Assembly: GCF_011682045.1 (NCBI RefSeq)
Contig: NZ_VVIW01000004.1
Span: forward strand, 248,001-312,000
Origin: Massilia aquatica
GTDB taxonomy: Bacteria; Pseudomonadota; Gammaproteobacteria; Burkholderiales; Burkholderiaceae_D
Length of the DNA: 64,000 nt
Direction: 5' to 3'
The position numbers were made by a program, and so were the translations under genes. This document shows positions 1 through 64,000 of the stretch, piece after piece. The notes under the pieces are model-generated. The model saw only the letters and a list, made by a program, of their open reading frames with translations. It had not been told where the DNA came from and made no database searches. Each line of letters starts with the position of its first letter. Within the stretch, counting starts at the first letter, position 1.

Positions 1-334
1 CATCGACGCCGTCCATTTCGTACAGTACCTTGCCTGGCTGGATTTCAGCGACGTAGTACTCCGGGTTACCTTTACCGTTACCCATACGGACTTCAGCTGG
101 CTTGTTCGAAATTGGCTTGTCCGGGAAAATACGGATCCAAATACGACCACCGCGCTTGATGTGACGGGTCATGGCACGACGAGCTGCTTCGATCTGACGA
201 GCAGTGATACGGCCGCGGGCAACTGCCTTCAGACCGAATTCACCGAACGAGACAGCGGTGCCGCGTGTGTGCGAAATGCCGGTGTTACGGCCTTTCTGCT
301 CTTTACGATACTTCCTGCGTGCTGGTTGCAGCAT
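1..334 (-). CDS. rplP: 50S ribosomal protein L16, partial
   Basis: Ribosomal protein L16, which sits near the peptidyl-transferase centre and tRNA elbow on the large subunit. The N-terminal 111 residues are present; the C-terminal ~27 are cut by the window edge. The start [17 protein letters not shown] and the later [20 protein letters not shown] stretch are typical of L16. The ATG lies two bases after the rpsC stop codon, and its AGGAG ribosome-binding site is inside the end of rpsC, so translation is coupled. It is the eighth gene of the S10-type operon in this window. Confidence 0.98.
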
Positions 335-336
335 GA

Positions 337-1188
337 TTATTCTCCTGCTTTCTCAGCTGGTGCAGCAGCAGCCGCTTCCGGCTTCTTCACTGCGACTGCA
401 GGACGAGCACGGACGACTGGAGCGCCAGTTGGGGTTGAACCTGGACGACCGCCTGGAGCACCGGCTGGACGCGGACGACCTGCTGGCTTGCCATCATCAC
501 GGCGCGGACCGCGGCTCTTCTTCTCGTCAGCCGGGGTATCGATGACTGGTGCGTCGCCGTTCGGCGCGCGGTCACCCTTGTATACCCAGACCTTGACGCC
601 GATGATGCCGTAGGTCGTTGCTGCTTCGCTGGTGCCATAATCGATATCGGCGCGCAGGGTGTGCAGAGGCACGCGGCCTTCGCGGTACCACTCTTTACGT
701 GCGATTTCGATGCCGTTCAGACGGCCCGACGACATGATCTTGATGCCCAGGGCACCCAGACGCATGGCGTTTTGCATGGCGCGCTTCATAGCGCGGCGGA
801 ACATGATGCGCTTTTCCAGCTGCTGCGAGATCGAATCGGCGATCAGCTGCGAGTCGATTTCCGGCTTGCGGATTTCTTCGATGTTCACGTGCACAGGAAC
901 GCCCATGATCTTGGTCAGCGCCGACTTCAGTACTTCGATGTCTTCGCCTTTTTTACCAATGACCACGCCTGGACGCGAGCTGTAGATCGTGAAGCGCGCG
1001 TTCTTGGCAGGACGCTCGATGACGATGCGGCCAACCGAAGCGTTCTTCAGTTTCTTTTTCAGGAACGCACGTGCCTTGAGATCTTCGTTCAGCATTTGGG
1101 CAAAGTTACCATTGCCCGCGTACCAACGCGATGCCCAGTTACGGGTTACTGACAGGCGAAAGCCTGTTGGATGAATCTTCTGTCCCAT
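337..1188 (-). CDS. rpsC: 30S ribosomal protein S3
   Basis: Ribosomal protein S3, at the mRNA entry tunnel of the small subunit. It starts [20 protein letters not shown]. The KH RNA-binding region includes [14 protein letters not shown] (about residues 72-85), and the C-terminal S3 domain ends near residue 215. The protein is 283 residues, about 50 longer than the E. coli protein. The extra tail (about 215-283) is a basic, Pro/Ala/Arg-rich low-complexity extension that is probably disordered. Tails of this kind are known in betaproteobacterial S3, though this one is long. It lies between rplV and rplP in the S10 operon. Confidence 0.97.
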
Positions 1189-1197
1189 CGTGACCCC

Positions 1198-1527
1198 TTA
1201 GTTGCCGACAGTCACGTAGATGTGACAGGATTGTTTTGAGATGCGATCACCCCGGCCTTTAGCGCGTGCAGTGAAGCGCTTCAGGATAGGACCCTTTTCA
1301 ACGTAGATCTGGACGACCTTCAGCTCGTCGATGTCAGCGCCATCATTGTGCTCGGCGTTCGCGATGGCGGACTCCAGAACCTTCTTGATGATCGTTGCAC
1401 CTTTTTTCGGGCTGAACTGCAAGATGTTGAGTGCTGCGTCAACTTTCTTGCCACGGATCAGATCGGCAACCAGACGACCTTTTTGGTCGGACAGGCGCAC
1501 ACCTTTGAGGATAGCTTTGGTTTCCAT
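1198..1527 (-). CDS. rplV: 50S ribosomal protein L22
   Basis: Ribosomal protein L22, which lines the peptide exit tunnel. It has 109 residues, the normal length, starting [23 protein letters not shown]. The tunnel beta-hairpin region with [14 protein letters not shown] is intact; this is where macrolide resistance changes arise in other bacteria. Its ATG overlaps the rpsS stop codon by one base (TAATG), so the two are translationally coupled. Confidence 0.98.
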
Positions 1528-1802
1528 TATTTCTTCGCCTTCTTGTCAGCGGCATGGCCCTTGAACGTACGGGTCAGTGCGAATTCGCCGAGCTTGTGAC
1601 CAACCATGTTCTCGGAGATGTATACCGGCACGTGGAGCTTGCCGTTATGCACTGCGATCGTCAGGCCGATGAAGTCTGGCGAGATCGTCGAACGGCGCGA
1701 CCAGGTTTTGACTGGCTTCTTGTCTTTGTTCGCTTGCGCGGTTTCGACTTTTTTCACCAGGTGGGCGTCGATAAACGGCCCTTTTTTCAATGAACGTGTC
1801 AT
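1527..1802 (-). CDS. rpsS: 30S ribosomal protein S19
   Basis: Ribosomal protein S19 of the small-subunit head, which contacts S13 and the A-site finger. It has 91 residues with the signature start [20 protein letters not shown] and the family segment [23 protein letters not shown]. It lies nine bases after rplB and overlaps rplV by one base. Confidence 0.98.
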
Positions 1803-1811
1803 GTCTTATCC

Positions 1812-2639
1812 TTATTTCTTGCCGCGGCGCGAGACGATCATCGAAGTCGTACGCTTGTTACGGCGCGTCTTCTTACCCTTCGTCTGTTGGCCCCAAGGCG
1901 ACACTGGATGACGACCAGCTGCGGTTTTACCTTCACCACCACCGTGCGGGTGATCGACCGGGTTCATGACCACACCGCGAACGGTAGGACGAACACCGCG
2001 CCAGCGCATCGCGCCAGCTTTACCGATCTTGCGCAGGCTGTGCTCGGCATTACCGACTTCGCCAACCGTTGCACGGCATTCGATGTGCACGCGGCGCACT
2101 TCACCCGAGCGCAGACGCACTTGAGCGTAGGTACCTTCACGCGCCATCAGAACAACACCAGCGCCGGCGGTACGTGCCATCTGGGCACCTTTACCTGGCA
2201 GCATCTCGACGCAATGCATCACGGTGCCGACTGGGATGTTACGGATAGGCAGGCAGTTGCCCGACTTGATCGGCGCTTCCGAACCGTTCATCACCGAATC
2301 GCCAACGGACATGCCCTTGGTTGCGATGATGTACTGGCGCTCACCGTCTGCATAGCACAGCAGGGCGATGTTCGCGGTACGGTTTGGATCGTATTCGATA
2401 CGCTCGACCTTTGCCGGAATACCATCCTTCTGACGCTTGAAGTCGATCAGGCGATAGTGCTGCTTATGACCACCGCCGATGTGGCGGGTGGTGATGTGAC
2501 CGTTGTTGTTACGGCCGGCAGTTTTCGATTTCTTTTCAACCAGGGCTGCGAACGGACGACCTTTGTACAGGTCCGGGTTCACAACCTTCACCATGCCGCG
2601 ACGGCCTGGTGAGGTTGGTTTCATCTTTACGAGTGCCAT
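1812..2639 (-). CDS. rplB: 50S ribosomal protein L2
   Basis: Ribosomal protein L2, needed for subunit association and peptidyl-transferase activity. It has 275 residues. The conserved [14 protein letters not shown] block near the C-terminus contains the catalytically important histidine, and the tail is basic. The start codon overlaps the last base of rplW. Confidence 0.98.
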
Positions 2640-2956
2640 TATTTAGCCTCCTCGGAGAAGTTGATTTCCTGGCCAGGCTTGAGGCACACGAAAGCACGCT
2701 TGGTATGGTTGCGACGGCCATTGAAACGGCCCGAACGCTTTTGTTTACCTTGGCGATTGGCTGTCTGCACCGACAGCACTTCAACCTTGAACAACAGTTC
2801 AACGGCTGCCTTGATTTCAGGCTTGGTCGCATCCGGCAATACGCGGAACACGATCTGCTCGTTCTTTTCCGCGACCATGGTGGCCTTCTCGGAAATGACC
2901 GGCGCCTGGAGCACCTTCATCAGGCGCTCTTCGGAAAATTTGATTACGCCGCTCAT
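2639..2956 (-). CDS. rplW: 50S ribosomal protein L23
   Basis: Ribosomal protein L23, at the exit-tunnel mouth, where it docks trigger factor and SRP. It has 105 residues, starting [21 protein letters not shown], with the conserved [16 protein letters not shown] region. The start overlaps the rplD stop by four bases (ATGA). The conserved VISEKATMV motif follows about residue 20, so the N-terminus is a little longer than in E. coli; no better internal start was seen. Confidence 0.97.
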
Positions 2957-3579
2957 GCGAACATCTCCTCGATCTTGGCCAGTGCTGCTTTGGTGACCAC
3001 GATTTTTTTGTAGAACACCAGCGACATCGGATCGGCCTGATGCGGCTCAACGACGAGCACGTTCGGCAGATTGCGCGATGCCAGCAACAGGTTCTGGTTA
3101 TCCGCGAGGTTGTCAGCGATGATCAGGACCGATTCCAGACCCATGCCCTGCAGCTTTTGCGACAGCAGCTTGGTTTTAGGAGCATCGATGTTCATGCCTT
3201 CAACCACAACCAGGCGCTCTTCGCGGGCCAGTTGCGACAGGATCGAGCAGATACCTGCGCGATACATCTTCTTGTTCACTTTGTGGGTGAAGTTTTCGTC
3301 AGGCGAGTTCGGGAAAATCCGACCGCCGCCGCGCCACAGTGGCGAGGACGACATACCAGCACGCGCGCGGCCGGTACCTTTTTGGCGCCATGGCTTCTTG
3401 GTCGTGTGGTGAACTTCTTCACGATCTTTCTGCTTGCGGTTACCGCCACGTGCGTTGGCAGCGTAGGCGACGACGATCTGGTGGATCAGCGCTTCGTTGT
3501 AGTCACGACCGAAAACGGTATCGGCTGCGGCGACGTTCGAACCTGCTTGACCTTGCTCATTCAGAAGCTTGAGTTCCAT
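2953..3579 (-). CDS. rplD: 50S ribosomal protein L4
   Basis: Ribosomal protein L4, an exit-tunnel protein. In E. coli it also represses the S10 operon through its leader. It has 208 residues. The extended tunnel loop includes [20 protein letters not shown]. Because rpsJ and its leader are not upstream of rplC here, any L4 feedback would have to act on a different leader. It lies two bases after rplC and overlaps rplW by four. Confidence 0.98.
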
Positions 3580-3581
3580 AA

Positions 3582-4238
3582 TTAAGCTCCCTTCTGAACT
3601 TTGGATTTAATAGCTGGCGAAACGATCACCTGGCCATTTTTCGCACCTGGTACGGCACCTTTGACCAGCAACAGCTGACGGTCGGCATCAATACGGGCGA
3701 TTTCGAGATTCTGTACGGTACGATTCACGTCACCGAGGTGACCGGTCATGCGCTTACCAGGGAAAACACGACCTGGATCCTGCGCCATACCGATGGAACC
3801 TGGAACGTTGTGCGAACGCGAGTTACCGTGCGTTGCGCGACCGGAAGCGAAGTGGTAACGCTTGATGACGCCGGCGTAACCCTTACCGATCGTAACGCCC
3901 TGGACGTCGATCTTCTGACCGACTTCGAACAGGGAAGCGGCGACAACATCGCCAGCTTTCAGTTCGGCTGCTTTACCCGCGTCGACGCGGAATTCGCGCA
4001 ACATGGTGCCAGCTTCGACGCCGGCTTTAGCGTGGTGACCCGCAACAGCTTTGGTCACGCGGGAAGCGCGACGTTGACCGAATGCGACCTGGACAGCGGA
4101 ATAACCATCTGTTTCAGGGGTTTTGATTTGTGCGACACGGTTGTTCGACACGTCCAGAACGGTGACAGGGATCGAGTCCCCTTCATCCGTAAAGATGCGC
4201 ATCATTCCAACCTTGCGACCGAGAAGGCCTAGGCTCAT
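3582..4238 (-). CDS. rplC: 50S ribosomal protein L3
   Basis: Ribosomal protein L3, an early assembly protein near the peptidyl-transferase centre. It has 218 residues, starting [21 protein letters not shown]. The [31 protein letters not shown] central loop is intact; its glutamine is the PrmB methylation site in enterobacteria. It is the first gene of the S10-type operon here. In most relatives rpsJ lies directly upstream; here the nearest upstream coding region on this strand is a hypothetical gene beyond a 460-bp spacer, so rplC probably has its own promoter. Confidence 0.98.
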
Positions 4239-4336
4239 TTTTTCTCCATTCCCACCTGCGATTGGGCGGGGCTGACTGTTTAACTACCAAGTAAAGGACA
4301 GATTCAAAAACACACGAATCCATACCGAAGCCGGCT

Positions 4337-4365
4337 AGGATAGCACGCAAAAAGGCTTGACGCAA
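4337..4365 (-). promoter_or_regulatory. Candidate sigma-70 promoter for the rplC operon
   Basis: On the minus strand a -35-like TTGCGT (4360-4365) and a -10-like TATCCT (4337-4342) are separated by exactly 17 bases. Transcription would start about 90 bases upstream of rplC. Each box matches consensus only partly. The rest of 4239-4491 shows no other clear feature. A promoter is expected here because the operon is cut off from rpsJ. Confidence 0.45.
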
Positions 4366-4491
4366 CAACTTAGTTGGAGGTATGTCGATGTGTTGTACGG
4401 CGGGTGAGGCAGGTGTGATGCGCGAGGTATTCGAGGGGGGCGCAAAAGCGCACAAAAACGGATATTGCCATTGTTTTCGCTAGCTTTTTAT

Positions 4492-4572
4492 CCGTCTCCC
4501 CCGCGCAGGCGGGGGGTCCATAGCACCTCTGAGCAAAGGTGCTATGGGCCCCCGCCTTCGCGGGGGAGACGG
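4492..4572. repeat. Long near-perfect inverted repeat (REP/BIME-like)
   Basis: Two 36-37-base arms, 4492-4528 and 4537-4572, are nearly perfect inverted copies around an eight-base loop. The arms begin CCGTCTCCCCCGCG and carry the CCCCGCnnnGCGGGGG core common in extragenic palindromes of high-GC proteobacteria. It lies between the rplC promoter region and the hypothetical gene at 4699, near the left junction of the accessory block. It could act as a bidirectional terminator or be a REP-type mobile remnant. Confidence 0.8.
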
Positions 4573-4595
4573 TCTTGCGGTTCGTGGCTCGAAAC

Positions 4596-4689
4596 GCGTT
4601 TGCGTTTGCGTTTGCGTTTGCGTTTGCGTTTGCGTTTGCGTTATTGCGTTTGCGTTATTGCGTTTGCGTTATTGCGTTGGTTTGCGTTA
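4596..4689. repeat. Simple sequence repeat GCGTTT / GCGTTATT
   Basis: A hexamer tandem array of GCGTTT units (about eight, 4596-4642) runs into further units interrupted by ATT (GCGTTATTGCGTTT type) to about 4689. It ends about ten bases from the stop codon of the hypothetical gene at 4699-5202. It is AT-richer than the surroundings. The array would be prone to slippage; whether it affects any gene is unknown. Confidence 0.85.
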
Positions 4690-4698
4690 TTAGGTTGA

Positions 4699-5202
4699 TT
4701 AACGCGCCAGCGGCTGTCCGCCCGAACCGAGCCGCAGGCGGGCCCAGAACTGCGCCAGGCGCTCCCACAGCCCGCGCCGCACCTTGCCGCTGCGCAGGCG
4801 CGTCTCGCCCGCCATCGGCACCGCCATTTCCCAGCGCACCGGATAGATATTGACGCGCTTGGTGTAGCGGCTCAACAGCGCGGTGGTCTCGACCCCGGCG
4901 AAATCGAGGTGCCGGTCCAGCAGGAACACGAACATCGGCTCGACATGCTGCTTCTTGCCGCGCGTGCTCACTTCGACGCAGGACGGCAGGATCACGCCAT
5001 CGCTCAGGGTGGTGTTGGCCGCCACAATATAATGGCCGAGCGGATCGAGCGGCACCGCGTCCAGGCTGGTCGGGCGCACGAACGACTCGCCATTGCCCAG
5101 GTTGACTTCCTCGTCGATCGCCCATTCCCAGATAGGATAGGCGGCAAAGTCGGCATGCGAGACCTTGCGGATGGAACGGCGGATAGCAAGATCTGGGGTC
5201 AT
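4699..5202 (-). CDS. Hypothetical protein beside the ter genes
   Basis: A 167-residue protein that I do not recognise. From the chosen start MTPDLAIRRSIRKVS it has an acidic WEWAIDEEVNLGNGESF segment, a central beta-rich region with a single conserved-looking cysteine (LPSCVEVS), and a basic C-terminus (RSGKVRRGLWERL). No signal peptide or membrane span is seen. The frame stays open to an upstream ATG at 5331 (210 residues); 5202 was preferred by protein appearance, although neither start has a good ribosome-binding site. It is divergent from terD across a 256-bp region with a dyad, so it may share regulation with the Ter module. Confidence 0.6.
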   Translation of the reverse strand: MTPDLAIRRSIRKVSHADFAAYPIWEWAIDEEVNLGNGESFVRPTSLDAVPLDPLGHYIVAANTTLSDGVILPSCVEVSTRGKKQHVEPMFVFLLDRHLDFAGVETTALLSRYTKRVNIYPVRWEMAVPMAGETRLRSGKVRRGLWERLAQFWARLRLGSGGQPLAR

Positions 5203-5339
5203 GGACAGTATGGTAAAGCCTGGAGGTAACCTCGCCAGTTTATGGCCAGCGGTGATTTCTGTCCAGCAACGCCCAGAGCGGCGTGACGCGAAAACCTCAA
5301 AAACAGAATTTAGCGCTTGCCTACTAATCATGTGCGCCC

Positions 5340-5368
5340 ATATACAGTGCGGCTGGCACGTTGTATAT
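5340..5368. promoter_or_regulatory. Dyad in the divergent terD control region
   Basis: ATATACA-GTGC and GCAC-gt-TGTATAT form an imperfect 29-base dyad centred near 5353, between the divergent hypothetical gene and terD. The size and symmetry suit a dimeric regulator or an overlapping -10 element. No known operator was recognised, and the regulator is unknown. Confidence 0.4.
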
Positions 5369-5458
5369 TACGACCGGAAATTGCAACACTGTAATTTTGT
5401 TATCACCGCCAGGATGCTGGCGTGAAAGTGTCCCTCAACCCGTTACAAGGAGTTCTAC

Positions 5459-6034
5459 ATGGCAATCAGTTTGCAAAAAGGCGGCAACGTCAACCTCAGC
5501 AAGGAAGCTCCGGGACTGACCAAGGTCGTTATCGGCCTCGGCTGGGATCCGCGCGCGACCGACGGCAGCGCGTTCGACCTCGACGGCAGCGCTTTCATGC
5601 TCAAGGCTGACGGTAAAGTGCGCGCCGATGCGGATTTCATTTTCTACAACAACCTCAAGTCGAGCGATGGTTCGGTGGTGCATGCGGGTGACAACACCTC
5701 GGGCGCCGGCGAAGGCGACGACGAGAAGGTCAATGTCGACCTGAGCGCGGTACCGGCCGACATCGACAAGATCTCGTTCTGCGTGACCATTCACGAAGCC
5801 GAGTCGCGCAAGCAGAACTTCGGCATGGTCGGCAAGGCCTACATCCGCTGCCTGAACGCCGACGGCGACAAGGAACTGGCGCGTTACGACCTGTCCGAAG
5901 ACGGCTCGACCGAAACGGCGATGATCTTCGGCGAGCTCTATCGCGCCGGCGCCGAGTGGAAGTTCAAGGCGATCGGCCAGGGCTTCGCTGGCGGCCTGGG
6001 GCCTCTGGCCAAGTCGTTCGGCGTCGACGCGTAA
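5459..6034 (+). CDS. terD: TerD family calcium-binding stress protein
   Basis: A cytoplasmic TerD-family beta-sandwich protein of 191 residues, the standard length. The start [20 protein letters not shown] follows an AAGGAG site. The acidic loop [17 protein letters not shown] (about 29-45) is the calcium-binding region of the family, and the end [24 protein letters not shown] is typical of TerD/TerE. Family members contribute to tellurite, phage and colicin tolerance by an unresolved mechanism. It is the first gene of the ter cluster. A strong hairpin separates it from the next gene, so it may be expressed at a higher level. Confidence 0.93.
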
Positions 6035-6062
6035 AGCCCGACCCGCCCGACCCGCAGGTTTG

Positions 6063-6104
6063 CGCCCGCAAGGATCGCTGCTTCAGAGCGGCGCCTTGCG
6101 GGCG
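6063..6104 (+). terminator. Hairpin between terD and the TerD-vWA gene
   Basis: A perfect 11-base inverted repeat (CGCCCGCAAGG at 6063-6073, its complement at 6094-6104) surrounds a 20-base loop that can pair internally. No long T-run follows. It may be an attenuator or an mRNA-stabilising end that limits read-through into the downstream genes. Confidence 0.5.
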
Positions 6105-6228
6105 TTGTGACGTGTGGACCTGCGTATGTATATTTGTGCGCGTCGACAAGCTCCAGCTGTAGAGTCGTCTTTAGGGCGACGGACAACACGTCGTACCGTT
6201 TACCTGACTCTTCCTGAAAACAAACACC

Positions 6229-7551
6229 ATGGAAAACTTATCACGCGGGCAGCGCTTGCCGCTGGCTGGCATCGCCCCCAACGGCCGCATCGAGATCGGC
6301 CTGGCCGCCAGCGGCCTGCGCCTCGACTTCGCCTGCTTCGGCCTGGGCGCCGACGGCAAGCTGCTCGATGAGTCGTACATGACCTTCTTCAACCAGCCGC
6401 GCACGCCCTGCGGCGGCGCCGTGCTGGCCGACATCCCCGGCGACCTGAGCGGTTTTTCCATCGATACCGGCCTGCTGCCGGCCAACATCGACCAGCTGGC
6501 CATCACCGCCAGCGTCGATGGCGACGGCACCCTGTCGCAGCTGGCCAGCGGCCACCTGCGCCTGCTCGCCGGCGGCGCTGAACAAGCCCGCTTCGCCTTT
6601 TCCGGAAAAGATTTTGCCGAGGAACGCGCCATCATGCTGGGCAAGCTGTACCGCAAAGACGGCCAGTGGCGCTTCATGGCGGTCGGCCAGGGCTTCAACG
6701 GCGGCCTGGACGCGCTGGTGGCGCACTTCGGCGGCGCCGTCGCCGCACCGGCCCCGGCAGCCGCGCCCGCCCCTGCCCCTGCCCGCATCTCGCTCGAAAA
6801 ACGCATCGCCAGCAGCGCGCCGCACCTGGTCAGCCTGGTCAAGCACGCCACCGTCTCGCTGGAAAAGGCCGGCCTGTCCGAGCACCGCGCCAAGGTCGCC
6901 CTGGTGCTGGATATTTCCGGGTCCATGAGGTCGCTTTACAAAAAGGGCCTGGTACAGCAATTCGCCGACCGCATCCTGGCCCTGGGCTGCAAGTTCGACG
7001 ACGACGGCGAGATCGACGTCTTCCTGTTCGGCAAAAATGTCCACCAGCCCGCCCCCATGACCCTGGCCAACGCGCGCAACTACATCCGCGACGTGGTCGA
7101 AGCCCATCCGCTCGAAGCCGATACCTGCTACGGCAAGGCGATGGAAGCGGTACGCCGTTTCTACTTCCCCGACGCCAACGGCGGCGAGCGCAAGAGCGTG
7201 CAGTCGGCACCGGTGCCGGTGTTCGTGATGTTCGTCACCGACGGTTCCACCTCGGACAAATCCGTGACCGAAAAACAGCTGCGCTGGGCCAGCCAGGAGC
7301 CTATTTTCTGGCAATTCATGGGCATCGGCAAAGGCAAGAAATCGAAAAGCAAGAAGCTGGCGGCATTCGCCCACTCCGACTTCCCCTTTCTCGAACAACT
7401 CGACGAACTGCCCGGCCGCCTGATCGACAACGCCGACTACTTTTCGGTCGAATCGCCCGACGAACATTCAGATTCGGCGTTGTACGACTTGCTCATGGCA
7501 GAATACCCGGGCTGGATCACACTGGCAAAACAACACCGCCTGCTCGCCTAG
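6229..7551 (+). CDS. terF: TerD domain plus von Willebrand A domain protein (TerF-like)
   Basis: A 440-residue two-domain protein. Residues about 1-175 are TerD-like (ending WRFMAVGQGFNGGLDALVAHFGG), followed by an Ala/Pro linker. From about 215 comes a vWA domain with the MIDAS motif DISGSM and the later MFVTDGSTSD. The domain order and length match TerF, which is thought to assemble Ter complexes on metal-bound surfaces. No signal peptide was found. The N-terminal TerD domain lacks the acidic calcium loop seen in the gene before. The gene begins the run of seven closely spaced ter genes. Confidence 0.88.
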   Translation: MENLSRGQRLPLAGIAPNGRIEIGLAASGLRLDFACFGLGADGKLLDESYMTFFNQPRTPCGGAVLADIPGDLSGFSIDTGLLPANIDQLAITASVDGDGTLSQLASGHLRLLAGGAEQARFAFSGKDFAEERAIMLGKLYRKDGQWRFMAVGQGFNGGLDALVAHFGGAVAAPAPAAAPAPAPARISLEKRIASSAPHLVSLVKHATVSLEKAGLSEHRAKVALVLDISGSMRSLYKKGLVQQFADRILALGCKFDDDGEIDVFLFGKNVHQPAPMTLANARNYIRDVVEAHPLEADTCYGKAMEAVRRFYFPDANGGERKSVQSAPVPVFVMFVTDGSTSDKSVTEKQLRWASQEPIFWQFMGIGKGKKSKSKKLAAFAHSDFPFLEQLDELPGRLIDNADYFSVESPDEHSDSALYDLLMAEYPGWITLAKQHRLLA

Positions 7552-7599
7552 CACGACAGCAACAATAACAACAATTCCGATTTAATAAGAAAGCAACTC

Positions 7600-8634
7600 A
7601 TGCGTGTCTGGTTCAACAGGACGTTTTCGTCCGTGTACGCGGCGATTGGCCTCATCCGTGAAGCCGATCTGGAAGGCCGTTTCCACCTCATCTACAGCAA
7701 TGCCAATCCGCACGCCCTGGCCGGGCGCGTGGCGCACGAATTCTTCATCGAGCCGACCGGCCTGGATAACGAGCAATACATCGACTGGTGCCTGGCCTTT
7801 TGCCGCGAGCACCGGGTGGAGATCTTCATTGCCGGCCGCCTGTCGACCGAACTGGCCAGCGCCCACGCCCGCTTCGAAGCCCAAGGCACGCGCGTGCTCA
7901 GCGCCGCCACGCAAGAGCAGCTCGAACTGATCCACGACAAGGCGCGTTTCTACGCCACCACTAACCTGCCCGGCGCCCCGGTGGCCGAATTCCGCGTGTT
8001 TGAAAACATCGCCCAGTTCGACGCCCACTACGCCGAACTGCGCGCGCGTTATCCGACATTGTGCGTCAAGCCTTCGCGCTCGGTGTACGGCCTCGGGTTC
8101 GCCATCCTCGACGAAGAGCGCAGCAGCGCCGCCCTGCTGCTGGCCGGCGCCGAATATCACATCGGCTACCAGGACATGCGGCGCGGCCTGGCCGAGCTGG
8201 GCGAGTTCCGCACCATGCTGCTGATGGCCTACCTGGACGGCCATGAATACAGCGTCGACTGCGTGGGCGACAACGGCCGCCTGGTGACCGCCGTGTCACG
8301 CAAGAAACCGATGACGCCCGGGCGCGGCCAGCTGATCGACATGCGCGCCGACATCCTTGAAGCAACCAGCCAGCTGACCCGCATCCACGGCCTGAACGGC
8401 GCCTTCAATGTCCAGTTCCGCGAAGGCGACGGCAAGCTGCACCTGCTCGAAATCAATCCGCGCATGTCGGGCGGCATCGGCATGGCCTGCGTAGCCGGCC
8501 CCAACCTGCCCTACATCGCCCTGAAAGGCTTTGCCGACGGTTTCGACACGGTGACGGTGCCGCCGGTGCGCGACGGCATCCGCGTGGCCGAACTGAGCGC
8601 GCCGGCCGAGCTGCATTCGGTGGACCTGCTGTGA
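7600..8634 (+). CDS. ATP-grasp enzyme of the Ter biosynthetic module
   Basis: A 344-residue ATP-grasp family ligase, starting MRVWFNRTFSSVYAAIGLI. The N-terminal Rossmann-like domain is followed by a CVKPSRSVYGLGF nucleotide-binding loop. The C-terminal GAFNVQFREGDGKLHLLEINPRMSGG carries the metal-binding glutamate and asparagine of the family. Such enzymes link a carboxylate to an amine or thiol using ATP. The substrate is unknown; in Ter gene neighbourhoods the enzyme is proposed to help build a nucleoside-like compound. Its stop overlaps the next start by four bases. Confidence 0.85.
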   Translation: MRVWFNRTFSSVYAAIGLIREADLEGRFHLIYSNANPHALAGRVAHEFFIEPTGLDNEQYIDWCLAFCREHRVEIFIAGRLSTELASAHARFEAQGTRVLSAATQEQLELIHDKARFYATTNLPGAPVAEFRVFENIAQFDAHYAELRARYPTLCVKPSRSVYGLGFAILDEERSSAALLLAGAEYHIGYQDMRRGLAELGEFRTMLLMAYLDGHEYSVDCVGDNGRLVTAVSRKKPMTPGRGQLIDMRADILEATSQLTRIHGLNGAFNVQFREGDGKLHLLEINPRMSGGIGMACVAGPNLPYIALKGFADGFDTVTVPPVRDGIRVAELSAPAELHSVDLL

Positions 8635-9803
8635 GCATGATGCCAGCGCCACAGGTGCAGCGCCACCGCCTGAGCCTGCCCACCGGCGAGCTCGAACTCG
8701 ACATCCACGACAGCGCCTTTGCCCTGGACGACGTGATGGGTTTTGCCGCGCGCGCCAACGCCAAGCGCGGCTTCCTGTTCCTGAGCAAGGTGCTGGGCAA
8801 GCACTGGCCGGTCACCCCGAGCATGATGCGCACCGTGCACCAGAGCCTGGCCGACACCGTGCCCGAACTGCCCGGCCCGGTGGTCTTCATCGCCATGGCC
8901 GAAACCGCCATTGGCCTGGGCCAGGGCGTGTTCGAAGCCTGGCTGGCCGCCCATCCCGGGCGCGAAGGCTTGTTCCTGCACACCTCGCGCTACCGGGTGG
9001 GCGAGGCCCCCATCATCGAATTCGAGGAAGCGCACAGCCACGCCCCGCGCCAGTTCCTGCACATGCCGCCGGACGCGCACACGCGCGAGCTGCTGCTGGG
9101 CGCCCGCGCACTGGTCCTGGTGGACGATGAAGCCAGCACCGGCAACACCTTCCTGAACCTGACCGACGCCTGCCGCAAGCTCAATCCCGGCATCGCCCAC
9201 GTGCACCTGGCGACGATTACCAACTTCATGGGCGCCCCCGCCACGCAAGCCCTGTCGGCGCGCTTCGGCCTGCCGGTGACGATGGGCGCGCCGGTCAGCG
9301 GCGAATATCGCTTTACGCCCGGCCAGCTGGCCAGCGCCAGCGCCCCGGCGCAATTGTTCGACCCCTCGGCCGACCGCGGCGCCAGCGGCGACTTCGGCCG
9401 CTACGGCCTGCACCGCGCGCTCACGGCGCCGGCCGCCCTGGCCGCACGGCTGGCGGCCGAGGTGCAGCCGGGCGACCAGGTGCTGGTGCTCGGCACCGGC
9501 GAGTTCATGCACCCGTCCTACCTGCTCGGCGCCGCCCTGGAGCGGCTCGGCGTGGACGTGGTCGTGCAATCGACCACGCGCTCGCCGATCCTGACCTGGG
9601 GCGCGGTCGGGGCCGCGCTCACGTTCCCCGACAATTACGGCGAGGGTGTGGCCAATTTCCTGTATAACGTCACCCCCGGCCAGTACCGGCACGTATTCAT
9701 TTGCCACGAAACCGCCCCCACCGAGGCGCTGCGGGGCCTTGCGGACACGCTCAGCGCGCGTCTTTTCCACTTTAAGACCGAGACCCATATTGAAGAAGTT
9801 TGA
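8631..9803 (+). CDS. Phosphoribosyltransferase with C-terminal TRSP domain
   Basis: A 390-residue protein. The PRPP-binding loop is ALVLVDDEASTGNTF (about residues 161-175). The C-terminal part carries VVQSTTRSPI (about 305-314), the signature of the TRSP domain that accompanies Ter-linked phosphoribosyltransferases. The predicted role is base exchange or glycosidic-bond formation with PRPP. The gene overlaps the ATP-grasp gene by four bases and the HAD gene by 14, implying one transcript and coupled translation. Confidence 0.85.
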   Translation: MSMMPAPQVQRHRLSLPTGELELDIHDSAFALDDVMGFAARANAKRGFLFLSKVLGKHWPVTPSMMRTVHQSLADTVPELPGPVVFIAMAETAIGLGQGVFEAWLAAHPGREGLFLHTSRYRVGEAPIIEFEEAHSHAPRQFLHMPPDAHTRELLLGARALVLVDDEASTGNTFLNLTDACRKLNPGIAHVHLATITNFMGAPATQALSARFGLPVTMGAPVSGEYRFTPGQLASASAPAQLFDPSADRGASGDFGRYGLHRALTAPAALAARLAAEVQPGDQVLVLGTGEFMHPSYLLGAALERLGVDVVVQSTTRSPILTWGAVGAALTFPDNYGEGVANFLYNVTPGQYRHVFICHETAPTEALRGLADTLSARLFHFKTETHIEEV

Positions 9804-10554
9804 GAAATTCCTGTTCGCCGACCTGGACGACACCCTGTTCCAGTCGCTGGAAAAGTGCGAGGGGCGCGGTACGCCCATCGAAGCGGCCGCCTTTTTAAAG
9901 GACGGCAGCCCGATCTCGTACACCACGCCGGGCCAGCGCGCCTTCCTGGCCTTTGCCCAGGATGGCATGACGGTGATTCCGACCACGGCGCGCAACGTCA
10001 ATGCATTCCAGCGCGTGGGCATCGACTTCCACAGCTATGCCGTGCTCGACTACGGCGGGATCATCCTGCTGCCGGACGGCTCGGTCGACCAGGAATGGCT
10101 GGAACACATGCGCGGCGCCATGCAGGCTGCCCTGCCCGGCCTGCAGGAACTGGCCGGCCTGATCGACGCCTGGGCCGAGCGCACCGGTTTCGGCAACCGC
10201 GCCCGCCTGATCGAGGATTTCGAGACGCCGTTCTATCTGGTGGTGAAAGACCCGCAAAAAATCGCGGCCAACCTGGAACCGATCGAGCGTGACGTGGTCC
10301 AGCCGTGGATCGACAATGGCAATCGCGATTACTTCATCCATCGCAACGGCAACAACCTGGCGATTTTGCCGAACGCGCTGAACAAGGCGCATGCGGTGGC
10401 GCACGTGAGCGCGCGCCTGCGCGCCGAACACGGCGATATCCTCACCTTCGGCATGGGCGACAGCAAGTCCGACGCGCGCTTCATGGCCGCCTGCGACTAT
10501 GCCATCACCCCGCGCCACACCCAGCTGGCGGGCCTGACCCTGGAGACCCTATGA
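9790..10554 (+). CDS. HAD-superfamily phosphatase of the Ter module
   Basis: A 254-residue haloacid-dehalogenase-type hydrolase. The nucleophile motif is LFADLDDTLF at the N-terminus, followed by VIPTTARN (motif II) and a C-terminal FGMGDSKSDARFM (motif IV with acidic metal ligands). The best start is a TTG at 9790, placing the HAD motif at the usual distance from the N-terminus; no ATG fits. The cap region resembles sucrose-phosphatase-like HADs. It probably removes phosphate from the product of the neighbouring phosphoribosyltransferase. Confidence 0.83.
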   Translation: MKKFEKFLFADLDDTLFQSLEKCEGRGTPIEAAAFLKDGSPISYTTPGQRAFLAFAQDGMTVIPTTARNVNAFQRVGIDFHSYAVLDYGGIILLPDGSVDQEWLEHMRGAMQAALPGLQELAGLIDAWAERTGFGNRARLIEDFETPFYLVVKDPQKIAANLEPIERDVVQPWIDNGNRDYFIHRNGNNLAILPNALNKAHAVAHVSARLRAEHGDILTFGMGDSKSDARFMAACDYAITPRHTQLAGLTLETL

Positions 10555-11642
10555 ATTTTTCCGGCAGTTACCGTTCGGAAGACGTCAGCTTCCTGCTCAA
10601 GCCGCTGGCGATGCAGGACTTCGTCGACGTTCCCGAAAAAGAATTCCTGATCCAGTCGGGCCAGCGCCACTACAGCGAAATGCTCTCGCCCGAATCCTTG
10701 CCCTCGGAGCGCTACCTGGCGGTGTTTCGCGAAGCCTGCGCCGCCAACACGGCGCGCATGGCGCGCGACTGCCTGACCCTGGCCGGCCTGATCGCCCAAC
10801 GCCGCAGCGGCCCGGTCACCCTGGTCTCGCTGGCGCGCGCCGGCACCCCGGTCGGCGTGGTCTTGAACAGCCTGCTGCCCAAGGTGTTCGGGCGCGCCAG
10901 CACGCACTATTCGGTCTCGATCATCCGCGACCGCGGCATCGACCAGGTGGCGCTCGAACATATCCTGGCGCAGGGCCACGCCCCTGAATCGATCGTCTTC
11001 ATCGACGGCTGGACCGGCAAGGGCGTGATCTCGCGCGAATTATTAAGCGCCATCGACGAATTCAACCGCCGCCGCGGCACCGCCATCGACGGCGGCCTGT
11101 ACGTGCTGTCCGACCTGGCCGGCAGCGCCGCCTGCGCCGCCTCCTGCGACGACTACCTGATTCCGTCGAGCATACTGAACGCCACCGTTTCCGGCCTGAT
11201 CAGCCGTTCGATCCTGAACGAGGCAATCGGACCCGGGGACTTCCACGGCTGCGTGTACTATCAGCAGTTCGAAGCGCACGACCAGTCGCAAAGTTTCGCC
11301 GACGGCCTGGTGGCCGCCGCGCTGGAGATCGCCGCCGCCGACGGCACGCCCGACGCCCAAGCGGTCGACCGTGAAGCCGCCGGCGCCGTCTCGCGCGCCT
11401 ACATGCTGGCCGCGCTCGAACAACATGGCATTACCGACGTCAACATGATCAAGCCCGGCATCGGCGAAGCAACCCGCGTGTTGCTGCGCCGTAGTCCGCG
11501 CCTGTTGATCCTGCGTGACGCCGGCGCGCCCGACGTGGCGCATCTGGCCCTGCTGGCGCAGGAAAAAGCAATTCCCGTGATCGTCGACGCTACGTTGCCG
11601 TATCACGCCGTTTCATTGATCAGGAGTGCATTGGATGGTTAA
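10551..11642 (+). CDS. StiP-like PRTase/PELOTA-domain protein of the Ter module
   Basis: A 363-residue protein of the type annotated as cysteine protease StiP family. The N-terminal half is phosphoribosyltransferase-like (TLVSLARAGTPVGVVL and VFIDGWTGKG). The last ~100 residues (from about DVNMIKPGIGEATRVLLRR) look like a PELOTA-type RNA-binding domain. No classical protease triad could be identified, so the protease name should be treated with caution. ATG 10551 overlaps the HAD stop by four bases. Confidence 0.8.
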   Translation: MNFSGSYRSEDVSFLLKPLAMQDFVDVPEKEFLIQSGQRHYSEMLSPESLPSERYLAVFREACAANTARMARDCLTLAGLIAQRRSGPVTLVSLARAGTPVGVVLNSLLPKVFGRASTHYSVSIIRDRGIDQVALEHILAQGHAPESIVFIDGWTGKGVISRELLSAIDEFNRRRGTAIDGGLYVLSDLAGSAACAASCDDYLIPSSILNATVSGLISRSILNEAIGPGDFHGCVYYQQFEAHDQSQSFADGLVAAALEIAAADGTPDAQAVDREAAGAVSRAYMLAALEQHGITDVNMIKPGIGEATRVLLRRSPRLLILRDAGAPDVAHLALLAQEKAIPVIVDATLPYHAVSLIRSALDG

Positions 11643-12549
11643 GTCGATGGGAGCGTCGCTGTATGTGCCGGCGAATCACAAATACCTGATGGATGTGGCC
11701 AATGGCGAGCGCATGGGGCATGTGCGCTCGCTGATTTTCTGCACCGAGGACGCGGTCGCCGATGCCGACCTGAGCTGGGCCTTGTTCAACCTGTCCGTGG
11801 TGCTGGCCAATATGCGCAGCGACGGCACGGCCGAGCGTTTCGTGCGCGTGCGCAATCCCGACGTCATGGCGCGCGTGCTGGCCATGCCGGGCGCCGACAA
11901 GCTGACCGGCTTCGTGATCCCGAAAGCGACGCGCACCAACTTCGACGCCTACTTCAAGCAGATCCGCAATACCGATCACATGCTCATGCCGACCCTGGAA
12001 ACGGCCGAAGTCTTCAACGACTGGGAAATGCGGCAATTTCGCAAGATGCTCGAAGCGCCCGGCGTGCGTCACCGCATCCTGGCGCTGCGGATCGGCGGCA
12101 ACGACCTGCTGGCCCTGCTGGGCCTGCGCCGTCCGCGCAGCATGACCTTGTACCGCACGCCGCTGGGGCCGGTCATGGCGCGCCTGGTGACCACCTTCCG
12201 CCCGTACGGCTTCGTGCTCACCGCGCCGGTGTTCGAACACCTCGACCTGCCTGAACTGCTGGACCAGGAAGTGCTGGAAGACCTGGCCCACGGCATGGTC
12301 GGCAAGACCGCCATCCACCCGAGCCAGATCGCGCCGATCGAGCAGCATTACCGGGTAAAGCCGAACGACCTGGCGGCCGCCCGCGCCATCCTCGACGTCG
12401 ATGCGCCAGCCGTGTTCAAGATGCATGATTCCATGTGCGAAGTGGCCACCCACCGCGCCTGGGCCGAACGCACCATCGAACAGTCGAAAGTATTTGGCGC
12501 TCATCACGACCTCCCACCGATGAGCCCGGCAATCCCACGGGAACTCTGA
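11635..12549 (+). CDS. HpcH/HpaI aldolase-like C-C lyase of the Ter module
   Basis: A 304-residue TIM-barrel protein of the HpcH/HpaI aldolase/citrate-lyase beta superfamily. It has GASLYVPANHKYLMD at the start, a central LALRIGGNDLLALLG segment and a later GKTAIHPSQIAPIE, typical of CitE-like enzymes. These cleave or form carbon-carbon bonds with a metal and an oxo-acid or CoA ester. ATG 11635 was chosen because GGAG at 11623-11626 is eight bases upstream; a GTG at 11626 would overlap that site. It overlaps the StiP gene by eight bases. Confidence 0.83.
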   Translation: MVKSMGASLYVPANHKYLMDVANGERMGHVRSLIFCTEDAVADADLSWALFNLSVVLANMRSDGTAERFVRVRNPDVMARVLAMPGADKLTGFVIPKATRTNFDAYFKQIRNTDHMLMPTLETAEVFNDWEMRQFRKMLEAPGVRHRILALRIGGNDLLALLGLRRPRSMTLYRTPLGPVMARLVTTFRPYGFVLTAPVFEHLDLPELLDQEVLEDLAHGMVGKTAIHPSQIAPIEQHYRVKPNDLAAARAILDVDAPAVFKMHDSMCEVATHRAWAERTIEQSKVFGAHHDLPPMSPAIPREL

Positions 12550-12577
12550 CCATCACTTGAGTGAAAAGGACCACAAC

Positions 12578-13810
12578 GTGACACATTTTTCGCGCGGACA
12601 AAAAGGCAAGCTGGCCGACCTGGGCTTGAGCGCCCCCTTCACCGTCATGGTCGATATCGACACGGCCGGGCTGGTGGTCGACATCTCCTGCTTCGGCCTG
12701 GACGGCAGCGACAAGCTCTCGGACGAACGCTACATGGTGTTCTACAACCAGCTGGCCAGCCCCGCCAATGAAATCAAGATGACCCTGGCCGGGCGCGCCG
12801 CCAGCTTCGCGGTCAACCTCGACGCCTTGCCGGCCTCGATCGCCAAGCTGGTGTTCGTGGCCGCGATCGACGGCAACGGCACCATGCGCAGCGTGGGCGC
12901 GAGCAGCATCAAGCTGGGCGAGGCGGTGCAGTTCCCGTGGTCGGGCGCCGACTTCCAGGATGAAAAAGCCGTCATCGTCGGCGAAATCTATCGTAAAGAC
13001 GGCATCTGGCGCTTTGGCGCCGTCGGCCAGGGTTTCAATGGCGGACTGTCGGCCCTGCTCAAGCACTTTGGCGGCACCGAGGCTGCGCCGACGTCGGCGC
13101 CAACGCCACCGGCTGCGGTGCCTCCGCCACCGGCGCCACCACCGCACAAGCCGGTGTCGCTGTCGAAAGTCACGCTCGACAAGCGCGGCGACAAGGTTTC
13201 GCTCGACAAGCGCGGCGGCAGCCAGGGTTTCGGCCGCATCCACGTCAACCTGAACTGGAACCGTGGCGCCGCCCCCGGGGCTGCGCCCAAGCAAGGCTTT
13301 TTCTCGCGCCTGACCGGCGGTGGCGGCAACAAGGGCGTCGACCTCGATCTCGGCTGCATGTACGAACTGGCCGACGGCCGTCCGGGCCTGGTGCAGGCGC
13401 TGGGCAACGCCTGGGGCGACTTCGACCGTCCGCCATACATGCGCCTGGCCGCCGACGACCGCACCGGGCAATCGAGCGACGGTGAAAACCTGAGCATCAA
13501 CGGCGACCATTTCAACGACATGAAGCGCGCCCTGATCTTCGCCTTCATCTACGACGGCGCACCGAACTGGGCCGCCACCGACGGCGTGGTGACCATCAAC
13601 ATGCCCGACCAGGCGCCGATCGAAGTACGGCTCGACCAGGGCGGCAACCAGATGATGTGCGCGATTGCCATGATCGAAAACCGGGGCGGCAGCATGCAGG
13701 TGACCAAGCTGGCCGAGTACTTCTCGCAGGTCGGCCGCGAAAGCGCGCACGAACTGATGGACCGCCGCTTCGGCTTCGGCTTGCGCTGGACCACCGGCAC
13801 CAAAGACTAA
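12578..13810 (+). CDS. terA: TerA-like protein with two TerD-type domains
   Basis: A 410-residue protein. The N-terminal TerD-like domain (about 1-165, ending WRFGAVGQGFNGG) is joined by a Pro/Ala linker to a C-terminal domain starting VDLDLGCMYELADG and containing ALIFAFIYDG and CAIAMIENRG, characteristic of TerA. The linker holds a duplicated VTLDKRG / VSLDKRG motif. The start is a GTG at 12578 with AAAGGA eight bases upstream; an upstream TTG at 12557 lacks a site. It closes the ter operon, 28 bases after the lyase gene. No terB, terC or terZ is seen in the window. Confidence 0.87.
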   Translation: MTHFSRGQKGKLADLGLSAPFTVMVDIDTAGLVVDISCFGLDGSDKLSDERYMVFYNQLASPANEIKMTLAGRAASFAVNLDALPASIAKLVFVAAIDGNGTMRSVGASSIKLGEAVQFPWSGADFQDEKAVIVGEIYRKDGIWRFGAVGQGFNGGLSALLKHFGGTEAAPTSAPTPPAAVPPPPAPPPHKPVSLSKVTLDKRGDKVSLDKRGGSQGFGRIHVNLNWNRGAAPGAAPKQGFFSRLTGGGGNKGVDLDLGCMYELADGRPGLVQALGNAWGDFDRPPYMRLAADDRTGQSSDGENLSINGDHFNDMKRALIFAFIYDGAPNWAATDGVVTINMPDQAPIEVRLDQGGNQMMCAIAMIENRGGSMQVTKLAEYFSQVGRESAHELMDRRFGFGLRWTTGTKD

Positions 13811-13818
13811 GCGTTGAA

Positions 13819-13859
13819 GCCGCCGGACCTGCGCAATGCGGGCCCGGCGGCGGTTTTTT
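13819..13859 (+). terminator. Rho-independent terminator after terA
   Basis: GCCGCCGG (13819-13826) pairs with CCGGCGGC (13844-13851), followed by GGTTTTTT. It lies directly after the terA stop and reaches the stop of the convergent creD gene. Confidence 0.88.
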
Positions 13860-15270
13860 ACGACACCACCGTGACCGGCTCCGCGTCGCTCTTGCCGACC
13901 TGGTACCAGTCGACCTTGCGGGTTGCCACCATGATCGCGCCCAGCACGGCGAACAGCAGGATACTTCCCAGCATCAGCGCATTGTTCTCCGACACCAGCA
14001 AGCCATACAGCGCGCCGTAGAGCACGGTCAGCGCCACGCCGAAACCCAGTCCGCGCTGCCAGTTGCGCAGCACAAAACTCAGATAAAAACCCAGCAGCAA
14101 GATGCACGCCGTGCTGGCGATGGCATACGCGACGATGAACTGGATATGTTCCGACAAGCCCACCAGCAACAGGAAGAACAGCACCAGCGCCATGCCGACC
14201 AGCAGGTACTGCACTGGGTGGATTGGCAGGCGCTTGAGGATTTCGAAGATGAAGAAGGCGGCAAAGGTCAGCGCCACGAACAGCAAGCCATACTTGGTGG
14301 CGCGCTCGGCCAGCGAATACACATTCACCGGTTCGATGAAGGCCACGCTGAAGCGGTCCACCTGCACCGCCGCGCGTGCCGCGGCGACTTGCCCGGCCGG
14401 CACGGCATCGGCGTTGGCCGCCCCGTTTTGCAAGGCGAGCAACTGCTGCTGGGCGGCAGTCGACAAGGACGAAATCGCCCAATTGGCCTTGAAGCCGTCA
14501 TCGTTGATGACGCGGTCCTTGGTCGACGGCAAGAAGTTACCGGCGAACTGAGGATGCGGCCACTTCGACGTCAGGCTGATCTGGTTATTGCGTCCGACCG
14601 GGGCAAAATGCTGGCGTTCGATGCCGTCCAGGCCGAGGTTGAAGGCGAACGGGACGCGCGCGGTCTGTTCGAGGTCCATGGCCGGCAGGTCGGCATGCAG
14701 GCCGCTGCCGAGGGCGATGGAACCGGTGCCCTGCTGGAATTCGATCGACTGCTTGCCCCAGGCGATGGTGGGGATATTCCGGATCCCGCGCACATCCTCG
14801 ATGCCGACGGCGATGCTGACCTGGCCGAGCGTGATGCGCGAGAGCGAGTTAGCACGCGGCAGCGCCGATTTCAGCGGCAGGTCGAAGTCGCCCGTCAGCT
14901 TGTGCTGGCCGCTGTAGAACAGCACCCGGTGGATGCCGCGATAGCGGTAATCGGTATCGAACTTGCCTTCGACGTTGAGCTGGTTCGGAAACACCAGGTG
15001 CACGCGGCTGACCGAGCGTTTCACGGTTTCCGATTTGCTGGCATCGTTGGCGGCGGGAACAGTGACGTCGAACTCGTCGGTGTAGGGAATGACCATGACC
15101 GGCCCGACGATCGACTGTTCGCGCACCGAATCGGCGGCGATGCTGGCGACCGCCTGGGCGCGGAAATCGCTGCGTTCGCTGATGGTGCTCTGAATCATCG
15201 CCAAAGGCAGGCAGATCAGCACAGTGAGCGCCAGGATGGCGAGTATCTTGTACAACAGTGTTTTTTGCAT
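13858..15270 (-). CDS. creD: Inner membrane protein CreD
   Basis: A 470-residue inner-membrane protein of the CreD (Cet) family. An N-terminal span (LLYKILAILALTVLICLPLAMI) is followed by a large periplasmic domain (about 30-300), then a block of about five to six spans in the last 150 residues. The VPFAFNLGLDGIERQHFAPVG segment is family-typical. CreD is the main target of the CreBC two-component system; it maintains the cell envelope and affects beta-lactam and colicin E2 tolerance. The gene is on the same strand as creBC but 600 bases away, with its own array of upstream repeats. Confidence 0.93.
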   Translation of the reverse strand: MQKTLLYKILAILALTVLICLPLAMIQSTISERSDFRAQAVASIAADSVREQSIVGPVMVIPYTDEFDVTVPAANDASKSETVKRSVSRVHLVFPNQLNVEGKFDTDYRYRGIHRVLFYSGQHKLTGDFDLPLKSALPRANSLSRITLGQVSIAVGIEDVRGIRNIPTIAWGKQSIEFQQGTGSIALGSGLHADLPAMDLEQTARVPFAFNLGLDGIERQHFAPVGRNNQISLTSKWPHPQFAGNFLPSTKDRVINDDGFKANWAISSLSTAAQQQLLALQNGAANADAVPAGQVAAARAAVQVDRFSVAFIEPVNVYSLAERATKYGLLFVALTFAAFFIFEILKRLPIHPVQYLLVGMALVLFFLLLVGLSEHIQFIVAYAIASTACILLLGFYLSFVLRNWQRGLGFGVALTVLYGALYGLLVSENNALMLGSILLFAVLGAIMVATRKVDWYQVGKSDAEPVTVVS

Positions 15271-15311
15271 GGAAGCTCCCGATTGGTGATGGCGCCAGTG
15301 TAGGGAGCGTG

Positions 15312-15360
15312 TGTGCGCTGGGTATGCGCTGAATGTGCGTTGATGTGCGGTGGATGTGAA
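15312..15360. promoter_or_regulatory. Five 11-bp-spaced CreB-like half-sites upstream of creD
   Basis: On the plus strand, TGTGCG, TATGCG, TGTGCG, TGTGCG and TGTGAA start at 15312, 15323, 15334, 15344 and 15355, a spacing of 11, 11, 10 and 11. The last copy reads TTCAC on the creD strand, the half-site of the E. coli cre tag (TTCAC-N6-TTCAC, also an 11-base period). The array ends 42 bases upstream of the creD start, a suitable place for tandem binding of an OmpR-family regulator. Confidence 0.6.
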
Positions 15361-15402
15361 GCAGGAAAGAAAGCTGTTTTAGCGTGCGAAACCAGGCAGC
15401 TT

Positions 15403-15437
15403 GCTGGCTAAAACGTCACCAGGAAATTTTAGCCAGC
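15403..15437. repeat. Inverted repeat in the creD-creC spacer
   Basis: GCTGGCTAAAA (15403-15413) and its exact complement (15427-15437) flank a 13-base loop, in an AT-rich spacer (15361-15539) with no gene. An additional GTTTTAGC nearby can pair competitively. It could terminate the small peptide gene at 15540-15698 on the minus strand or be an operator. Confidence 0.55.
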
Positions 15438-15539
15438 CAAACCTCATTATTCTCAGTCGAATCAAGGAAACTATTTATGGGTCATGAGGTAGACTGCGCG
15501 CCCCAATGCAACTCCCTATCTATGCTGGTCTGTTAACAA

Positions 15540-15698
15540 TCAAGTCTGCGAGATGAGATACACGGCTTTACCAATGGTGCCCCCAGCGTGCTCGGCCATC
15601 AGATAAAGCAATACCCCTGCAATTCCGTTCAAGAAATACTGCATCAGGACAGGTAAAGCACTAATGAAAGCAGATAGATCTCTACATATTCCATTCAT
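15540..15698 (-). CDS. Small hydrophobic peptide of unknown function
   Basis: A 52-residue reading frame starting MNGICRDLSAF. The ATG at 15698 has a very good ribosome-binding site, GGAGAGG, seven bases upstream. The peptide has a hydrophobic stretch (ALPVLMQYFLNGIAGVLLYLM) that could span the membrane, then a HAGGTIGKA segment. Local DNA (about 15440-15875) is clearly AT-richer than the genes around it, suggesting recent acquisition. It does not carry an N-terminal double-glycine leader. It could be a small membrane protein or a toxin-like peptide; the function is unknown. Confidence 0.45.
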   Translation of the reverse strand: MNGICRDLSAFISALPVLMQYFLNGIAGVLLYLMAEHAGGTIGKAVYLISQT

Positions 15699-15875
15699 GA
15701 TGACCCTCTCCATTAACGGCCACTCGTTTATACCCAAAATACCATAAGCAAGCTTATTTGCTCACTCAGCGTTGAAGTGTAGGCCGAAGTAAAATATGCA
15801 CTTTGTCAAAAATCCATTTGCGTATTTTAGTTGACTAAAATCAACGTGCGCGGATAACTCTCTTTGACGCGAAGG

Positions 15876-17302
15876 TTAAGAAACCAAAACAAGTGGCAGG
15901 CGCAGTTCGGCGCATACGCCACCAGGCTCGGCGTTCTCGACGCTCACTCGGCCGCCGTGCAGCGCCATCACCTCGCGCACGAAGGGCAAGCCCAGACCCG
16001 TGCTTTTCGCGCCATCCGGACGCGGCAGCGAGTAAAAGCGTTCGAACAGCCGCTCGCGCGCGAACTCGGGAATGCCGCTACCGCAGTCGCTCACGCTGAT
16101 GATCACCTCGTCCCCCAGCGTCTCGGCGCGCAGCGTGATCACGCCGCCCGGCGGCGAAAAATCGATGGCGTTGTCGAGCAGGTTGCCCACCGCCTGGCGC
16201 AGCAGCAGCGGGTCGCCCTTGACGATCAGGTTGTCGATGAAGGTTTCCAGGGTCAGGCCGCGCGCCAGCAAGCGCGCCGACACATCGGCCCGCACTTCCC
16301 CGGCCAGGCTGCGCAGCGCGACCGTCTCCGGCGCACTCAGGCGCTGCTGCTTTTCCACCCGGATCAGGGCCAGCAGCTTGTCGATCAGCTGCTTCTGGCG
16401 CAGGTTCTGGTTCAGGATATTGTTCAGGAAATGGCGGCGCTCGGCGTCCGGCATGTCTTCCTGCATCAGCTCGGCCGAACCCTGGATCGCCGCGATCGGG
16501 CTCTTGAGCTCGTGCGCCAGGGTGTGCATCAGCTCTTCCACGTATTCCTTGCCTTCGAGCTTGTTGCGCATCGCTTCAAGCGCGCGCCCGAGCGTGCCGA
16601 TCTCGTTGTTGCCGAGCGCCGGCAAGGTGGCCTTGCGGCCCGCCTCGACATCGGCGATGTACAGCATCAGCACGCGCAGGGAGCGGTTGAGCCAGTAGGC
16701 GAAGGCCATCCCGATCAGCAGCGACAGCACCAGCAGCAGCGCGCCGCGCGTGAGGATGATGCGCTGGCTGCGTTCGACAAAGGGTTGCACGGTCGAGACC
16801 GGCTTGGCGACGGTCAGCACGCCGATGATCTGCTTGCCGTCCATGATTGGCGCGGCCACGTGCATCACTGCGTTGCTGTCGTCGGAGTAGACGTCGCGCG
16901 TGCTGCGCGCGCCGTACTCGCCGCGCAGGGTCAGGTAGACATCGTTCCAGCGCGAATAATCCTTGCCGACATCCTTGCCGCTGGAGTCGAAGGTGACTTG
17001 CCCGTTCACATTGGTGATGTAGACGCGGTAGTTCAGGGCGCGCTTGTTCAAGCCGTCGATGGAGACGTCCACATGGCGCCGTCCGAACGATTGCAGGCGC
17101 GCCAGCACTTGGGACTCGTCCAGATGCCCGGCCTTGACATCGTCGGCGACGACCTCGGCCAGCAGGTGGGCGGTGTCGACCAGGGTGTCTTCGAGGGTGG
17201 AGCGCACGCCCGGCTTGACCTGGGCCACGAACACATTGAGCAAGAACCACGCCGCCAGCCCGACAATCAGAAAATAGCCGAGCAGGATGCGCAGGCCGAT
17301 TC

Positions 17303-17306
<4 letters not shown>
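15876..17306 (-). CDS. creC: Sensor histidine kinase CreC
   Basis: A 476-residue membrane histidine kinase. Span 1 is at residues 7-29. A periplasmic sensor region runs to about 185, span 2 covers 187-206, a HAMP linker follows, then a dimerisation box TLAHELKSPIAAIQG with His265, and a C-terminal ATPase with NLLDNAIDFSPPGG and STGLGLPFVREV. Its ATG overlaps the creB stop by four bases. CreC phosphorylates CreB in response to carbon state and, in pseudomonads and aeromonads, to penicillin-binding-protein inhibition. Confidence 0.9.
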
Positions 17307-18004
<698 letters not shown>

Positions 18005-18163
18005 GCGCGGGTTTCAAGAATGGTCATGGCGACAGTATCCGGGGCCGGGCCGGACCAGTCAACCGGCGGAACAGCAGCCTGCTTGTCGGAAAACCTTACA
18101 GATGCTCACGAAATTTCTTCATAGAAAATCCTAAGCTGATGATACCAAACGATAATTTCCAAA

Positions 18164-18179
18164 TGGTATGTTTTTTGCT
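18164..18179 (+). promoter_or_regulatory. Candidate sigma-54 promoter of the PEP-CTERM gene
   Basis: TGGTATGTTTTTTGCT has GG (18165-18166) and GC (18177-18178) exactly ten bases apart and a full TTGC -12 box. Transcription would begin near 18190, some 32 bases before the start codon. PEP-CTERM genes in betaproteobacteria are known to be RpoN-dependent. No TGTCC-type activator sites were seen upstream. Confidence 0.6.
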
Positions 18180-18221
18180 TGAACACGATGCCATCTTAAC
18201 CAAAGTATAAGAAAGAATATC

Positions 18222-18917
18222 TTGTCTTCAACATCATTCTTCGCAATCGCCCTGCTCGCCTCCGCCTGGATCTCCAGCGCCCACGCCACCATCCTCACCA
18301 CCACCTCGCGCGGGGTGGTCAGCAGCGTGGTCCAGAACACGCTCGATGACTTCGGTCCGGGCAATCTGGCCGGCAGAGCATTCCAGATGACGCTCACCTT
18401 CGACGACAGCAGCGCCACCCGCAACAGCTACCTGAACCAGTATGAAGGGTTGTACGGCATGAATCTGTTCAGCGCCCGCATCACGGTCGACGGCGTGACG
18501 CGCCACTACCAGCGTACCGGCAATTTCCAGCAACAGACCGCCAACGGCGCCTCAGCCCCGAGCCCGTTTGGATCGGACCAGGCCTTTGCCGGCGTGAACT
18601 GGACCACGCGCGAGGAAAGCCTGTACGCCTACCACGGCATCGAATCGGCGGAGCACTTGTTTGCCGGGGCCAATGCCAGCCTGACCACGCCCTTCTCGGC
18701 CAAGCTGCGCCCCGACCTGTATGAGTACATGAGCAAGCAGGCGCAGTTCGGCCATGCCGACGTCGCCTCGGGACGCTCGATCGTGTTCTATGGCGAGATC
18801 GAGGAGTTTTCGATGAGTACCGTGGCGGCCGTGCCGGAACCGGCCAGCCTGGGCTTGCTGGGCCTGGGCGCGCTGGCGATGCTGGGCGCACGCCGCCGGT
18901 CGCGATCGGTCCGATAG
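18222..18917 (+). CDS. PEP-CTERM sorting domain protein
   Basis: A 231-residue exported protein. The N-terminus is a signal peptide (SFFAIALLASAWISSAHA). The mature part has no recognised enzymatic domain. The C-terminus VPEPASLGLLGLGALAML followed by an arginine cluster is a canonical PEP-CTERM signal, cleaved by exosortase when the protein is sent to the surface or exopolysaccharide matrix. The start is a TTG at 18222; no ATG fits before the signal peptide. No exosortase gene is in the window, so sorting must depend on a distant locus. Confidence 0.88.
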   Translation: MSSTSFFAIALLASAWISSAHATILTTTSRGVVSSVVQNTLDDFGPGNLAGRAFQMTLTFDDSSATRNSYLNQYEGLYGMNLFSARITVDGVTRHYQRTGNFQQQTANGASAPSPFGSDQAFAGVNWTTREESLYAYHGIESAEHLFAGANASLTTPFSAKLRPDLYEYMSKQAQFGHADVASGRSIVFYGEIEEFSMSTVAAVPEPASLGLLGLGALAMLGARRRSRSVR

Positions 18918-18924
18918 CGCCAGC

Positions 18925-18951
18925 GAGCCAGCGCCTGGTTTGCGCTGGCTC
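18925..18951 (+). terminator. Hairpin after the PEP-CTERM gene
   Basis: A perfect ten-base stem (GAGCCAGCGC and its complement) with a seven-base loop lies eight bases after the stop codon. No T-run follows, so factor-independent termination is uncertain. Confidence 0.5.
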
Positions 18952-19055
18952 AACGTTATGACAGGACGGTGTTGGACCGGCGCGAATATGGGCCTGCTTG
19001 AATTGCCTTAAGTAAATATGCATGCAAGGATGACGACTCCATCAACGGAGTTTCC

Positions 19056-20342
19056 ATGCCTGATCCGTCATCGCCCGCCCAGGCACAGCCATCCCCGCCG
19101 CGCCCCCTGTTCCGCCTTCAGGCGCTGGAGCACGCCGGCTCCCGCCAGTACGGCCAGGTCATCCTGGCGCGCGCGCCCGGCCAGCGCACGCTGACGATCC
19201 TGTTCGCCGCACTGGCGCTGGCCATCGTGGCCTTTTTCTTTTGTTTCAGCACCACGCGCAAGGCCCAGTCGCAAGGATTGCTGCTGCCCACGGGCGGGGT
19301 GATCCGCGTGATCCCCGGCCGCGTCGGCGTGATCATGGAAAGGCGCGTGCGCGAAGGCCAGCAGGTTGCCGCCGGGGACGTGCTGTTCGTATTATCGGGA
19401 AAACGCACGATCGCGGCGGCCGGATCGACCGAGCAAACCGTGGCCGCGCTGTTGCACCAGCGGCGCGACAGCTACCGCGCCGAGCTCGACAAGGTGATCG
19501 CGCAAGCCGCCCAGCGCAGCGGCGCGGCGCGGCGGCGGGTGGACGATATCGGCGCCGAACTGGCGCGCGTGGTGGAGCAGATCGCGCTGCAGGAAGACCG
19601 GCTGGCCCTGGCGCGCGAAGCGTTCGGCCGTTACGAGGGCCTGGCCCGGACCAACTATATATCGCCCAACCAGTTAAGCGACAAGCGCGCCGAACTGCTC
19701 GACCAACGCCAGCGCCTGGCCGAACTGGTGCGTATCAAGACGGTGACCGAACGCGCCGCCAGCGAAGCGCGCGCGCAGATGCAGGACATCGCGCCGCAGG
19801 CGGACCGTGAACGCGCAGCCCTGGAGCGCAGCATGCGCGCACTCGAACAGGACCTGGCCGAAAACCAGGCGCAAAGCGACATCGTGCTGCGCGCCCCGAT
19901 CGACGGCGTGCTCACCGCGCTTGGCGGCGACATTGGCCAGACCGTTACCCCGGAGACCGGCCTGGCTGCCATCCTGCCGGCCGGCGCGCAGCTGGAAGCG
20001 GAGATCTACGTGCCCTCGCGCCTGATCGGTTTTATCAAGCCGGGCATGGCGGTCTCGCTGCGCTACGCGGCCTTCCCCTATCAGAAATTCGGCCAGCACA
20101 CAGCGCGCGTGCGCGATGTGGCGGACACCTCGTCACGCCCGGCCGACACCGCCCTGGCGTCGACGGGCGCGGCCGAACCGATGTACCGCCTGCGCCTGAC
20201 GCTGGAGCGGCAGTCGGTGCAAGCCTACGGCAAGCCGGTGCCGCTCAAGTCGGGCATGCTGGTCGACGCCAGCATCGCGCTCGACCATCGCCGCCTCTAC
20301 GAGTGGGTGCTGGAACCCCTGTTCACCATTTCCGGGCGTTGA
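19056..20342 (+). CDS. HlyD-family periplasmic adaptor of a bacteriocin-type exporter
   Basis: A 428-residue membrane-fusion protein. A cytoplasmic tail is followed by one span (LTILFAALALAIVAFFFCF, about 46-64), a lipoyl-like half motif (PGRVGVIMERRVREGQQVAAGDVLF), a long alpha-helical hairpin rich in Ala/Arg/Glu (about 120-270) and the second lipoyl half (IDGVLTALGGDIGQTV). It resembles CvaA/HlyD adaptors. The next gene encodes the matching C39-peptidase ABC exporter, 44 bases downstream. Together they would need an outer-membrane TolC, which is not in the window. Confidence 0.88.
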   Translation: MPDPSSPAQAQPSPPRPLFRLQALEHAGSRQYGQVILARAPGQRTLTILFAALALAIVAFFFCFSTTRKAQSQGLLLPTGGVIRVIPGRVGVIMERRVREGQQVAAGDVLFVLSGKRTIAAAGSTEQTVAALLHQRRDSYRAELDKVIAQAAQRSGAARRRVDDIGAELARVVEQIALQEDRLALAREAFGRYEGLARTNYISPNQLSDKRAELLDQRQRLAELVRIKTVTERAASEARAQMQDIAPQADRERAALERSMRALEQDLAENQAQSDIVLRAPIDGVLTALGGDIGQTVTPETGLAAILPAGAQLEAEIYVPSRLIGFIKPGMAVSLRYAAFPYQKFGQHTARVRDVADTSSRPADTALASTGAAEPMYRLRLTLERQSVQAYGKPVPLKSGMLVDASIALDHRRLYEWVLEPLFTISGR

Positions 20343-20386
20343 CGGGCGGCCCGGACCGACCGCGTTCTCACGATATCGGAACCACC

Positions 20387-22552
20387 ATGCATTTCCACGA
20401 ACGCCTGCAACACGCTTTCTGGCCCGGCAAATCGCTGCCCATCCTGCTCCAGACCGAGGCCGCCGAATGCGGGCTGGCCTGCCTGGGCATGGTCGCCAGC
20501 TATTGGGGACACCGGGTCGACCTGGCCAATCTGCGCCGGCGTTTTTCGGTCTCGCTCAAGGGCGCCACCCTGCGCAGCCTGATGACCATGGCGCAAGCGC
20601 TGGCGCTGCAGCCGCGTCCCCTGAAACTCGAGCTGGACCAGCTGGCGCAGCTGAAACTGCCCTGCATCCTGCACTGGGACCTGAATCACTTCGTGGTCTT
20701 GACATCGGTCTCGGCGACCCACGCCGTCGTTCACGACCCGGCGGTCGGCATGCGCCGCCTGCCTTTACCGGAATGCGGCAAGCACTTTTCCGGCGTCGCG
20801 CTTGAATTGCTGCCGTCGCAGCAATTCAAGCCGCACAATGAGACCCAGCAATTCTCACTGTATTCGCTGATGGGCGGCGTGACCGGCCTGAAGGGCGGCC
20901 TGGCGCAGATCCTGGTGCTCGGCCTGGTGCTGCAGGTGTGCGCGCTGGTGGCGCCCTTCTATATGCAATGGATGATCGACGAAGCGCTGCTCTCGGCCGA
21001 CCGCGACATGATCACGGTATTGGGCTGCGGCTTTCTGCTGCTGGTGCTGCTGCAAACCGCGGTCGGCGCGGTACGCTCGTGGGTGACCACGGTGCTGTCG
21101 ACCAATCTGAACGTCCAGTGGCTCAGCAACGCCTTCGGCCACCTCATGAAACTGCCGCTGTCGTATTTCGAAAAGCGCCACACGGGCGACATCGTGTCGC
21201 GTTTCAGTTCGATCCGCGCGATCCAGGAAAGCCTGACCACCCAATTCGTCGAGGGGATCATCGACGGTTTCCTGGTGCTGGGAACCCTGGCCATGATGAT
21301 TGCCTACAGTGGAAAGCTGTCGGCGCTGGCCTGCATCGCGGTACTCATTTACATCGCCATGCGCTGCGCGATCTTCCGCAGCCTGCGCGAAGCCAACGCC
21401 GAACAGATTATCCACGCCGCGCGCCAGCAGACGCATTTTCTCGAATCGGTGCGCGGAGTGCAGAGCATCCGCCTGTTCGGGCGCCACGATGCGCGCCACG
21501 CGGGATGGCTCAATACCCTGGTCGACCAGGTCAATGCCGAACTGCGGATCGCCAGGATGGGGGTGTCGTACCAGAGCGCGAATACGTTTTTGTTCAATAC
21601 CGAAAGGGTGATCGTGATCTGGATGGCGGCGCTGCTGGTGCTCGACAACCGCTTTTCGGTGGGGATGATTTTTGCCTTCATCAGCTACAAGGACCAGTTC
21701 AGCAACCGCATGGCCAGCCTGGTCGACAAGGTGTTCGAATTCGCCATGCTGCGCCTGCACGGCGAGCGCGTGGCCGATATTGTCCTCTCGGCGCCGGAAG
21801 AAACAACGGCGGAATGCGAAATCGATCCGGCCTCGGTCTCGCCATCGGTCGAGATGCGCAAGCTGTCGTTCCGCTACGCCGACGGCGAACCGTTCATCCT
21901 GCACGACCTGGACCTGACCATCCCCGCCGGCCAGTGCATCGCGGTGACAGGGCCATCCGGCTGCGGCAAGACGACCTTGATGAAACTGTTGCTCGGGCTA
22001 CTGGAGCCGACCAGCGGCGAGATCCTGATCGGCGGGGTCAAGCTGGGCCAGCTGGGCTTGTCGAACTACCGCCGGATGATCGGCACCGTCATGCAGGACG
22101 ATCATCTGTTCGCCGGCTCGATCTCCGACAACATCAGCTTCTTTGCCGAAACGCGCGACGAGGAGCGGGTCCAGGGCAGCGCCCAGGCCGCCGCGCTGCA
22201 TGCGGACATCATGGCCATGCCGATGGGCTACAACACCCTGGTCGGCGACATCGGCACCGGCCTGTCCGGCGGACAGAAGCAGCGCCTGCTGCTGGCGCGC
22301 GCGCTGTACAAGACGCCGCGCCTGCTGGTGCTCGACGAAGCCACCAGCCACCTCGACGTGTGGAACGAAGTGGCGGTCAATGCCTCGATCCGGCAACTGA
22401 ACCTGACCCGCATCATCGTGGCGCACCGGCCGGAAACCATCGCCATGGCGCAGCGGGTGGTGGTGTTGCAGCAGGGGGCGATCTGCCAGGATGTCGTCCA
22501 GGAAAGTGCACAGGAGAATGTGCTGGATGAGGCCGGCAAGCTGTGCGCGTAA
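20387..22552 (+). CDS. C39-peptidase-containing ABC exporter (colicin V/bacteriocin type)
   Basis: A 721-residue exporter. Residues about 15-145 form a C39 peptidase with Cys28 (TEAAECGLACLGM), His101 (WDLNHFVVL) and Asp117 (VVHDPA), the full catalytic triad. Six spans follow, then an ATPase with Walker A GPSGCGKTT, signature LSGGQKQRLLLARAL and Walker B LLVLDEATSHLD. Such proteins remove double-glycine leaders and export the peptide. No clear double-glycine precursor was found nearby, so the substrate is unknown. ATG 20387 was chosen because the peptidase begins directly after it. Confidence 0.92.
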   Translation: MHFHERLQHAFWPGKSLPILLQTEAAECGLACLGMVASYWGHRVDLANLRRRFSVSLKGATLRSLMTMAQALALQPRPLKLELDQLAQLKLPCILHWDLNHFVVLTSVSATHAVVHDPAVGMRRLPLPECGKHFSGVALELLPSQQFKPHNETQQFSLYSLMGGVTGLKGGLAQILVLGLVLQVCALVAPFYMQWMIDEALLSADRDMITVLGCGFLLLVLLQTAVGAVRSWVTTVLSTNLNVQWLSNAFGHLMKLPLSYFEKRHTGDIVSRFSSIRAIQESLTTQFVEGIIDGFLVLGTLAMMIAYSGKLSALACIAVLIYIAMRCAIFRSLREANAEQIIHAARQQTHFLESVRGVQSIRLFGRHDARHAGWLNTLVDQVNAELRIARMGVSYQSANTFLFNTERVIVIWMAALLVLDNRFSVGMIFAFISYKDQFSNRMASLVDKVFEFAMLRLHGERVADIVLSAPEETTAECEIDPASVSPSVEMRKLSFRYADGEPFILHDLDLTIPAGQCIAVTGPSGCGKTTLMKLLLGLLEPTSGEILIGGVKLGQLGLSNYRRMIGTVMQDDHLFAGSISDNISFFAETRDEERVQGSAQAAALHADIMAMPMGYNTLVGDIGTGLSGGQKQRLLLARALYKTPRLLVLDEATSHLDVWNEVAVNASIRQLNLTRIIVAHRPETIAMAQRVVVLQQGAICQDVVQESAQENVLDEAGKLCA

Positions 22553-22559
22553 ACGCATC

Positions 22560-22600
22560 AGGGCCGGGTCCGTTCGCTGACAGCGAACTCGCCCGGCCCT
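22560..22600. terminator. Long hairpin between the ABC exporter and rpsJ
   Basis: AGGGCCGGG pairs with CCCGGCCCT, and inside it GTTCGCT (22572-22578) pairs with AGCGAAC (22582-22588). It lies between convergent genes and probably ends both the exporter operon and the str operon. No strong T-run is present on either side. Confidence 0.6.
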
Positions 22601-22645
22601 GACTCGCCCGCGCATATCAATGCGCTGGCGGCAACACTGCAATGA

Positions 22646-22963
22646 TTATTGCAGTTTGATTTCGACGTCGACGCCAGCTGGCAGGTCCAGCTTCATCAGC
22701 GCGTCAACGGTCTTGTCCGTTGGGTCCACGATGTCCATCAGACGCTGGTGCGTACGGATTTCGAACTGGTCGCGCGAGGTTTTGTTGACGTGCGGCGAAC
22801 GCAGGACGTCAAAACGCTGGATGCGGGTTGGCAGTGGGACTGGGCCTTTGACAACAGCGCCGGTACGCTTGGCGGTGTCAACGATTTCCAGTGCGGACTG
22901 GTCGATCAGCTTGTAGTCGAACGCTTTGAGGCGAATGCGGATTTTCTGGTTTGGTGCGGACAT
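22646..22963 (-). CDS. rpsJ: 30S ribosomal protein S10
   Basis: Ribosomal protein S10 (NusE), which also serves in transcription antitermination. It has 105 residues, starting [21 protein letters not shown]. The start at 22963 has AAGGGA upstream. It is the last gene of the str operon here. In most betaproteobacteria rplC follows directly; here rplC lies 18.4 kb further along the same strand. Confidence 0.97.
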
Positions 22964-23075
22964 GGTAATTCCCTTAAAAAGAACGAACCGGCATGAAGCC
23001 GGCGATATGAATTTTTTGCTTGGGCACATCAGGCAAGAAAGCAAGTATACCTGCTTTCCTGCCTTTGACTACGAA

Positions 23076-24281
<1,206 letters not shown>

Positions 24282-24360
24282 TTTGATCTTCCTTTAAAGA
24301 CTATTTTTACAATTTTTGTTCGATGAGCAGGGCCGCACTTATGGCGCGGCCCTGACTGAA

Positions 24361-26466
24361 TTACTTGGCCTTGGCCGTAACGATTGCGTCAGTCACGTGC
24401 TTAGGCGCTTCCGAATAGTGCTTGAATTCCATCGTGTAGGTAGCACGGCCTTGCGTTGCGGAACGCAGCGAGGTCGAGTAACCGAACATTTCGGACAGTG
24501 GCACTTCGGCTTTGATGATCTTGCCGCCGCCGCCTGGAATCTCGTCCATGCCCTGCACCATACCGCGGCGGGACGACAGATCGCCCATCACGGTACCGGC
24601 GTAGTCTTCCGGCGTTTCCACTTCCACGGCCATCATTGGCTCGAGGATGACTGGCGATGCTTTACGGCAGCCATCTTTGAATGCCATCGAAGCGGCCATC
24701 TGGAACGCGTTTTCGTTCGAGTCCACATCGTGGTACGAACCGAAGAACAGCGTGACCTTGACGTCGACCACTGGATAACCAGCCATCACGCCGGCGTTCA
24801 GCGTGCCGCGCACACCCTTTTCAACCGCAGGGATGTATTCGCGTGGAACGGTACCGCCCTTGATCGCGTCGACGAATTCGAAACCTTTACCGGCTTCTTG
24901 CGGCTCGATCTTCAGGACAACGTGACCGTACTGACCACGACCGCCCGACTGCTTGACGAACTTGCCTTCGGATTCTTCGCACACCTTGCGGATCGTTTCG
25001 CGGTAAGCCACTTGTGGCTTGCCGACGGTCGCTTCAACGCCGAATTCGCGCTTCATGCGGTCAACGATAATTTCCAGGTGCAACTCGCCCATACCACCGA
25101 TGATGGTCTGGCCCGATTCTTCATCGGTTTTTACGCGGAACGAAGGATCTTCCTGTGCCAGGCGGTTCAGCGCCAGGCCCATTTTTTCCTGGTCAGCCTT
25201 GGTTTTTGGCTCAACAGCCTGCTGAATCACCGGCTCAGGGAAGACCATTTTTTCCAGCGTGATGATCGACGATGGATCGCACAGGGTTTCGCCCGTGGTC
25301 GCGTCTTTCAGGCCGACCGCGGCAGCGATATCGCCGGCGTGGACTTCCTTGATTTCTTCGCGCTGATTCGCGTGCATCTGCAAAATACGGCCAAGACGTT
25401 CTTTCTTGTTCTTGATCGGATTGTAGACGGTGTCGCCCGACTTGATCATGCCCGAGTAGACGCGGAAGAAGATCAGCTGGCCCACGAACGGGTCGGTCAT
25501 GATCTTGAATGCCAGCGCCGAGAATTTCTCGTCGTCTTCTGCTTTACGCGTGGTCGGCTGGTCATCTTCGTCCATACCCTTGACTGGCGGGATGTCGATT
25601 GGCGATGGCAGGTATTCGATCACGCCGTCGAGCATGGCTTGCACGCCCTTGTTCTTGAACGCGGTGCCGCACATCATCGGGACGATTTCCGACGCGATGG
25701 TACGCTGGCGCAGGGCGGCCTTGATCTCGGCTTCCGACAGGTCGCCTTCTTCCAGGTACTTGTTCATCAGTTCGTCGTTCGCTTCAGCAGCGGTTTCGAC
25801 GAGCTTCAGACGCCACTCGGCAGCCTGCTCTTGCAACTCAGCAGGAATCTCGCGGTAGTCGAACTTCATGCCCTGCGACGCGTCGTCCCAGTAGATGGCT
25901 TTCATCTTGACCAGATCGACGACGCCCTTGAAGTTGTCTTCGGCGCCGATAGGAATCTGCAGCGGAATCGGGTTCGCTTTCAGGCGAGCACGCATCTGCT
26001 CGTAGACCTTGAAGAAGTTGGCGCCGGTACGGTCCATCTTGTTGACAAAAGCAAGACGTGGCACCTTGTACTTGTTCGCCTGGCGCCATACGGTTTCCGA
26101 CTGTGGCTGAACACCGCCCACTGCGCAGTAAACCATGCAAGCACCGTCGAGTACGCGCATCGAGCGTTCAACTTCAATCGTGAAGTCAACGTGGCCCGGG
26201 GTGTCGATGATGTTGATGTGGTGCTCAGGGAAATTGTTAGCCATCCCTTTCCAGAAGCAGGTCGTTGCAGCCGAGGTAATCGTGATACCGCGTTCCTGCT
26301 CTTGCTCCATCCAGTCCATGGTGGCCGCGCCATCATGCACTTCGCCGATCTTGTGGTTCACGCCCGTGTAGAACAGGACGCGCTCGGTCGTGGTGGTCTT
26401 GCCAGCATCGATGTGAGCCGAGATACCGATATTGCGGTAGCGCTCAATGGGGGTCTTGCGTGCCAT
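24361..26466 (-). CDS. fusA: Elongation factor G
   Basis: Translocation GTPase EF-G of 701 residues. The start [20 protein letters not shown] is followed by the G1 loop [19 protein letters not shown] (G3) and NKMD (G4). Domains II to V are present, with the domain IV segment [15 protein letters not shown]. The reading frame stays open 90 bases upstream, but 26466 is the conserved start. Confidence 0.98.
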
Positions 26467-26598
26467 AATTATTCCTAAATCTTTTAATGGACAAAACCGA
26501 GCGGCATTTTGTGAACAAAATGAGCCCGGCCTCGAACAACAGATACATGGCCGCACCCGGGCTTACACAATCGTGCAAACCGGGGATTGGCCAATTGA

Positions 26599-27069
26599 TT
26601 AGAAGCGGAAATGCGAGAACGCTTTGTTCGCTTCTGCCATGCGGTGAACTTCGTCCCGCTTCTTCATAGCACCACCGCGCATTTCAGCGGCTTCCATCAA
26701 TTCGCCACCGAGGCGTTGCGGCATGGATTTTTCGCTGCGCTTGTTTGCGGCTTCGCGCAACCAACGCATGGACAGCGCCATACGACGAACCGGACGAACT
26801 TCAACTGGCACCTGGTAGTTGGCGCCACCGACGCGGCGGGACTTAACCTCGACCATCGGCTTGGCATTGTTGATCGCGGTTGCAAACACTTCGAGCGGGT
26901 CTTTGCCGGACTTTTGCTTGATGTGCTCAAATGCACCGTAGATGATGTTTTCTGCGACCGATTTTTTACCGGACAGCATCAGTACGTTGACGAATTTGGC
27001 GACATCTTGGTTACCGAACTTTGGATCTGGCAAGATTTCGCGCTTGGGTACTTCACGACGACGTGGCAT
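26599..27069 (-). CDS. rpsG: 30S ribosomal protein S7
   Basis: Ribosomal protein S7, the primary 16S 3'-domain binder and, in E. coli, the translational repressor of the str operon. It has 156 residues, starting [19 protein letters not shown]. The [17 protein letters not shown] block is conserved. The 127-base gap from rpsL could hold the S7 feedback site, though no matching fold was derived. Confidence 0.98.
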
Positions 27070-27196
27070 ATCAATTCCTTCCTATCTTCAGTTGAGCGCG
27101 CTGTGCGCACTCGCGGAGGCCATCATAGCCATCCACTTACTCGACCATTACGATCGGTTCAACTCGTTAAACTTCTAGTGAAAGCGGGGCGAAAAA

Positions 27197-27580
27197 TTAC
27201 TTCTTGCCTGCTTTAGCGCGCTTCGTACCGTATTTCGAACGAGCTTGCTTACGGTCTTTAACGCCCTGAGTATCCAGTGCACCGCGAACCATGTGGTAAC
27301 GCACACCCGGCAAATCCTTAACACGACCGCCGCGCAGCAGCACGACACTGTGTTCTTGCAGGTTGTGGCCTTCACCGCCGATGTACGAAATGACTTCGAA
27401 ACCGTTGGTCAGGCGAACTTTGGCGACTTTACGCAGAGCCGAGTTTGGCTTCTTTGGAGTCGTCGTGTATACACGGGTGCAAACACCACGTTTTTGCGGG
27501 CTGTTTTCCAGCGCCGGCGATTTGCTTTTCACGGTCAGAGCGACACGTGGATTGCGAATCAGTTGATTGATGGTTGGCAT
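27197..27580 (-). CDS. rpsL: 30S ribosomal protein S12
   Basis: Ribosomal protein S12, which controls decoding accuracy. It has 127 residues, starting [15 protein letters not shown]. The [16 protein letters not shown] segment carries the lysine corresponding to E. coli Lys43, and [12 protein letters not shown] carries the one corresponding to Lys88. Both are wild-type lysines, so no streptomycin-resistance change is visible. It is the first gene of the str operon. Confidence 0.98.
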
Positions 27581-27614
27581 CGTTATAAATCCAACAAAAT
27601 TACAACATGAATAA

Positions 27615-27697
27615 CCCGGACAAACTGTCCGGGGACTAAAACGGAGTCCCGAGGACTGCGCAGGGGAGGCACCGACAGCCGCTCTGCGAGGAGCGGC
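27615..27697 (-). promoter_or_regulatory. Structured rpsL mRNA leader
   Basis: Three hairpins lie between the promoter and rpsL: a seven-base stem (GCCGCTC / GAGCGGC, 27678-27697), a short GTCC/GGAC stem (27646-27658) and an eight-base CCCGGACA / TGTCCGGG stem with a three-base loop (27615-27633). The last is near the ribosome-binding region and is followed by TTATT. They may serve in attenuation or feedback; no known riboregulator was recognised. Confidence 0.5.
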
Positions 27698-27741
27698 GCT
27701 GAATGCGTAAACAATGCGCAGAATAAAATCGAGAACTCGCG

Positions 27742-27770
27742 AGTATAGACGCGAAGTGGCAGGCAGTCAA
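27742..27770 (-). promoter_or_regulatory. Strong sigma-70 promoter of the str operon
   Basis: On the minus strand TTGACT (27765-27770) and TATACT (27742-27747) are separated by exactly 17 bases. Each box differs from consensus at one position. Transcription would start near 27735, giving a leader of about 155 bases before rpsL. Confidence 0.85.
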
Positions 27771-27852
27771 ACAGTTTAACGCCTGGCAATGCGAATGTGG
27801 GGCGAAGATGCTAGGCGGGACGGGCGATGTGGCCGGGTTGAGACACCGGGAA

Positions 27853-27948
27853 GGGGTCTGACCCCGGTCTCTGACCAACGGTCGGCCCAACACAGCTGCA
27901 AGCGACACCGGGGTCAGACCCCCAACGGAAAAACCGGGGTCTGATCCC
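27853..27948. repeat. Three GGGGTCWGACCCC palindromes
   Basis: GGGGTCTGACCCC (27853-27865), GGGGTCAGACCCC (27910-27922) and GGGGTCTGATCCC (27936-27948) lie between the str promoter and the end of the M48 peptidase gene. Each is a 13-base near-palindrome. From memory, such elements are common between genes in Oxalobacteraceae. They may act as extragenic palindromes or transcription ends for the minus-strand peptidase gene. Confidence 0.8.
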
Positions 27949-27952
27949 TCGA

Positions 27953-28696
27953 TTACAGCTTGTCGGCGGCCGCTTTCATACGGTCGGCGCGCGCGTTCGA
28001 GCCCGGGTGGCTGGCCATCATGCTGCCTTCGCCCGACTCGCCCTTGGCCAGCTTGCGGAAGGCCGATTCCATGGCGCGCACGTCATATTTATGCTTCTGC
28101 ATGAACTTGAAGCCATAGTCATCCGACGAGGTCTCGTCCGACTGCGAGAACTGGGCATTGCCGAAGGCCTTGATGGTTTCTTCGTTGGCCGCGACCATGC
28201 CGCCGATCTGGTTGCCGCTCGCGCCCGCCGCCTTGGTACCGGCCGACAGCAACAATGCTTTTTTCATCTGCGAGGCCGAGTGACCGAGCTTGGTGTGGCC
28301 GATTTCGTGGCCGATCACGCCGCGCAGCTCGTCGTCGTTCATCAGGTCCATCAGGCCGGTGTAAATGCGGATGCTGCCGTCCGGCGTGGCAAAGGCGTTC
28401 ACTTCGGGCGACTGGTAGACCGCGAAGTTCAGCTTCAGGCCGTCTTCGTTTTCCAGGCCCTTGGTCAGCATCGCCAGGCGCTTGGCGTACTTGCTGCCGG
28501 CCGGGGCGACTTTTTCTTCCTTGTCCATCTGGCGCATCATCAGGCGCGAGCCTTCGATCACGTCCTTGTCGCTGATGGTGGCGGCCTTGGCCAGGTCCTT
28601 GCCTGCGCCGAGCATGCCGCCGAGGTCGATCGCCGGGGCGGCGCCCGCGGTCAGGATCAACATGGTCAGCGCGGCAATACGGATAGGGTTTTTCAT
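27953..28696 (-). CDS. M48-family metalloprotease, exported
   Basis: A 247-residue zinc metalloprotease of the periplasmic M48 (YggG/LoiP, BepA-like) group. The signal peptide is residues 1-22 (ALTMLILTAGAAPA). The zinc site is HEIGH (His130, Glu131, His134), with Glu188 the likely third ligand. No lipobox cysteine and no TPR domain are present, unlike BepA. The start at 28696 was preferred to an upstream one (28729) because the signal peptide begins there. Relatives degrade misfolded outer-membrane proteins. A candidate sigma-54 promoter lies upstream. Confidence 0.85.
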   Translation of the reverse strand: MKNPIRIAALTMLILTAGAAPAIDLGGMLGAGKDLAKAATISDKDVIEGSRLMMRQMDKEEKVAPAGSKYAKRLAMLTKGLENEDGLKLNFAVYQSPEVNAFATPDGSIRIYTGLMDLMNDDELRGVIGHEIGHTKLGHSASQMKKALLLSAGTKAAGASGNQIGGMVAANEETIKAFGNAQFSQSDETSSDDYGFKFMQKHKYDVRAMESAFRKLAKGESGEGSMMASHPGSNARADRMKAAADKL

Positions 28697-28753
28697 GGAT
28701 GTGCTCTCAGTCAGGTTATTAGTATACAAACATTGCCATTATAACAGTCTCGT

Positions 28754-28768
28754 GCATCACTCATGCCA
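28754..28768 (-). promoter_or_regulatory. Candidate sigma-54 promoter of the M48 protease gene
   Basis: On the minus strand TGGCATGAGTGATGCA has GG and GC ten bases apart. A TATAAT also lies just downstream, so a sigma-70 promoter is an alternative. No TGTCC-type activator sites are seen upstream. Confidence 0.45.
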
Positions 28769-28829
28769 TTTTGATACCGCGACTTACCTCGCTGATAACA
28801 CGATTGACAAATACACCGGGTAAACGAAG

Positions 28830-28856
28830 AACGCCCCGGATGCTATCCGGGGCGTT
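28830..28856 (-). terminator. Terminator of the effector-immunity-like pair
   Basis: A perfect 11-base stem (AACGCCCCGGA and its complement) with a five-base loop lies 20 bases after the stop of the gene ending at 28877. On that strand it is followed by TTCTTCGTTT. Confidence 0.7.
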
Positions 28857-28876
28857 GCCATGCGCCATGCGGCAAA

Positions 28877-29464
28877 CTACCTGGCGGGCCCGATATACGG
28901 TTTGAATGCTTCCTGCAGTTCGGGCGAGAGCTTGCGCAGGTCGATGCGCTGCTTCTTGATGTCGGCACGCAGTCGATCCGGGCCGCCGGCGGCACCTTCG
29001 AGCCGCTTGACCAGATCGGCGGCAAGCTGTTGCAGCACCTCATGCGGGATTTGTTTGGCATCGCGCACAGCGAAGGTTTCGCGTGCCGGGTCGCCATTGC
29101 ACTTGCCGCCCGCTACCTGATACACGCCGCCGCCTTCTTCCTGCAAATACCGGCGCTGGCCGCGTTGCGGATGACGGCGCTGGAAATACCCGCTGGTGAG
29201 GTAATACGTCGCCTCGGAAGACTTGGCTTCGCCAAAAGTCCACTGGCGCGCGGTCCAGTTCTCGTTGTCGGCCATCTGGGTGCACAGGGCCCGGATCTCT
29301 TCAGATACCGGATCGAGTTTCAGCTTCGCCACGGGCAAGCGCAGGCCCAGGATCGGGTCCTGCACGAATTTGGGCGGCTGGTTGCTCTCGGCGGCGCCCG
29401 CAACGGCGCTCAATGCCGCCAGGACGACGGCCGCGCACAGGCGCTTAATAACGGTAGACGACAT
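28877..29464 (-). CDS. Exported protein, candidate immunity protein
   Basis: A 195-residue protein with a clear signal peptide (VIKRLCAAVVLAALSAVAGAAES). I do not recognise the mature domain. It is charged, ends in an amphipathic region rich in Leu, Lys and Gln (LRADIKKQRIDLRKLSPELQ), and has two cysteines that could pair. Its start lies 20 bases inside the upstream amidase-like gene, so the two are translationally coupled. Periplasmic immunity proteins of type VI amidase effectors show this arrangement, so immunity is the working inference. Confidence 0.6.
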   Translation of the reverse strand: MSSTVIKRLCAAVVLAALSAVAGAAESNQPPKFVQDPILGLRLPVAKLKLDPVSEEIRALCTQMADNENWTARQWTFGEAKSSEATYYLTSGYFQRRHPQRGQRRYLQEEGGGVYQVAGGKCNGDPARETFAVRDAKQIPHEVLQQLAADLVKRLEGAAGGPDRLRADIKKQRIDLRKLSPELQEAFKPYIGPAR

Positions 29465-29828
29465 AAGCGGGCTTTTCTGCGCGGTATCCGGGACCTGCCC
29501 AGAAATCGGTTTGAACGAAATCGGAAATCCATTTGGTTCCGGTATATCCGGCCACATGCCCGTTGATATTACCGTTGGTATAAGGCTGCATGACCATCAC
29601 ATCGCCCTTGAGGAAATGGAAGCTGCCCGGGTCCTTGACCTCGATTTCGCGAAAACCGATTTGCAGCAGGACCGGACCGTAATTTTTTGCAGATGCGACA
29701 TTCGGCGTCACAAAGGCGCCGCCGGCTTGCAGCGCTTTGCGTACATGGGTGGCGCACTTACCCTGCCCGAAGCCCGGCAGCGCATTGTCCTTCAAATGTT
29801 TTACAAATTTTTCCAAATCGAGTGCCAT
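29445..29828 (-). CDS. BPSL0067-family amidase-like effector (NlpC/P60 fold)
   Basis: A 127-residue small papain-like protein. A probable catalytic triad is Cys25 (GQGKCATHVRKAL), His91 (NINGHVAGYTG) and Asp103 (WISDFVQ), the order found in NlpC/P60 and Tae-type peptidoglycan amidases. No signal peptide is present, as expected for a type VI secretion effector. The BPSL0067 family is named after a Burkholderia pseudomallei protein. No other T6SS genes are in the window. The next gene overlaps by 20 bases and encodes a periplasmic protein. Confidence 0.75.
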   Translation of the reverse strand: MALDLEKFVKHLKDNALPGFGQGKCATHVRKALQAGGAFVTPNVASAKNYGPVLLQIGFREIEVKDPGSFHFLKGDVMVMQPYTNGNINGHVAGYTGTKWISDFVQTDFWAGPGYRAEKPAYVVYRY

Positions 29829-29927
29829 AGTCAGCCCTTAAACGATGTTGTTGTTTGCCAGATTGTCAGGGGCCAGCCAGGTTTCCGCTCATTGCCGCCC
29901 CAGAATAATGAACTTGTGAACAATATC

Positions 29928-29958
29928 ATTATAACCAAACATTATTCAACTTATACAA
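29928..29958 (-). promoter_or_regulatory. Candidate promoter of the effector gene
   Basis: A perfect TATAAT (29928-29933 on the minus strand) has a TTGTAT-like -35 box 19 bases upstream, inside the AT-rich 247-base divergent spacer. The leader to the effector start would be about 93 bases. The spacing is longer than ideal. Confidence 0.45.
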
Positions 29959-30075
29959 TATGCATTGTTGGAGGACTCGCTGCACGTCGCAGACAGGTAT
30001 GCCAACTCGAATATTTGGCAATCAGAATGAAAAACCCCGGATAATGGCCAATTTCGCCGGCCCCACCTTTCCCTG

Positions 30076-31890
30076 ATGCGACACCTGCTGCGCCCCGCCC
30101 CGCTGTACCTGCTGCTGACCTACGCGGCGCTGTCCGCTATCCCCTTCTTTCCCATGCTGCTGGGCAAACGGCTCGACCGTCCATGGCAGGTGCTCGGCAT
30201 CGAAGCGGTGGCGTGGGTGGCGGTGTGGGCGCTGTTCAAGCGTCCCGCCTGGTTCCACTGGCTGCTGATTCCCGCCTTCCTGGCGCTGCCCACCGAGCTC
30301 TACCTGTTCAGTTTCTACGGCCAAAGCATTTCCACCCATCATCTGGGCATCATTGCCGAGACCAGTCCCAAGGAAGCGCTGGAGTTTCTCGGCAAAACGG
30401 TGTGGCTGATGCTGGCCGTCATGGCCGCCGTCATCGCCTGGTGGCTCACCTCCTTCCAGGCGGCCCGCCGCGCGCGCGAACTCGACTGGGACGACAGCTC
30501 GCGCTGGCTGACCCTGGGCCTGCTGGCCATCGGCGCCGGCCTGTGGGCCTACGGCCACGAATTCGGCGTTTCCCCGCGCACGCCCGCCGCCGCCAGGGCG
30601 TCCGCCAGCGCCAGCAAGGCCAGCGCTGGCATCGGCGCCGCCTGGACCGGCTGGAAGTCCGCCCCCCTGCCGCACTGGGCCGTGCTGCCGCTCGAATTCG
30701 GCGCCTTCGCGCAAACCTGGCCGTTCGGCATCACCGCGCGCGGGGTCGACTTCTATAAAGAACGCAAGCACCTGGCCGCACTGGTTGAGCGCAACAGCCA
30801 CTTTCGCTTCGGCGCGCGCCAGGCCACGCCCGACGCCGAGCCCGAGATCGTGGTGATGGTGATCGGCGAATCGTCGCGCTTCGACCGCTGGAGCCTGAAC
30901 GGTTACGCGCGCGAGACCAATCCCCTGCTGGGAAAAGAAAGCAACCTGGTGACCCTGCCCGACGTGATCACCTCGGTCTCGGCCACGCGCCTGTCGGTAC
31001 CGGTGATCATTTCGCGCAAACCGGCCACCCAGAGCCTCAAGGACGGTTTCGCCGAAAAATCCTTCCTGACCGCCTACAAGGAAGCCGGCTTCAAGACCTA
31101 CTGGCTGTCGAACCAGATCTCGTTCGGCGAATTCGACACGCCCGTGTCGGTATTCGCCAAAGAGGCCGACGTGATCCAGTTCCTCAACCTGGGCGGCTTT
31201 ACCAACAGCTCGAACTTCGACCAGATCCTGTTCGACCCGCTGCGCGGCGCCATTGCCGACCCGGCCCCGAAAAAACTGATCGTGCTGCACTCGCTGGGCA
31301 GCCACTGGAACTACAGCCAGCGCTATCCCAAGCAGTTCGACCGCTGGCAGCCATCGCTGTTCGGCATCGACAAGCCGGTCTACAGCGACCCGGCGCTCAA
31401 GACGCAGCTCAATAACAGCTACGACAGCACGATTCTGTATACCGACTGGTTCCTGGCCAGCGTGATCGGGCAGCTCAAGGCGTCGCAGCAGCGCAGCGCC
31501 ATGCTGTACGTGTCCGACCATGGCCAGGCGCTGTACGACAACAGCTGCAAGCTGGCCTTCCACGGCCACAATACCCAGTACGACTTCCACGTACCGGCGC
31601 TGCTCTGGTACTCCGACCAGTACCAGGCGCATTATCCGGGCAAGGTGGAACAGTTGCAGCGCCACCGGGGCGCGCGCCTGGCGACCGAGAACATGTTCCA
31701 CACCCTGCTCGACCTGGCCGACATCCGCTATCCCGGCGAGCGCCTGGCGTGGAGTTTCGTGAACCCCGGCTTCGAGCAGCACAAGCGCTACGTCGACAGC
31801 TACGGCTGGAGCGACTACGACAACGCCACCTTCAAGGGCGACTGCCGCGAAGTGATCGACAAGGGCACGCCGCTCAAGCGCGAAAAATGA
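30076..31890 (+). CDS. Phosphoethanolamine transferase (EptA/CptA-like)
   Basis: A 604-residue inner-membrane protein of the alkaline-phosphatase superfamily. Five N-terminal spans (to about residue 165) are followed by a periplasmic catalytic domain. The metal and nucleophile motifs are VIGESSRFDRWSLNGY, SATRLSVP (probable threonine nucleophile), YVSDHGQALYDN and the HGHNTQYDFHVP block with paired histidines. Such enzymes move phosphoethanolamine from phosphatidylethanolamine to lipid A, core LPS or glucans. The target cannot be told here. Polymyxin resistance is possible if it acts on lipid A. It is a single gene, convergent with the MutS-like gene. Confidence 0.85.
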   Translation: MRHLLRPAPLYLLLTYAALSAIPFFPMLLGKRLDRPWQVLGIEAVAWVAVWALFKRPAWFHWLLIPAFLALPTELYLFSFYGQSISTHHLGIIAETSPKEALEFLGKTVWLMLAVMAAVIAWWLTSFQAARRARELDWDDSSRWLTLGLLAIGAGLWAYGHEFGVSPRTPAAARASASASKASAGIGAAWTGWKSAPLPHWAVLPLEFGAFAQTWPFGITARGVDFYKERKHLAALVERNSHFRFGARQATPDAEPEIVVMVIGESSRFDRWSLNGYARETNPLLGKESNLVTLPDVITSVSATRLSVPVIISRKPATQSLKDGFAEKSFLTAYKEAGFKTYWLSNQISFGEFDTPVSVFAKEADVIQFLNLGGFTNSSNFDQILFDPLRGAIADPAPKKLIVLHSLGSHWNYSQRYPKQFDRWQPSLFGIDKPVYSDPALKTQLNNSYDSTILYTDWFLASVIGQLKASQQRSAMLYVSDHGQALYDNSCKLAFHGHNTQYDFHVPALLWYSDQYQAHYPGKVEQLQRHRGARLATENMFHTLLDLADIRYPGERLAWSFVNPGFEQHKRYVDSYGWSDYDNATFKGDCREVIDKGTPLKREK

Positions 31891-31985
31891 AAAAATTCAT
31901 CGGCATCGGCCTGCGGCTCGTGTCCTGAGTTGGAAATTCGTTAATTATAAATATGGCGAAATCGTGCTGAGCACCGGCCGGGCCG

Positions 31986-33605
31986 CTACCCTGACACGGG
32001 AGCGCCGGCCAGCACCCCGTCGCAATCGCCCGGATGCGCCAGGTAGCCATCGAGCCAGTCGAACACCCGGCCCGCGCGTTCTTCGATGGCGCTGCCGAAG
32101 CCGCGCTGCGCCAGCAGGGCGATGCCGTTGGTATGGGCCAGCACGCCCGCTTCCAGCACCAGGCGCCCGTCCGCGTCCAGCCGCACGCACAGGGGCGCGA
32201 GCCGCTGCGCCAGCAGGGACGCCAGCACCAGGTTGTGCGACGAGACCATCACCAGCCCCTTGGCGGCCAGCACATCGAGCACCGCGGCCGCCGCCGACAC
32301 CGATTCGAGGTGGTTGGTGCCCCTGAAAATCTCGTCAATGATGCAGATGCCCGGATGCGGCCCGTCGGCCGCCGCCAGCAGTTCCTGCGCGCGCCGCAGT
32401 TCGGCCATGTACAGGCTTTCGCCGCCGAACAGCGAATCCTCGCTCTGCATGCTGGTGTAGACCGGCAGGTCCGGCACGCTGGCCTTGTGCGCATAACAAA
32501 AGCCGAACGCCCGCGCCGCCACCAGGTTCACACCCACGGTGCGTAGCAAAGTACTCTTGCCAATGCCGTTCTGGCCCGAGATGAAGGCCCCGCCACCAGC
32601 CAGCCTGACCGACAGCGCCTGCGCCTGCGGCAGCAGCGGATGCACGGTCCCTTCCAGCGCCAGCGCGCCGTGCGCATGCCGTTCGGCCCAGCACAGGACC
32701 GGAGCCTCAAGCAGATGGCGCGCCAGCGCGATATCGGCTTCCAGCTCGCCCATCCGCGCAAAGCACGCGCGCAAAAAATCCAGATGGCCATGCACCAGGC
32801 GCACGCCCTTGTAGTAATGGTTCACGTTGTCGAGCATGAACCAGTCCAGGTAAGTGCGCGCGCCGGGCGTCAGCATCACCATGGGCGGACGCGACAGCTG
32901 GCGATTGAGCTTGCCCGCCGCCGCAGCCGCTTCGGCGAACGGCAGCAGCAGCGCATCGCCGCGCGCGCCCAGGATGCTGGAGGTCCGCAGCAGCATCTGC
33001 AGCGCGTTCATCGAGCGGTCCCATTCGTCCACCCGCTCGTAGTAGCGCATCTGGGTGCTCATTAACAGGTAGGCCACCACGCCGGTGGCCAGCCACGCGG
33101 CCGGCGTGACGATGACGGCGGCGATCGACGCCAGCAGCAGGATCGGCAGCGGCCAGGTCTTGCCTACCCACCAGGGCACGGGCGGCGCGGCGTCTTCGAA
33201 CAGCAAGGTGGCGATTTCCTGTTCCGCATGGCGCAGCGAGGTACAGTCGCGGTGCAGCGCGGCCAGGCGCGCCGGCTCGCGCATCAATGCGCGCACCCGC
33301 TCGCCCACGGCGGCGCAGGCGGCGTCACCGAGCCCTGCGCGCAGGCGCCGGTACAGCACCTGCTGGCCAAAGATGCTGACCTCCTTCGATAACTGCGCGC
33401 GGTAGGTATCGAGCAGCAGGTCCTTCCAGGTGGCGTCGTCGAGCGCGCCGCGCGCCGGGTCCGCGCAGAGCCGGTGTAGCTGCGCCACGTCGCTGGCGAC
33501 GAAACCATGGTCGACCGGCTCCCGGTCGGGAATCATCAGCAAAGCGCGCAAGTGGCTCGCCACCAGCACCCACAGGGCGGACAACTTCGAGACGAACGCG
33601 GACAT
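31986..33605 (-). CDS. Membrane-anchored MutS-like ATPase
   Basis: A 539-residue protein. The C-terminal third is a MutS domain V ATPase with Walker A ISGQNGIGKSTLLRT, an EDSLFGGESLYMAELRR segment, Walker B ICIIDEIFRGTN and VMVSSHNLVLA. There is no mismatch-recognition domain. One hydrophobic region (PLPILLLASIAAVIVTPAAWLATGVVAYLLM, about 190-220) probably forms a membrane hairpin. ATG 33605 was chosen; the frame is open upstream to 33782 without a good site. The role is unknown. The location at the membrane argues against classical mismatch repair. Confidence 0.75.
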   Translation of the reverse strand: MSAFVSKLSALWVLVASHLRALLMIPDREPVDHGFVASDVAQLHRLCADPARGALDDATWKDLLLDTYRAQLSKEVSIFGQQVLYRRLRAGLGDAACAAVGERVRALMREPARLAALHRDCTSLRHAEQEIATLLFEDAAPPVPWWVGKTWPLPILLLASIAAVIVTPAAWLATGVVAYLLMSTQMRYYERVDEWDRSMNALQMLLRTSSILGARGDALLLPFAEAAAAAGKLNRQLSRPPMVMLTPGARTYLDWFMLDNVNHYYKGVRLVHGHLDFLRACFARMGELEADIALARHLLEAPVLCWAERHAHGALALEGTVHPLLPQAQALSVRLAGGGAFISGQNGIGKSTLLRTVGVNLVAARAFGFCYAHKASVPDLPVYTSMQSEDSLFGGESLYMAELRRAQELLAAADGPHPGICIIDEIFRGTNHLESVSAAAAVLDVLAAKGLVMVSSHNLVLASLLAQRLAPLCVRLDADGRLVLEAGVLAHTNGIALLAQRGFGSAIEERAGRVFDWLDGYLAHPGDCDGVLAGAPVSG

Positions 33606-33687
33606 ACTGCCTTTCTGGCCTGCGGCGGCGCGGGTTGCGCTGCCTGCCTGCAAGATGTGGATAAATTGACAAAATGCAAGTCCGCAC

Positions 33688-33730
33688 TGTCCGGCGCCTG
33701 TCCATACGCATTGTCCGGACAGCGCGGACA
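33688..33730. promoter_or_regulatory. TGTCC/GGACA activator-site cluster (UAS1)
   Basis: TGTCC half-sites at 33688, 33699 and 33712 and GGACA half-sites at 33717 and 33726 lie close together; 33712-33721 is the perfect palindrome TGTCCGGACA. The cluster ends 47 bases before the -24 element of the sigma-54 promoter. A matching cluster occurs at 58948-59004. The position fits binding of an NtrC-type activator; the one encoded downstream (38437-39765) is the natural candidate. Confidence 0.65.
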
Positions 33731-33776
33731 GGCGTTCACCGGTATTAAACCTCTTATGAATCAAAGACTTAATCCA

Positions 33777-33792
33777 TGGCATGCTTCCTGCA
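33777..33792 (+). promoter_or_regulatory. Sigma-54 promoter of the ABC exporter/two-component operon
   Basis: TGGCATGCTTCCTGCA has GG (33778-33779) and GC (33790-33791) exactly ten bases apart. Transcription would begin near 33802, about 24 bases before the adaptor start. Confidence 0.7.
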
Positions 33793-33825
33793 TTGGTGTT
33801 GTCATTTACTGTTCAGACAAGATCC

Positions 33826-35094
33826 ATGATCCGAGATACCTCTTCCCAGGACGCCACCATCAGCGCGTCGCCGGCGCACAAGGCCAGGCGCCGCATCCTC
33901 GCCGCCGCACTGGTGCTGGGCGCGCTGGGCGGCGCGGCGCTGCTGCTGTCGGCCTGGCGCAGCAGCGAGCATGCGGTCAGCGCGGCGCGCCTGCGCGTGG
34001 CCGAGGTCACGCGCGGCACCCTGGTGCGCGACGCCTCGGTCAACGGCCGCGTGGTGGCCGCCGTCAGTCCCACCCTGTACGCCACGGCGCCGGCCACGGT
34101 CACGCTCAAGGTGGCCGCCGGCGACACTGTCAAGAAAGGCCAGGTCCTGGCCCTGCTCGAATCGCCCGATCTGTCGGACGCGCTCAAACGCGAGCAATCG
34201 AGCTACCAGCAGTTAGAGGCGGAAGTGGCGCGCCAGCGCATCCTGGCCAAAAAGCAGAAGCTGCTGGCCCAGCGCGAAGCCGACACCGCCGAAATCGACC
34301 GCCTGTCGGCCCAGCGCACCCTGGAGCGCTACGACAGCGTGGTCCAGGAAGGCATCATCGCCAAGATCGACTACCAGAAAGCCAAGGACGCGCTCAACTC
34401 GGCCGGCATCCGCGCGCGCCACGCCACGCAGGCGGCCGCGCTGGAAGGCGACGACGTCGGCCTGGCGCTGCAAACCAAGCTGGCCGAACTCGATCGCCAG
34501 CGCCTCTCGATGGCCAACGCCCAGCGCCGCGTTGATGAGCTGTCGGTGCGCGCGCCGGTCGATGGCTTCATCGGTACCTTGTCGGTGCAAAACCGCAGCG
34601 TGGTGGCGGCCAATGCGGCCCTCATGACCCTGGTCGACCTGTCGCGCCTCGAAGTCGAACTCGAAGTCCCGGAAACCTATGTCGACGACATGGGCCTGGG
34701 CATGAGCGCCGAGATCTCGCTCGGCAACGCCACCGCCACTGGCAAGCTGTCGGCCCTCTCGCCCGAAGTGGTCAAGAACCAGGTGCTGGCGCGGGTGCGC
34801 TTCGACGGCGCCCAGCCCAAGGGCCTGCGCCAGAGCCAGCGCGTCAGCGCGCGCCTGCTGATCGAAGAAAAGCGCGACGTCATCCTGCTGCCGCGCGGCC
34901 CCTTCGTCGAGAGCGAAGGCGGGCGCTTCGCCTACGTCGTGCAAGGCGGCGAGGCCGTGCGCACCCCGATCACCCTGGGCGCGACCAGCGTGTCGTCGGT
35001 CGAAATCGTCAGCGGCCTGAAACCGGGCGACAAGGTCGTCATCGCCGGCACCGACACCTTCGCCAACGCGGCCCGCGTCTCCATCACGAATTGA
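33826..35094 (+). CDS. Periplasmic adaptor (MacA/HlyD type)
   Basis: A 422-residue membrane-fusion protein. One N-terminal span (ILAAALVLGALGGAALLLSAW) is followed by a lipoyl domain (TVKKGQVLALLESPDL), a coiled coil (about 105-200), a second lipoyl half (APVDGFIGTLSVQNRSVV) and a beta-barrel. The start at 33826 was chosen because the frame's upstream part (from 33781) overlaps the sigma-54 promoter. With the ABC genes that follow it forms a MacAB-like tripartite exporter; the substrate is unknown. Confidence 0.85.
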   Translation: MIRDTSSQDATISASPAHKARRRILAAALVLGALGGAALLLSAWRSSEHAVSAARLRVAEVTRGTLVRDASVNGRVVAAVSPTLYATAPATVTLKVAAGDTVKKGQVLALLESPDLSDALKREQSSYQQLEAEVARQRILAKKQKLLAQREADTAEIDRLSAQRTLERYDSVVQEGIIAKIDYQKAKDALNSAGIRARHATQAAALEGDDVGLALQTKLAELDRQRLSMANAQRRVDELSVRAPVDGFIGTLSVQNRSVVAANAALMTLVDLSRLEVELEVPETYVDDMGLGMSAEISLGNATATGKLSALSPEVVKNQVLARVRFDGAQPKGLRQSQRVSARLLIEEKRDVILLPRGPFVESEGGRFAYVVQGGEAVRTPITLGATSVSSVEIVSGLKPGDKVVIAGTDTFANAARVSITN

Positions 35095-35115
35095 ACTTCA
35101 ACCAAAGGAAATCCC

Positions 35116-35832
35116 ATGCTGCGCATGACCAACCTGAGCAAGGTGTACCGCACCCACATGATCGAAACCCACGCCCTGCGCGGCTTCGGCATCCACGTCG
35201 CCAGGGGCGAATTCGTTACCGTCACCGGTCCTTCCGGCTCGGGCAAGACCAGCTTCCTGAACATCGCCGGCCTGCTCGAAGAATTCACCGATGGCGAGTA
35301 TGTGCTCGATGGCGTCAACGTCAAGGGCATGGACGACAACGCCCGCTCGCGCCTGCGCAATGAAAAACTGGGCTTCATTTTCCAGGGTTTCAACCTGATT
35401 CCCGACCTGTCCCTGTTCGACAATGTGGACGTGCCGCTGCGCTACCGGGGTTTTAACGCCGCCGAACGCAAGGAGCGCATCGAAGACGCGCTTTCCAAGG
35501 TCGGACTGGCATCGCGCATGAAGCATTATCCGGCCGAACTGTCGGGCGGCCAGCAGCAGCGCGTGGCGATCGCGCGCGCGCTGGCCGGCTCGCCCAAGCT
35601 GCTGCTGGCCGATGAACCGACCGGCAACCTCGATACGCAGATGGCGCGCGGGGTGATGGAACTGCTGGAAGAAATCAACGCCCAGGGAACCACCATCCTG
35701 ATGGTCACCCACGACCCCGAACTGGCGGTGCGCGCGCAGCGCAATGTGCACATCATCGACGGCCAGGTATCGGACCTGGTGCGCGCGCCGTCCACCCTGG
35801 CCGGCGCCAAAGCGTCCGGCCAGGCCGCATAA
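35116..35832 (+). CDS. ABC transporter ATPase (MacB/LolD type)
   Basis: A 238-residue ATPase. Walker A is GPSGSGKTS, the signature LSGGQQQRVAIARALAG, Walker B LLLADEPTGNLD, and the H-loop MVTHDPE. It is most similar to the LolD/MacB/FtsE group, which drives mechanotransmission rather than transport through the membrane domains. It lies 21 bases after the adaptor gene and nine before the first permease. Confidence 0.92.
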   Translation: MLRMTNLSKVYRTHMIETHALRGFGIHVARGEFVTVTGPSGSGKTSFLNIAGLLEEFTDGEYVLDGVNVKGMDDNARSRLRNEKLGFIFQGFNLIPDLSLFDNVDVPLRYRGFNAAERKERIEDALSKVGLASRMKHYPAELSGGQQQRVAIARALAGSPKLLLADEPTGNLDTQMARGVMELLEEINAQGTTILMVTHDPELAVRAQRNVHIIDGQVSDLVRAPSTLAGAKASGQAA

Positions 35833-35841
35833 GGAGCATCC

Positions 35842-37155
35842 ATGTTTTCGTACTATCTTCTGCTGGGCGTTCGCAGCCTGCGCCGCAATCCGGCCCTGAC
35901 CGCGCTGATGGTGCTCACGCTCGCCATCGGCGTGGCCGCCAGCGTCTCGACCCTGACCATCCTGCACGTCATGGCGGGCAATCCGATTCCGCAAAAAAGC
36001 GAGCGCCTGTTCGTGCCCAGGATCGACAATGGCCCGCTCGAAGGCTTCAATCCCGAGGACGAAGACCGCAGCGACCCGCAGGCCAGCTACACCGACGCCA
36101 CCAACTTCCTCAAGAGCGGCCAGGGCGAACGGCGCGCAGTGCTGTATGGCGTGTCGATGCCGCTCGAGACCGAGCGCCGCGACCTGGCGGTGATGTCGGT
36201 CAAGGGCATCGCCGTGACGCGCGACTTCTTCGCCATGATGGACGTGCCTTTCCTGCACGGCCAGGCCTGGACCGACGCCGACGAACGGGCCGCTGCCGAT
36301 GTGGTCATATTAAGCAACGCGCTGGCCGAGAAGCTGTTCGGCGCGGCCAACCCGGTCGGCAAGCGGATCCGCCTGAAAGACACGCAGTACCAGGTGGTGG
36401 GCGTGCTCAAACCCTGGCTGCCGGTACCCAAGTTCTATCGCCTGATCGGCAGCGGCGCCTTCGCCGACGAAGACGAGATCATGCTGCCCTTCGCCACCGC
36501 GATCCGGCACCGGACGGATCCGGAAGGCAGCGTCAGTTGCCTCGGCCGCGCCGAACCGGGATGGCAGGGCTTTCTCGATTCCGAATGCAACTGGATGCAA
36601 GTGTTCTTCGAGACCAAGAGCGCCGCCGGACGCGCCGAACTGCAGGATTACCTCGATAGCTACGCCGCCGAACAGCGCAAGCTGGGGCGCCTCAAGCGCA
36701 AGCAGCCGAACCGCCTGTACGACGTGATGCAGTGGCTCGAATACCGCAAGGTGGTGGCCAACGACAGCCGCCTGGCAGCCTGGCTGGCCTTCGGCTTCCT
36801 GCTGCTTTGCCTGGTCAACACCATCGGCCTGCTACTGGCCAAATTCTCGGTGCGCGCCTCCGAGGTCGGCATCCGCCGTGCGCTGGGCGCCTCGCGCAAG
36901 GAGATCTTTCGCCAGTTCCTGACCGAGACGGCCGTCATCGGCCTGGCCGGCGGCGTGCTCGGACTGGTGCTGGCCGGCGGCGCGCTGGCCCTGATCCGCA
37001 CGCAGTCGAAGGAACTCAACGCCATCGCCAACATGGACTGGCAGATGCTGGGCATGACCTTCCTGATGGCGCTCGGCGCCGCCATGCTGGCCGGCCTGCT
37101 GCCGACCTGGCGCGCGTGCCAGGTCACGCCCGCCATCCAACTTAAATCGCAGTGA
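35842..37155 (+). CDS. MacB-like ABC permease, first copy
   Basis: A 437-residue permease. One N-terminal span (ALTALMVLTLAIGVAASVSTL) precedes a large periplasmic domain (about 40-310) and three C-terminal spans with the FtsX core motif (VRASEVGIRRALGASRKEIFRQFLTE). This four-span FtsX/MacB topology fits the partner ATPase. A second permease follows, and the pair probably forms a heterodimer. Confidence 0.88.
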   Translation: MFSYYLLLGVRSLRRNPALTALMVLTLAIGVAASVSTLTILHVMAGNPIPQKSERLFVPRIDNGPLEGFNPEDEDRSDPQASYTDATNFLKSGQGERRAVLYGVSMPLETERRDLAVMSVKGIAVTRDFFAMMDVPFLHGQAWTDADERAAADVVILSNALAEKLFGAANPVGKRIRLKDTQYQVVGVLKPWLPVPKFYRLIGSGAFADEDEIMLPFATAIRHRTDPEGSVSCLGRAEPGWQGFLDSECNWMQVFFETKSAAGRAELQDYLDSYAAEQRKLGRLKRKQPNRLYDVMQWLEYRKVVANDSRLAAWLAFGFLLLCLVNTIGLLLAKFSVRASEVGIRRALGASRKEIFRQFLTETAVIGLAGGVLGLVLAGGALALIRTQSKELNAIANMDWQMLGMTFLMALGAAMLAGLLPTWRACQVTPAIQLKSQ

Positions 37156-37172
37156 TTTACGAAAGACCCGTC

Positions 37173-38411
37173 ATGGAAATCCGTCCCATCCTGTCAGCGC
37201 TCATGCGCAGCAAAACCGGCGCCATCCTGGTGGCGCTGCAAGTGGCCATCAGCCTGGCGATCCTCACCAATGCGCTGCACATCGTGAGCGTGCGCCAGGA
37301 AGTGGCGGCGCGCCCGAGCGGCATTGCCGATGAGGCCAGCGTGTTCTACATACGCGTGCGCCACCTGGTCGAAGGCAGCCACGAGGAACAACTGGCGCGC
37401 CAGGAGCTTGAAACCAGGGCTTTGCGCGCCATCGGCGGCGTTACCTCGGTGGCGTTTGCCAGCCAGGCGCCGATGTCGCAGTCCGGCTGGACCACCAACC
37501 TGGCCAACTCGCGCACCTCGCGCAAGGACAGCGCTTCCGCCTCGATGTATTACACCAGCGATTCGCTGGTCAAGACCTGGGGCCTGAACCTGGCCGAAGG
37601 ACGCGACTTCACACAGGCCGACGTGGTCGACATCGACGGCAATACCTCGCCCGACGAACTGTTTCCCAAGTCCGTGCTCATTACCAGGGCGCTGGCAGCC
37701 GCGCTGTGGCCGGGCTCGACCCAGGCGGTCGGCAAGACCGTCTATTTCGGCACCGGGGCGCAGGCCAACGCGGCCACCGTGGTCGGCGTGATCGACACGC
37801 TGCAAACCCAGAGCGCGGAAGTGGCGCCGCGCGGCGCCTACTCGCTGATCGCCCCGATGCGCAAGTCGTTCGGCGCCATCATGTACGCCGTGCGCGCCGA
37901 GGCCGGGCAGCGCGAGCGCGTCATGAAGGAGGCGGAAGCGGCCATGCGCGCCAGTAACCAGGGCCGCGCCATCATCAGCATGAAAGCCGTCGACCAGCAC
38001 CGCAAGGAACGCTACCGGACCGACATGGCGCTGTCATGGATGCTGATCGTGGTCAGCGCGCTGCTGCTGCTCATAACCGCCAGCGGCATCGTCGGCATGG
38101 CCAGCCTGTGGGTCACCCAGCGCCGCAAGCAGATCGGCGTGCGGCGCGCGCTGGGGGCACGCCGGGCCGACATCCTGCGCTACTTCATCACCGAGAACTT
38201 CATGATCACCAGCGTGGGCGTGGCCTGCGGGGTGGCGCTGTCGGCCGCGCTGAACCAGCTGCTGGTAACCCAGCTCGCGATGGCGCGCCTGCCGCTGGCC
38301 TATCTGGTGGTGGGCGCGGGCGTGTTCTGGGTGCTGGGCATGGCGGCGGTGTACGGGCCGGCCTGGCGCGCCGCCTCGATCTCGCCGGCCAGCGCCACCC
38401 GCAGTGTCTGA
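37173..38411 (+). CDS. MacB-like ABC permease, second copy
   Basis: A 412-residue permease with the same four-span plan as the first: N-terminal span (ILVALQVAISLAILTNAL), periplasmic domain, and three C-terminal spans with QIGVRRALGARRADILRYFITE. It is a diverged partner. ATG 37173 has GAAAGA upstream; a GTG at 37152 overlapping the previous stop is possible. Confidence 0.87.
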   Translation: MEIRPILSALMRSKTGAILVALQVAISLAILTNALHIVSVRQEVAARPSGIADEASVFYIRVRHLVEGSHEEQLARQELETRALRAIGGVTSVAFASQAPMSQSGWTTNLANSRTSRKDSASASMYYTSDSLVKTWGLNLAEGRDFTQADVVDIDGNTSPDELFPKSVLITRALAAALWPGSTQAVGKTVYFGTGAQANAATVVGVIDTLQTQSAEVAPRGAYSLIAPMRKSFGAIMYAVRAEAGQRERVMKEAEAAMRASNQGRAIISMKAVDQHRKERYRTDMALSWMLIVVSALLLLITASGIVGMASLWVTQRRKQIGVRRALGARRADILRYFITENFMITSVGVACGVALSAALNQLLVTQLAMARLPLAYLVVGAGVFWVLGMAAVYGPAWRAASISPASATRSV

Positions 38412-38436
38412 CGGTTCCAATGGTATGCTGTCGCCC

Positions 38437-39765
38437 ATGCCTACTGTATTGATCATCGACGACAACGCCGCCGTCGCCATCGCACTCGATGTCCTGTTTT
38501 CGCTGCACGACATCGGTGCGCTGCGCGCCGCCTCCCCCGAAGAAGGGCTGGCCATCCTGGAACAAACCAGCGTGGACCTGGTCATCCAGGACATGAATTT
38601 TTCGGCCGACACCACCTCGGGCGAAGAAGGCACGGCGCTGTTTCGCGACATCCGCCGGCGCCACCCCGACCTGCCGGTGATCCTGCTGACCGCCTGGACC
38701 CACCTGGACGCGGCGGTCGACCTGGTCAAGTCGGGTGCAGCCGACTATCTGTCCAAACCCTGGAACGACAACCGCCTGATCGCCACGGTGACCAACCTGA
38801 TCGAACTGGGGCAGGCCAACCGCTCGCTGCGCCAGCGCGTGCAGCAGGAACGGCGCGTGCGGCGCGACCTGGAACAGGGCTTCGACCTGCGCGGCATGGT
38901 GTGGCAGGACGCCGCCACCGAAAGGGTGCTGCACCTGGCCTGCCAGGTGGCGCGGGCCGACGTGCCGGTGCTGATCAGTGGTCCCAACGGCACCGGCAAG
39001 GAACGCATCGCCGAGATCATCCAGGCCAATTCGCTGGTGGGCGACGGCCCGTTCGTGGTGCTCAATTGCGGCGCGCTGCCGGCCGAACTGATCGAGGCTG
39101 AACTGTTCGGCGCGGAAGCGGGCGCCTACACCGGCGCCTCGCGCGCGCGCGAAGGCAAGTTCGAAGCGGCCGACGGCGGCACCCTGTTTTTGGATGAAAT
39201 CGGCAACCTTCCGCTGGCCGGCCAGATGAAGCTGTTGCGCGTGCTCGAGACCGGGCGCTTCGAGCGCCTTGGGTCGAACCGCGAACGCCAGGTCAAGGTG
39301 CGCGTGATCAGCGCCACCAACGCCGACCTGGGCGCGATGATCCGCGCCGGCACCTTCCGCGAAGACCTGTTCTACCGCCTCAACGTGATCGAACTGCGCC
39401 TGCCGGCGCTGGCGGCGCGCCCGGCCGACATTCTGCCGTTGGCGTCCGCTTTTCTCCCGCGTGGCAAGAGCCTGCACCACTGCGCCCAGGCCGCGCTGCT
39501 GGCGCACGCCTGGCCCGGCAATGTGCGCGAACTCAAAAACGTGATGGCGCGCGCCAGCCTCCTGGCCGCCGGCGACATCATCAAGGCCACCGACCTGGGG
39601 CTGCCGGTCACGGTTGCGGCAAGCGTCGAGGTGGAGCCGGACCGCGACGCCATCGTGCAGTCCATGGCGCGCGCGGGCGGCGTGGTGGCGCAGGCGGCGG
39701 CCGACCTGGGCCTGTCGCGCCAGGCGCTGTACCGGCGCATGGAGCGGCTCGGGATCGCGCGCTAG
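38437..39765 (+). CDS. Sigma-54-dependent NtrC-type response regulator
   Basis: A 442-residue regulator. The receiver (about 1-120) has DDN at 8-10, phospho-acceptor Asp52 (QDMNFSADTTSGEEG, with an insertion typical of this subgroup) and LLTAW. The AAA+ domain (about 140-375) has Walker A GPNGTGKE, GAYTGA in place of GAFTGA at the sigma-54 contact loop, Walker B TLFLDEIG and an ENVREL-like VRELKN. The C-terminus is a Fis-type helix-turn-helix (AAADLGLSRQALYRRMERLG). ATG 38437 was chosen because the receiver begins there; upstream starts exist (38404 GTG, 38425 ATG). It is predicted to activate its own operon and perhaps the tldD operon. Confidence 0.93.
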   Translation: MPTVLIIDDNAAVAIALDVLFSLHDIGALRAASPEEGLAILEQTSVDLVIQDMNFSADTTSGEEGTALFRDIRRRHPDLPVILLTAWTHLDAAVDLVKSGAADYLSKPWNDNRLIATVTNLIELGQANRSLRQRVQQERRVRRDLEQGFDLRGMVWQDAATERVLHLACQVARADVPVLISGPNGTGKERIAEIIQANSLVGDGPFVVLNCGALPAELIEAELFGAEAGAYTGASRAREGKFEAADGGTLFLDEIGNLPLAGQMKLLRVLETGRFERLGSNRERQVKVRVISATNADLGAMIRAGTFREDLFYRLNVIELRLPALAARPADILPLASAFLPRGKSLHHCAQAALLAHAWPGNVRELKNVMARASLLAAGDIIKATDLGLPVTVAASVEVEPDRDAIVQSMARAGGVVAQAAADLGLSRQALYRRMERLGIAR

Positions 39766-39768
39766 CCG

Positions 39769-41097
39769 ATGCGGCCGTCCCTGCGTTTATCGCTGATCAC
39801 ACGCTGTTCGGCGCTGGTCGGCACCTTGCTGGTACTCGGCATCCTGATCGCGCTCGGGCTGGACCGCCTGCTGCCGGGGCGCCTGGTCCTGGTCGTGGCG
39901 CTCTCGCTGGCCTGCGTGGTGCCGCTCGCGGTGATCACCATGCGCGCCCAGATCCGCCCGATCCTGTCGCTGTTTCGCGCGCTCGAAGGCACCGTCACCA
40001 GTTACAAGGACGGCGACTTTTCCTTCAGCCTGCACTGGCCGCAGAACGACGAACTGGCCGACCTGGTAGCGGCCCACAACGCACTCGGCAACGTGCTGCG
40101 CGAACAGCGCCTGGCGCTGGTGCAGCGCGAACTGCTGCTCGATACCATGGTCCAGAACACGCCGGTGGCGATGCTGCTGGTCGACGACGCGGCGGGCAGC
40201 CCCGGCGCCATCGTCTACGCCAACCTGTCGGCGCGCCAGATGCTGGGCCAGGGCCGCAAGCTCGAAGGCCAGCGCCTGTCCGAGATCCTCGGCCAGGCCT
40301 CGCCGGCGCTGGTGGACGCGCTGGCGCGCGGCGGCGACGGCTTGTTTTCCGCCGGCGAAGGCGAGGAAGAAGAGGTCTACCACCTGGCGCGCCGCAGTTT
40401 CAGCCTCAATGGCCGCAAGCACGAACTGCTGCTGCTGCGCCAGCTGACCCACGAGCTGCGGCGCCAGGAAGTGCAGACCTGGAAAAAGGTCATCCGCGTC
40501 ATCAGCCACGAACTGAATAATTCTCTCGCTCCCCTCACCTCGCTGGCCCACTCGGGCGCGGAGCTGGTGCGGCGCGGCCAGACCGAGCGCCTGCCGCAGA
40601 TCCTGGAAACCATCGAAGAGCGCACGCGCCACCTGGAGAGCTTCATCCTCGGCTACGCGCGCTTCGCCAAGCTGCCCTCGCCGCGCATCGAACAATGCCA
40701 GTGGCCTGCGTTTGTCGAACGACTGGCGTCGCAGGTGGCGCTGACGGTGGCAGGCGCCTTGCCGCAGGAAAGCGCCCGCTTCGACCCGGCCCAGATGGAA
40801 CAGGCCTTGCTCAACCTGCTCAAGAATGCCCACGAATCGGGTTCGCCCGCTGGCGACGTGGCGCTGCAGGTGCGCCAGGCGCACGGCACCTTGCGCATTG
40901 AGGTGATGGACCGCGGCCAGGGCATGAACGACGCGGTACTGACCAATGCGCTGGTGCCGTTCTACTCCACCAAGCGCAGCGGCACCGGCCTGGGCCTGGC
41001 GCTGGCGCGCGAAATCGCCGAAGCGCATGGCGGGCGCATCACGCTCGGCAACCGCGATGGCGGCGGCCTGACGGTGACCATGATCCTGCCGGTGTAA
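39769..41097 (+). CDS. Sensor histidine kinase (NtrY/AtoS-like)
   Basis: A 442-residue kinase starting three bases after the regulator stop. Two N-terminal spans (about 13-32 and 38-57) are separated by a very short loop, so there is no large periplasmic sensor. A HAMP-like linker, a PAS-like region (about 125-225), a dimerisation box VISHELNNSLAPL with His247 and an ATPase with NLLKNAHESG and GTGLGLALAREIAEAHGG follow. It probably senses membrane state or transporter activity. Confidence 0.9.
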   Translation: MRPSLRLSLITRCSALVGTLLVLGILIALGLDRLLPGRLVLVVALSLACVVPLAVITMRAQIRPILSLFRALEGTVTSYKDGDFSFSLHWPQNDELADLVAAHNALGNVLREQRLALVQRELLLDTMVQNTPVAMLLVDDAAGSPGAIVYANLSARQMLGQGRKLEGQRLSEILGQASPALVDALARGGDGLFSAGEGEEEEVYHLARRSFSLNGRKHELLLLRQLTHELRRQEVQTWKKVIRVISHELNNSLAPLTSLAHSGAELVRRGQTERLPQILETIEERTRHLESFILGYARFAKLPSPRIEQCQWPAFVERLASQVALTVAGALPQESARFDPAQMEQALLNLLKNAHESGSPAGDVALQVRQAHGTLRIEVMDRGQGMNDAVLTNALVPFYSTKRSGTGLGLALAREIAEAHGGRITLGNRDGGGLTVTMILPV

Positions 41098-41148
41098 GCG
41101 GCGGCGGGCGGATGATAAAATCGCGCTTCCCCTTCTTCTGCGCGCGCG

Positions 41149-41922
41149 ATGTCCGACACCCCCACTTCCACCCGTTTCGACGCACCCGGCCACCCGCCGG
41201 CCACCATCACCGAATTCAAGGGCGTGCGCTTCATGCACCTTGGCACCTCGTGGGTGCAGGGCGCCATGCGCCTGGCCAAGCCGGACAACATCGAGCTCGA
41301 ATACGTGCAGATGATGATGATGTGGATGCTCTTCCTCGACAATCCGAAGCACATCGTCCAGCTGGGACTGGGCAGCGCGGCGCTGACCAAGTTCAGTTAC
41401 CAGCGCTTCCCGCAGGCGCGGGTGACGGTGGCCGAACTCAATCCCAATGTAATCGACATCTGCCACGCACATTTCGGCCTGCCGCCGAACGACACGCGCC
41501 TGGACGTGCGCGAGATGGATGCGATGGATTTCGTGCTCGACCCGGCCAACCACGGCAAGGTCGACGTGCTGCAGGTGGACCTGTACGACGAAGATGCGCG
41601 CGGCCCGGTGCTCGATTCGCCCGAGTTCTACCAGGCCTGCATGGATTGCCTGTCCGAAGAGGGCATCATGACTACCAATGTGTTCGGCGACTTCGCCAGC
41701 TACGACAAGAACCTGCAGAACATGGAACTGGTGTTCGATGCGGTGGTGTGGCTACCCGAAGTGCATGACGCGAACATTATCGTGGTGGCGTTCAAGCGCG
41801 CGCCGTCGATCGACTTCAGCGTGTTGTACGAGCGCGCCGGGGCGATTAAAAAGAGCATGAACCTGCCGGCCAAGAACTGGGTGACGGGTTTGAAGGGCTG
41901 GATGCAGGACCAGCAGGAATAG
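41149..41922 (+). CDS. Spermidine-synthase-like methyltransferase-fold protein
   Basis: A 257-residue Rossmann protein of the spermidine synthase superfamily. It has IVQLGLGSAALTKFSYQ in place of the usual GGGDG loop, VAELNPNVIDI (acidic ligand of the nucleotide), and DVLQVDLYDEDARGP at the usual catalytic region. The N-terminal tetramerisation domain of true SpeE is short here. Substrate specificity cannot be told; many such proteins are not polyamine synthases. It follows the kinase gene by 51 bases and could be co-transcribed. Confidence 0.72.
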   Translation: MSDTPTSTRFDAPGHPPATITEFKGVRFMHLGTSWVQGAMRLAKPDNIELEYVQMMMMWMLFLDNPKHIVQLGLGSAALTKFSYQRFPQARVTVAELNPNVIDICHAHFGLPPNDTRLDVREMDAMDFVLDPANHGKVDVLQVDLYDEDARGPVLDSPEFYQACMDCLSEEGIMTTNVFGDFASYDKNLQNMELVFDAVVWLPEVHDANIIVVAFKRAPSIDFSVLYERAGAIKKSMNLPAKNWVTGLKGWMQDQQE

Positions 41923-42200
41923 GCGCCCGGCGCCGTTCTACCGACGCAGGTTCTAAGCATATAGCGTGGGCGTATAAGTGATGCGCGCGCGCGGGGTACG
42001 TAGTCGAGATTACATCGTTTTTTAGGTCGAAGCACTACATTTTGCTGCGGTTTGCCACTATTGCACGCATTTACAACACTCTCACATGACTCGTTGCGCG
42101 TCGCAAAACTCGTCGGGTAGTATCGTTTTCACATTGGCTGGCCCCACGAGGGTGTGTCCAGTGAATTCCCTAAAAATGAAAACGAAAACGAGACATCTAC

Positions 42201-44678
42201 ATGACGAATACCCCAGGCAGCCCTCACCTTAAACGCACCTTGCTCGCATCGGCGCTCCTGCTCGCGCTGACAAGCGCCTATGCGCAGCAGGGCGCAGCAC
42301 CAGCGGCCCGCAGCGGCGAAGACAGCCCCGCTTCCGTCGTGATCCTCGGCTCGCGCTCGACCGCCAAGACCTCGCTCGATACCGCCGCGCCGGTCGGCCT
42401 GATCAACATCAAGGACATGCAGACCGCAGGTCCCCTTGAACTGGGCAAGCTGCTGCAAACGCTGGACCCGTCGTTCAACTTCACCTCGACCTTTATCAGC
42501 GACGGCACCGACATCATCCGCCCTGCAACCCTGCGCGGCCTCGGTCCCGACCAGCTGCTGGTGCTGGTGAACGGCAAACGCCGCCACCAGCAGGCGCTGG
42601 TCAATGTGCAGCAAACCATTGGACGCGGCTCGGCCGGTACCGACATCAACGCCATTCCGCTGTCGGCTATCCACCACATCGAAGTGCTGCGCGATGGCGC
42701 GGCCGCCCAATACGGCTCGGACGCCATCGCCGGCGTGATCAACATCGTCCTCAAGAAGCAGACCAACGAGACGCAACTGAGCAGCAGCGTCGGCACCACC
42801 TCCGAAGGCGACGGCGACCTGATCTCCGGCAGCGCCAACACCGGCGTCAAGCTGGGCGAAAGCGGTTACCTGAACCTGTCGGTCGAAGGCCGCCGCCGCA
42901 ACGAGACCAACCGCGCCGGCGTCGACTCCGAGCGCGTCAATCCGCCGCGCGTGACCCAGCGCATCGGCGACAGCCTGGCCAAGGATGCCTACCTGTGGTG
43001 GAATGCCGGCCTGCCGATCGACGACAGCAGCGAGTTCTATGCCTTCGGCGGCGTCTCCAAGCGCACCGGCGACTCGGCGGGCTTTTTCCGCTCGCCCGGC
43101 GACGGCCGCACTGTGCCGGCCGTGTACCCGAACGGCTACCTGCCGAACATCATGACCACCGTGAAGGACGCCTCGTTCGCCGTCGGCTACAAGCGCGACC
43201 TGGCCAACGAATGGAAGTTCGACGTGAGCGTGAACCACGGCCGCAGCCAGCTCGGTTTCCATGAACGCAATTCGATCAACGTCAGCTACTGGTATGAACC
43301 GAAACCGGGTGGCGGCATCTACGCCGAGTCGCCCCTCGAAGCTGACACCGGCACGCTCAAATTCAACCAGACTACCTTCAACGCCGACATTCGCGGCCCG
43401 CTCAAGTTCGGCGACCGTACCGTGCAGCTGGCGACCGGTTTCGAGTACCGCAGCGACAACTACGCGATCGAAGCGGGCGACCCGGTCTCGTACCAGTACG
43501 GCCGCACCAACAACCCGGCCATCAAGATCTTCGACCAGGTCGGCGGCATCGCAGCATCGGGGGCGCAAGGCTTCCCGGGCTACACGCCGGGCACCGAAGT
43601 GGACCAGGGCCGCCACAACATCGCCATGTACCTCGATGCGGAACACAACATCACCGAAAAGCTGCTGGTCGCCGCCGCGGTGCGCTTCGAAAAATACTCG
43701 GACTTCGGTAACACGACGACCGGCAAATTGAGCATGCGTTACGATCCGTCCCGCCAGATCGGCCTGCGCGGTAGCGTCTCGACGGGTTTCCGCGCACCGA
43801 GCGTGCAGCAGAAGTTCTACAGCTCCGTCTCGACCAACCTCAATTCGGCCGGCGTGCTGACCGAAACGCTGACCGCGCGCGAAGGCAGCGCCGTCACGCG
43901 CGCCTTCGGCATTTCGCCGCTCAAGGAAGAAACCTCGAAGAGCGCCAGCATCGGCGTGATCCTGCGTCCGATGCCGAACTTCTCGGTCACCGCCGACTTG
44001 TACCGCATCGACATCGACGACCGCATCGTCTTCTCGAGTAACATCGCACCGGAATCCGGTAACTGCGTACCGGCCTCCAAGTGCCCGATCAAGTCGATCC
44101 TCGATCCGCTCAAGGTCGGCCAGGCCCAGTTCTTCACCAACGCGATCGACACCACCACCGATGGCCTGGACATCGTGGCCGAGCACACCACCAAGTGGCC
44201 CGGTTCGACCCTGGTGCTGTCGGGCCAGATGGGTTTTAACAAGACCGAAGTCAAGAACCGCAAATCGCAATCGCCGGTGCTGACCGGCGCCCAGCTGTTC
44301 GACGACGCCCAGGTGACCCTGATCGAACGCGGCCAGCCGCGCAAGAAGCATGTGATCGCCGCCGACTACTCCACCGGCGCATGGAACGTGAACACCCGTG
44401 CCAACTACTACGGCGCAGTGCAGGGCCAGGGCTTCACCGCCCCGTTCATCCAGACCTGGGAAGCCAAATGGCTGGTCGACATGTCGCTGCGCTACTCGTT
44501 CACCAAGAAGCTCAGCGCCTCGTTCGGCGTGAACAACCTGTTCGACACCTATCCTACCGAGTGGGACAAAACCCGCGCCGCACCGTTCCCGCAACTGGGC
44601 TTCACCCGCTGCTGGGAAACCTGCCCGATCGGCATCAACGGCCGTCAGATGTACGCGAAGGTTGACTGGGCGTTCTAA
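42201..44678 (+). CDS. TonB-dependent outer membrane receptor
   Basis: An 825-residue receptor. The signal peptide is residues 1-28 (TLLASALLLALTSAYAQ). A plug domain (about 45-175) carries RGLGPDQLLVLVNGKRRH and IEVLRDGAAAQYGSDAIAGVINI. The rest is a 22-strand barrel, ending with an aromatic residue (DWAF). The plug signature resembles Xanthomonas-type receptors for varied substrates. No Fur box was seen in the 278-base upstream region, so iron control is not supported; the substrate is unknown. Confidence 0.88.
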   Translation: MTNTPGSPHLKRTLLASALLLALTSAYAQQGAAPAARSGEDSPASVVILGSRSTAKTSLDTAAPVGLINIKDMQTAGPLELGKLLQTLDPSFNFTSTFISDGTDIIRPATLRGLGPDQLLVLVNGKRRHQQALVNVQQTIGRGSAGTDINAIPLSAIHHIEVLRDGAAAQYGSDAIAGVINIVLKKQTNETQLSSSVGTTSEGDGDLISGSANTGVKLGESGYLNLSVEGRRRNETNRAGVDSERVNPPRVTQRIGDSLAKDAYLWWNAGLPIDDSSEFYAFGGVSKRTGDSAGFFRSPGDGRTVPAVYPNGYLPNIMTTVKDASFAVGYKRDLANEWKFDVSVNHGRSQLGFHERNSINVSYWYEPKPGGGIYAESPLEADTGTLKFNQTTFNADIRGPLKFGDRTVQLATGFEYRSDNYAIEAGDPVSYQYGRTNNPAIKIFDQVGGIAASGAQGFPGYTPGTEVDQGRHNIAMYLDAEHNITEKLLVAAAVRFEKYSDFGNTTTGKLSMRYDPSRQIGLRGSVSTGFRAPSVQQKFYSSVSTNLNSAGVLTETLTAREGSAVTRAFGISPLKEETSKSASIGVILRPMPNFSVTADLYRIDIDDRIVFSSNIAPESGNCVPASKCPIKSILDPLKVGQAQFFTNAIDTTTDGLDIVAEHTTKWPGSTLVLSGQMGFNKTEVKNRKSQSPVLTGAQLFDDAQVTLIERGQPRKKHVIAADYSTGAWNVNTRANYYGAVQGQGFTAPFIQTWEAKWLVDMSLRYSFTKKLSASFGVNNLFDTYPTEWDKTRAAPFPQLGFTRCWETCPIGINGRQMYAKVDWAF

Positions 44679-44700
44679 GCTGGTCCTCGTTGCATGAACA

Positions 44701-44730
44701 GGCCACGCCGGCGACGGCGTGGCCTTTTTT
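44701..44730 (+). terminator. Rho-independent terminator after the TonB receptor
   Basis: GGCCACGCCG-GCGA-CGGCGTGGCC followed by TTTTTT lies 22 bases after the receptor stop. The end touches the stop of the convergent DUF817 gene. Confidence 0.93.
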
Positions 44731-45607
44731 ACGCCGGCACGTGAATCCGCGCCTTGATGTGCTTGAGGTTGACGATGATCGTAAACGTCATCACTACCAG
44801 CAGAGACCACGAACTCCACTTCCCGACATGCACCATCGACCATGCGCCAAGCTGGTTGGGGTACTTCCAGATGCCGAAGAAGGTGCTGAGGTTTTCGGCC
44901 AGCCAGATGAAAAAACCAATCAGCACGAACGCCAGCAGCAAGGGCATGCGGCGTTCGACGTCGAGCGGACGGAAAATGACGGACGAGCGGGCATACAGGC
45001 CGAGCGCGCATGCCGCCACATACCAGCGATAGTCGCCGATGTAGTGGTGGGTGAAAAAATCGATATAAATGAGCAGCGCGATCACCACCCCCATCCAGAA
45101 CGGCGGGTGATGCTCGACGCGCAAGTCGAACAGGCGCCACGCCTGGATGATGTAGCTGCCGACAGCCGCGTACATGAAGCCCGAGAACAGCGGCACGCCG
45201 AACACCTTTGTCCATCCAAAATCCGGATATGACCATGACTGGATCGCGCCGGAAGTCTTGAACACCTCCAGCGCAAAACCGATCAGGTGAAACAGCGTGA
45301 TGGCCTTGAGTTCATCGAGCGTCTCCAGCCGCGACCAGATCATCCAGCCCTGGATGGCGAGGGCCACGATCAGCAGCGCATCGTAGCGCGCCACACCCCA
45401 CAAGCCGGTACGCGGCACCAGGAACACCGCCGCGAAGAACAGCCCGGCGAACAGGCAGGCGCGCGCTTCCTTGATGCCGAAGTAGAGAAACTCCACCGCA
45501 AAGCGGGTCAGTCCGGTGAGCCCGGGCCGGGCTTGAAACCCCAGCAGATGCGCGTCGAGCGCGCTTGGGCGCAAGGAAAACAGCCGTGACAGAATGTGGG
45601 CGGCCAT
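44729..45607 (-). CDS. DUF817 family membrane protein
   Basis: A 292-residue multi-span membrane protein of family DUF817, recognised by FGIKEARACLFAGLFF, GVPLFSGFMYAAVGSYI and a histidine-rich FFTHHYIGDYRW stretch. About eight spans are predicted. The function is unknown. ATG 45607 was preferred (GGAG ten bases upstream) to ATG 45655. It is on the same strand as the operon upstream, 78 bases away. Confidence 0.8.
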   Translation of the reverse strand: MAAHILSRLFSLRPSALDAHLLGFQARPGLTGLTRFAVEFLYFGIKEARACLFAGLFFAAVFLVPRTGLWGVARYDALLIVALAIQGWMIWSRLETLDELKAITLFHLIGFALEVFKTSGAIQSWSYPDFGWTKVFGVPLFSGFMYAAVGSYIIQAWRLFDLRVEHHPPFWMGVVIALLIYIDFFTHHYIGDYRWYVAACALGLYARSSVIFRPLDVERRMPLLLAFVLIGFFIWLAENLSTFFGIWKYPNQLGAWSMVHVGKWSSWSLLVVMTFTIIVNLKHIKARIHVPA

Positions 45608-45685
45608 GCGGACGAAACTCCAGGATGAAAGGGATGGCCAGATTGGCAGCGGCATCTTAACCGAAGTTGCGACCCTGCCAAGCTG

Positions 45686-47215
45686 TCAGCGCCGCTCGCG
45701 CCACCATAGCAGCAGCATCGCCGCCGCGAACAGCAGCGCGAACGGCCACGCCGGCAGCGGCGCCGTGCCCGCCGCCGCCGCCACCGGCGTGCGCGCGGCG
45801 TAGCGCGCCGTGGCCTCGCGCCGCTGCGCCTTTTGCCACAATAGCCAGTCGGCCTTGTCGTACACATACAGCTTGCCAGCGACCGGCTTTGCGCCCTGGG
45901 TTTCCATCGCCAGCCAGCCGGCCTTGCGCGGCCACACGGCCACGCAGGAAGCATCGGCCTTGTCCGGGCGGCGCTGCCAGGCAAGCGTCTGTTTCAGTTG
46001 CGGGAAGGTGACGTTGCCCTGCACGCCGAGCGCGCACACTTCGAGGCGCCGGCCGGGCAGCGGCATCTCTTGCGGATCGAGCCAGGCCACATCCTGCGCG
46101 CGCTCAATGCCGGCGCGGTCGAGCACCCCCTGCCACCACAGGGCCAGCGCCTGCGGCTCGCTGATCGCGTAGCGGTGCCAGTCGGCCACGCCAAGCCAGA
46201 CGATGCGGCCCTTTTCCCACGGCCGCGTCCAGATGCGGTCACCCGCCGTACGCCACTGGCCTGAGGCCCCGGCCGGATTGAGCGGGCTTGATGCCAGTGC
46301 CAGCGGGGTGCCGGAAGGCCGGGCCTCGGCCTGCTCGCGCAGTTCCAGCTGCAGCGCGCGTGACCACAGCTGCTTGTCCTGCGCGTTGGCCGCCAGGATC
46401 ACCAGCGGCGTGCCCGCCGCCACCTGCGCCAGCAGCGCCGCACGCGCGCCGTCGCCCAGGCGCTCCACGTGGGCGGCGTCGGCCACCAGCAAATCGGGCT
46501 GCGTGAGCGCGGCGCGCGGGCCTTCGTTACGGGTGACGGTCTTGCCCAGCACGACCTGCCAGTCAATCACCGCATGGCTGCCCACCAGCAGTTCATTGAG
46601 CGTGCGCGCATCGAACGATGGCGCGCCGAAGCGCCCCACCACTTGCAGCGGCACCGGCGCCGATACCGAAAACGGCACAGGCCCCTGCGCCAGCACCTTG
46701 CCGCTGGCGTCGAGCATGCGCGCGCTCAGCACCAGCGTTTCGGCCACCGGCGGCAGCCACTGCACCGTCAGCGCCGCGCCGCTGCCGGCGACGTCCGCAA
46801 TCACCTGCTTGTTCTCGGCCAGCAGCTGCAAGCGCCAGCTGGCAGCCTGGCTGCGGCGCACGGTCAGCGCGAACATGCGCCCCAGCGTCAGCTCACGCGG
46901 AAAATCCAGATGCAGAACTTCGCTGGTGGGCGCCTCCCACAGCACGGGCCGCGCCGGCAGGTCGTGCCACTGGGCGGCGGACAAGCCGTCGCCGGAAAGC
47001 CGCACCGCCGCAGCCTCGTTCAGGTCGATCGCTTCGGCGTCGGAATCGATTGACAGTGTCCCACCCACCCCCGCCGGCAGCTTGACGTCGCCGACGATCA
47101 CGCCCAGCGCCGCAGCGGCCAGCAGGATCAGCAAGGCGTCGATCCACTGGCGCCGCCACAGGTAGACGGCGGCGCTGCCGGCGCCGATCAGGAAAATCAG
47201 GCCTGCGGCGATCAT
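45686..47215 (-). CDS. Large membrane protein at the end of the MoxR-BatA operon
   Basis: A 509-residue protein. Two spans (about 2-21 and 24-42) precede a long periplasmic domain, and one C-terminal span (WPFALLFAAAMLLLWW) ends in arginines. I recognise no catalytic motif. A central LLVADAAHVERLGDGARAALLAQV segment is reminiscent of the glutamine-amidotransferase-like fold found in BatA-linked proteins. Its ATG overlaps the previous stop by four bases. A surface or assembly role with the MoxR system is inferred from context only. Confidence 0.6.
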   Translation of the reverse strand: MIAAGLIFLIGAGSAAVYLWRRQWIDALLILLAAAALGVIVGDVKLPAGVGGTLSIDSDAEAIDLNEAAAVRLSGDGLSAAQWHDLPARPVLWEAPTSEVLHLDFPRELTLGRMFALTVRRSQAASWRLQLLAENKQVIADVAGSGAALTVQWLPPVAETLVLSARMLDASGKVLAQGPVPFSVSAPVPLQVVGRFGAPSFDARTLNELLVGSHAVIDWQVVLGKTVTRNEGPRAALTQPDLLVADAAHVERLGDGARAALLAQVAAGTPLVILAANAQDKQLWSRALQLELREQAEARPSGTPLALASSPLNPAGASGQWRTAGDRIWTRPWEKGRIVWLGVADWHRYAISEPQALALWWQGVLDRAGIERAQDVAWLDPQEMPLPGRRLEVCALGVQGNVTFPQLKQTLAWQRRPDKADASCVAVWPRKAGWLAMETQGAKPVAGKLYVYDKADWLLWQKAQRREATARYAARTPVAAAAGTAPLPAWPFALLFAAAMLLLWWRERR

Positions 47216-49167
47216 CGTGGAACTTCCTTGCGCAGCGCGCGGGTGAATGGGGTTTGCGGGGCGGGCCTGGCCTGCAGCAGCACCGGCGCCTGGGTGATGG
47301 CGCCGCGCAGCCAGGCGCGCAGCAGCGGGCGGCACGTGGCGCAGCCGTCCGCCACATCCTGCACGGCGCGCTGCGCTTCGAGGCGCTGTTCATCGCTCGT
47401 GATGCGTGAGCGAATCCACTCGTGCGCGCCGCGGCTCCACAGGGCCGGCAAGGCGCCATCGCCATCGAGCGCTTCGATCAGGCGCCGCACCTCCTCGGGA
47501 ATCGGCACGGCCGCCGTTGCCTGCTCGCGGCGGTAGCTTTTGGTTCCATCCACGTCGCCGGTCATGCGGATCTCTTCCTTGAGCGGCGGCGGCACAAACG
47601 CGGTCTTGTGCAGGTAGATGCGGTCGGCCTGCTGCAACTGCTTGATCGCCTCGAGCGCCTTGTGCTCGGGCGCGAGCGCGGTCTTCGGCGTGATGGCGCG
47701 CAAGGCTTTTTCGGCATCCCACATCGCGCTCAGGGCGCGCCGCAGGATCTTTTTGGTCGACTCGTCGAACAGGGTCGCGTTTTCGGCCTGGTCGTGCGCG
47801 TGGCCGAATTCGGCGACCACGTCGTGTTTTTCATCGTCGTCGTGATGCTCTTCGCCGCCGAACAGGGTCGACTCTTCGCCGAGAAACTGGCCGTAACGGC
47901 GCCGCAACTGGGCCTGATCGCCGGCGATGGACTCGCTACGCTCGCGCAGCGTGGCCGGGTTCATGCCGGGCGTCGCCTTCAGGTCCGCCAGCAGTTGTTC
48001 GGTGTCGATGATGATCTGGCGCTGGCTGCGCAGGCTCTCGGGTTTGACCAGCATCGGCTGCGCCGACGACTCGTCGGTTTCTTCCACCGGCCCTGGCAGG
48101 CGCAGGGTATAGGTGGGCGAGACGGTGGTGTGCGGCCGCTCGGCGTTGTCGGTCGCGCGCACGAAGAAAAACAGTTCGTCGCCCGGCTCCATGCCCAGTT
48201 CGGCCAGCGTCCATTGCTTGTGCCAGTTGCGCGTGCGCGGGTCGTTCGATTCGGGCAGCGGCAGTTCGCGGTCGCTGAAGCGGATATTCTCGCCGCTGCC
48301 GCGCGCCAGGGTCAGGTGCAGGGTGGCGCGCCGTACCTGATAGTCGTCGCGCACCGCCAGGGTGATGGTGGCGCTGGCGGCGTCCGGGGCGAGCGTGTGG
48401 ATCATCTCGCGCGGTGCGGTCAAGGTGACCTCGGGCGCCCGGTCGGGAATGACGCGCAAGTTGTAGCGCGCCCCGCGCCAGCGCCAGAACACCGACTCGG
48501 TCGCACTCCAGCGCGCGCACTCGCGGCCGATCTTGAGCGACTGGCCGTCGCTCAGCTCAATCGGCGTATCGACCGGCTGCGGCGCGCGCAGGCACCATTC
48601 GACGACGCTGTGCTCCGGCACCTGCAGTTCACGCGGCGGGCCGTCAGATTTGGGCATACCGGTGTATTTTGGCGGCGTTACGCGCACCGTGATCTCGCTG
48701 GTCTGCTTTGCGACCAGGGCTTTGACTTCGTGCGGCGTGAGTGGCGCGGCTTCTACCAGCCGCCATGCGAACACGGCCAGCGCCGCGCACACGCTTAACG
48801 CGAGCCAGCGCGCGTCGAACCGCACGCGTTCCCTGGCGATGGCCGCCAGCACGTCGTCGGTGAGCGTGGTGGCGATGCGTGCCAGCAGGCGGCGGCGCTG
48901 GAGCTGGCCGATGGCGCTGGTGGCGCCGGCCAGCAGCGCGCTACTGTCTTCCAGCGCGGGCACGGTGGCGTCGATCCAGCCGGTCCAGTCGCGCTGCACG
49001 CGCGCGCGCAGGCGGCGGCAATCCCATACCGCCCATGCGCTCCACACCAGGATGCCGGGCAGCGACAGCAGCAGCAACCATGGCAGGATCGCCGCGATCC
49101 ACAGCGGCGCGCGCCGGCGCGTGGCGGCGAACTGTAAGCGCCCGCAGATGTCAGCGTCGGCTTGCAT
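47212..49167 (-). CDS. Large membrane protein with coiled-coil region (DUF4175-like)
   Basis: A 651-residue protein. Two N-terminal spans (LWIAAILPWLLLLSLPGILVWSAWAVW, and LALSVCAALAVFAWRLVEA near 125-145) are followed by a beta-rich periplasmic region with RAPEVTLTAP and an alpha-helical part with an acidic histidine-rich insertion (EEHHDDDEKHD) that might bind metal. The layout resembles DUF4175 proteins found with MoxR and BatA genes. ATG 49167 overlaps the previous gene by 17 bases; 49200 is an alternative start. The function is unknown. Confidence 0.6.
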   Translation of the reverse strand: MQADADICGRLQFAATRRRAPLWIAAILPWLLLLSLPGILVWSAWAVWDCRRLRARVQRDWTGWIDATVPALEDSSALLAGATSAIGQLQRRRLLARIATTLTDDVLAAIARERVRFDARWLALSVCAALAVFAWRLVEAAPLTPHEVKALVAKQTSEITVRVTPPKYTGMPKSDGPPRELQVPEHSVVEWCLRAPQPVDTPIELSDGQSLKIGRECARWSATESVFWRWRGARYNLRVIPDRAPEVTLTAPREMIHTLAPDAASATITLAVRDDYQVRRATLHLTLARGSGENIRFSDRELPLPESNDPRTRNWHKQWTLAELGMEPGDELFFFVRATDNAERPHTTVSPTYTLRLPGPVEETDESSAQPMLVKPESLRSQRQIIIDTEQLLADLKATPGMNPATLRERSESIAGDQAQLRRRYGQFLGEESTLFGGEEHHDDDEKHDVVAEFGHAHDQAENATLFDESTKKILRRALSAMWDAEKALRAITPKTALAPEHKALEAIKQLQQADRIYLHKTAFVPPPLKEEIRMTGDVDGTKSYRREQATAAVPIPEEVRRLIEALDGDGALPALWSRGAHEWIRSRITSDEQRLEAQRAVQDVADGCATCRPLLRAWLRGAITQAPVLLQARPAPQTPFTRALRKEVPR

Positions 49168-50134
49168 GGGCCAGTATCCGTTCCATGGCAAAGAGGCCAA
49201 GCAGCACGAGCGTGAGCAGATAGCGCAAGGCGCCGCTGGACTGCGCCGGCGTGGCCGTGGACATGGCGGCGATCACTTGCGGCGGCATCGTGTAGGGCAC
49301 CGGCGCGTAGTGCAGCCGCTGCCAGTTCTCGAACAGGCGGCGCGCCGCGTCCGGCCCGGCCGGCGGCCATGCACTGGCGGCCCATACGCGCCCACGCGCG
49401 CCGCCGGCGTAGCGGATGCCGTCGACCTGTGCCGCCTTCTCCAGTTCCGGGAACGAGGCCGTGTCGCCAGCCCACCAGAGCGGGGCGGAGAGGCCTGCGG
49501 GCGCCGCTTGCGGTACATCCCAGATCACCAGCTCCGCCTCGCCTTGCGGCGCCTCGTCGACCTTGTAGCGGCGTGGACCGTCGAGCGCGGCGAACATAGC
49601 GCGCCATTGCGCCGCGCGCTTGCTGACGATAACCACGCGTTGTTCCGTCTGCGCGAAAGCCGGCGCCTTGCTGCGCACCTCGATCCGGTGGCGCGAGCGT
49701 GGCGGCGTGGCGGGCATCGGCACGTTACCGAGTACCAGCAGGCGCGAATCGGCGCGCCATTCGCGGTCGTGGCGCGCCAGCCACGCAAAAGGATCTTCAG
49801 CGGGCACGGCGATCCAACTGGCGTCGTAAAAGCCGGCCTGCCTGATCTGGCGCTCGGCCCAGTCGCTGTCGGTACCGGCGGCAATGAGCACCGCGTCGCG
49901 CCGCCATGGCAGTACCAGGTCGGCCAGCCAGGCAAGAACGGCGATAATCAACAGGCAGCGCGCGAGCAGCAGCATGCGTTCGGTCCAGCGCCACACGCGC
50001 AGTTGCTGCGGATCGGTGCGCGGCAGGAAGCGGGCGGTGGCCAGCGGCTCCTGGTGGACACGCTGGCGCCGCTGGCGGTGCCACAGGACCGGCAACGCCA
50101 GCAGGGCCAGTCCCAGCCACCAAAACGTATTCAT
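49151..50134 (-). CDS. BatA-like membrane protein
   Basis: A 327-residue protein. The start MNTFWWLGLALLALPVLWH and following basic loop match the BatA N-terminal (aerotolerance regulator) domain. A second span (LLLARCLLIIAVLAWLADL) follows, then a periplasmic domain without the vWA MIDAS motif, and a C-terminal span. Its ATG overlaps the DUF58 stop by four bases. In related clusters such proteins work with MoxR and DUF58 as a membrane chaperone assembly. Confidence 0.7.
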   Translation of the reverse strand: MNTFWWLGLALLALPVLWHRQRRQRVHQEPLATARFLPRTDPQQLRVWRWTERMLLLARCLLIIAVLAWLADLVLPWRRDAVLIAAGTDSDWAERQIRQAGFYDASWIAVPAEDPFAWLARHDREWRADSRLLVLGNVPMPATPPRSRHRIEVRSKAPAFAQTEQRVVIVSKRAAQWRAMFAALDGPRRYKVDEAPQGEAELVIWDVPQAAPAGLSAPLWWAGDTASFPELEKAAQVDGIRYAGGARGRVWAASAWPPAGPDAARRLFENWQRLHYAPVPYTMPPQVIAAMSTATPAQSSGALRYLLTLVLLGLFAMERILAHASRR

Positions 50135-51018
50135 GCGCGTGCGCCCCGGCGCAACCAGGTGCGCAGCACGGCAGGCAGCGGCTCTTCGATGCAGGCGGCC
50201 AGCACCGCAATATCGTTGTGACGGCATTGCGCCAGCATGCGCTCGAGGTGTTCGTCGCGGTTCTTGCGATAGACCCCAACCGTGTCGGATGCGAAGCGGA
50301 ACACGCCGTCGGCGTTTTCGGGATCGCGCCAGATGCTGTCTAGCTCAAAACTGGCGTCGCACTCGGCGCGCGTTTGCAGGCACAGAAGGCGCACGTCGTG
50401 GCGCATCCGGCGCAGGCGCAGCAGGGCTTCGGCCTGGCTGGAGGGCCAGTCGAGAAAATCGCTGGCGGCGAACACCAGGCTGGGTGCGCGCACGAACGGC
50501 ATGCTGGCGCGCAGGGTTTCGCCATCGGGCAGGGTGCCACCGGCTTCAATGCGCTGCAATTGCGCCAGCACGCGCTGCATCTGGCGCGGTCCGCGCGCAG
50601 CGGGCGTGAACTGCACGCGCTCGCCGCTGCAGATGACCAGGCCGAAGGCGTCGCCCTGGCGCTGCGCGATGGCGGCGATGCAGGCTAACACGGTGCGCGC
50701 GTACCAGAGTTTGTCCAGGCCCGACACGCCGCTGCGGCTCGGCTCCGCCATCGATGCGGTGGCGTCCAACCAGAGCCAGACCGCCACGTGGCTGTCACGC
50801 TCCGCTTCGCGCACGTAGTAACGGTCGGCGCGCGCCAGCAGCTTCCAGTCGATGCGGCGCCATTCGTCGCCGGGCGCATAGGCGCGGTATTCGGAAAATT
50901 CGACGCCGGCGCCGCGCTCGCGGCCCGCATGAATGCCGTGACCGAGCCCCGCCAGTACATGGCGGATGATCAGGTTCAGGTCATTGGTGTGCGCGAGCAG
51001 CGCGGACGTCGACAGCAT
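50131..51018 (-). CDS. DUF58 domain protein
   Basis: A 295-residue DUF58 protein, recognised by FSEYRAYAPGDEWRRIDWKLLARADRYYVREAERD. A vWA-like part follows (VWLWLDATASM), with the metal motif partly changed. DUF58 proteins are the usual partners of MoxR ATPases. ATG 51018 starts seven bases after the MoxR stop. Confidence 0.88.
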   Translation of the reverse strand: MLSTSALLAHTNDLNLIIRHVLAGLGHGIHAGRERGAGVEFSEYRAYAPGDEWRRIDWKLLARADRYYVREAERDSHVAVWLWLDATASMAEPSRSGVSGLDKLWYARTVLACIAAIAQRQGDAFGLVICSGERVQFTPAARGPRQMQRVLAQLQRIEAGGTLPDGETLRASMPFVRAPSLVFAASDFLDWPSSQAEALLRLRRMRHDVRLLCLQTRAECDASFELDSIWRDPENADGVFRFASDTVGVYRKNRDEHLERMLAQCRHNDIAVLAACIEEPLPAVLRTWLRRGARA

Positions 51019-51025
51019 GCGATGA

Positions 51026-52024
<999 letters not shown>

Positions 52025-52026
52025 TG

Positions 52027-52647
52027 TCACGCTCCCAAAGCATACTGAATGATATTGACCGCAAAGCGGGTATTGTCGACCACCAGCCAGCGCTTGTTGC
52101 GGAAGTCGTAGTCCCACTCGCAGCCGTAGTCCTTGTTCGAATACAGTACCCGCACGCGCCCGTTGATCTCGATCGCCTTGAGGTACTCGTGCACCAGGTC
52201 GTCGCCCCAGCCATTGAGCTCATTGCCGGTGTTGGGCGGGCCGTCGAACTGGAAGAAGCTCGAATACACCGGATGGCTGTTGGGGATTTTTTTAAGCGCC
52301 CTGGGGCCGAAAATGCGCGCCAGTTCGGCCTCGAAGGATTTGGCGAACAGGCCGTCGATATCGTGGTTGCAGTCGTCGACGAACACAAAGCCGCCGCCGC
52401 GCACATAGCGCTCGAAGTTCTTGCGCTCGGCCGGCGTGAACTGCACCAGCTTGTGCCCGGCCAGGTAGCAGAAGGGCGACTCCAGCATCTTGGCGTCCGC
52501 CAGCGCAATCACCCGCTCCACCGGATCGACGCGCAGCGTGGTGTACTCCACCAGCGAATTGAGCACGTTGCTGGGCATGCGGATATCCACGTCCCAGTCG
52601 CCCGACTCGTACATCAGGCGCGTGAAGTAGAAATCGTAGTTGCGCAT
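52027..52647 (-). CDS. DUF4159 domain protein
   Basis: A 206-residue protein of the DUF4159 family: the start NYDFYFTRLMYESGDWDVD, the core YVRGGGFVFVDDCNHDIDG and GRVRVLYSNKDYGCEWDYD are typical. The fold is glutamine-amidotransferase-like without a clear catalytic triad. No signal peptide is present, whereas other DUF4159 proteins are often exported. It lies two bases before the MoxR start. Confidence 0.85.
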   Translation of the reverse strand: MRNYDFYFTRLMYESGDWDVDIRMPSNVLNSLVEYTTLRVDPVERVIALADAKMLESPFCYLAGHKLVQFTPAERKNFERYVRGGGFVFVDDCNHDIDGLFAKSFEAELARIFGPRALKKIPNSHPVYSSFFQFDGPPNTGNELNGWGDDLVHEYLKAIEINGRVRVLYSNKDYGCEWDYDFRNKRWLVVDNTRFAVNIIQYALGA

Positions 52648-52661
52648 CGCCCGGCCCCGCC

Positions 52662-53999
52662 TTACACCGCGTCCGACAGCGACGTAAAGTTGAAGTCGCG
52701 GATTTTCATCGGCGGGATCATCATCTGGAAGTTCATGCCGTCGCCGCCAAGGATCTGCGGCTTGCCCAGTTCATCGAGATTATTGAGCATCGAGACCGGG
52801 CTTTCGTTAAAGCGGAAGTTCTTGACCGGATGCTTGATCTTGCCGTTTTCGACGTAGAAGGTGCCGTCGCGCGTCAGGCCCGTGAGCAGCAGCGACTGCG
52901 GATCGACGTCGCGGATGTACCAGGTGCGGGTGACCACGATGCCCTTCTTGGTCGAGGCGATCAATTCGTCGAGCGACTTGGATCCGCCCGACATGATCAT
53001 GTTGCCGTGGCGGCCGCGCGCCTTCATCTTTTGCTTGTTGGCCCAGAACAGCGAGTAGTCGAGCGAGACGATCTTGCCGTTCTTGATGATGTCGGTGCGT
53101 TCGCGCGGCAGCATCGATTCGGTGTCCCACGGACGCACCGGCACATCCTTGTCCCACGGGTCGGCCCATACGTTGACCTGTTCGTCGAACAGCTTTTCGC
53201 CCAAGCGATTGCCGCCGCCTTTTTTCGACAGGAAGCTGCGGCCCTCGTCGGCGCGGCGCGCGTCGAACGCGCCGAACATGCGGCCCACCAGGTCCGAGGT
53301 GGCGGCCGGTTCCAGGATCACGGTGTAGCGGCCCGGTTCCAGCGCCTTGGCGTCCACCGACCGCAATGCCTTTTCGATGGCCACGCTGGATGCTTCGCGC
53401 GCGTCAAACCGGCGCACGTCGTTGGCCGAGCGGGTCACCCAGCCGGAACCGCGGCCGTCTTCGGTGCGCGCGGTGCAGGTGAAGCTGACGTTGGTAAATT
53501 CATGGTGGCCGAACACGCCGTTGGAGTTGGCGATAGTCTCGAAACCGGTGTTATCGACAAAGAAGCCGGCTGTGACCAGCTTGTTCTTGCGCCCCGCCAG
53601 AATGCTGTGCGATGCCACTTCGGCGCGAAACTCCGGGTCGATGGCGGCCGTCTCGCGCGCAAACGCATTCGACGCCTTGTATTCCTGCTTGCCGATGGCT
53701 GCCATGAATTCCGGATTCTCGGGTGCGAGGCGCGCCACGTCTTCGGCGCGGCGCACGGCTTTTTCGAGCGACTTGTCATCGAACTCATTGATCGAGGCGG
53801 TGCCCTGGCGCTTGCCGAAGGCGACGCTCACGGTCATCTGCATGTTTTCGTTCAGGCCCGCCGTGGACACGCTGTTCTGGGCGTAGCGGATATTGCCGGT
53901 GCGGGTGCCGCTGATCGCCACGCGGCATTCGTCCGCCCTGGAAAACCCGAGCACGCGCTCGCAGATGCGTTTTGCTTCTTCCTGGTTCAACTGTTTCAT
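52662..53999 (-). CDS. TldE/PmbA-like protein, second copy
   Basis: A 445-residue member of the TldD/PmbA family. It lacks the zinc-binding HExxxH and so corresponds to the non-catalytic TldE (PmbA) subunit. Conserved features include TRTWYIRDVDPQSLLLTGLTRDG and the C-terminus FNFTSLSDAV. No signal peptide is present, although its partner has a Tat signal. It has the same length as the copy at 55763-57100, and most blocks match residue for residue, so the two pairs arose by tandem duplication. Confidence 0.87.
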   Translation of the reverse strand: MKQLNQEEAKRICERVLGFSRADECRVAISGTRTGNIRYAQNSVSTAGLNENMQMTVSVAFGKRQGTASINEFDDKSLEKAVRRAEDVARLAPENPEFMAAIGKQEYKASNAFARETAAIDPEFRAEVASHSILAGRKNKLVTAGFFVDNTGFETIANSNGVFGHHEFTNVSFTCTARTEDGRGSGWVTRSANDVRRFDAREASSVAIEKALRSVDAKALEPGRYTVILEPAATSDLVGRMFGAFDARRADEGRSFLSKKGGGNRLGEKLFDEQVNVWADPWDKDVPVRPWDTESMLPRERTDIIKNGKIVSLDYSLFWANKQKMKARGRHGNMIMSGGSKSLDELIASTKKGIVVTRTWYIRDVDPQSLLLTGLTRDGTFYVENGKIKHPVKNFRFNESPVSMLNNLDELGKPQILGGDGMNFQMMIPPMKIRDFNFTSLSDAV

Positions 54000-54020
54000 T
54001 GCGTGGTCTCCTTAGCCGGC

Positions 54021-55658
54021 TTAGCCGATTTTACGGGCGGTGTTGATGACGTTGATGCCGTTAAAACGCGTGGTGCTTGACCCGTGCGAGACCGCGCTGA
54101 CCTGGCTGGGCTGCCCTTTGCCATCAAAAAACGAGCCGCCCATGCGCCAGTCGCGCACGTCGCAGATGGCGCTGCACGCGTTCCAGAACTCCTGGGTGTT
54201 GGACTGGTAGGCCACGTCCTCCAGGGGACCGGCGATCTTGCCGTTCTTGATCTCGAAGTAGAGCTGGCCGCCGAACTGGAAGTTGTAGCGCTGCTGGTCG
54301 ATCGAGTACGAACCGCGCCCGAGGATGTAGATACCCTTCTTGACGTCCTTGATCATCTCGTCGGGAGTGAGGCGCTCCTTGCCGGCTTGAAGCGACACGT
54401 TCGGCATGCGCTGGAACTGCACGCTGTTCCAGCTGTCGGCGTACGAGCAGCCGTGCGATTCCTTTTCGCCGATGATGTGGGCCTGGTCGCGCGTGGCCTG
54501 GTAGTTCACCAGCACGCCGTCGCGGATGATGTCCCAGCGCTTGGCGGGCACGCCTTCATCGTCGTAGCCGACCGCGCCGAGCGAACCCGGTTCGTTTTTA
54601 TCGGCGATGAAGTTGACCCGGTCGGCGCCGAACTTGAATTTCTTGGTCTGCCATTTATCGAGCGTGGCAAAGCTGGTGCCGGCGTAATTGGCTTCGTAGC
54701 CCAGTACGCGATCGAGTTCGGTCGGGTGGCCGACCGACTCGTGGATGGTCAGGAACAGATGTTCGGGCGCGAGAACCAGGTCGTACTTGCCCGGTTCGAC
54801 CGTCTTGGCGGAGAGTTTTTCGCGTGCCTGGCGGCCGGCCGCGCGCGCATCTTCCACGATGTCGTAGGACTTGGTGTAGAGCGTGGCGACACCGCCGGCG
54901 GCCTTGATTTTATCGGCAGCTCGCGCGTCGAAGTATTCGTAGCCCATGCCGGCCGGCGAGGCCAGGCCGTCGCGCGTGCGGAACCTGTTGCTGGCCTTGT
55001 CGACGGCGGTGGCGGTGAGTGGCGCCCACAGGCGGTGGATGTCCTGGTCGATGTAGGAGCCGTCGGTGGAGGCAAAGTACTTTTGCTGGTTGACCTGGAA
55101 CAGGGTCGAGGTCATGAAGCTGGCGCCGGCGTCCAGGCCCGCCTTGTTGGCGGCGATGAGCATCTCGGCCTTGTCCTTGATGGGGACCGTGCGCCAGTCT
55201 TTGGTGAATGGCGTGGCCCAGGCCACTTCGCCGACGCCCTTGACCGGCGCCATTTGCAGCGGCTCGCTTTGCAGCTTGCTGTTGGCGCGGGCGATGGCAA
55301 CCGCCTGGCGCGCGGCGGCGGCGATGCTGTCCGGCGACATGTCGTTGGTGGAGGCGAAGCCGTAGGCGCCGTTGGCGATCACGCGCACGCCCACGCCGGA
55401 CGATTCGGTGTTGACGATGTTCTCCACGCTCAGGTCGCGCGTGGTGATGAACTGGTTCAGGTAGCGCCCGATGCGCACGTCGCAGTAGGTGGCGCCGGCC
55501 TTGGTGGCGGCGTTCATGGCGGCGTCGGCCAGCGACTTCTTGAATGCGATGGCGACCGGGTTCATTAATTCTTCGGCCGCGATGGCGTTGCCGAAGACCG
55601 GGACCAGGATGGCGCCCGCGGCGCCGCTGCTGATCTTGAGGAAGGTACGTCGTTCCAC
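54021..55658 (-). CDS. TldD-like metallopeptidase with Tat signal, second copy
   Basis: A 545-residue TldD-family zinc peptidase. The N-terminus ERRTFLKISSGAAGAILVPV is a Tat signal (RRTFLK plus hydrophobic stretch, AIAAEE cleavage region). The zinc site is HESVGH (His306, Glu307, His311), and a conserved cysteine lies in WNACSAICD. With TldE, such enzymes cleave unfolded or ribosomally made peptides in E. coli (microcin B17, CcdA), but there they are cytoplasmic. Export is the unusual feature here. It lies 21 bases before the TldE partner. Confidence 0.88.
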   Translation of the reverse strand: MERRTFLKISSGAAGAILVPVFGNAIAAEELMNPVAIAFKKSLADAAMNAATKAGATYCDVRIGRYLNQFITTRDLSVENIVNTESSGVGVRVIANGAYGFASTNDMSPDSIAAAARQAVAIARANSKLQSEPLQMAPVKGVGEVAWATPFTKDWRTVPIKDKAEMLIAANKAGLDAGASFMTSTLFQVNQQKYFASTDGSYIDQDIHRLWAPLTATAVDKASNRFRTRDGLASPAGMGYEYFDARAADKIKAAGGVATLYTKSYDIVEDARAAGRQAREKLSAKTVEPGKYDLVLAPEHLFLTIHESVGHPTELDRVLGYEANYAGTSFATLDKWQTKKFKFGADRVNFIADKNEPGSLGAVGYDDEGVPAKRWDIIRDGVLVNYQATRDQAHIIGEKESHGCSYADSWNSVQFQRMPNVSLQAGKERLTPDEMIKDVKKGIYILGRGSYSIDQQRYNFQFGGQLYFEIKNGKIAGPLEDVAYQSNTQEFWNACSAICDVRDWRMGGSFFDGKGQPSQVSAVSHGSSTTRFNGINVINTARKIG

Positions 55659-55683
55659 TATTTACTCCTGCTTGCAAGGCTCC

Positions 55684-55723
55684 GTCGTCCCCGCGCCGAG
55701 GGCCGCCTTGGCGCGGGAACGAC
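55684..55723. repeat. Hairpin between the two TldD-TldE pairs
   Basis: GTCGTCCCCGCGCC (55684-55697) pairs with GGCGCGGGAACGAC (55710-55723) with one mismatch, around a 12-base loop, in the 104-base spacer between the pairs. It resembles extragenic palindromes with CCCGCG cores. It may reduce read-through from the first pair to the second or be a relic of the duplication. Confidence 0.7.
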
Positions 55724-55762
55724 GAGTTATCGATTAGATCAGCTTCGTTGCCTGGTCTGGGC

Positions 55763-57100
55763 TTACACCGCGTCCGACAAAGACGTAAAGTTAAAATCCC
55801 TGACCTTCATCGGCGGAATCAGCATCGAATACGGCACCTCGTCGCCCGCGATCACCTGCGGCTTGCCGATCGCCTCGATATTGTTCAACATGGTCACCGG
55901 GCTTTCGTTGAAGCGGAAATTCTTGATCGGATGCTTGATCTTGCCGTTCTCGATGTAAAAGGTACCGTCGCGCGTGAGGCCGGTCAGCAGTACCGACTGC
56001 GGGTCCACCTCGCGGATGTACCAGGTGCGCGTGACCAGCACGCCGCGCTTGGTACCGGCGATCAGTTCCGCCGTCGATTTGTCGGTCCCACCCATGATCA
56101 TATTCCCCGGCGCGCCAATGGCGCGCACGCCTTTCTTCTTGGCCCAGAACAGCGAATAGTCGAGCGCCGAGACCTTGCCATCCTTGATCAGGTTCATGCG
56201 CTCGCGCGCCAGCATGGTGTTCGCATCCCACGGCAGCACCGGCACATCCTTGTCCCACGGGTCGGACCAGATATTGACCTGCGCGTCGAACAGCTTGTCG
56301 CCCAGGCGCGTGCCGCCGCCCTTCTTCGACAAAAAGCTGCGGCCCTCGTCGGCCTGGCGCGCGTCGAAACCACCAAGCATGAAGCCGATCAGGTCCGAGG
56401 TGGCGGCCGGCTCCAGGATCACCGTGTAGCGGCCCGGCTCGAGCGCCTTGGCGTCGACCGAACGCAGCGCCTTTTCGATGGCCACGTCGGACGCTTCGCG
56501 CGCATCGAAGCGCGCCACATCGGTGGCCAAGCGCTGGACCCAGCCCGAGCCGCGTCCGTCTTCGGTACGCACGGTGCAGGTGAAGTCGACGTTGGTTTCT
56601 TCCTGGTGGCCGAACACGCCGTTCGAATTGGCAATGGTCTGGAACGCATGGCTGTCGGTGAAAAAGCCCGCGCATACCAGCTTGTTCTTGCGGCTCGCCT
56701 CAATGCTGTAGGCCGCCGTCTGTGCGCGAAACTCCGGATCGATGGCGGCGGTGGCGCGGTTGAAGGTCTGCGACGCCTTGAACGCCTGCTTGCCCACGGC
56801 CGGCATGAACTCCGGGTTCTCCGGCGCCAGGCGCGCCAGGTCTTCGGCGCGGCGCACGACTTTTTCGAGCGACTTGTCGTCGAATTCGTTGATGGTGGCG
56901 GTGCCCTGGCGTTTGCCGAAGGCGACCTGCACCACCAGGTCGGCGTTGTCGACCAGGCCGGCGGTGGAAACGTTATTGCGCGCGTAGCGGATGTTCCCGG
57001 TGCGCCCGCCGGAAACGCGCACCGTGCATTCGTCGGCTTTTGTCAGCGCCATCACGCGGTCGGCAATGCGCTTGCTTTCTTCTTGAGTCAGAATCTTCAT
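55763..57100 (-). CDS. TldE/PmbA-like protein, first copy
   Basis: A 445-residue TldE-like subunit, starting MKILTQEESKRIADRVMALTKADE. It lacks HExxxH and a signal peptide, as in the second copy. The segments ANSNGVFGHQEETNVDFTC, SDPWDKDVPVLPWDA and the C-terminus FNFTSLSDAV are shared with it. It follows the first TldD gene by 15 bases. Confidence 0.87.
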   Translation of the reverse strand: MKILTQEESKRIADRVMALTKADECTVRVSGGRTGNIRYARNNVSTAGLVDNADLVVQVAFGKRQGTATINEFDDKSLEKVVRRAEDLARLAPENPEFMPAVGKQAFKASQTFNRATAAIDPEFRAQTAAYSIEASRKNKLVCAGFFTDSHAFQTIANSNGVFGHQEETNVDFTCTVRTEDGRGSGWVQRLATDVARFDAREASDVAIEKALRSVDAKALEPGRYTVILEPAATSDLIGFMLGGFDARQADEGRSFLSKKGGGTRLGDKLFDAQVNIWSDPWDKDVPVLPWDANTMLARERMNLIKDGKVSALDYSLFWAKKKGVRAIGAPGNMIMGGTDKSTAELIAGTKRGVLVTRTWYIREVDPQSVLLTGLTRDGTFYIENGKIKHPIKNFRFNESPVTMLNNIEAIGKPQVIAGDEVPYSMLIPPMKVRDFNFTSLSDAV

Positions 57101-57115
57101 GTGCGGTCCCCTGGC

Positions 57116-58753
57116 TTAGCCGATCTTGCGTGCGGTGTTGATGACGTTGATGCCATTGAAGCGGGCGGTGCTCGACCCGTGCGACACCGTACTGACCTGG
57201 CTTGGCTGGCCTTTGCCGTCGAAGAAGGAGCCGCCCATGCGCCAGTCCCTCTCGTCGCAGATGGCGCTGCAGGCGTTCCAGAATTCCTGGGTGTTCGACT
57301 GGTAGGCCACGTCTTCGAGCGGCGCACCGATCTTGCCGTTGTTGATTTCGTAGAACAGTTGGCCGCCGAACTGGAAGTTGTAGCGCTGCTGGTCGATCGA
57401 GAACGAACCCGCGCCGACGATGTAGATGCCCTTCTTGACATCCTTGACCATCTGGTCCGGCGTGAGCCTGGTTTTGCCCGCTTCCAGCGAAATGTTAGGC
57501 ATGCGCTGGAACTGCACGCTGCTCCAGCTGTCGGCGTACGAGCAGCCGTGCGACTCCTTCTCGCCGATGATGTGGGCCTGGTCGCGCGTGGCCTGGTAGT
57601 TGACCAGGATGCCGTCCTTGATGATGTCCCAGCGCTTGCCCGGCACGCCTTCGTCGTCGTAGCCGACCGCGCCCAGCGAGCCTGGCGTGGTCTTGTCGGC
57701 CACGATATTCACGCGCTCGGAGCCGTACTTGAATTTCTTGGTTTCCCACTTGTCGAGCGTGGCGAAGCTGGTGCCGGCGTAATTGGCCTCGTAGCCCAGC
57801 ACGCGATCGAGCTCGGTCGGATGGCCCACCGATTCGTGGATGGTCAGGTACAGGTGTTCGGGCGAGAGCACCAGGTCGTATTTGCCCGGCGCGACCGACT
57901 TGGCGGTCAGCTTTTCCTTGGCCTGGCGTCCGCAGGCGCGCGCGTCTTCAATCAGGTCGTAGGAATTCTTGTACAGGGTGCAGACGCCGCCGGCGGCCTT
58001 GATCTTGTCTTCCGCGCGCGCGTCCAGGTATTCGTAGCCCATGCCGACCGGCGTGGACAAGCCCTGGCGCGAGCGGAACTTGTTGGTGGCCTTGTCGACG
58101 GCGGTGGCGAACACCGGCATCCACATGCGGTGCACGTCCTGGTCGATGTAGGAACCGTCGGTCGAGGCGAAGTACTTTTGCTGGTTCACCTGGAACATCA
58201 GCGACTGCATGAAGCTCGCGCCGCCGTCCATGCCGGCCTTGTTGGCGGCGATCAGCAGCTCGGCTTTTTCCTTGATGGGGACCGTGCGCCAGTCCTTCTT
58301 GATCGGGGTGGCCCAGGCCACTTCGCCCACGCCCTTGACGCTCGCCAGGCGCACCGGTTCCGATTGCAGCCTGGCGTTGGCCTTGGCGATGGCGACCGCC
58401 TGGCGCGCGGCGCCGGCCACCGCATCGGGCGACATGTCGGAGGTGGCGGCAAAGCCGTAGGCACCGTTGCAGATGACCCGCACGCCGACGCCGGCCGATT
58501 CGGTGTTGGTCACGCTTTCGACGTTCAGGTCGCGCGTGGTGATGAACTGATTCAGGTAGCGGCCGATGCGCACGTCGCAGTAGGTCGCACCGGCGCCGGT
58601 GGCGGCGCTGAGGGCCGTGTCGGCCAGGGTCTTCTTGAACTTTGCTGCAAGGGGATTGAGTAATTCTTCAGCGGCGATGGCGTTGCCGAACACCGGCACC
58701 AGCATCGTGCCCAGTGCGAGCCCGCTGATATTGAGAAAAGCACGTCGTTCCAT
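57116..58753 (-). CDS. TldD-like metallopeptidase with Tat signal, first copy
   Basis: A 545-residue TldD-family zinc peptidase, the first gene of the ten-gene operon. ERRAFLNISGLALGTMLVPVFG is a Tat-type signal with a weaker motif (RRAFLN). The zinc site HESVGH and surrounding GHPTELDRVLGYEANYAG match the second copy exactly. ATG 58753 was chosen because it aligns with the second copy; a GTG/ATG slightly upstream (58768) would add five residues. A sigma-54 promoter lies about 145 bases upstream. Confidence 0.88.
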   Translation of the reverse strand: MERRAFLNISGLALGTMLVPVFGNAIAAEELLNPLAAKFKKTLADTALSAATGAGATYCDVRIGRYLNQFITTRDLNVESVTNTESAGVGVRVICNGAYGFAATSDMSPDAVAGAARQAVAIAKANARLQSEPVRLASVKGVGEVAWATPIKKDWRTVPIKEKAELLIAANKAGMDGGASFMQSLMFQVNQQKYFASTDGSYIDQDVHRMWMPVFATAVDKATNKFRSRQGLSTPVGMGYEYLDARAEDKIKAAGGVCTLYKNSYDLIEDARACGRQAKEKLTAKSVAPGKYDLVLSPEHLYLTIHESVGHPTELDRVLGYEANYAGTSFATLDKWETKKFKYGSERVNIVADKTTPGSLGAVGYDDEGVPGKRWDIIKDGILVNYQATRDQAHIIGEKESHGCSYADSWSSVQFQRMPNISLEAGKTRLTPDQMVKDVKKGIYIVGAGSFSIDQQRYNFQFGGQLFYEINNGKIGAPLEDVAYQSNTQEFWNACSAICDERDWRMGGSFFDGKGQPSQVSTVSHGSSTARFNGINVINTARKIG

Positions 58754-58898
58754 AGTATCTCCTGACAATCACCACCAAGGTATGCGCCCCGCAAATGCCG
58801 CGAGCGCTCTTTGTTTTTGTACTTACCGGGACCATGCCGATCGCTGGCCTGAACCAAAAAATCAACAAGAACCTTACCAGCAAAATGGCGAAAAGAAT

Positions 58899-58915
58899 AC
58901 GCAAAACTTATGCCA
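58899..58915 (-). promoter_or_regulatory. Sigma-54 promoter of the TldD-TldE/MoxR operon
   Basis: On the minus strand TGGCATAAGTTTTGC has GG and GC exactly ten bases apart and a full TTGC box, the best sigma-54 match in the window. Transcription would start near 58889, about 135 bases before the first TldD gene. An activator cluster lies just upstream. Confidence 0.75.
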
Positions 58916-58947
58916 TTTCCTAAGTGCTTGATTTGGAAATCCTGGAG

Positions 58948-59004
58948 TGTCCGGGACAGGCTGTCCGCAGTGTCCGGAGCAGTGTCCGCCCGCTGTATCG
59001 GACA
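58948..59004. promoter_or_regulatory. TGTCC/GGACA activator-site cluster (UAS2)
   Basis: TGTCC half-sites start at 58948, 58962, 58971 and 58983; GGACA half-sites start at 58954 and 59000. TGTCC-G-GGACA at 58948-58958 is a perfect palindrome. The cluster lies 34-90 bases upstream of the sigma-54 promoter on the minus strand. The half-site is the same as in UAS1 (33688-33730). It also precedes the divergent gene at 59130. Confidence 0.68.
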
Positions 59005-59129
59005 GTATGTACATATGCAGATTCGGCTTGACCTGCAAGCGTGCATACTCGATCATCGCGCTGGTTGGCGAGATTGCATCGCCTCCCGCAGCTTCCCCTG
59101 CACTACTTACCGATACCGGAGACGACAAC

Positions 59130-59927
59130 ATGAAACGATTGATCCTGGCCGCGATGCTGGCCGCAGGCATGGCCGGCGCAGCCCACGCCGACGACGCACT
59201 CAAGGCAGCCATCGCCAACACCGAGCGCACCCCTGCCAACGCCGCGCGCGACAGCGCCCGCCATCCTTACGAAACGCTGACCTTCTTCGGCATCAAACCG
59301 ACCATGACCGTGGTCGAGCTGTCGCCGGGCGGCGGCTGGTACACCGAAATCCTGGCGCCCTACCTGCGCGAGAAGGGCAAGCTGATCGCCGCCGGCGAGT
59401 CCCCCACCTCGGCCAAGGAAGGCGCGCGCAAATACGCCGCCAACCTGACCAAGAAGCTCGAATCGAAACCGGCCATGTTCGACAAGGTCCAGCGCGGCGT
59501 GTTCGAAGTGCCGACCGCGTACGACTTCGCCAAGCCGGGTACGGCCGACCTGGTGGTCACCTTCCGCAACATCCATAACTGGACCGGCAATGGCGACGAC
59601 AAGGTCAAGGAAATCTTCAAGAAGGTCCACGAGAGCCTGAAACCGGGCGGCGTGTTCGGCGTGGTGGAACACCGCGCGCCGGCCGGCAAGGAGCCTAAGG
59701 CAGACAGTGGCTACGTGCAGGAAGCCTACGTGATCAAGATGGCCGAAAGCGCCGGCTTCAAGCTGGCCGGCAAATCGGAAGTGAACGCCAATCCGAAAGA
59801 CAAGGCGGACCACAACAAGGGCGTATGGGCGCTGCCGCCGGTGCTGGCCAATAAGGATGTCGACCGCGAGAAGTACATGGCGATCGGCGAGAGCGACCGC
59901 ATGACGCTCAAGTTCGTGAAGCAGTAA
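59130..59927 (+). CDS. Exported methyltransferase-like protein
   Basis: A 265-residue protein. A signal peptide (LILAAMLAAGMAGAAHA, cut near residue 20) is followed by a class I methyltransferase fold with motif I TVVELSPGGGWYTEIL and a later LKPGGVFGVVEHRAP. It matches the group annotated as predicted methyltransferase (COG4798 type). S-adenosylmethionine is not expected in the periplasm, so catalysis there is doubtful. ATG 59130 was chosen because it begins the signal peptide. It is divergent from the tldD operon and may share its activator sites. Confidence 0.8.
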   Translation: MKRLILAAMLAAGMAGAAHADDALKAAIANTERTPANAARDSARHPYETLTFFGIKPTMTVVELSPGGGWYTEILAPYLREKGKLIAAGESPTSAKEGARKYAANLTKKLESKPAMFDKVQRGVFEVPTAYDFAKPGTADLVVTFRNIHNWTGNGDDKVKEIFKKVHESLKPGGVFGVVEHRAPAGKEPKADSGYVQEAYVIKMAESAGFKLAGKSEVNANPKDKADHNKGVWALPPVLANKDVDREKYMAIGESDRMTLKFVKQ

Positions 59928-59935
59928 CAGGTACA

Positions 59936-59961
59936 ACGGCTCCGCAAGGGGCCGTTTTTTT
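59936..59961 (+). terminator. Rho-independent terminator after the methyltransferase-like gene
   Basis: ACGGC pairs with GCCGT around TCC-GCAA-GGG, followed by seven T residues, nine bases after the stop codon. Confidence 0.88.
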
Positions 59962-60055
59962 GCCTGCCGATTCCGCACGGCCAGGCGCTGGAACGGCGCG
60001 CCGCGCGCGTGTATGATTAACGCTCGCCGCCCTTCTCCCAACCATAAATTACCCA

Positions 60056-61609
60056 ATGAACATATCGCGTATCGCCGTCGCCGCCGCCCTTGCCGCGGCA
60101 AGCCTGCTGGCCCATGCTTCACTGGCCCAGGCAGCACAGGACGTCACGAGTGGCTCGACACCGGCCGCACCGGTGGCCGCCATTCCCGCCAACCTGGAAA
60201 ACTCGGTCGTCAAGGTGTTCGCCACCCTGCGCCGTCCGGACCCGTACAAACCATGGACCAAGGCTTCGCCGCAAGAAGTAACCGGCTCCGGCGTGGTCAT
60301 CGACGGCAAGCGCATTCTCACCAACGCCCACGTGGTCGGCTACGCCAGCCAGGTGCAGGTGCAGGCCAGCCAGGCCGGCGGCAAGGTCTCGGCCACGGTG
60401 GTGGCGGTCGCGCGCGGGATCGACCTGGCCATCCTCAAGCTCGACGACGAATCGTTCTTCGACACCCACGCGCCGGTCGCGCGCGCCAGCGTGCTGCCGG
60501 ACGTGCGCGACCAGGTCTTCGCCTACGGCTACCCGACCGGCGGCACCTCGCTCTCGATCACCAAGGGCATCGTCTCGCGCATCGAATTCGCCAACTACAG
60601 CATGGGCACCACCGGCCTGCGCATCCAGATCGACGCCGCCATCAACCCCGGCAACAGCGGCGGCCCGGCGATTGCCAACGACAAGATGGTGGGCCTGGCC
60701 TTCGGCGGCGCCGCCAACACCCAGAATATCGGCTACATCATTCCGAACGAAGAAGTCGACCTGTTCCTGCGCGATGTCGCCGACGGCAAATACGACGGCA
60801 AGCCATCGCTGACCGACGAAGTGCAGACCCTGGAAAACCCGGTCCTGCGCGAATTCCTCAAGCTCGATAAAAACGTCGCCGGGGCCGTGGTGCAGCGTCC
60901 CAACCAGAACGACGCGGCCTATCCGCTCAAGGAGTGGGACGTGATCACCCACATCGGCGACTCGCCTATCGACAACCAGGGCATGGTCAAGCTGGGCACC
61001 AACCTGCGCGTGCGCTTCCAGTACCGCGTGCAGCAGGTAACCAGGGATGGCGCGGTGCCGCTGACGATTGTCCGCGCCGGCAAAAGCATGAACGTCAAGG
61101 TACCGGCCGTGGGTGGGCGCAAGCTGCTCATTCCAGACCTGAACAACGGCTATCCGTCGTACTTCATCTACGGCCCGATCGTGTTCTCGCGCGCCAGCAC
61201 CGACTTCCTCGCCTTCCTCAACTCGAGCGTCAACGTGATGGCGACGGCCAGCTACATTGCCAGCCCGCTGGTAACGCGCCGCGGCGACCCGCCGACGCCG
61301 GACCGCCAGGAGCTGGTGGTGGTCAGCTCGCCCTTCTTCCCGCATAAATCGGTGGCCGGCTACTCCAACCGTTTCGGCTCGGTGATCTATTCGGTGAACA
61401 AGGTCCCGGTGCGCAGCCTGGCGCACATGGTGCAGCTGCTGCGCGACTCGAAGGACGAACTGATCGTGATCCATTTCGACCAGCGCGGCGGCGAAAACAT
61501 GGTCCTGCGCCGCAAGGAGATGGTCGACGCGACCGAAAGTATCTTGTCCGATAACGGCATCCGCCTCCAGGGCACGCAGGACATGATGGACGTCTGGAAC
61601 CGCAAGTAA
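60056..61609 (+). CDS. Deg-type periplasmic serine protease
   Basis: A 517-residue trypsin-like protease. The signal peptide is residues 1-27. The catalytic triad is His92 (LTNAHVVG), Asp123 (GIDLAILKL) and Ser201 (NPGNSGGP). The residues after about 255 form PDZ-like domains (AGAVVQRPNQNDAAYPLKEWDVI is a carboxylate-binding region), and the layout is closer to Deg proteins of the plant/cyanobacterial type than to E. coli DegP. It probably degrades or refolds periplasmic proteins. It is a single gene between the methyltransferase-like gene and the Fur-controlled receptor. Confidence 0.88.
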   Translation: MNISRIAVAAALAAASLLAHASLAQAAQDVTSGSTPAAPVAAIPANLENSVVKVFATLRRPDPYKPWTKASPQEVTGSGVVIDGKRILTNAHVVGYASQVQVQASQAGGKVSATVVAVARGIDLAILKLDDESFFDTHAPVARASVLPDVRDQVFAYGYPTGGTSLSITKGIVSRIEFANYSMGTTGLRIQIDAAINPGNSGGPAIANDKMVGLAFGGAANTQNIGYIIPNEEVDLFLRDVADGKYDGKPSLTDEVQTLENPVLREFLKLDKNVAGAVVQRPNQNDAAYPLKEWDVITHIGDSPIDNQGMVKLGTNLRVRFQYRVQQVTRDGAVPLTIVRAGKSMNVKVPAVGGRKLLIPDLNNGYPSYFIYGPIVFSRASTDFLAFLNSSVNVMATASYIASPLVTRRGDPPTPDRQELVVVSSPFFPHKSVAGYSNRFGSVIYSVNKVPVRSLAHMVQLLRDSKDELIVIHFDQRGGENMVLRRKEMVDATESILSDNGIRLQGTQDMMDVWNRK

Positions 61610-61642
61610 GCAACTGGTAGCAAAGCGCCCGGCGGGGATGCA

Positions 61643-61671
61643 TTGCAAATGATAATGATTCTTGTTATCAT
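61643..61671 (+). promoter_or_regulatory. Promoter with overlapping Fur box
   Basis: TTGCAA (61643-61648) and TATCAT (61666-61671) are separated by 17 bases. A 19-base Fur box, GATAATGATTCTTGTTATC (61651-61669), lies between and over them and matches the consensus at most positions. Iron-bound Fur would block RNA polymerase directly. The receptor start lies about 80 bases downstream. Confidence 0.9.
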
Positions 61672-61758
61672 TTGACACCCGCCAGCAAGTGTTCCTGCGC
61701 GACGCGCCCGCGTCGCCAGGTCCGAGAGCCAGCCTGACACTCTCCGACCTGGACCACC

Positions 61759-64000
61759 ATGACCACTCAGCTCCCGCTGCCGGCACGCGCGAATGCGCGC
61801 CGGCCCGCCGCCGCACCAGCGCGCCGCCTTCTCAATACCACCCTCAATGCCGCCATGCTGGCGATGCTGAGCTCCGCCAGCGCGCATGCGCAAGGCCCGC
61901 GCGCACCGCAGCAGTTGTCCGATATCGTCGTCACGCCGCTGCGCGAAAAGGAGAAGGCGCCCGATGCGCTGCAAGGCAGCGTGGCCATCATCAGCGCCGA
62001 GGAACTGGCGCGCCGCAACGCCGGCGACATGAGCGCCATCGCGCGCTACGAGCCGCTGGTCAGCGTACCGGCCGCCTTCAGCGGCAGCGGCAGCGTGTGG
62101 GACGGCGCCGGCAACACCGGCTTTAATATCCGCGGGGTCGAAGGCAACCGCGTCAGCCTCGATATCGACGGCATCGCCCTGCCCGACGCCGCCCCCAAGC
62201 CGGACGGCACCGCCATGAACACCTTCGGCATCGGGCGCGATTACTTTGACCCTGCCATGTTCCGCGAAGTGCGCATCGGCTCCGGCACCGGCCCGGCTGC
62301 GGCGCGCTCGCCCGGCCTGGCCGGCAGCGTTGCCTTTGCCACCAAATCGCCTTCCGACTACCTGAGCGACGACAAGCGCAGCTACCTGGCCTATGCGCTC
62401 GGCTACAGCGCCGCCAACAAGAGCCGCTCGCACAGCTTGACGGGCGCGGCGCGCATGGGCGCACTCGATGCGCTGGCCGTGGCCGTGCACCGCAGCGGCA
62501 AGGAGCTTGAAAACAAGGGCAGCGTGGCGGAAAACCCGGACGACTGGGATTCGAACGCGCTGCTGGCCAAGTTCCAGTGGACCCCAGGCCAGGGCCAGCG
62601 CATCGGCCTGACACTGGACGGCTATGAACGCGACAACGCGCGCAGCTACGTCAACAAGACCGGCGGCCTGTATCCGAACGGCGTGCTACAGGATTCGCAC
62701 ACCAAGCGCACGCGCGTGAGCCTTGAACACCGCATCAGTGGCGCCACCAACGGCATCTTCGACACGTTAGAGAGCCGCCTGTACGTGCAGGACGCCAGCG
62801 TGGAAGACCGCACCCGCGCGCGCTACATCACCGGCAACCAGCCCTACCTGCGCAATATCGACACCGGCTACTTCAACAAGAGCGCCGGCGCAGGGGCGGA
62901 CGCCACCCTGAAGCTCAATGATTCGCTCAGCCTGGCCTATGGCGCCGCCTGGGAGCAAACCGAGACGCGCCGTCCGTGGCTGGAAGACCGTACCGTCATC
63001 GCCACCGGTGCGCACCAGTTCACCATGAAGAACCGCATGGCCGACATGGACAGCGACAAAGCCAGCGCCTACCTGCGCGGCGAATTCGGCTTTGCGCTGG
63101 GCGGTTACAAGGCCACGCTCACGCCCGGCCTGCGCTTTGAGCACCGCAAGCTCACGCCCAGGAACCTGGGCGGCTACGTGGTGGCCGTGCCATCGGCGGC
63201 CGGCGAAATCAAGACCGAGAGCGACGCCTACGCCACCCCGAGCCTGAATCTGTCGCTTGCGCTGTCGCAGGATCTGTCGGTCTATGCGCGCCTCAATCGC
63301 GGCGCGCGCCTGCCCACGGCGGCCGAGCGCACCGGCACCTACGACTCGTTCAGCTACACCGGATCGGGTGTCGGCTACGCGGTGCTGGGTAACCCGAACC
63401 TGAAAAAAGAAACCAGCCAGGCCTTTGAGGCGGGCATCAAAAGCAGCCCGGCCAAGGGCATGCAGCTCAGCGCATCGGTGTTTCGCACCGAGTACAAGAA
63501 CTTCATCGACTACGTGGCGCAGGCGCCGGACCCGGTGAACTACCCGACCGTCACGCGCGGCCTGTACCGGCCAGAGAACAACGGCAGCGCGCGCACCTGG
63601 GGCGGCGAAGCGTCGCTGCGCGCGGAGCTGGGTACGTGGGCGCCGGCGCTGGCCGGCTACAGCATTGCGGCCGCCGCCGGTGTCTCGCACAGCAAGGCGC
63701 GCGACAGCAGCACCGGCAGGGAAGGCGAACTGGCCTCCACCCTGCCGCGCAAGGCCAGCGCCACCCTCGCCTACGATGCGCCGGGCGAGGCCTGGGGCGT
63801 TTCGCTGAGCGCCGTGGCCACCGCCGGCAAGCAGCCGGCCTCGGACACCATCGGCGACACCAGCGTGCCGCGCTTCCGGATCGCCGGCGCCACCGTGGCC
63901 GACCTGGCGGCGTACTGGAACATCGGCAAGAACATCAAACTCAACGTCGGCATCTACAACCTGGGCGACAAGCGCTATTGGGACTACGCCACATCGCGCT
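61759..64000 (+). CDS. TonB-dependent haem/haemoglobin-type receptor, partial
   Basis: A receptor of which 747 residues are in the window; the C-terminus is cut by the edge. The signal peptide (LNAAMLAMLSSASAHA) is followed by the TonB box region LSDIVVTPLREKE, a plug with NIRGVEGNRVSLDIDGIALPD and a barrel containing NRGARLPTAAERTG and GNPNLKKETSQAFEAGIK. NPNLKPE-type and RxPTA motifs are typical of haem and haemoglobin receptors. The Fur box upstream supports iron-responsive haem or siderophore uptake. No termination occurs in this frame. Confidence 0.85.
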   Translation, partial: MTTQLPLPARANARRPAAAPARRLLNTTLNAAMLAMLSSASAHAQGPRAPQQLSDIVVTPLREKEKAPDALQGSVAIISAEELARRNAGDMSAIARYEPLVSVPAAFSGSGSVWDGAGNTGFNIRGVEGNRVSLDIDGIALPDAAPKPDGTAMNTFGIGRDYFDPAMFREVRIGSGTGPAAARSPGLAGSVAFATKSPSDYLSDDKRSYLAYALGYSAANKSRSHSLTGAARMGALDALAVAVHRSGKELENKGSVAENPDDWDSNALLAKFQWTPGQGQRIGLTLDGYERDNARSYVNKTGGLYPNGVLQDSHTKRTRVSLEHRISGATNGIFDTLESRLYVQDASVEDRTRARYITGNQPYLRNIDTGYFNKSAGAGADATLKLNDSLSLAYGAAWEQTETRRPWLEDRTVIATGAHQFTMKNRMADMDSDKASAYLRGEFGFALGGYKATLTPGLRFEHRKLTPRNLGGYVVAVPSAAGEIKTESDAYATPSLNLSLALSQDLSVYARLNRGARLPTAAERTGTYDSFSYTGSGVGYAVLGNPNLKKETSQAFEAGIKSSPAKGMQLSASVFRTEYKNFIDYVAQAPDPVNYPTVTRGLYRPENNGSARTWGGEASLRAELGTWAPALAGYSIAAAAGVSHSKARDSSTGREGELASTLPRKASATLAYDAPGEAWGVSLSAVATAGKQPASDTIGDTSVPRFRIAGATVADLAAYWNIGKNIKLNVGIYNLGDKRYWDYATSR

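What the first reader, a model, noticed from the sequence alone, without database searches (positions are those of the whole stretch)
33688..59004. Shared sigma-54 regulon: ABC exporter operon and TldD/TldE-MoxR operon carry the same activator sites
Two separate operons each have a GG-N10-GC sigma-54 promoter (33777-33792; 58899-58915, minus) preceded at 35-90 bases by a cluster of TGTCC/GGACA half-sites (33688-33730; 58948-59004), each with a perfect palindrome. The first operon encodes an NtrC-type activator and its kinase. Seen: promoters, half-sites, gene content. Inferred: the same activator binds both, linking a MacAB-like exporter to two exported TldD peptidases and a MoxR/DUF58/BatA assembly. 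I know of no described system with this link.
Basis: partly seen in the sequence, partly recalled or inferred. Interest (0 to 1): 0.85.

Follow-up and report, generated by a model that had tools for sequence, protein, structure and literature searches.

The report
Exporter and protease operons share switch
In bacteria related to Massilia, one regulator appears to switch on both a membrane exporter and a set of exported peptide-cutting enzymes through the same repeated DNA tag, which points to one uncharacterised cell-surface response.

Summary
Both promoters carry a sigma-54 box behind an array of GGACA/TGTCC half-sites. Of 72 usable TldD-operon upstream regions, 56 have array and box, 15 neither, 1 the box alone. 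Half-sites repeat about every 11 bp. The array precedes the exporter operon in 24 of 27 family members and in 18 of 19 usable members from other families of the class, so it most likely belongs to the NtrC-type regulator encoded there. The link to the TldD operon was seen only within Oxalobacteraceae, was lost several times, and is absent in the three TldD-bearing family genomes that lack the regulator. Outside the family the two operons still co-occur, apart. New details: TldD starts with a Tat motif and TldE does not; the third metal ligand is Asp where E. coli TldD has Cys; hydropathy suggests a kinase with two membrane helices and a very short loop. I read this as an envelope/peptide-stress regulon; that role is inferred. 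There are no binding or expression data.

The parts
33688..33730 (+). Array A: five TGTCC/GGACA half-sites, proposed activator sites of the exporter operon
   Evidence: at least three half-sites in 24 of 27 family and 18 of 19 other-family operon A upstream regions
33759..33771 (+). IHF-like element (A/T)ATCAA-N4-TT(A/G), 18 bp upstream of the T of the sigma-54 box
   Evidence: within 17-19 bp of the box in 17 of 27 family operon A promoters; in 32 of 29,700 random 45-bp windows. IHF consensus recalled, not from a call
33777..33791 (+). sigma-54 -24/-12 box TGGCATGCTTCCTGC of operon A
33826..35094 (+). MacA/HlyD-type periplasmic adaptor
   Evidence: Pfam PF16576/PF13437, TIGR01730 above cut-off
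35116..35832 (+). ABC ATPase (LolD/MacB/DarD-like)
   Evidence: PF00005; NCBIfam best DarD, below cut-off
35842..37155 (+). MacB/FtsX-type permease 1
   Evidence: PF12704 and PF02687
37152..38411 (+). MacB/FtsX-type permease 2
   Evidence: PF02687 and PF12704
38404..39765 (+). NtrC-type response regulator, the proposed activator of both operons
   Evidence: PF00072, PF00158, PF02954; C-terminal HTH highly conserved in 17 aligned orthologues
39769..41097 (+). Histidine kinase, probably two membrane helices with almost no periplasmic loop
   Evidence: PAS, HATPase above cut-off; HisKA just below; hydropathy
58948..59004 (-). Array B: six TGTCC/GGACA half-sites upstream of the TldD operon
58921..58933 (-). 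IHF-like element, 18 bp upstream of the sigma-54 box of operon B
   Evidence: 12 of 56 array-bearing promoters, 0 of 16 without array
58901..58915 (-). sigma-54 -24/-12 box TGGCATAAGTTTTGC of operon B
57116..58753 (-). TldD 1: Tat-type signal (MERRAFL), HESVGH, Asp in place of the third metal ligand Cys
55763..57100 (-). TldE 1 (PmbA-like), no signal-like start
54021..55658 (-). TldD 2, Tat-type signal
52662..53999 (-). TldE 2, no signal-like start
52027..52647 (-). DUF4159 protein
   Evidence: PF13709
51026..52030 (-). MoxR AAA+ ATPase (start codon approximate)
   Evidence: PF07726; 57-65% identical in 10 of 11 loci outside the family
50131..51087 (-). DUF58 protein (start codon uncertain)
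   Evidence: PF01882
49151..50134 (-). BatA-N-terminus membrane protein
   Evidence: PF07584 just above cut-off; not detected in the 11 loci outside the family
47212..49200 (-). DUF4175 membrane protein
   Evidence: PF13779
45686..47218 (-). Membrane protein of unknown family, last gene of the cassette
   Evidence: no Pfam or NCBIfam match; weak relatives (23-27%) at the same place in 6 of 11 loci outside the family

Best explanation
The two operons form one small sigma-54 regulon run by the NtrC-type regulator encoded in the exporter operon (38404-39765). The neighbouring kinase appears to have two membrane helices and almost no periplasmic loop. I infer that it senses a membrane or exporter-linked signal and phosphorylates the regulator. 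The regulator would bind helically phased GGACA half-site arrays about 30-90 bp upstream of the -24 box of both promoters, helped in this lineage by an IHF-type bend, and open them. This raises its own operon (exporter, regulator, kinase: positive feedback) and, in many Oxalobacteraceae, a conserved cassette of Tat-exported TldD proteases with TldE partners and a MoxR/DUF58/BatA-type membrane machine. SHOWN by sequence: arrays, boxes, spacing, conservation, near-joint loss, scarcity elsewhere, Tat motif, Cys-to-Asp change. INFERRED: binding, activation, kinase topology and signal, and the purpose, most likely removal and degradation of harmful or misfolded peptides at the cell envelope.
For: Array and sigma-54 box present together or absent together at operon B in 71 of 72 loci. 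Successive GGACA copies lie 9-12 bp apart in 150 of 174 gaps under 40 bp, mode 11; elsewhere in the same loci 10 of 87. CGGAC and GGACA are the top two 5-mers for clustering upstream of TldD (53 and 51 of 75 regions). In 116 family genomes the array-plus-box pattern gave 27 distinct places in 22 of 29 regulator-bearing genomes, 26 of them at operon A or B (two of these placed by likeness or position only), and 5 in 4 of 87 genomes without the regulator, inside open frames with 2-3 half-sites. The array precedes operon A in 24 of 27 family and 18 of 19 other-family members, where the regulator is 47-72% identical. All 55 array-bearing genomes that could be searched (own plus 54 named) have the regulator; 0 of 3 genomes without it have the array. 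Phylum sample of 398: regulator 23, TldD cassette 13, both 10.
Against: No binding or expression data. 14 of the 16 array-less operon B loci lie in genomes that keep the regulator, so the link is not obligatory. Two genomes keep a good box without an array (D. phyllosphaerae; G056, outside the 72), against strict joint decay. None of 11 cassettes from outside the family has the array. 13 of 23 regulator-bearing genomes in the phylum sample lack the cassette. Within the family the two operons lie 17-28 kb apart on one contig in 15 of 17 genomes with both, so shared inheritance inflates co-occurrence, and no count is corrected for descent. The strict pattern misses many true promoters (2 of 13 genus genomes have no hit). 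In one array-bearing genome (Psd. buxea) the regulator match is partial with a stop inside. Other sigma-54 activators use similar half-sites (GlrR: TGTC-N10-GACA), so another activator at operon B is not excluded by sequence. The physiological role has no direct evidence.
Confidence: 0.8

Rival explanations
1. Two separate NtrC-type activators with similar half-sites serve the two operons; the resemblance of the arrays is convergence or shared descent, not a shared regulator.
For: The genome has at least 8 NtrC-type matches at E below 1e-60 (14 of 139 candidates scored), and GlrR uses TGTC/GACA half-sites.
Against: The strict pattern finds only these two promoters in the own genome. Array-bearing TldD promoters were seen only in genomes with this regulator (55 of 55 searched, own), and the array is absent in the 3 TldD-bearing family genomes without it.
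Confidence: 0.11
2. The operons are only neighbours: the operon B array arose locally and has little regulatory effect.
For: The operons lie 17-28 kb apart in 15 of 17 family genomes with both, and several lineages have lost the operon B array.
Against: Phasing and the -24/-12 box are maintained together across 56 loci and are both gone in 15. Half-site arrangement differs between A and B, so B is not a simple copy. In G098 (Massilia sp. MS-15) the operons are on different contigs and both arrays persist, but it is a draft and the distance is unknown.
Confidence: 0.07
3. Same regulator, different purpose: the system exports and matures a secreted peptide (TldD/E as leader protease, MacAB-like pump as exporter) rather than detoxifying peptides.
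For: E. coli TldD/E removes the leader of microcin B17 (abstract and passages); the ATPase is nearest to the darobactin exporter DarD among NCBIfam models, though below its cut-off.
Against: The cassette lies apart from the exporter outside the family, and a Tat-exported TldD would act after export. No precursor-peptide gene was looked for, so this is weak.
Confidence: 0.25

Closest known systems
GlrK-GlrR (QseE-QseF) sigma-54 system of enterobacteria
   Same: Two-component NtrC-type activator, sigma-54 promoters, TGTC/GACA half-sites (TGTC-N10-GACA, table passage)
   Different: Here the half-sites are TGTCC/GGACA, often in direct 11-bp phased arrays; targets are an exporter operon and a protease cassette, not small RNAs; the GlrR NCBIfam model is far below cut-off (271.5 of 763 bits)
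PrsK-PrsR (XrtA/PEP-CTERM) system
   Same: Best NCBIfam hit of the regulator (TIGR02915); RpoN-dependent targets (passages)
   Different: Score 322.8 against cut-off 502.6; the kinase is not PrsK (75.5 against 300); gene neighbourhood is an exporter
TldD/TldE (PmbA) heterodimeric protease
   Same: TldD with HExxxH beside a TldE partner gene
   Different: Tat motif at the start, third metal ligand Asp instead of Cys454, duplicated, fixed in a MoxR/DUF58 cassette
MacAB tripartite exporter and DarBCD darobactin exporter
   Same: MacA-type adaptor, MacB/FtsX permeases, LolD/DarD-like ATPase
   Different: ATPase and permeases are separate genes with two or more permeases; the MacA, MacB and Dar equivalog scores seen are below cut-off (permease 2 not scanned there)
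Intramembrane-sensing kinases coupled to ABC transporters (BceS type; recalled)
   Same: Probably two helices with a very short loop, and an ABC exporter in the same operon
   Different: Kinase with PAS domain and an NtrC-type, sigma-54-dependent response regulator
Uncharacterised TldD-MoxR operon of Stenotrophomonas maltophilia
   Same: Two TldD, a MoxR ATPase and other proteins, called 'not-yet-characterized'; some of its genes downregulated in biofilm in all isolates (passage of PMC7688217)
   Different: No regulator or exporter link is mentioned in the passage seen; I did not compare its sequence

Membership tests
sigma-54 / enhancer-binding-protein regulon | -24/-12 promoter (GG-N10-GC) before each operon | tested here: met
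sigma-54 / enhancer-binding-protein regulon | Conserved activator sites upstream of the box at the orthologous operons | tested here: met
   Operon B 56 of 72; operon A 24 of 27 family and 18 of 19 other-family
sigma-54 / enhancer-binding-protein regulon | Activator with sigma-54 interaction domain and Fis-type HTH | tested here: met
   PF00158 and PF02954
sigma-54 / enhancer-binding-protein regulon | Transcription depends on RpoN and on the activator | not testable with these tools
   needs mutants
PrsR (PEP-CTERM response regulator) | TIGR02915 score above cut-off | tested here: not met
   322.8 against 502.6 bits
GlrR | NF011695 score above cut-off | tested here: not met
   271.5 against 763 bits
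TldD/TldE metalloprotease | PmbA_TldD domains and HExxxH in TldD with a TldE partner gene | tested here: met
TldD/TldE metalloprotease | Cys (E. coli Cys454) as third metal ligand | tested here: not met
   Asp in 6 of 6 cassette TldDs aligned (2 own, 4 from outside the family); Cys in E. coli TldD and in 5 of 6 generic relatives, the sixth being a wrong frame; Asp invariant in 15 aligned family copies
MacAB exporter (equivalog) | MacA (NF008606) and fused MacB (NF007826) scores above cut-off | tested here: not met
   65.3 of 342 for the adaptor; 207.1 of 966 for the ATPase, 54.4 of 966 for permease 1
Intramembrane-sensing histidine kinase | Two membrane helices with a very short extracytoplasmic loop | tested here: inconclusive
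   Hydropathy only, 33 rows: 12 give exactly two segments, 4-12 residues apart; 18 give overlapping or several segments in the same N-terminal stretch; 1 a single segment; 2 no complete kinase

The most novel reading that the evidence does not exclude
A transporter-coupled kinase without a sensor domain drives, through an autoregulated sigma-54 array switch, an exported peptide-clearing system. TldD, with Asp replacing the oxidisable Cys metal ligand, carries its signal-less TldE partner through Tat as a folded heterodimer, and a dedicated MoxR/DUF58/BatA membrane machine assembles or loads it. This would be an extracytoplasmic TldD/E protease system and a new envelope-stress pathway.
Probability: 0.3. 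Interest if true: 0.78.

Novelty: new variant of a known kind. Interest (0 to 1): 0.62.

Why it matters
E. coli TldD/TldE is a peptide protease without an export signal (recalled). Here a conserved but, as far as my searches show, unnamed proteobacterial cassette appears to export it, and a defined regulator, promoter architecture and exporter are tied to it, which gives a direct way to find its signal and substrate. By the strict pattern the regulon is small (essentially two promoters), so a single regulator deletion or activated allele would test the whole system. The near-joint gain and decay of array and promoter also make a clean case of regulatory rewiring.

Tried and rejected
Paired half-sites alone (TGTCC-N0-12-GGACA) as a genome-wide finder: not enriched (44 against 45 control), dropped. 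Single GGACA plus box in the own genome: 4 hits against 4 in the reversed control; only the two with arrays were kept. PrsR/PEP-CTERM as the regulator's family: below cut-off. GlrR: below cut-off.

A third regulon member was looked for with the strict pattern in 13 genus genomes and 116 family genomes; none convincing. The remaining hits lie inside open frames, or are one near-identical coding-like sequence in two genomes that I read by eye as PutA-like. In one search, 11 of 13 genomes have a hit; 18 of 20 rows read like operon A or B promoters, for several of them judged by sequence likeness only. Promoters with other spacing or sites would be missed. Arrays at operon B outside the family: none found. 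IHF as a general feature of operon B: only 12 of 56, and only 2 of 19 other-family operon A promoters, so it is reported as lineage-limited. Strict joint decay of box and array: not quite, two box-only cases.

Rows dropped from the 72-locus count: L132 and L169 (contig end); L178, L183, L193 and L199 (match was the second TldD copy). Of 19 family genomes have the array, 6 have neither (G003, G113, G018, G040, G027, G079), G056 has the box without array, and G108 ended 76 bp upstream (a promoter like B was later seen on another contig). Not usable for operon A: G044, G069 and two of 21 other-family regions (macA not found there).

Own errors: the first regular expression had the wrong spacing for box A. 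In one search minus-strand loci were not turned; redone. In one search the macA query was one base out of frame; redone. In one search the MoxR and BatA queries were out of frame; redone. In one search row L057 is a wrong frame.
Full report
Observation. Both claimed promoters are real. Operon A (33826 to 41097, plus strand) is preceded by five half-sites at 33688-33730 and a sigma-54 box at 33777-33791; operon B (58753 down to 45686, minus strand) by six half-sites at 58948-59004 and a box at 58915-58901. Operon A encodes a MacA-type adaptor, a separate ABC ATPase, two MacB/FtsX permeases, an NtrC-type response regulator and a kinase. Operon B encodes two TldD-TldE pairs, DUF4159, MoxR, DUF58, a BatA-like protein, DUF4175 and an unknown membrane protein.

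Is it more than chance? Paired half-sites alone are not enriched in the genome (44 against 45 reversed-control matches). Two GGACA followed by a box are: in 13 genus genomes 11 have a hit; of 20 rows, 18 read like operon A or B promoters and 2 are one coding-like sequence; the reversed control gives none. In the own genome the looser single-half-site pattern gives 4 hits (control 4), of which only the two promoters carry arrays.

Conservation at operon B. A scan of named genomes kept 77 loci of Massilia, Duganella, Rugamonas, Pseudoduganella, Undibacterium and others, out of 210 relatives, of which it keeps the best 80. With the own locus that makes 78; after dropping six (two contig ends, four second TldD copies), 72 remain. 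56 have at least three half-sites and a box, 15 neither, one the box only (Fisher p 1.4e-14, not corrected for descent). GGACA copies follow each other at 9-12 bp in 150 of 174 gaps under 40 bp, mode 11; elsewhere in the same loci in 10 of 87. In array-less loci such as M. brevitalea and M. solisilvae the -12 region is still recognisable while the -24 GG and the half-sites are gone (read by eye). Against strict joint decay, D. phyllosphaerae and G056 (not among the 72) keep a good box without an array. On a TldD tree of 74 rows the trait needs 6 changes, against a mean of 16.3 in shuffles, which fits one gain and several losses; several deep forks are unsupported.

Whose sites are they? At least three half-sites precede operon A in 24 of 27 family members (misses: G045 and G067 with two, G107 with none) and in 18 of 19 usable members from other families of the class (miss: L251 with two; a box near the array in 17 of 19), whose regulator is 47-72% identical. 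The regulator's C-terminal HTH is highly conserved in 17 aligned orthologues. In 116 family genomes the strict pattern gave 34 rows, 32 distinct places: 27 in 22 of 29 genomes with the regulator (26 at operon A or B, of which the G108 one was placed by likeness at a contig edge and the G069 one by its position about 4 kb upstream of the regulator gene; 1 in coding sequence, G113, the only hit there), and 5 in 4 of 87 genomes without it, inside open frames of 138-544 codons with 2-3 half-sites. The reversed control gave 4. Of 76 named genomes searched for the regulator, 74 have an orthologue (66-97% identical; two matches, Psd. buxea and BJB404, are partial, the former with a stop inside); the two without (L148, L186) have no array at operon B. 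G079, rated 100% complete and without the regulator at E 1e-75, has a decayed box and two leftover half-sites. Against the link: 14 array-less loci lie in genomes that keep the regulator.

Beyond the family. At E up to 1e-100 the cassette TldD was found in 2 of 250 genomes of the order (both of the window's family) and 13 of 398 of the phylum. In the phylum draw of the same size and handles the regulator (E up to 1e-130) is in 23: both 10, TldD only 3, regulator only 13, neither 372. In the 8 other-family genomes with both, the operons are on different contigs (7) or 0.7 Mb apart (G667). In all 11 outside loci operon B has at most one half-site per 100 bp in the 500 bp upstream and no convincing box, while operon A in the 8 that have it keeps its array where readable (L250 not readable, L251 with two half-sites). 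So the association of the operons looks older than the direct transcriptional link. These counts are not corrected for descent.

Extra features. An element matching the IHF consensus (recalled) sits 17-19 bp before the box in 17 of 27 family operon A promoters, 2 of 19 other-family ones and 12 of 56 array-bearing operon B promoters, 0 of 16 array-less ones, and in 32 of 29,700 random 45-bp windows. All 170 TldD copies whose start was covered by the match begin with an RR-x-F/L motif; none of 158 TldE copies does. Aligned with E. coli TldD, the metal ligand Cys454 (role from PMC5810440, passages) is Asp in 6 of 6 cassette TldDs and Cys in 5 of 6 generic relatives, the sixth being a wrong frame. 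By hydropathy the kinase has two N-terminal helices close together: 12 of 33 rows give exactly two segments 4-12 residues apart, most others give overlapping segments. The cassette order is conserved: 64 of 77 named loci read TldD-TldE-TldD-TldE-DUF4159-MoxR-DUF58-BatA-DUF4175; the rest are cut or variant. Outside the family TldD, TldE, DUF4159, MoxR (57-65%), DUF58 and DUF4175 recur in 10 of 11 loci; BatA was not detected there, and the eleventh (L232) has its cassette on the strand opposite to its first TldD.

Mechanism. The best reading is an autoregulated sigma-54 switch: kinase to NtrC-type regulator, arrays, exporter operon and, in many Oxalobacteraceae, the TldD cassette. Binding and activation are inferred. 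The signal is inferred from the likely kinase topology and its exporter neighbour. The role, clearing harmful or misfolded peptides at the envelope, is inferred from TldD/E degrading unfolded peptides and from MacAB-like exporters (general knowledge). I put about 0.88 on the shared regulator and about 0.4 on the envelope-peptide role. On re-reading I lowered the overall confidence from 0.82 to 0.8 because of the second box-only case and the uncertain kinase topology.

Literature. Searches for TldD with MoxR and DUF58 (0 papers), DUF4159 with MoxR (0), TldD with sigma54 (3, listing only), TldD/TldE/Tat signal (31, 20 listed), half-site and NtrC terms (246, 12 listed, none with the half-site words), an exporter-NtrC combination (0), TldD with MoxR (3, one opened) and intramembrane-sensing with sigma54 terms (4, listing only) showed no description of the link; the library lacks most subscription papers. 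PMC7688217 (passages) calls a Stenotrophomonas operon with two TldD and a MoxR ATPase not yet characterised, with some genes downregulated in biofilm. GlrR's TGTC-N10-GACA site is from a table passage of PMC4987338. PMC9850573 (passages) gives no PrsR site sequence in what I saw.

Verdict. The correction is that the operon B wiring is a lineage-specific addition to an older regulator-exporter unit. It is a new variant of a known kind: a sigma-54 regulon with an unusual, uncharacterised output.

Noticed in passing
window 57116-58753 and 54021-55658: Exported TldDs carry Asp where E. coli TldD has the metal ligand Cys454, possibly an adaptation to the oxidising periplasm.
   Followed up: partly
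window 52662-58753: TldE genes have no signal-like start although their TldD partners have Tat motifs, which suggests co-export of a folded pair or a split location.
   Followed up: partly
window 30076-31890: A phosphoethanolamine-transferase-like (sulfatase fold, EptA N-terminus) gene lies close to the exporter operon, separated by a MutS-domain gene (31986-33782, minus, start uncertain).
   Followed up: no
window 42201-44678: TonB-dependent receptor gene between the two operons.
   Followed up: no
window 60056-61609: Trypsin/PDZ-domain protease gene beyond the divergent neighbour of operon B.
   Followed up: no
L250 with L293 (one operon), and L282: Exporter operons in other families with many MacB-type permease matches in alternation.
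   Followed up: no
window 45686-47218: Membrane protein without Pfam or NCBIfam match that ends the TldD cassette; weak relatives at the same place in 6 of 11 loci outside the family.
   Followed up: partly
L083 (G056), upstream of the first TldD: Intact sigma-54 box but no half-site array; the promoter may be freshly decoupled or served by other sites.
   Followed up: no
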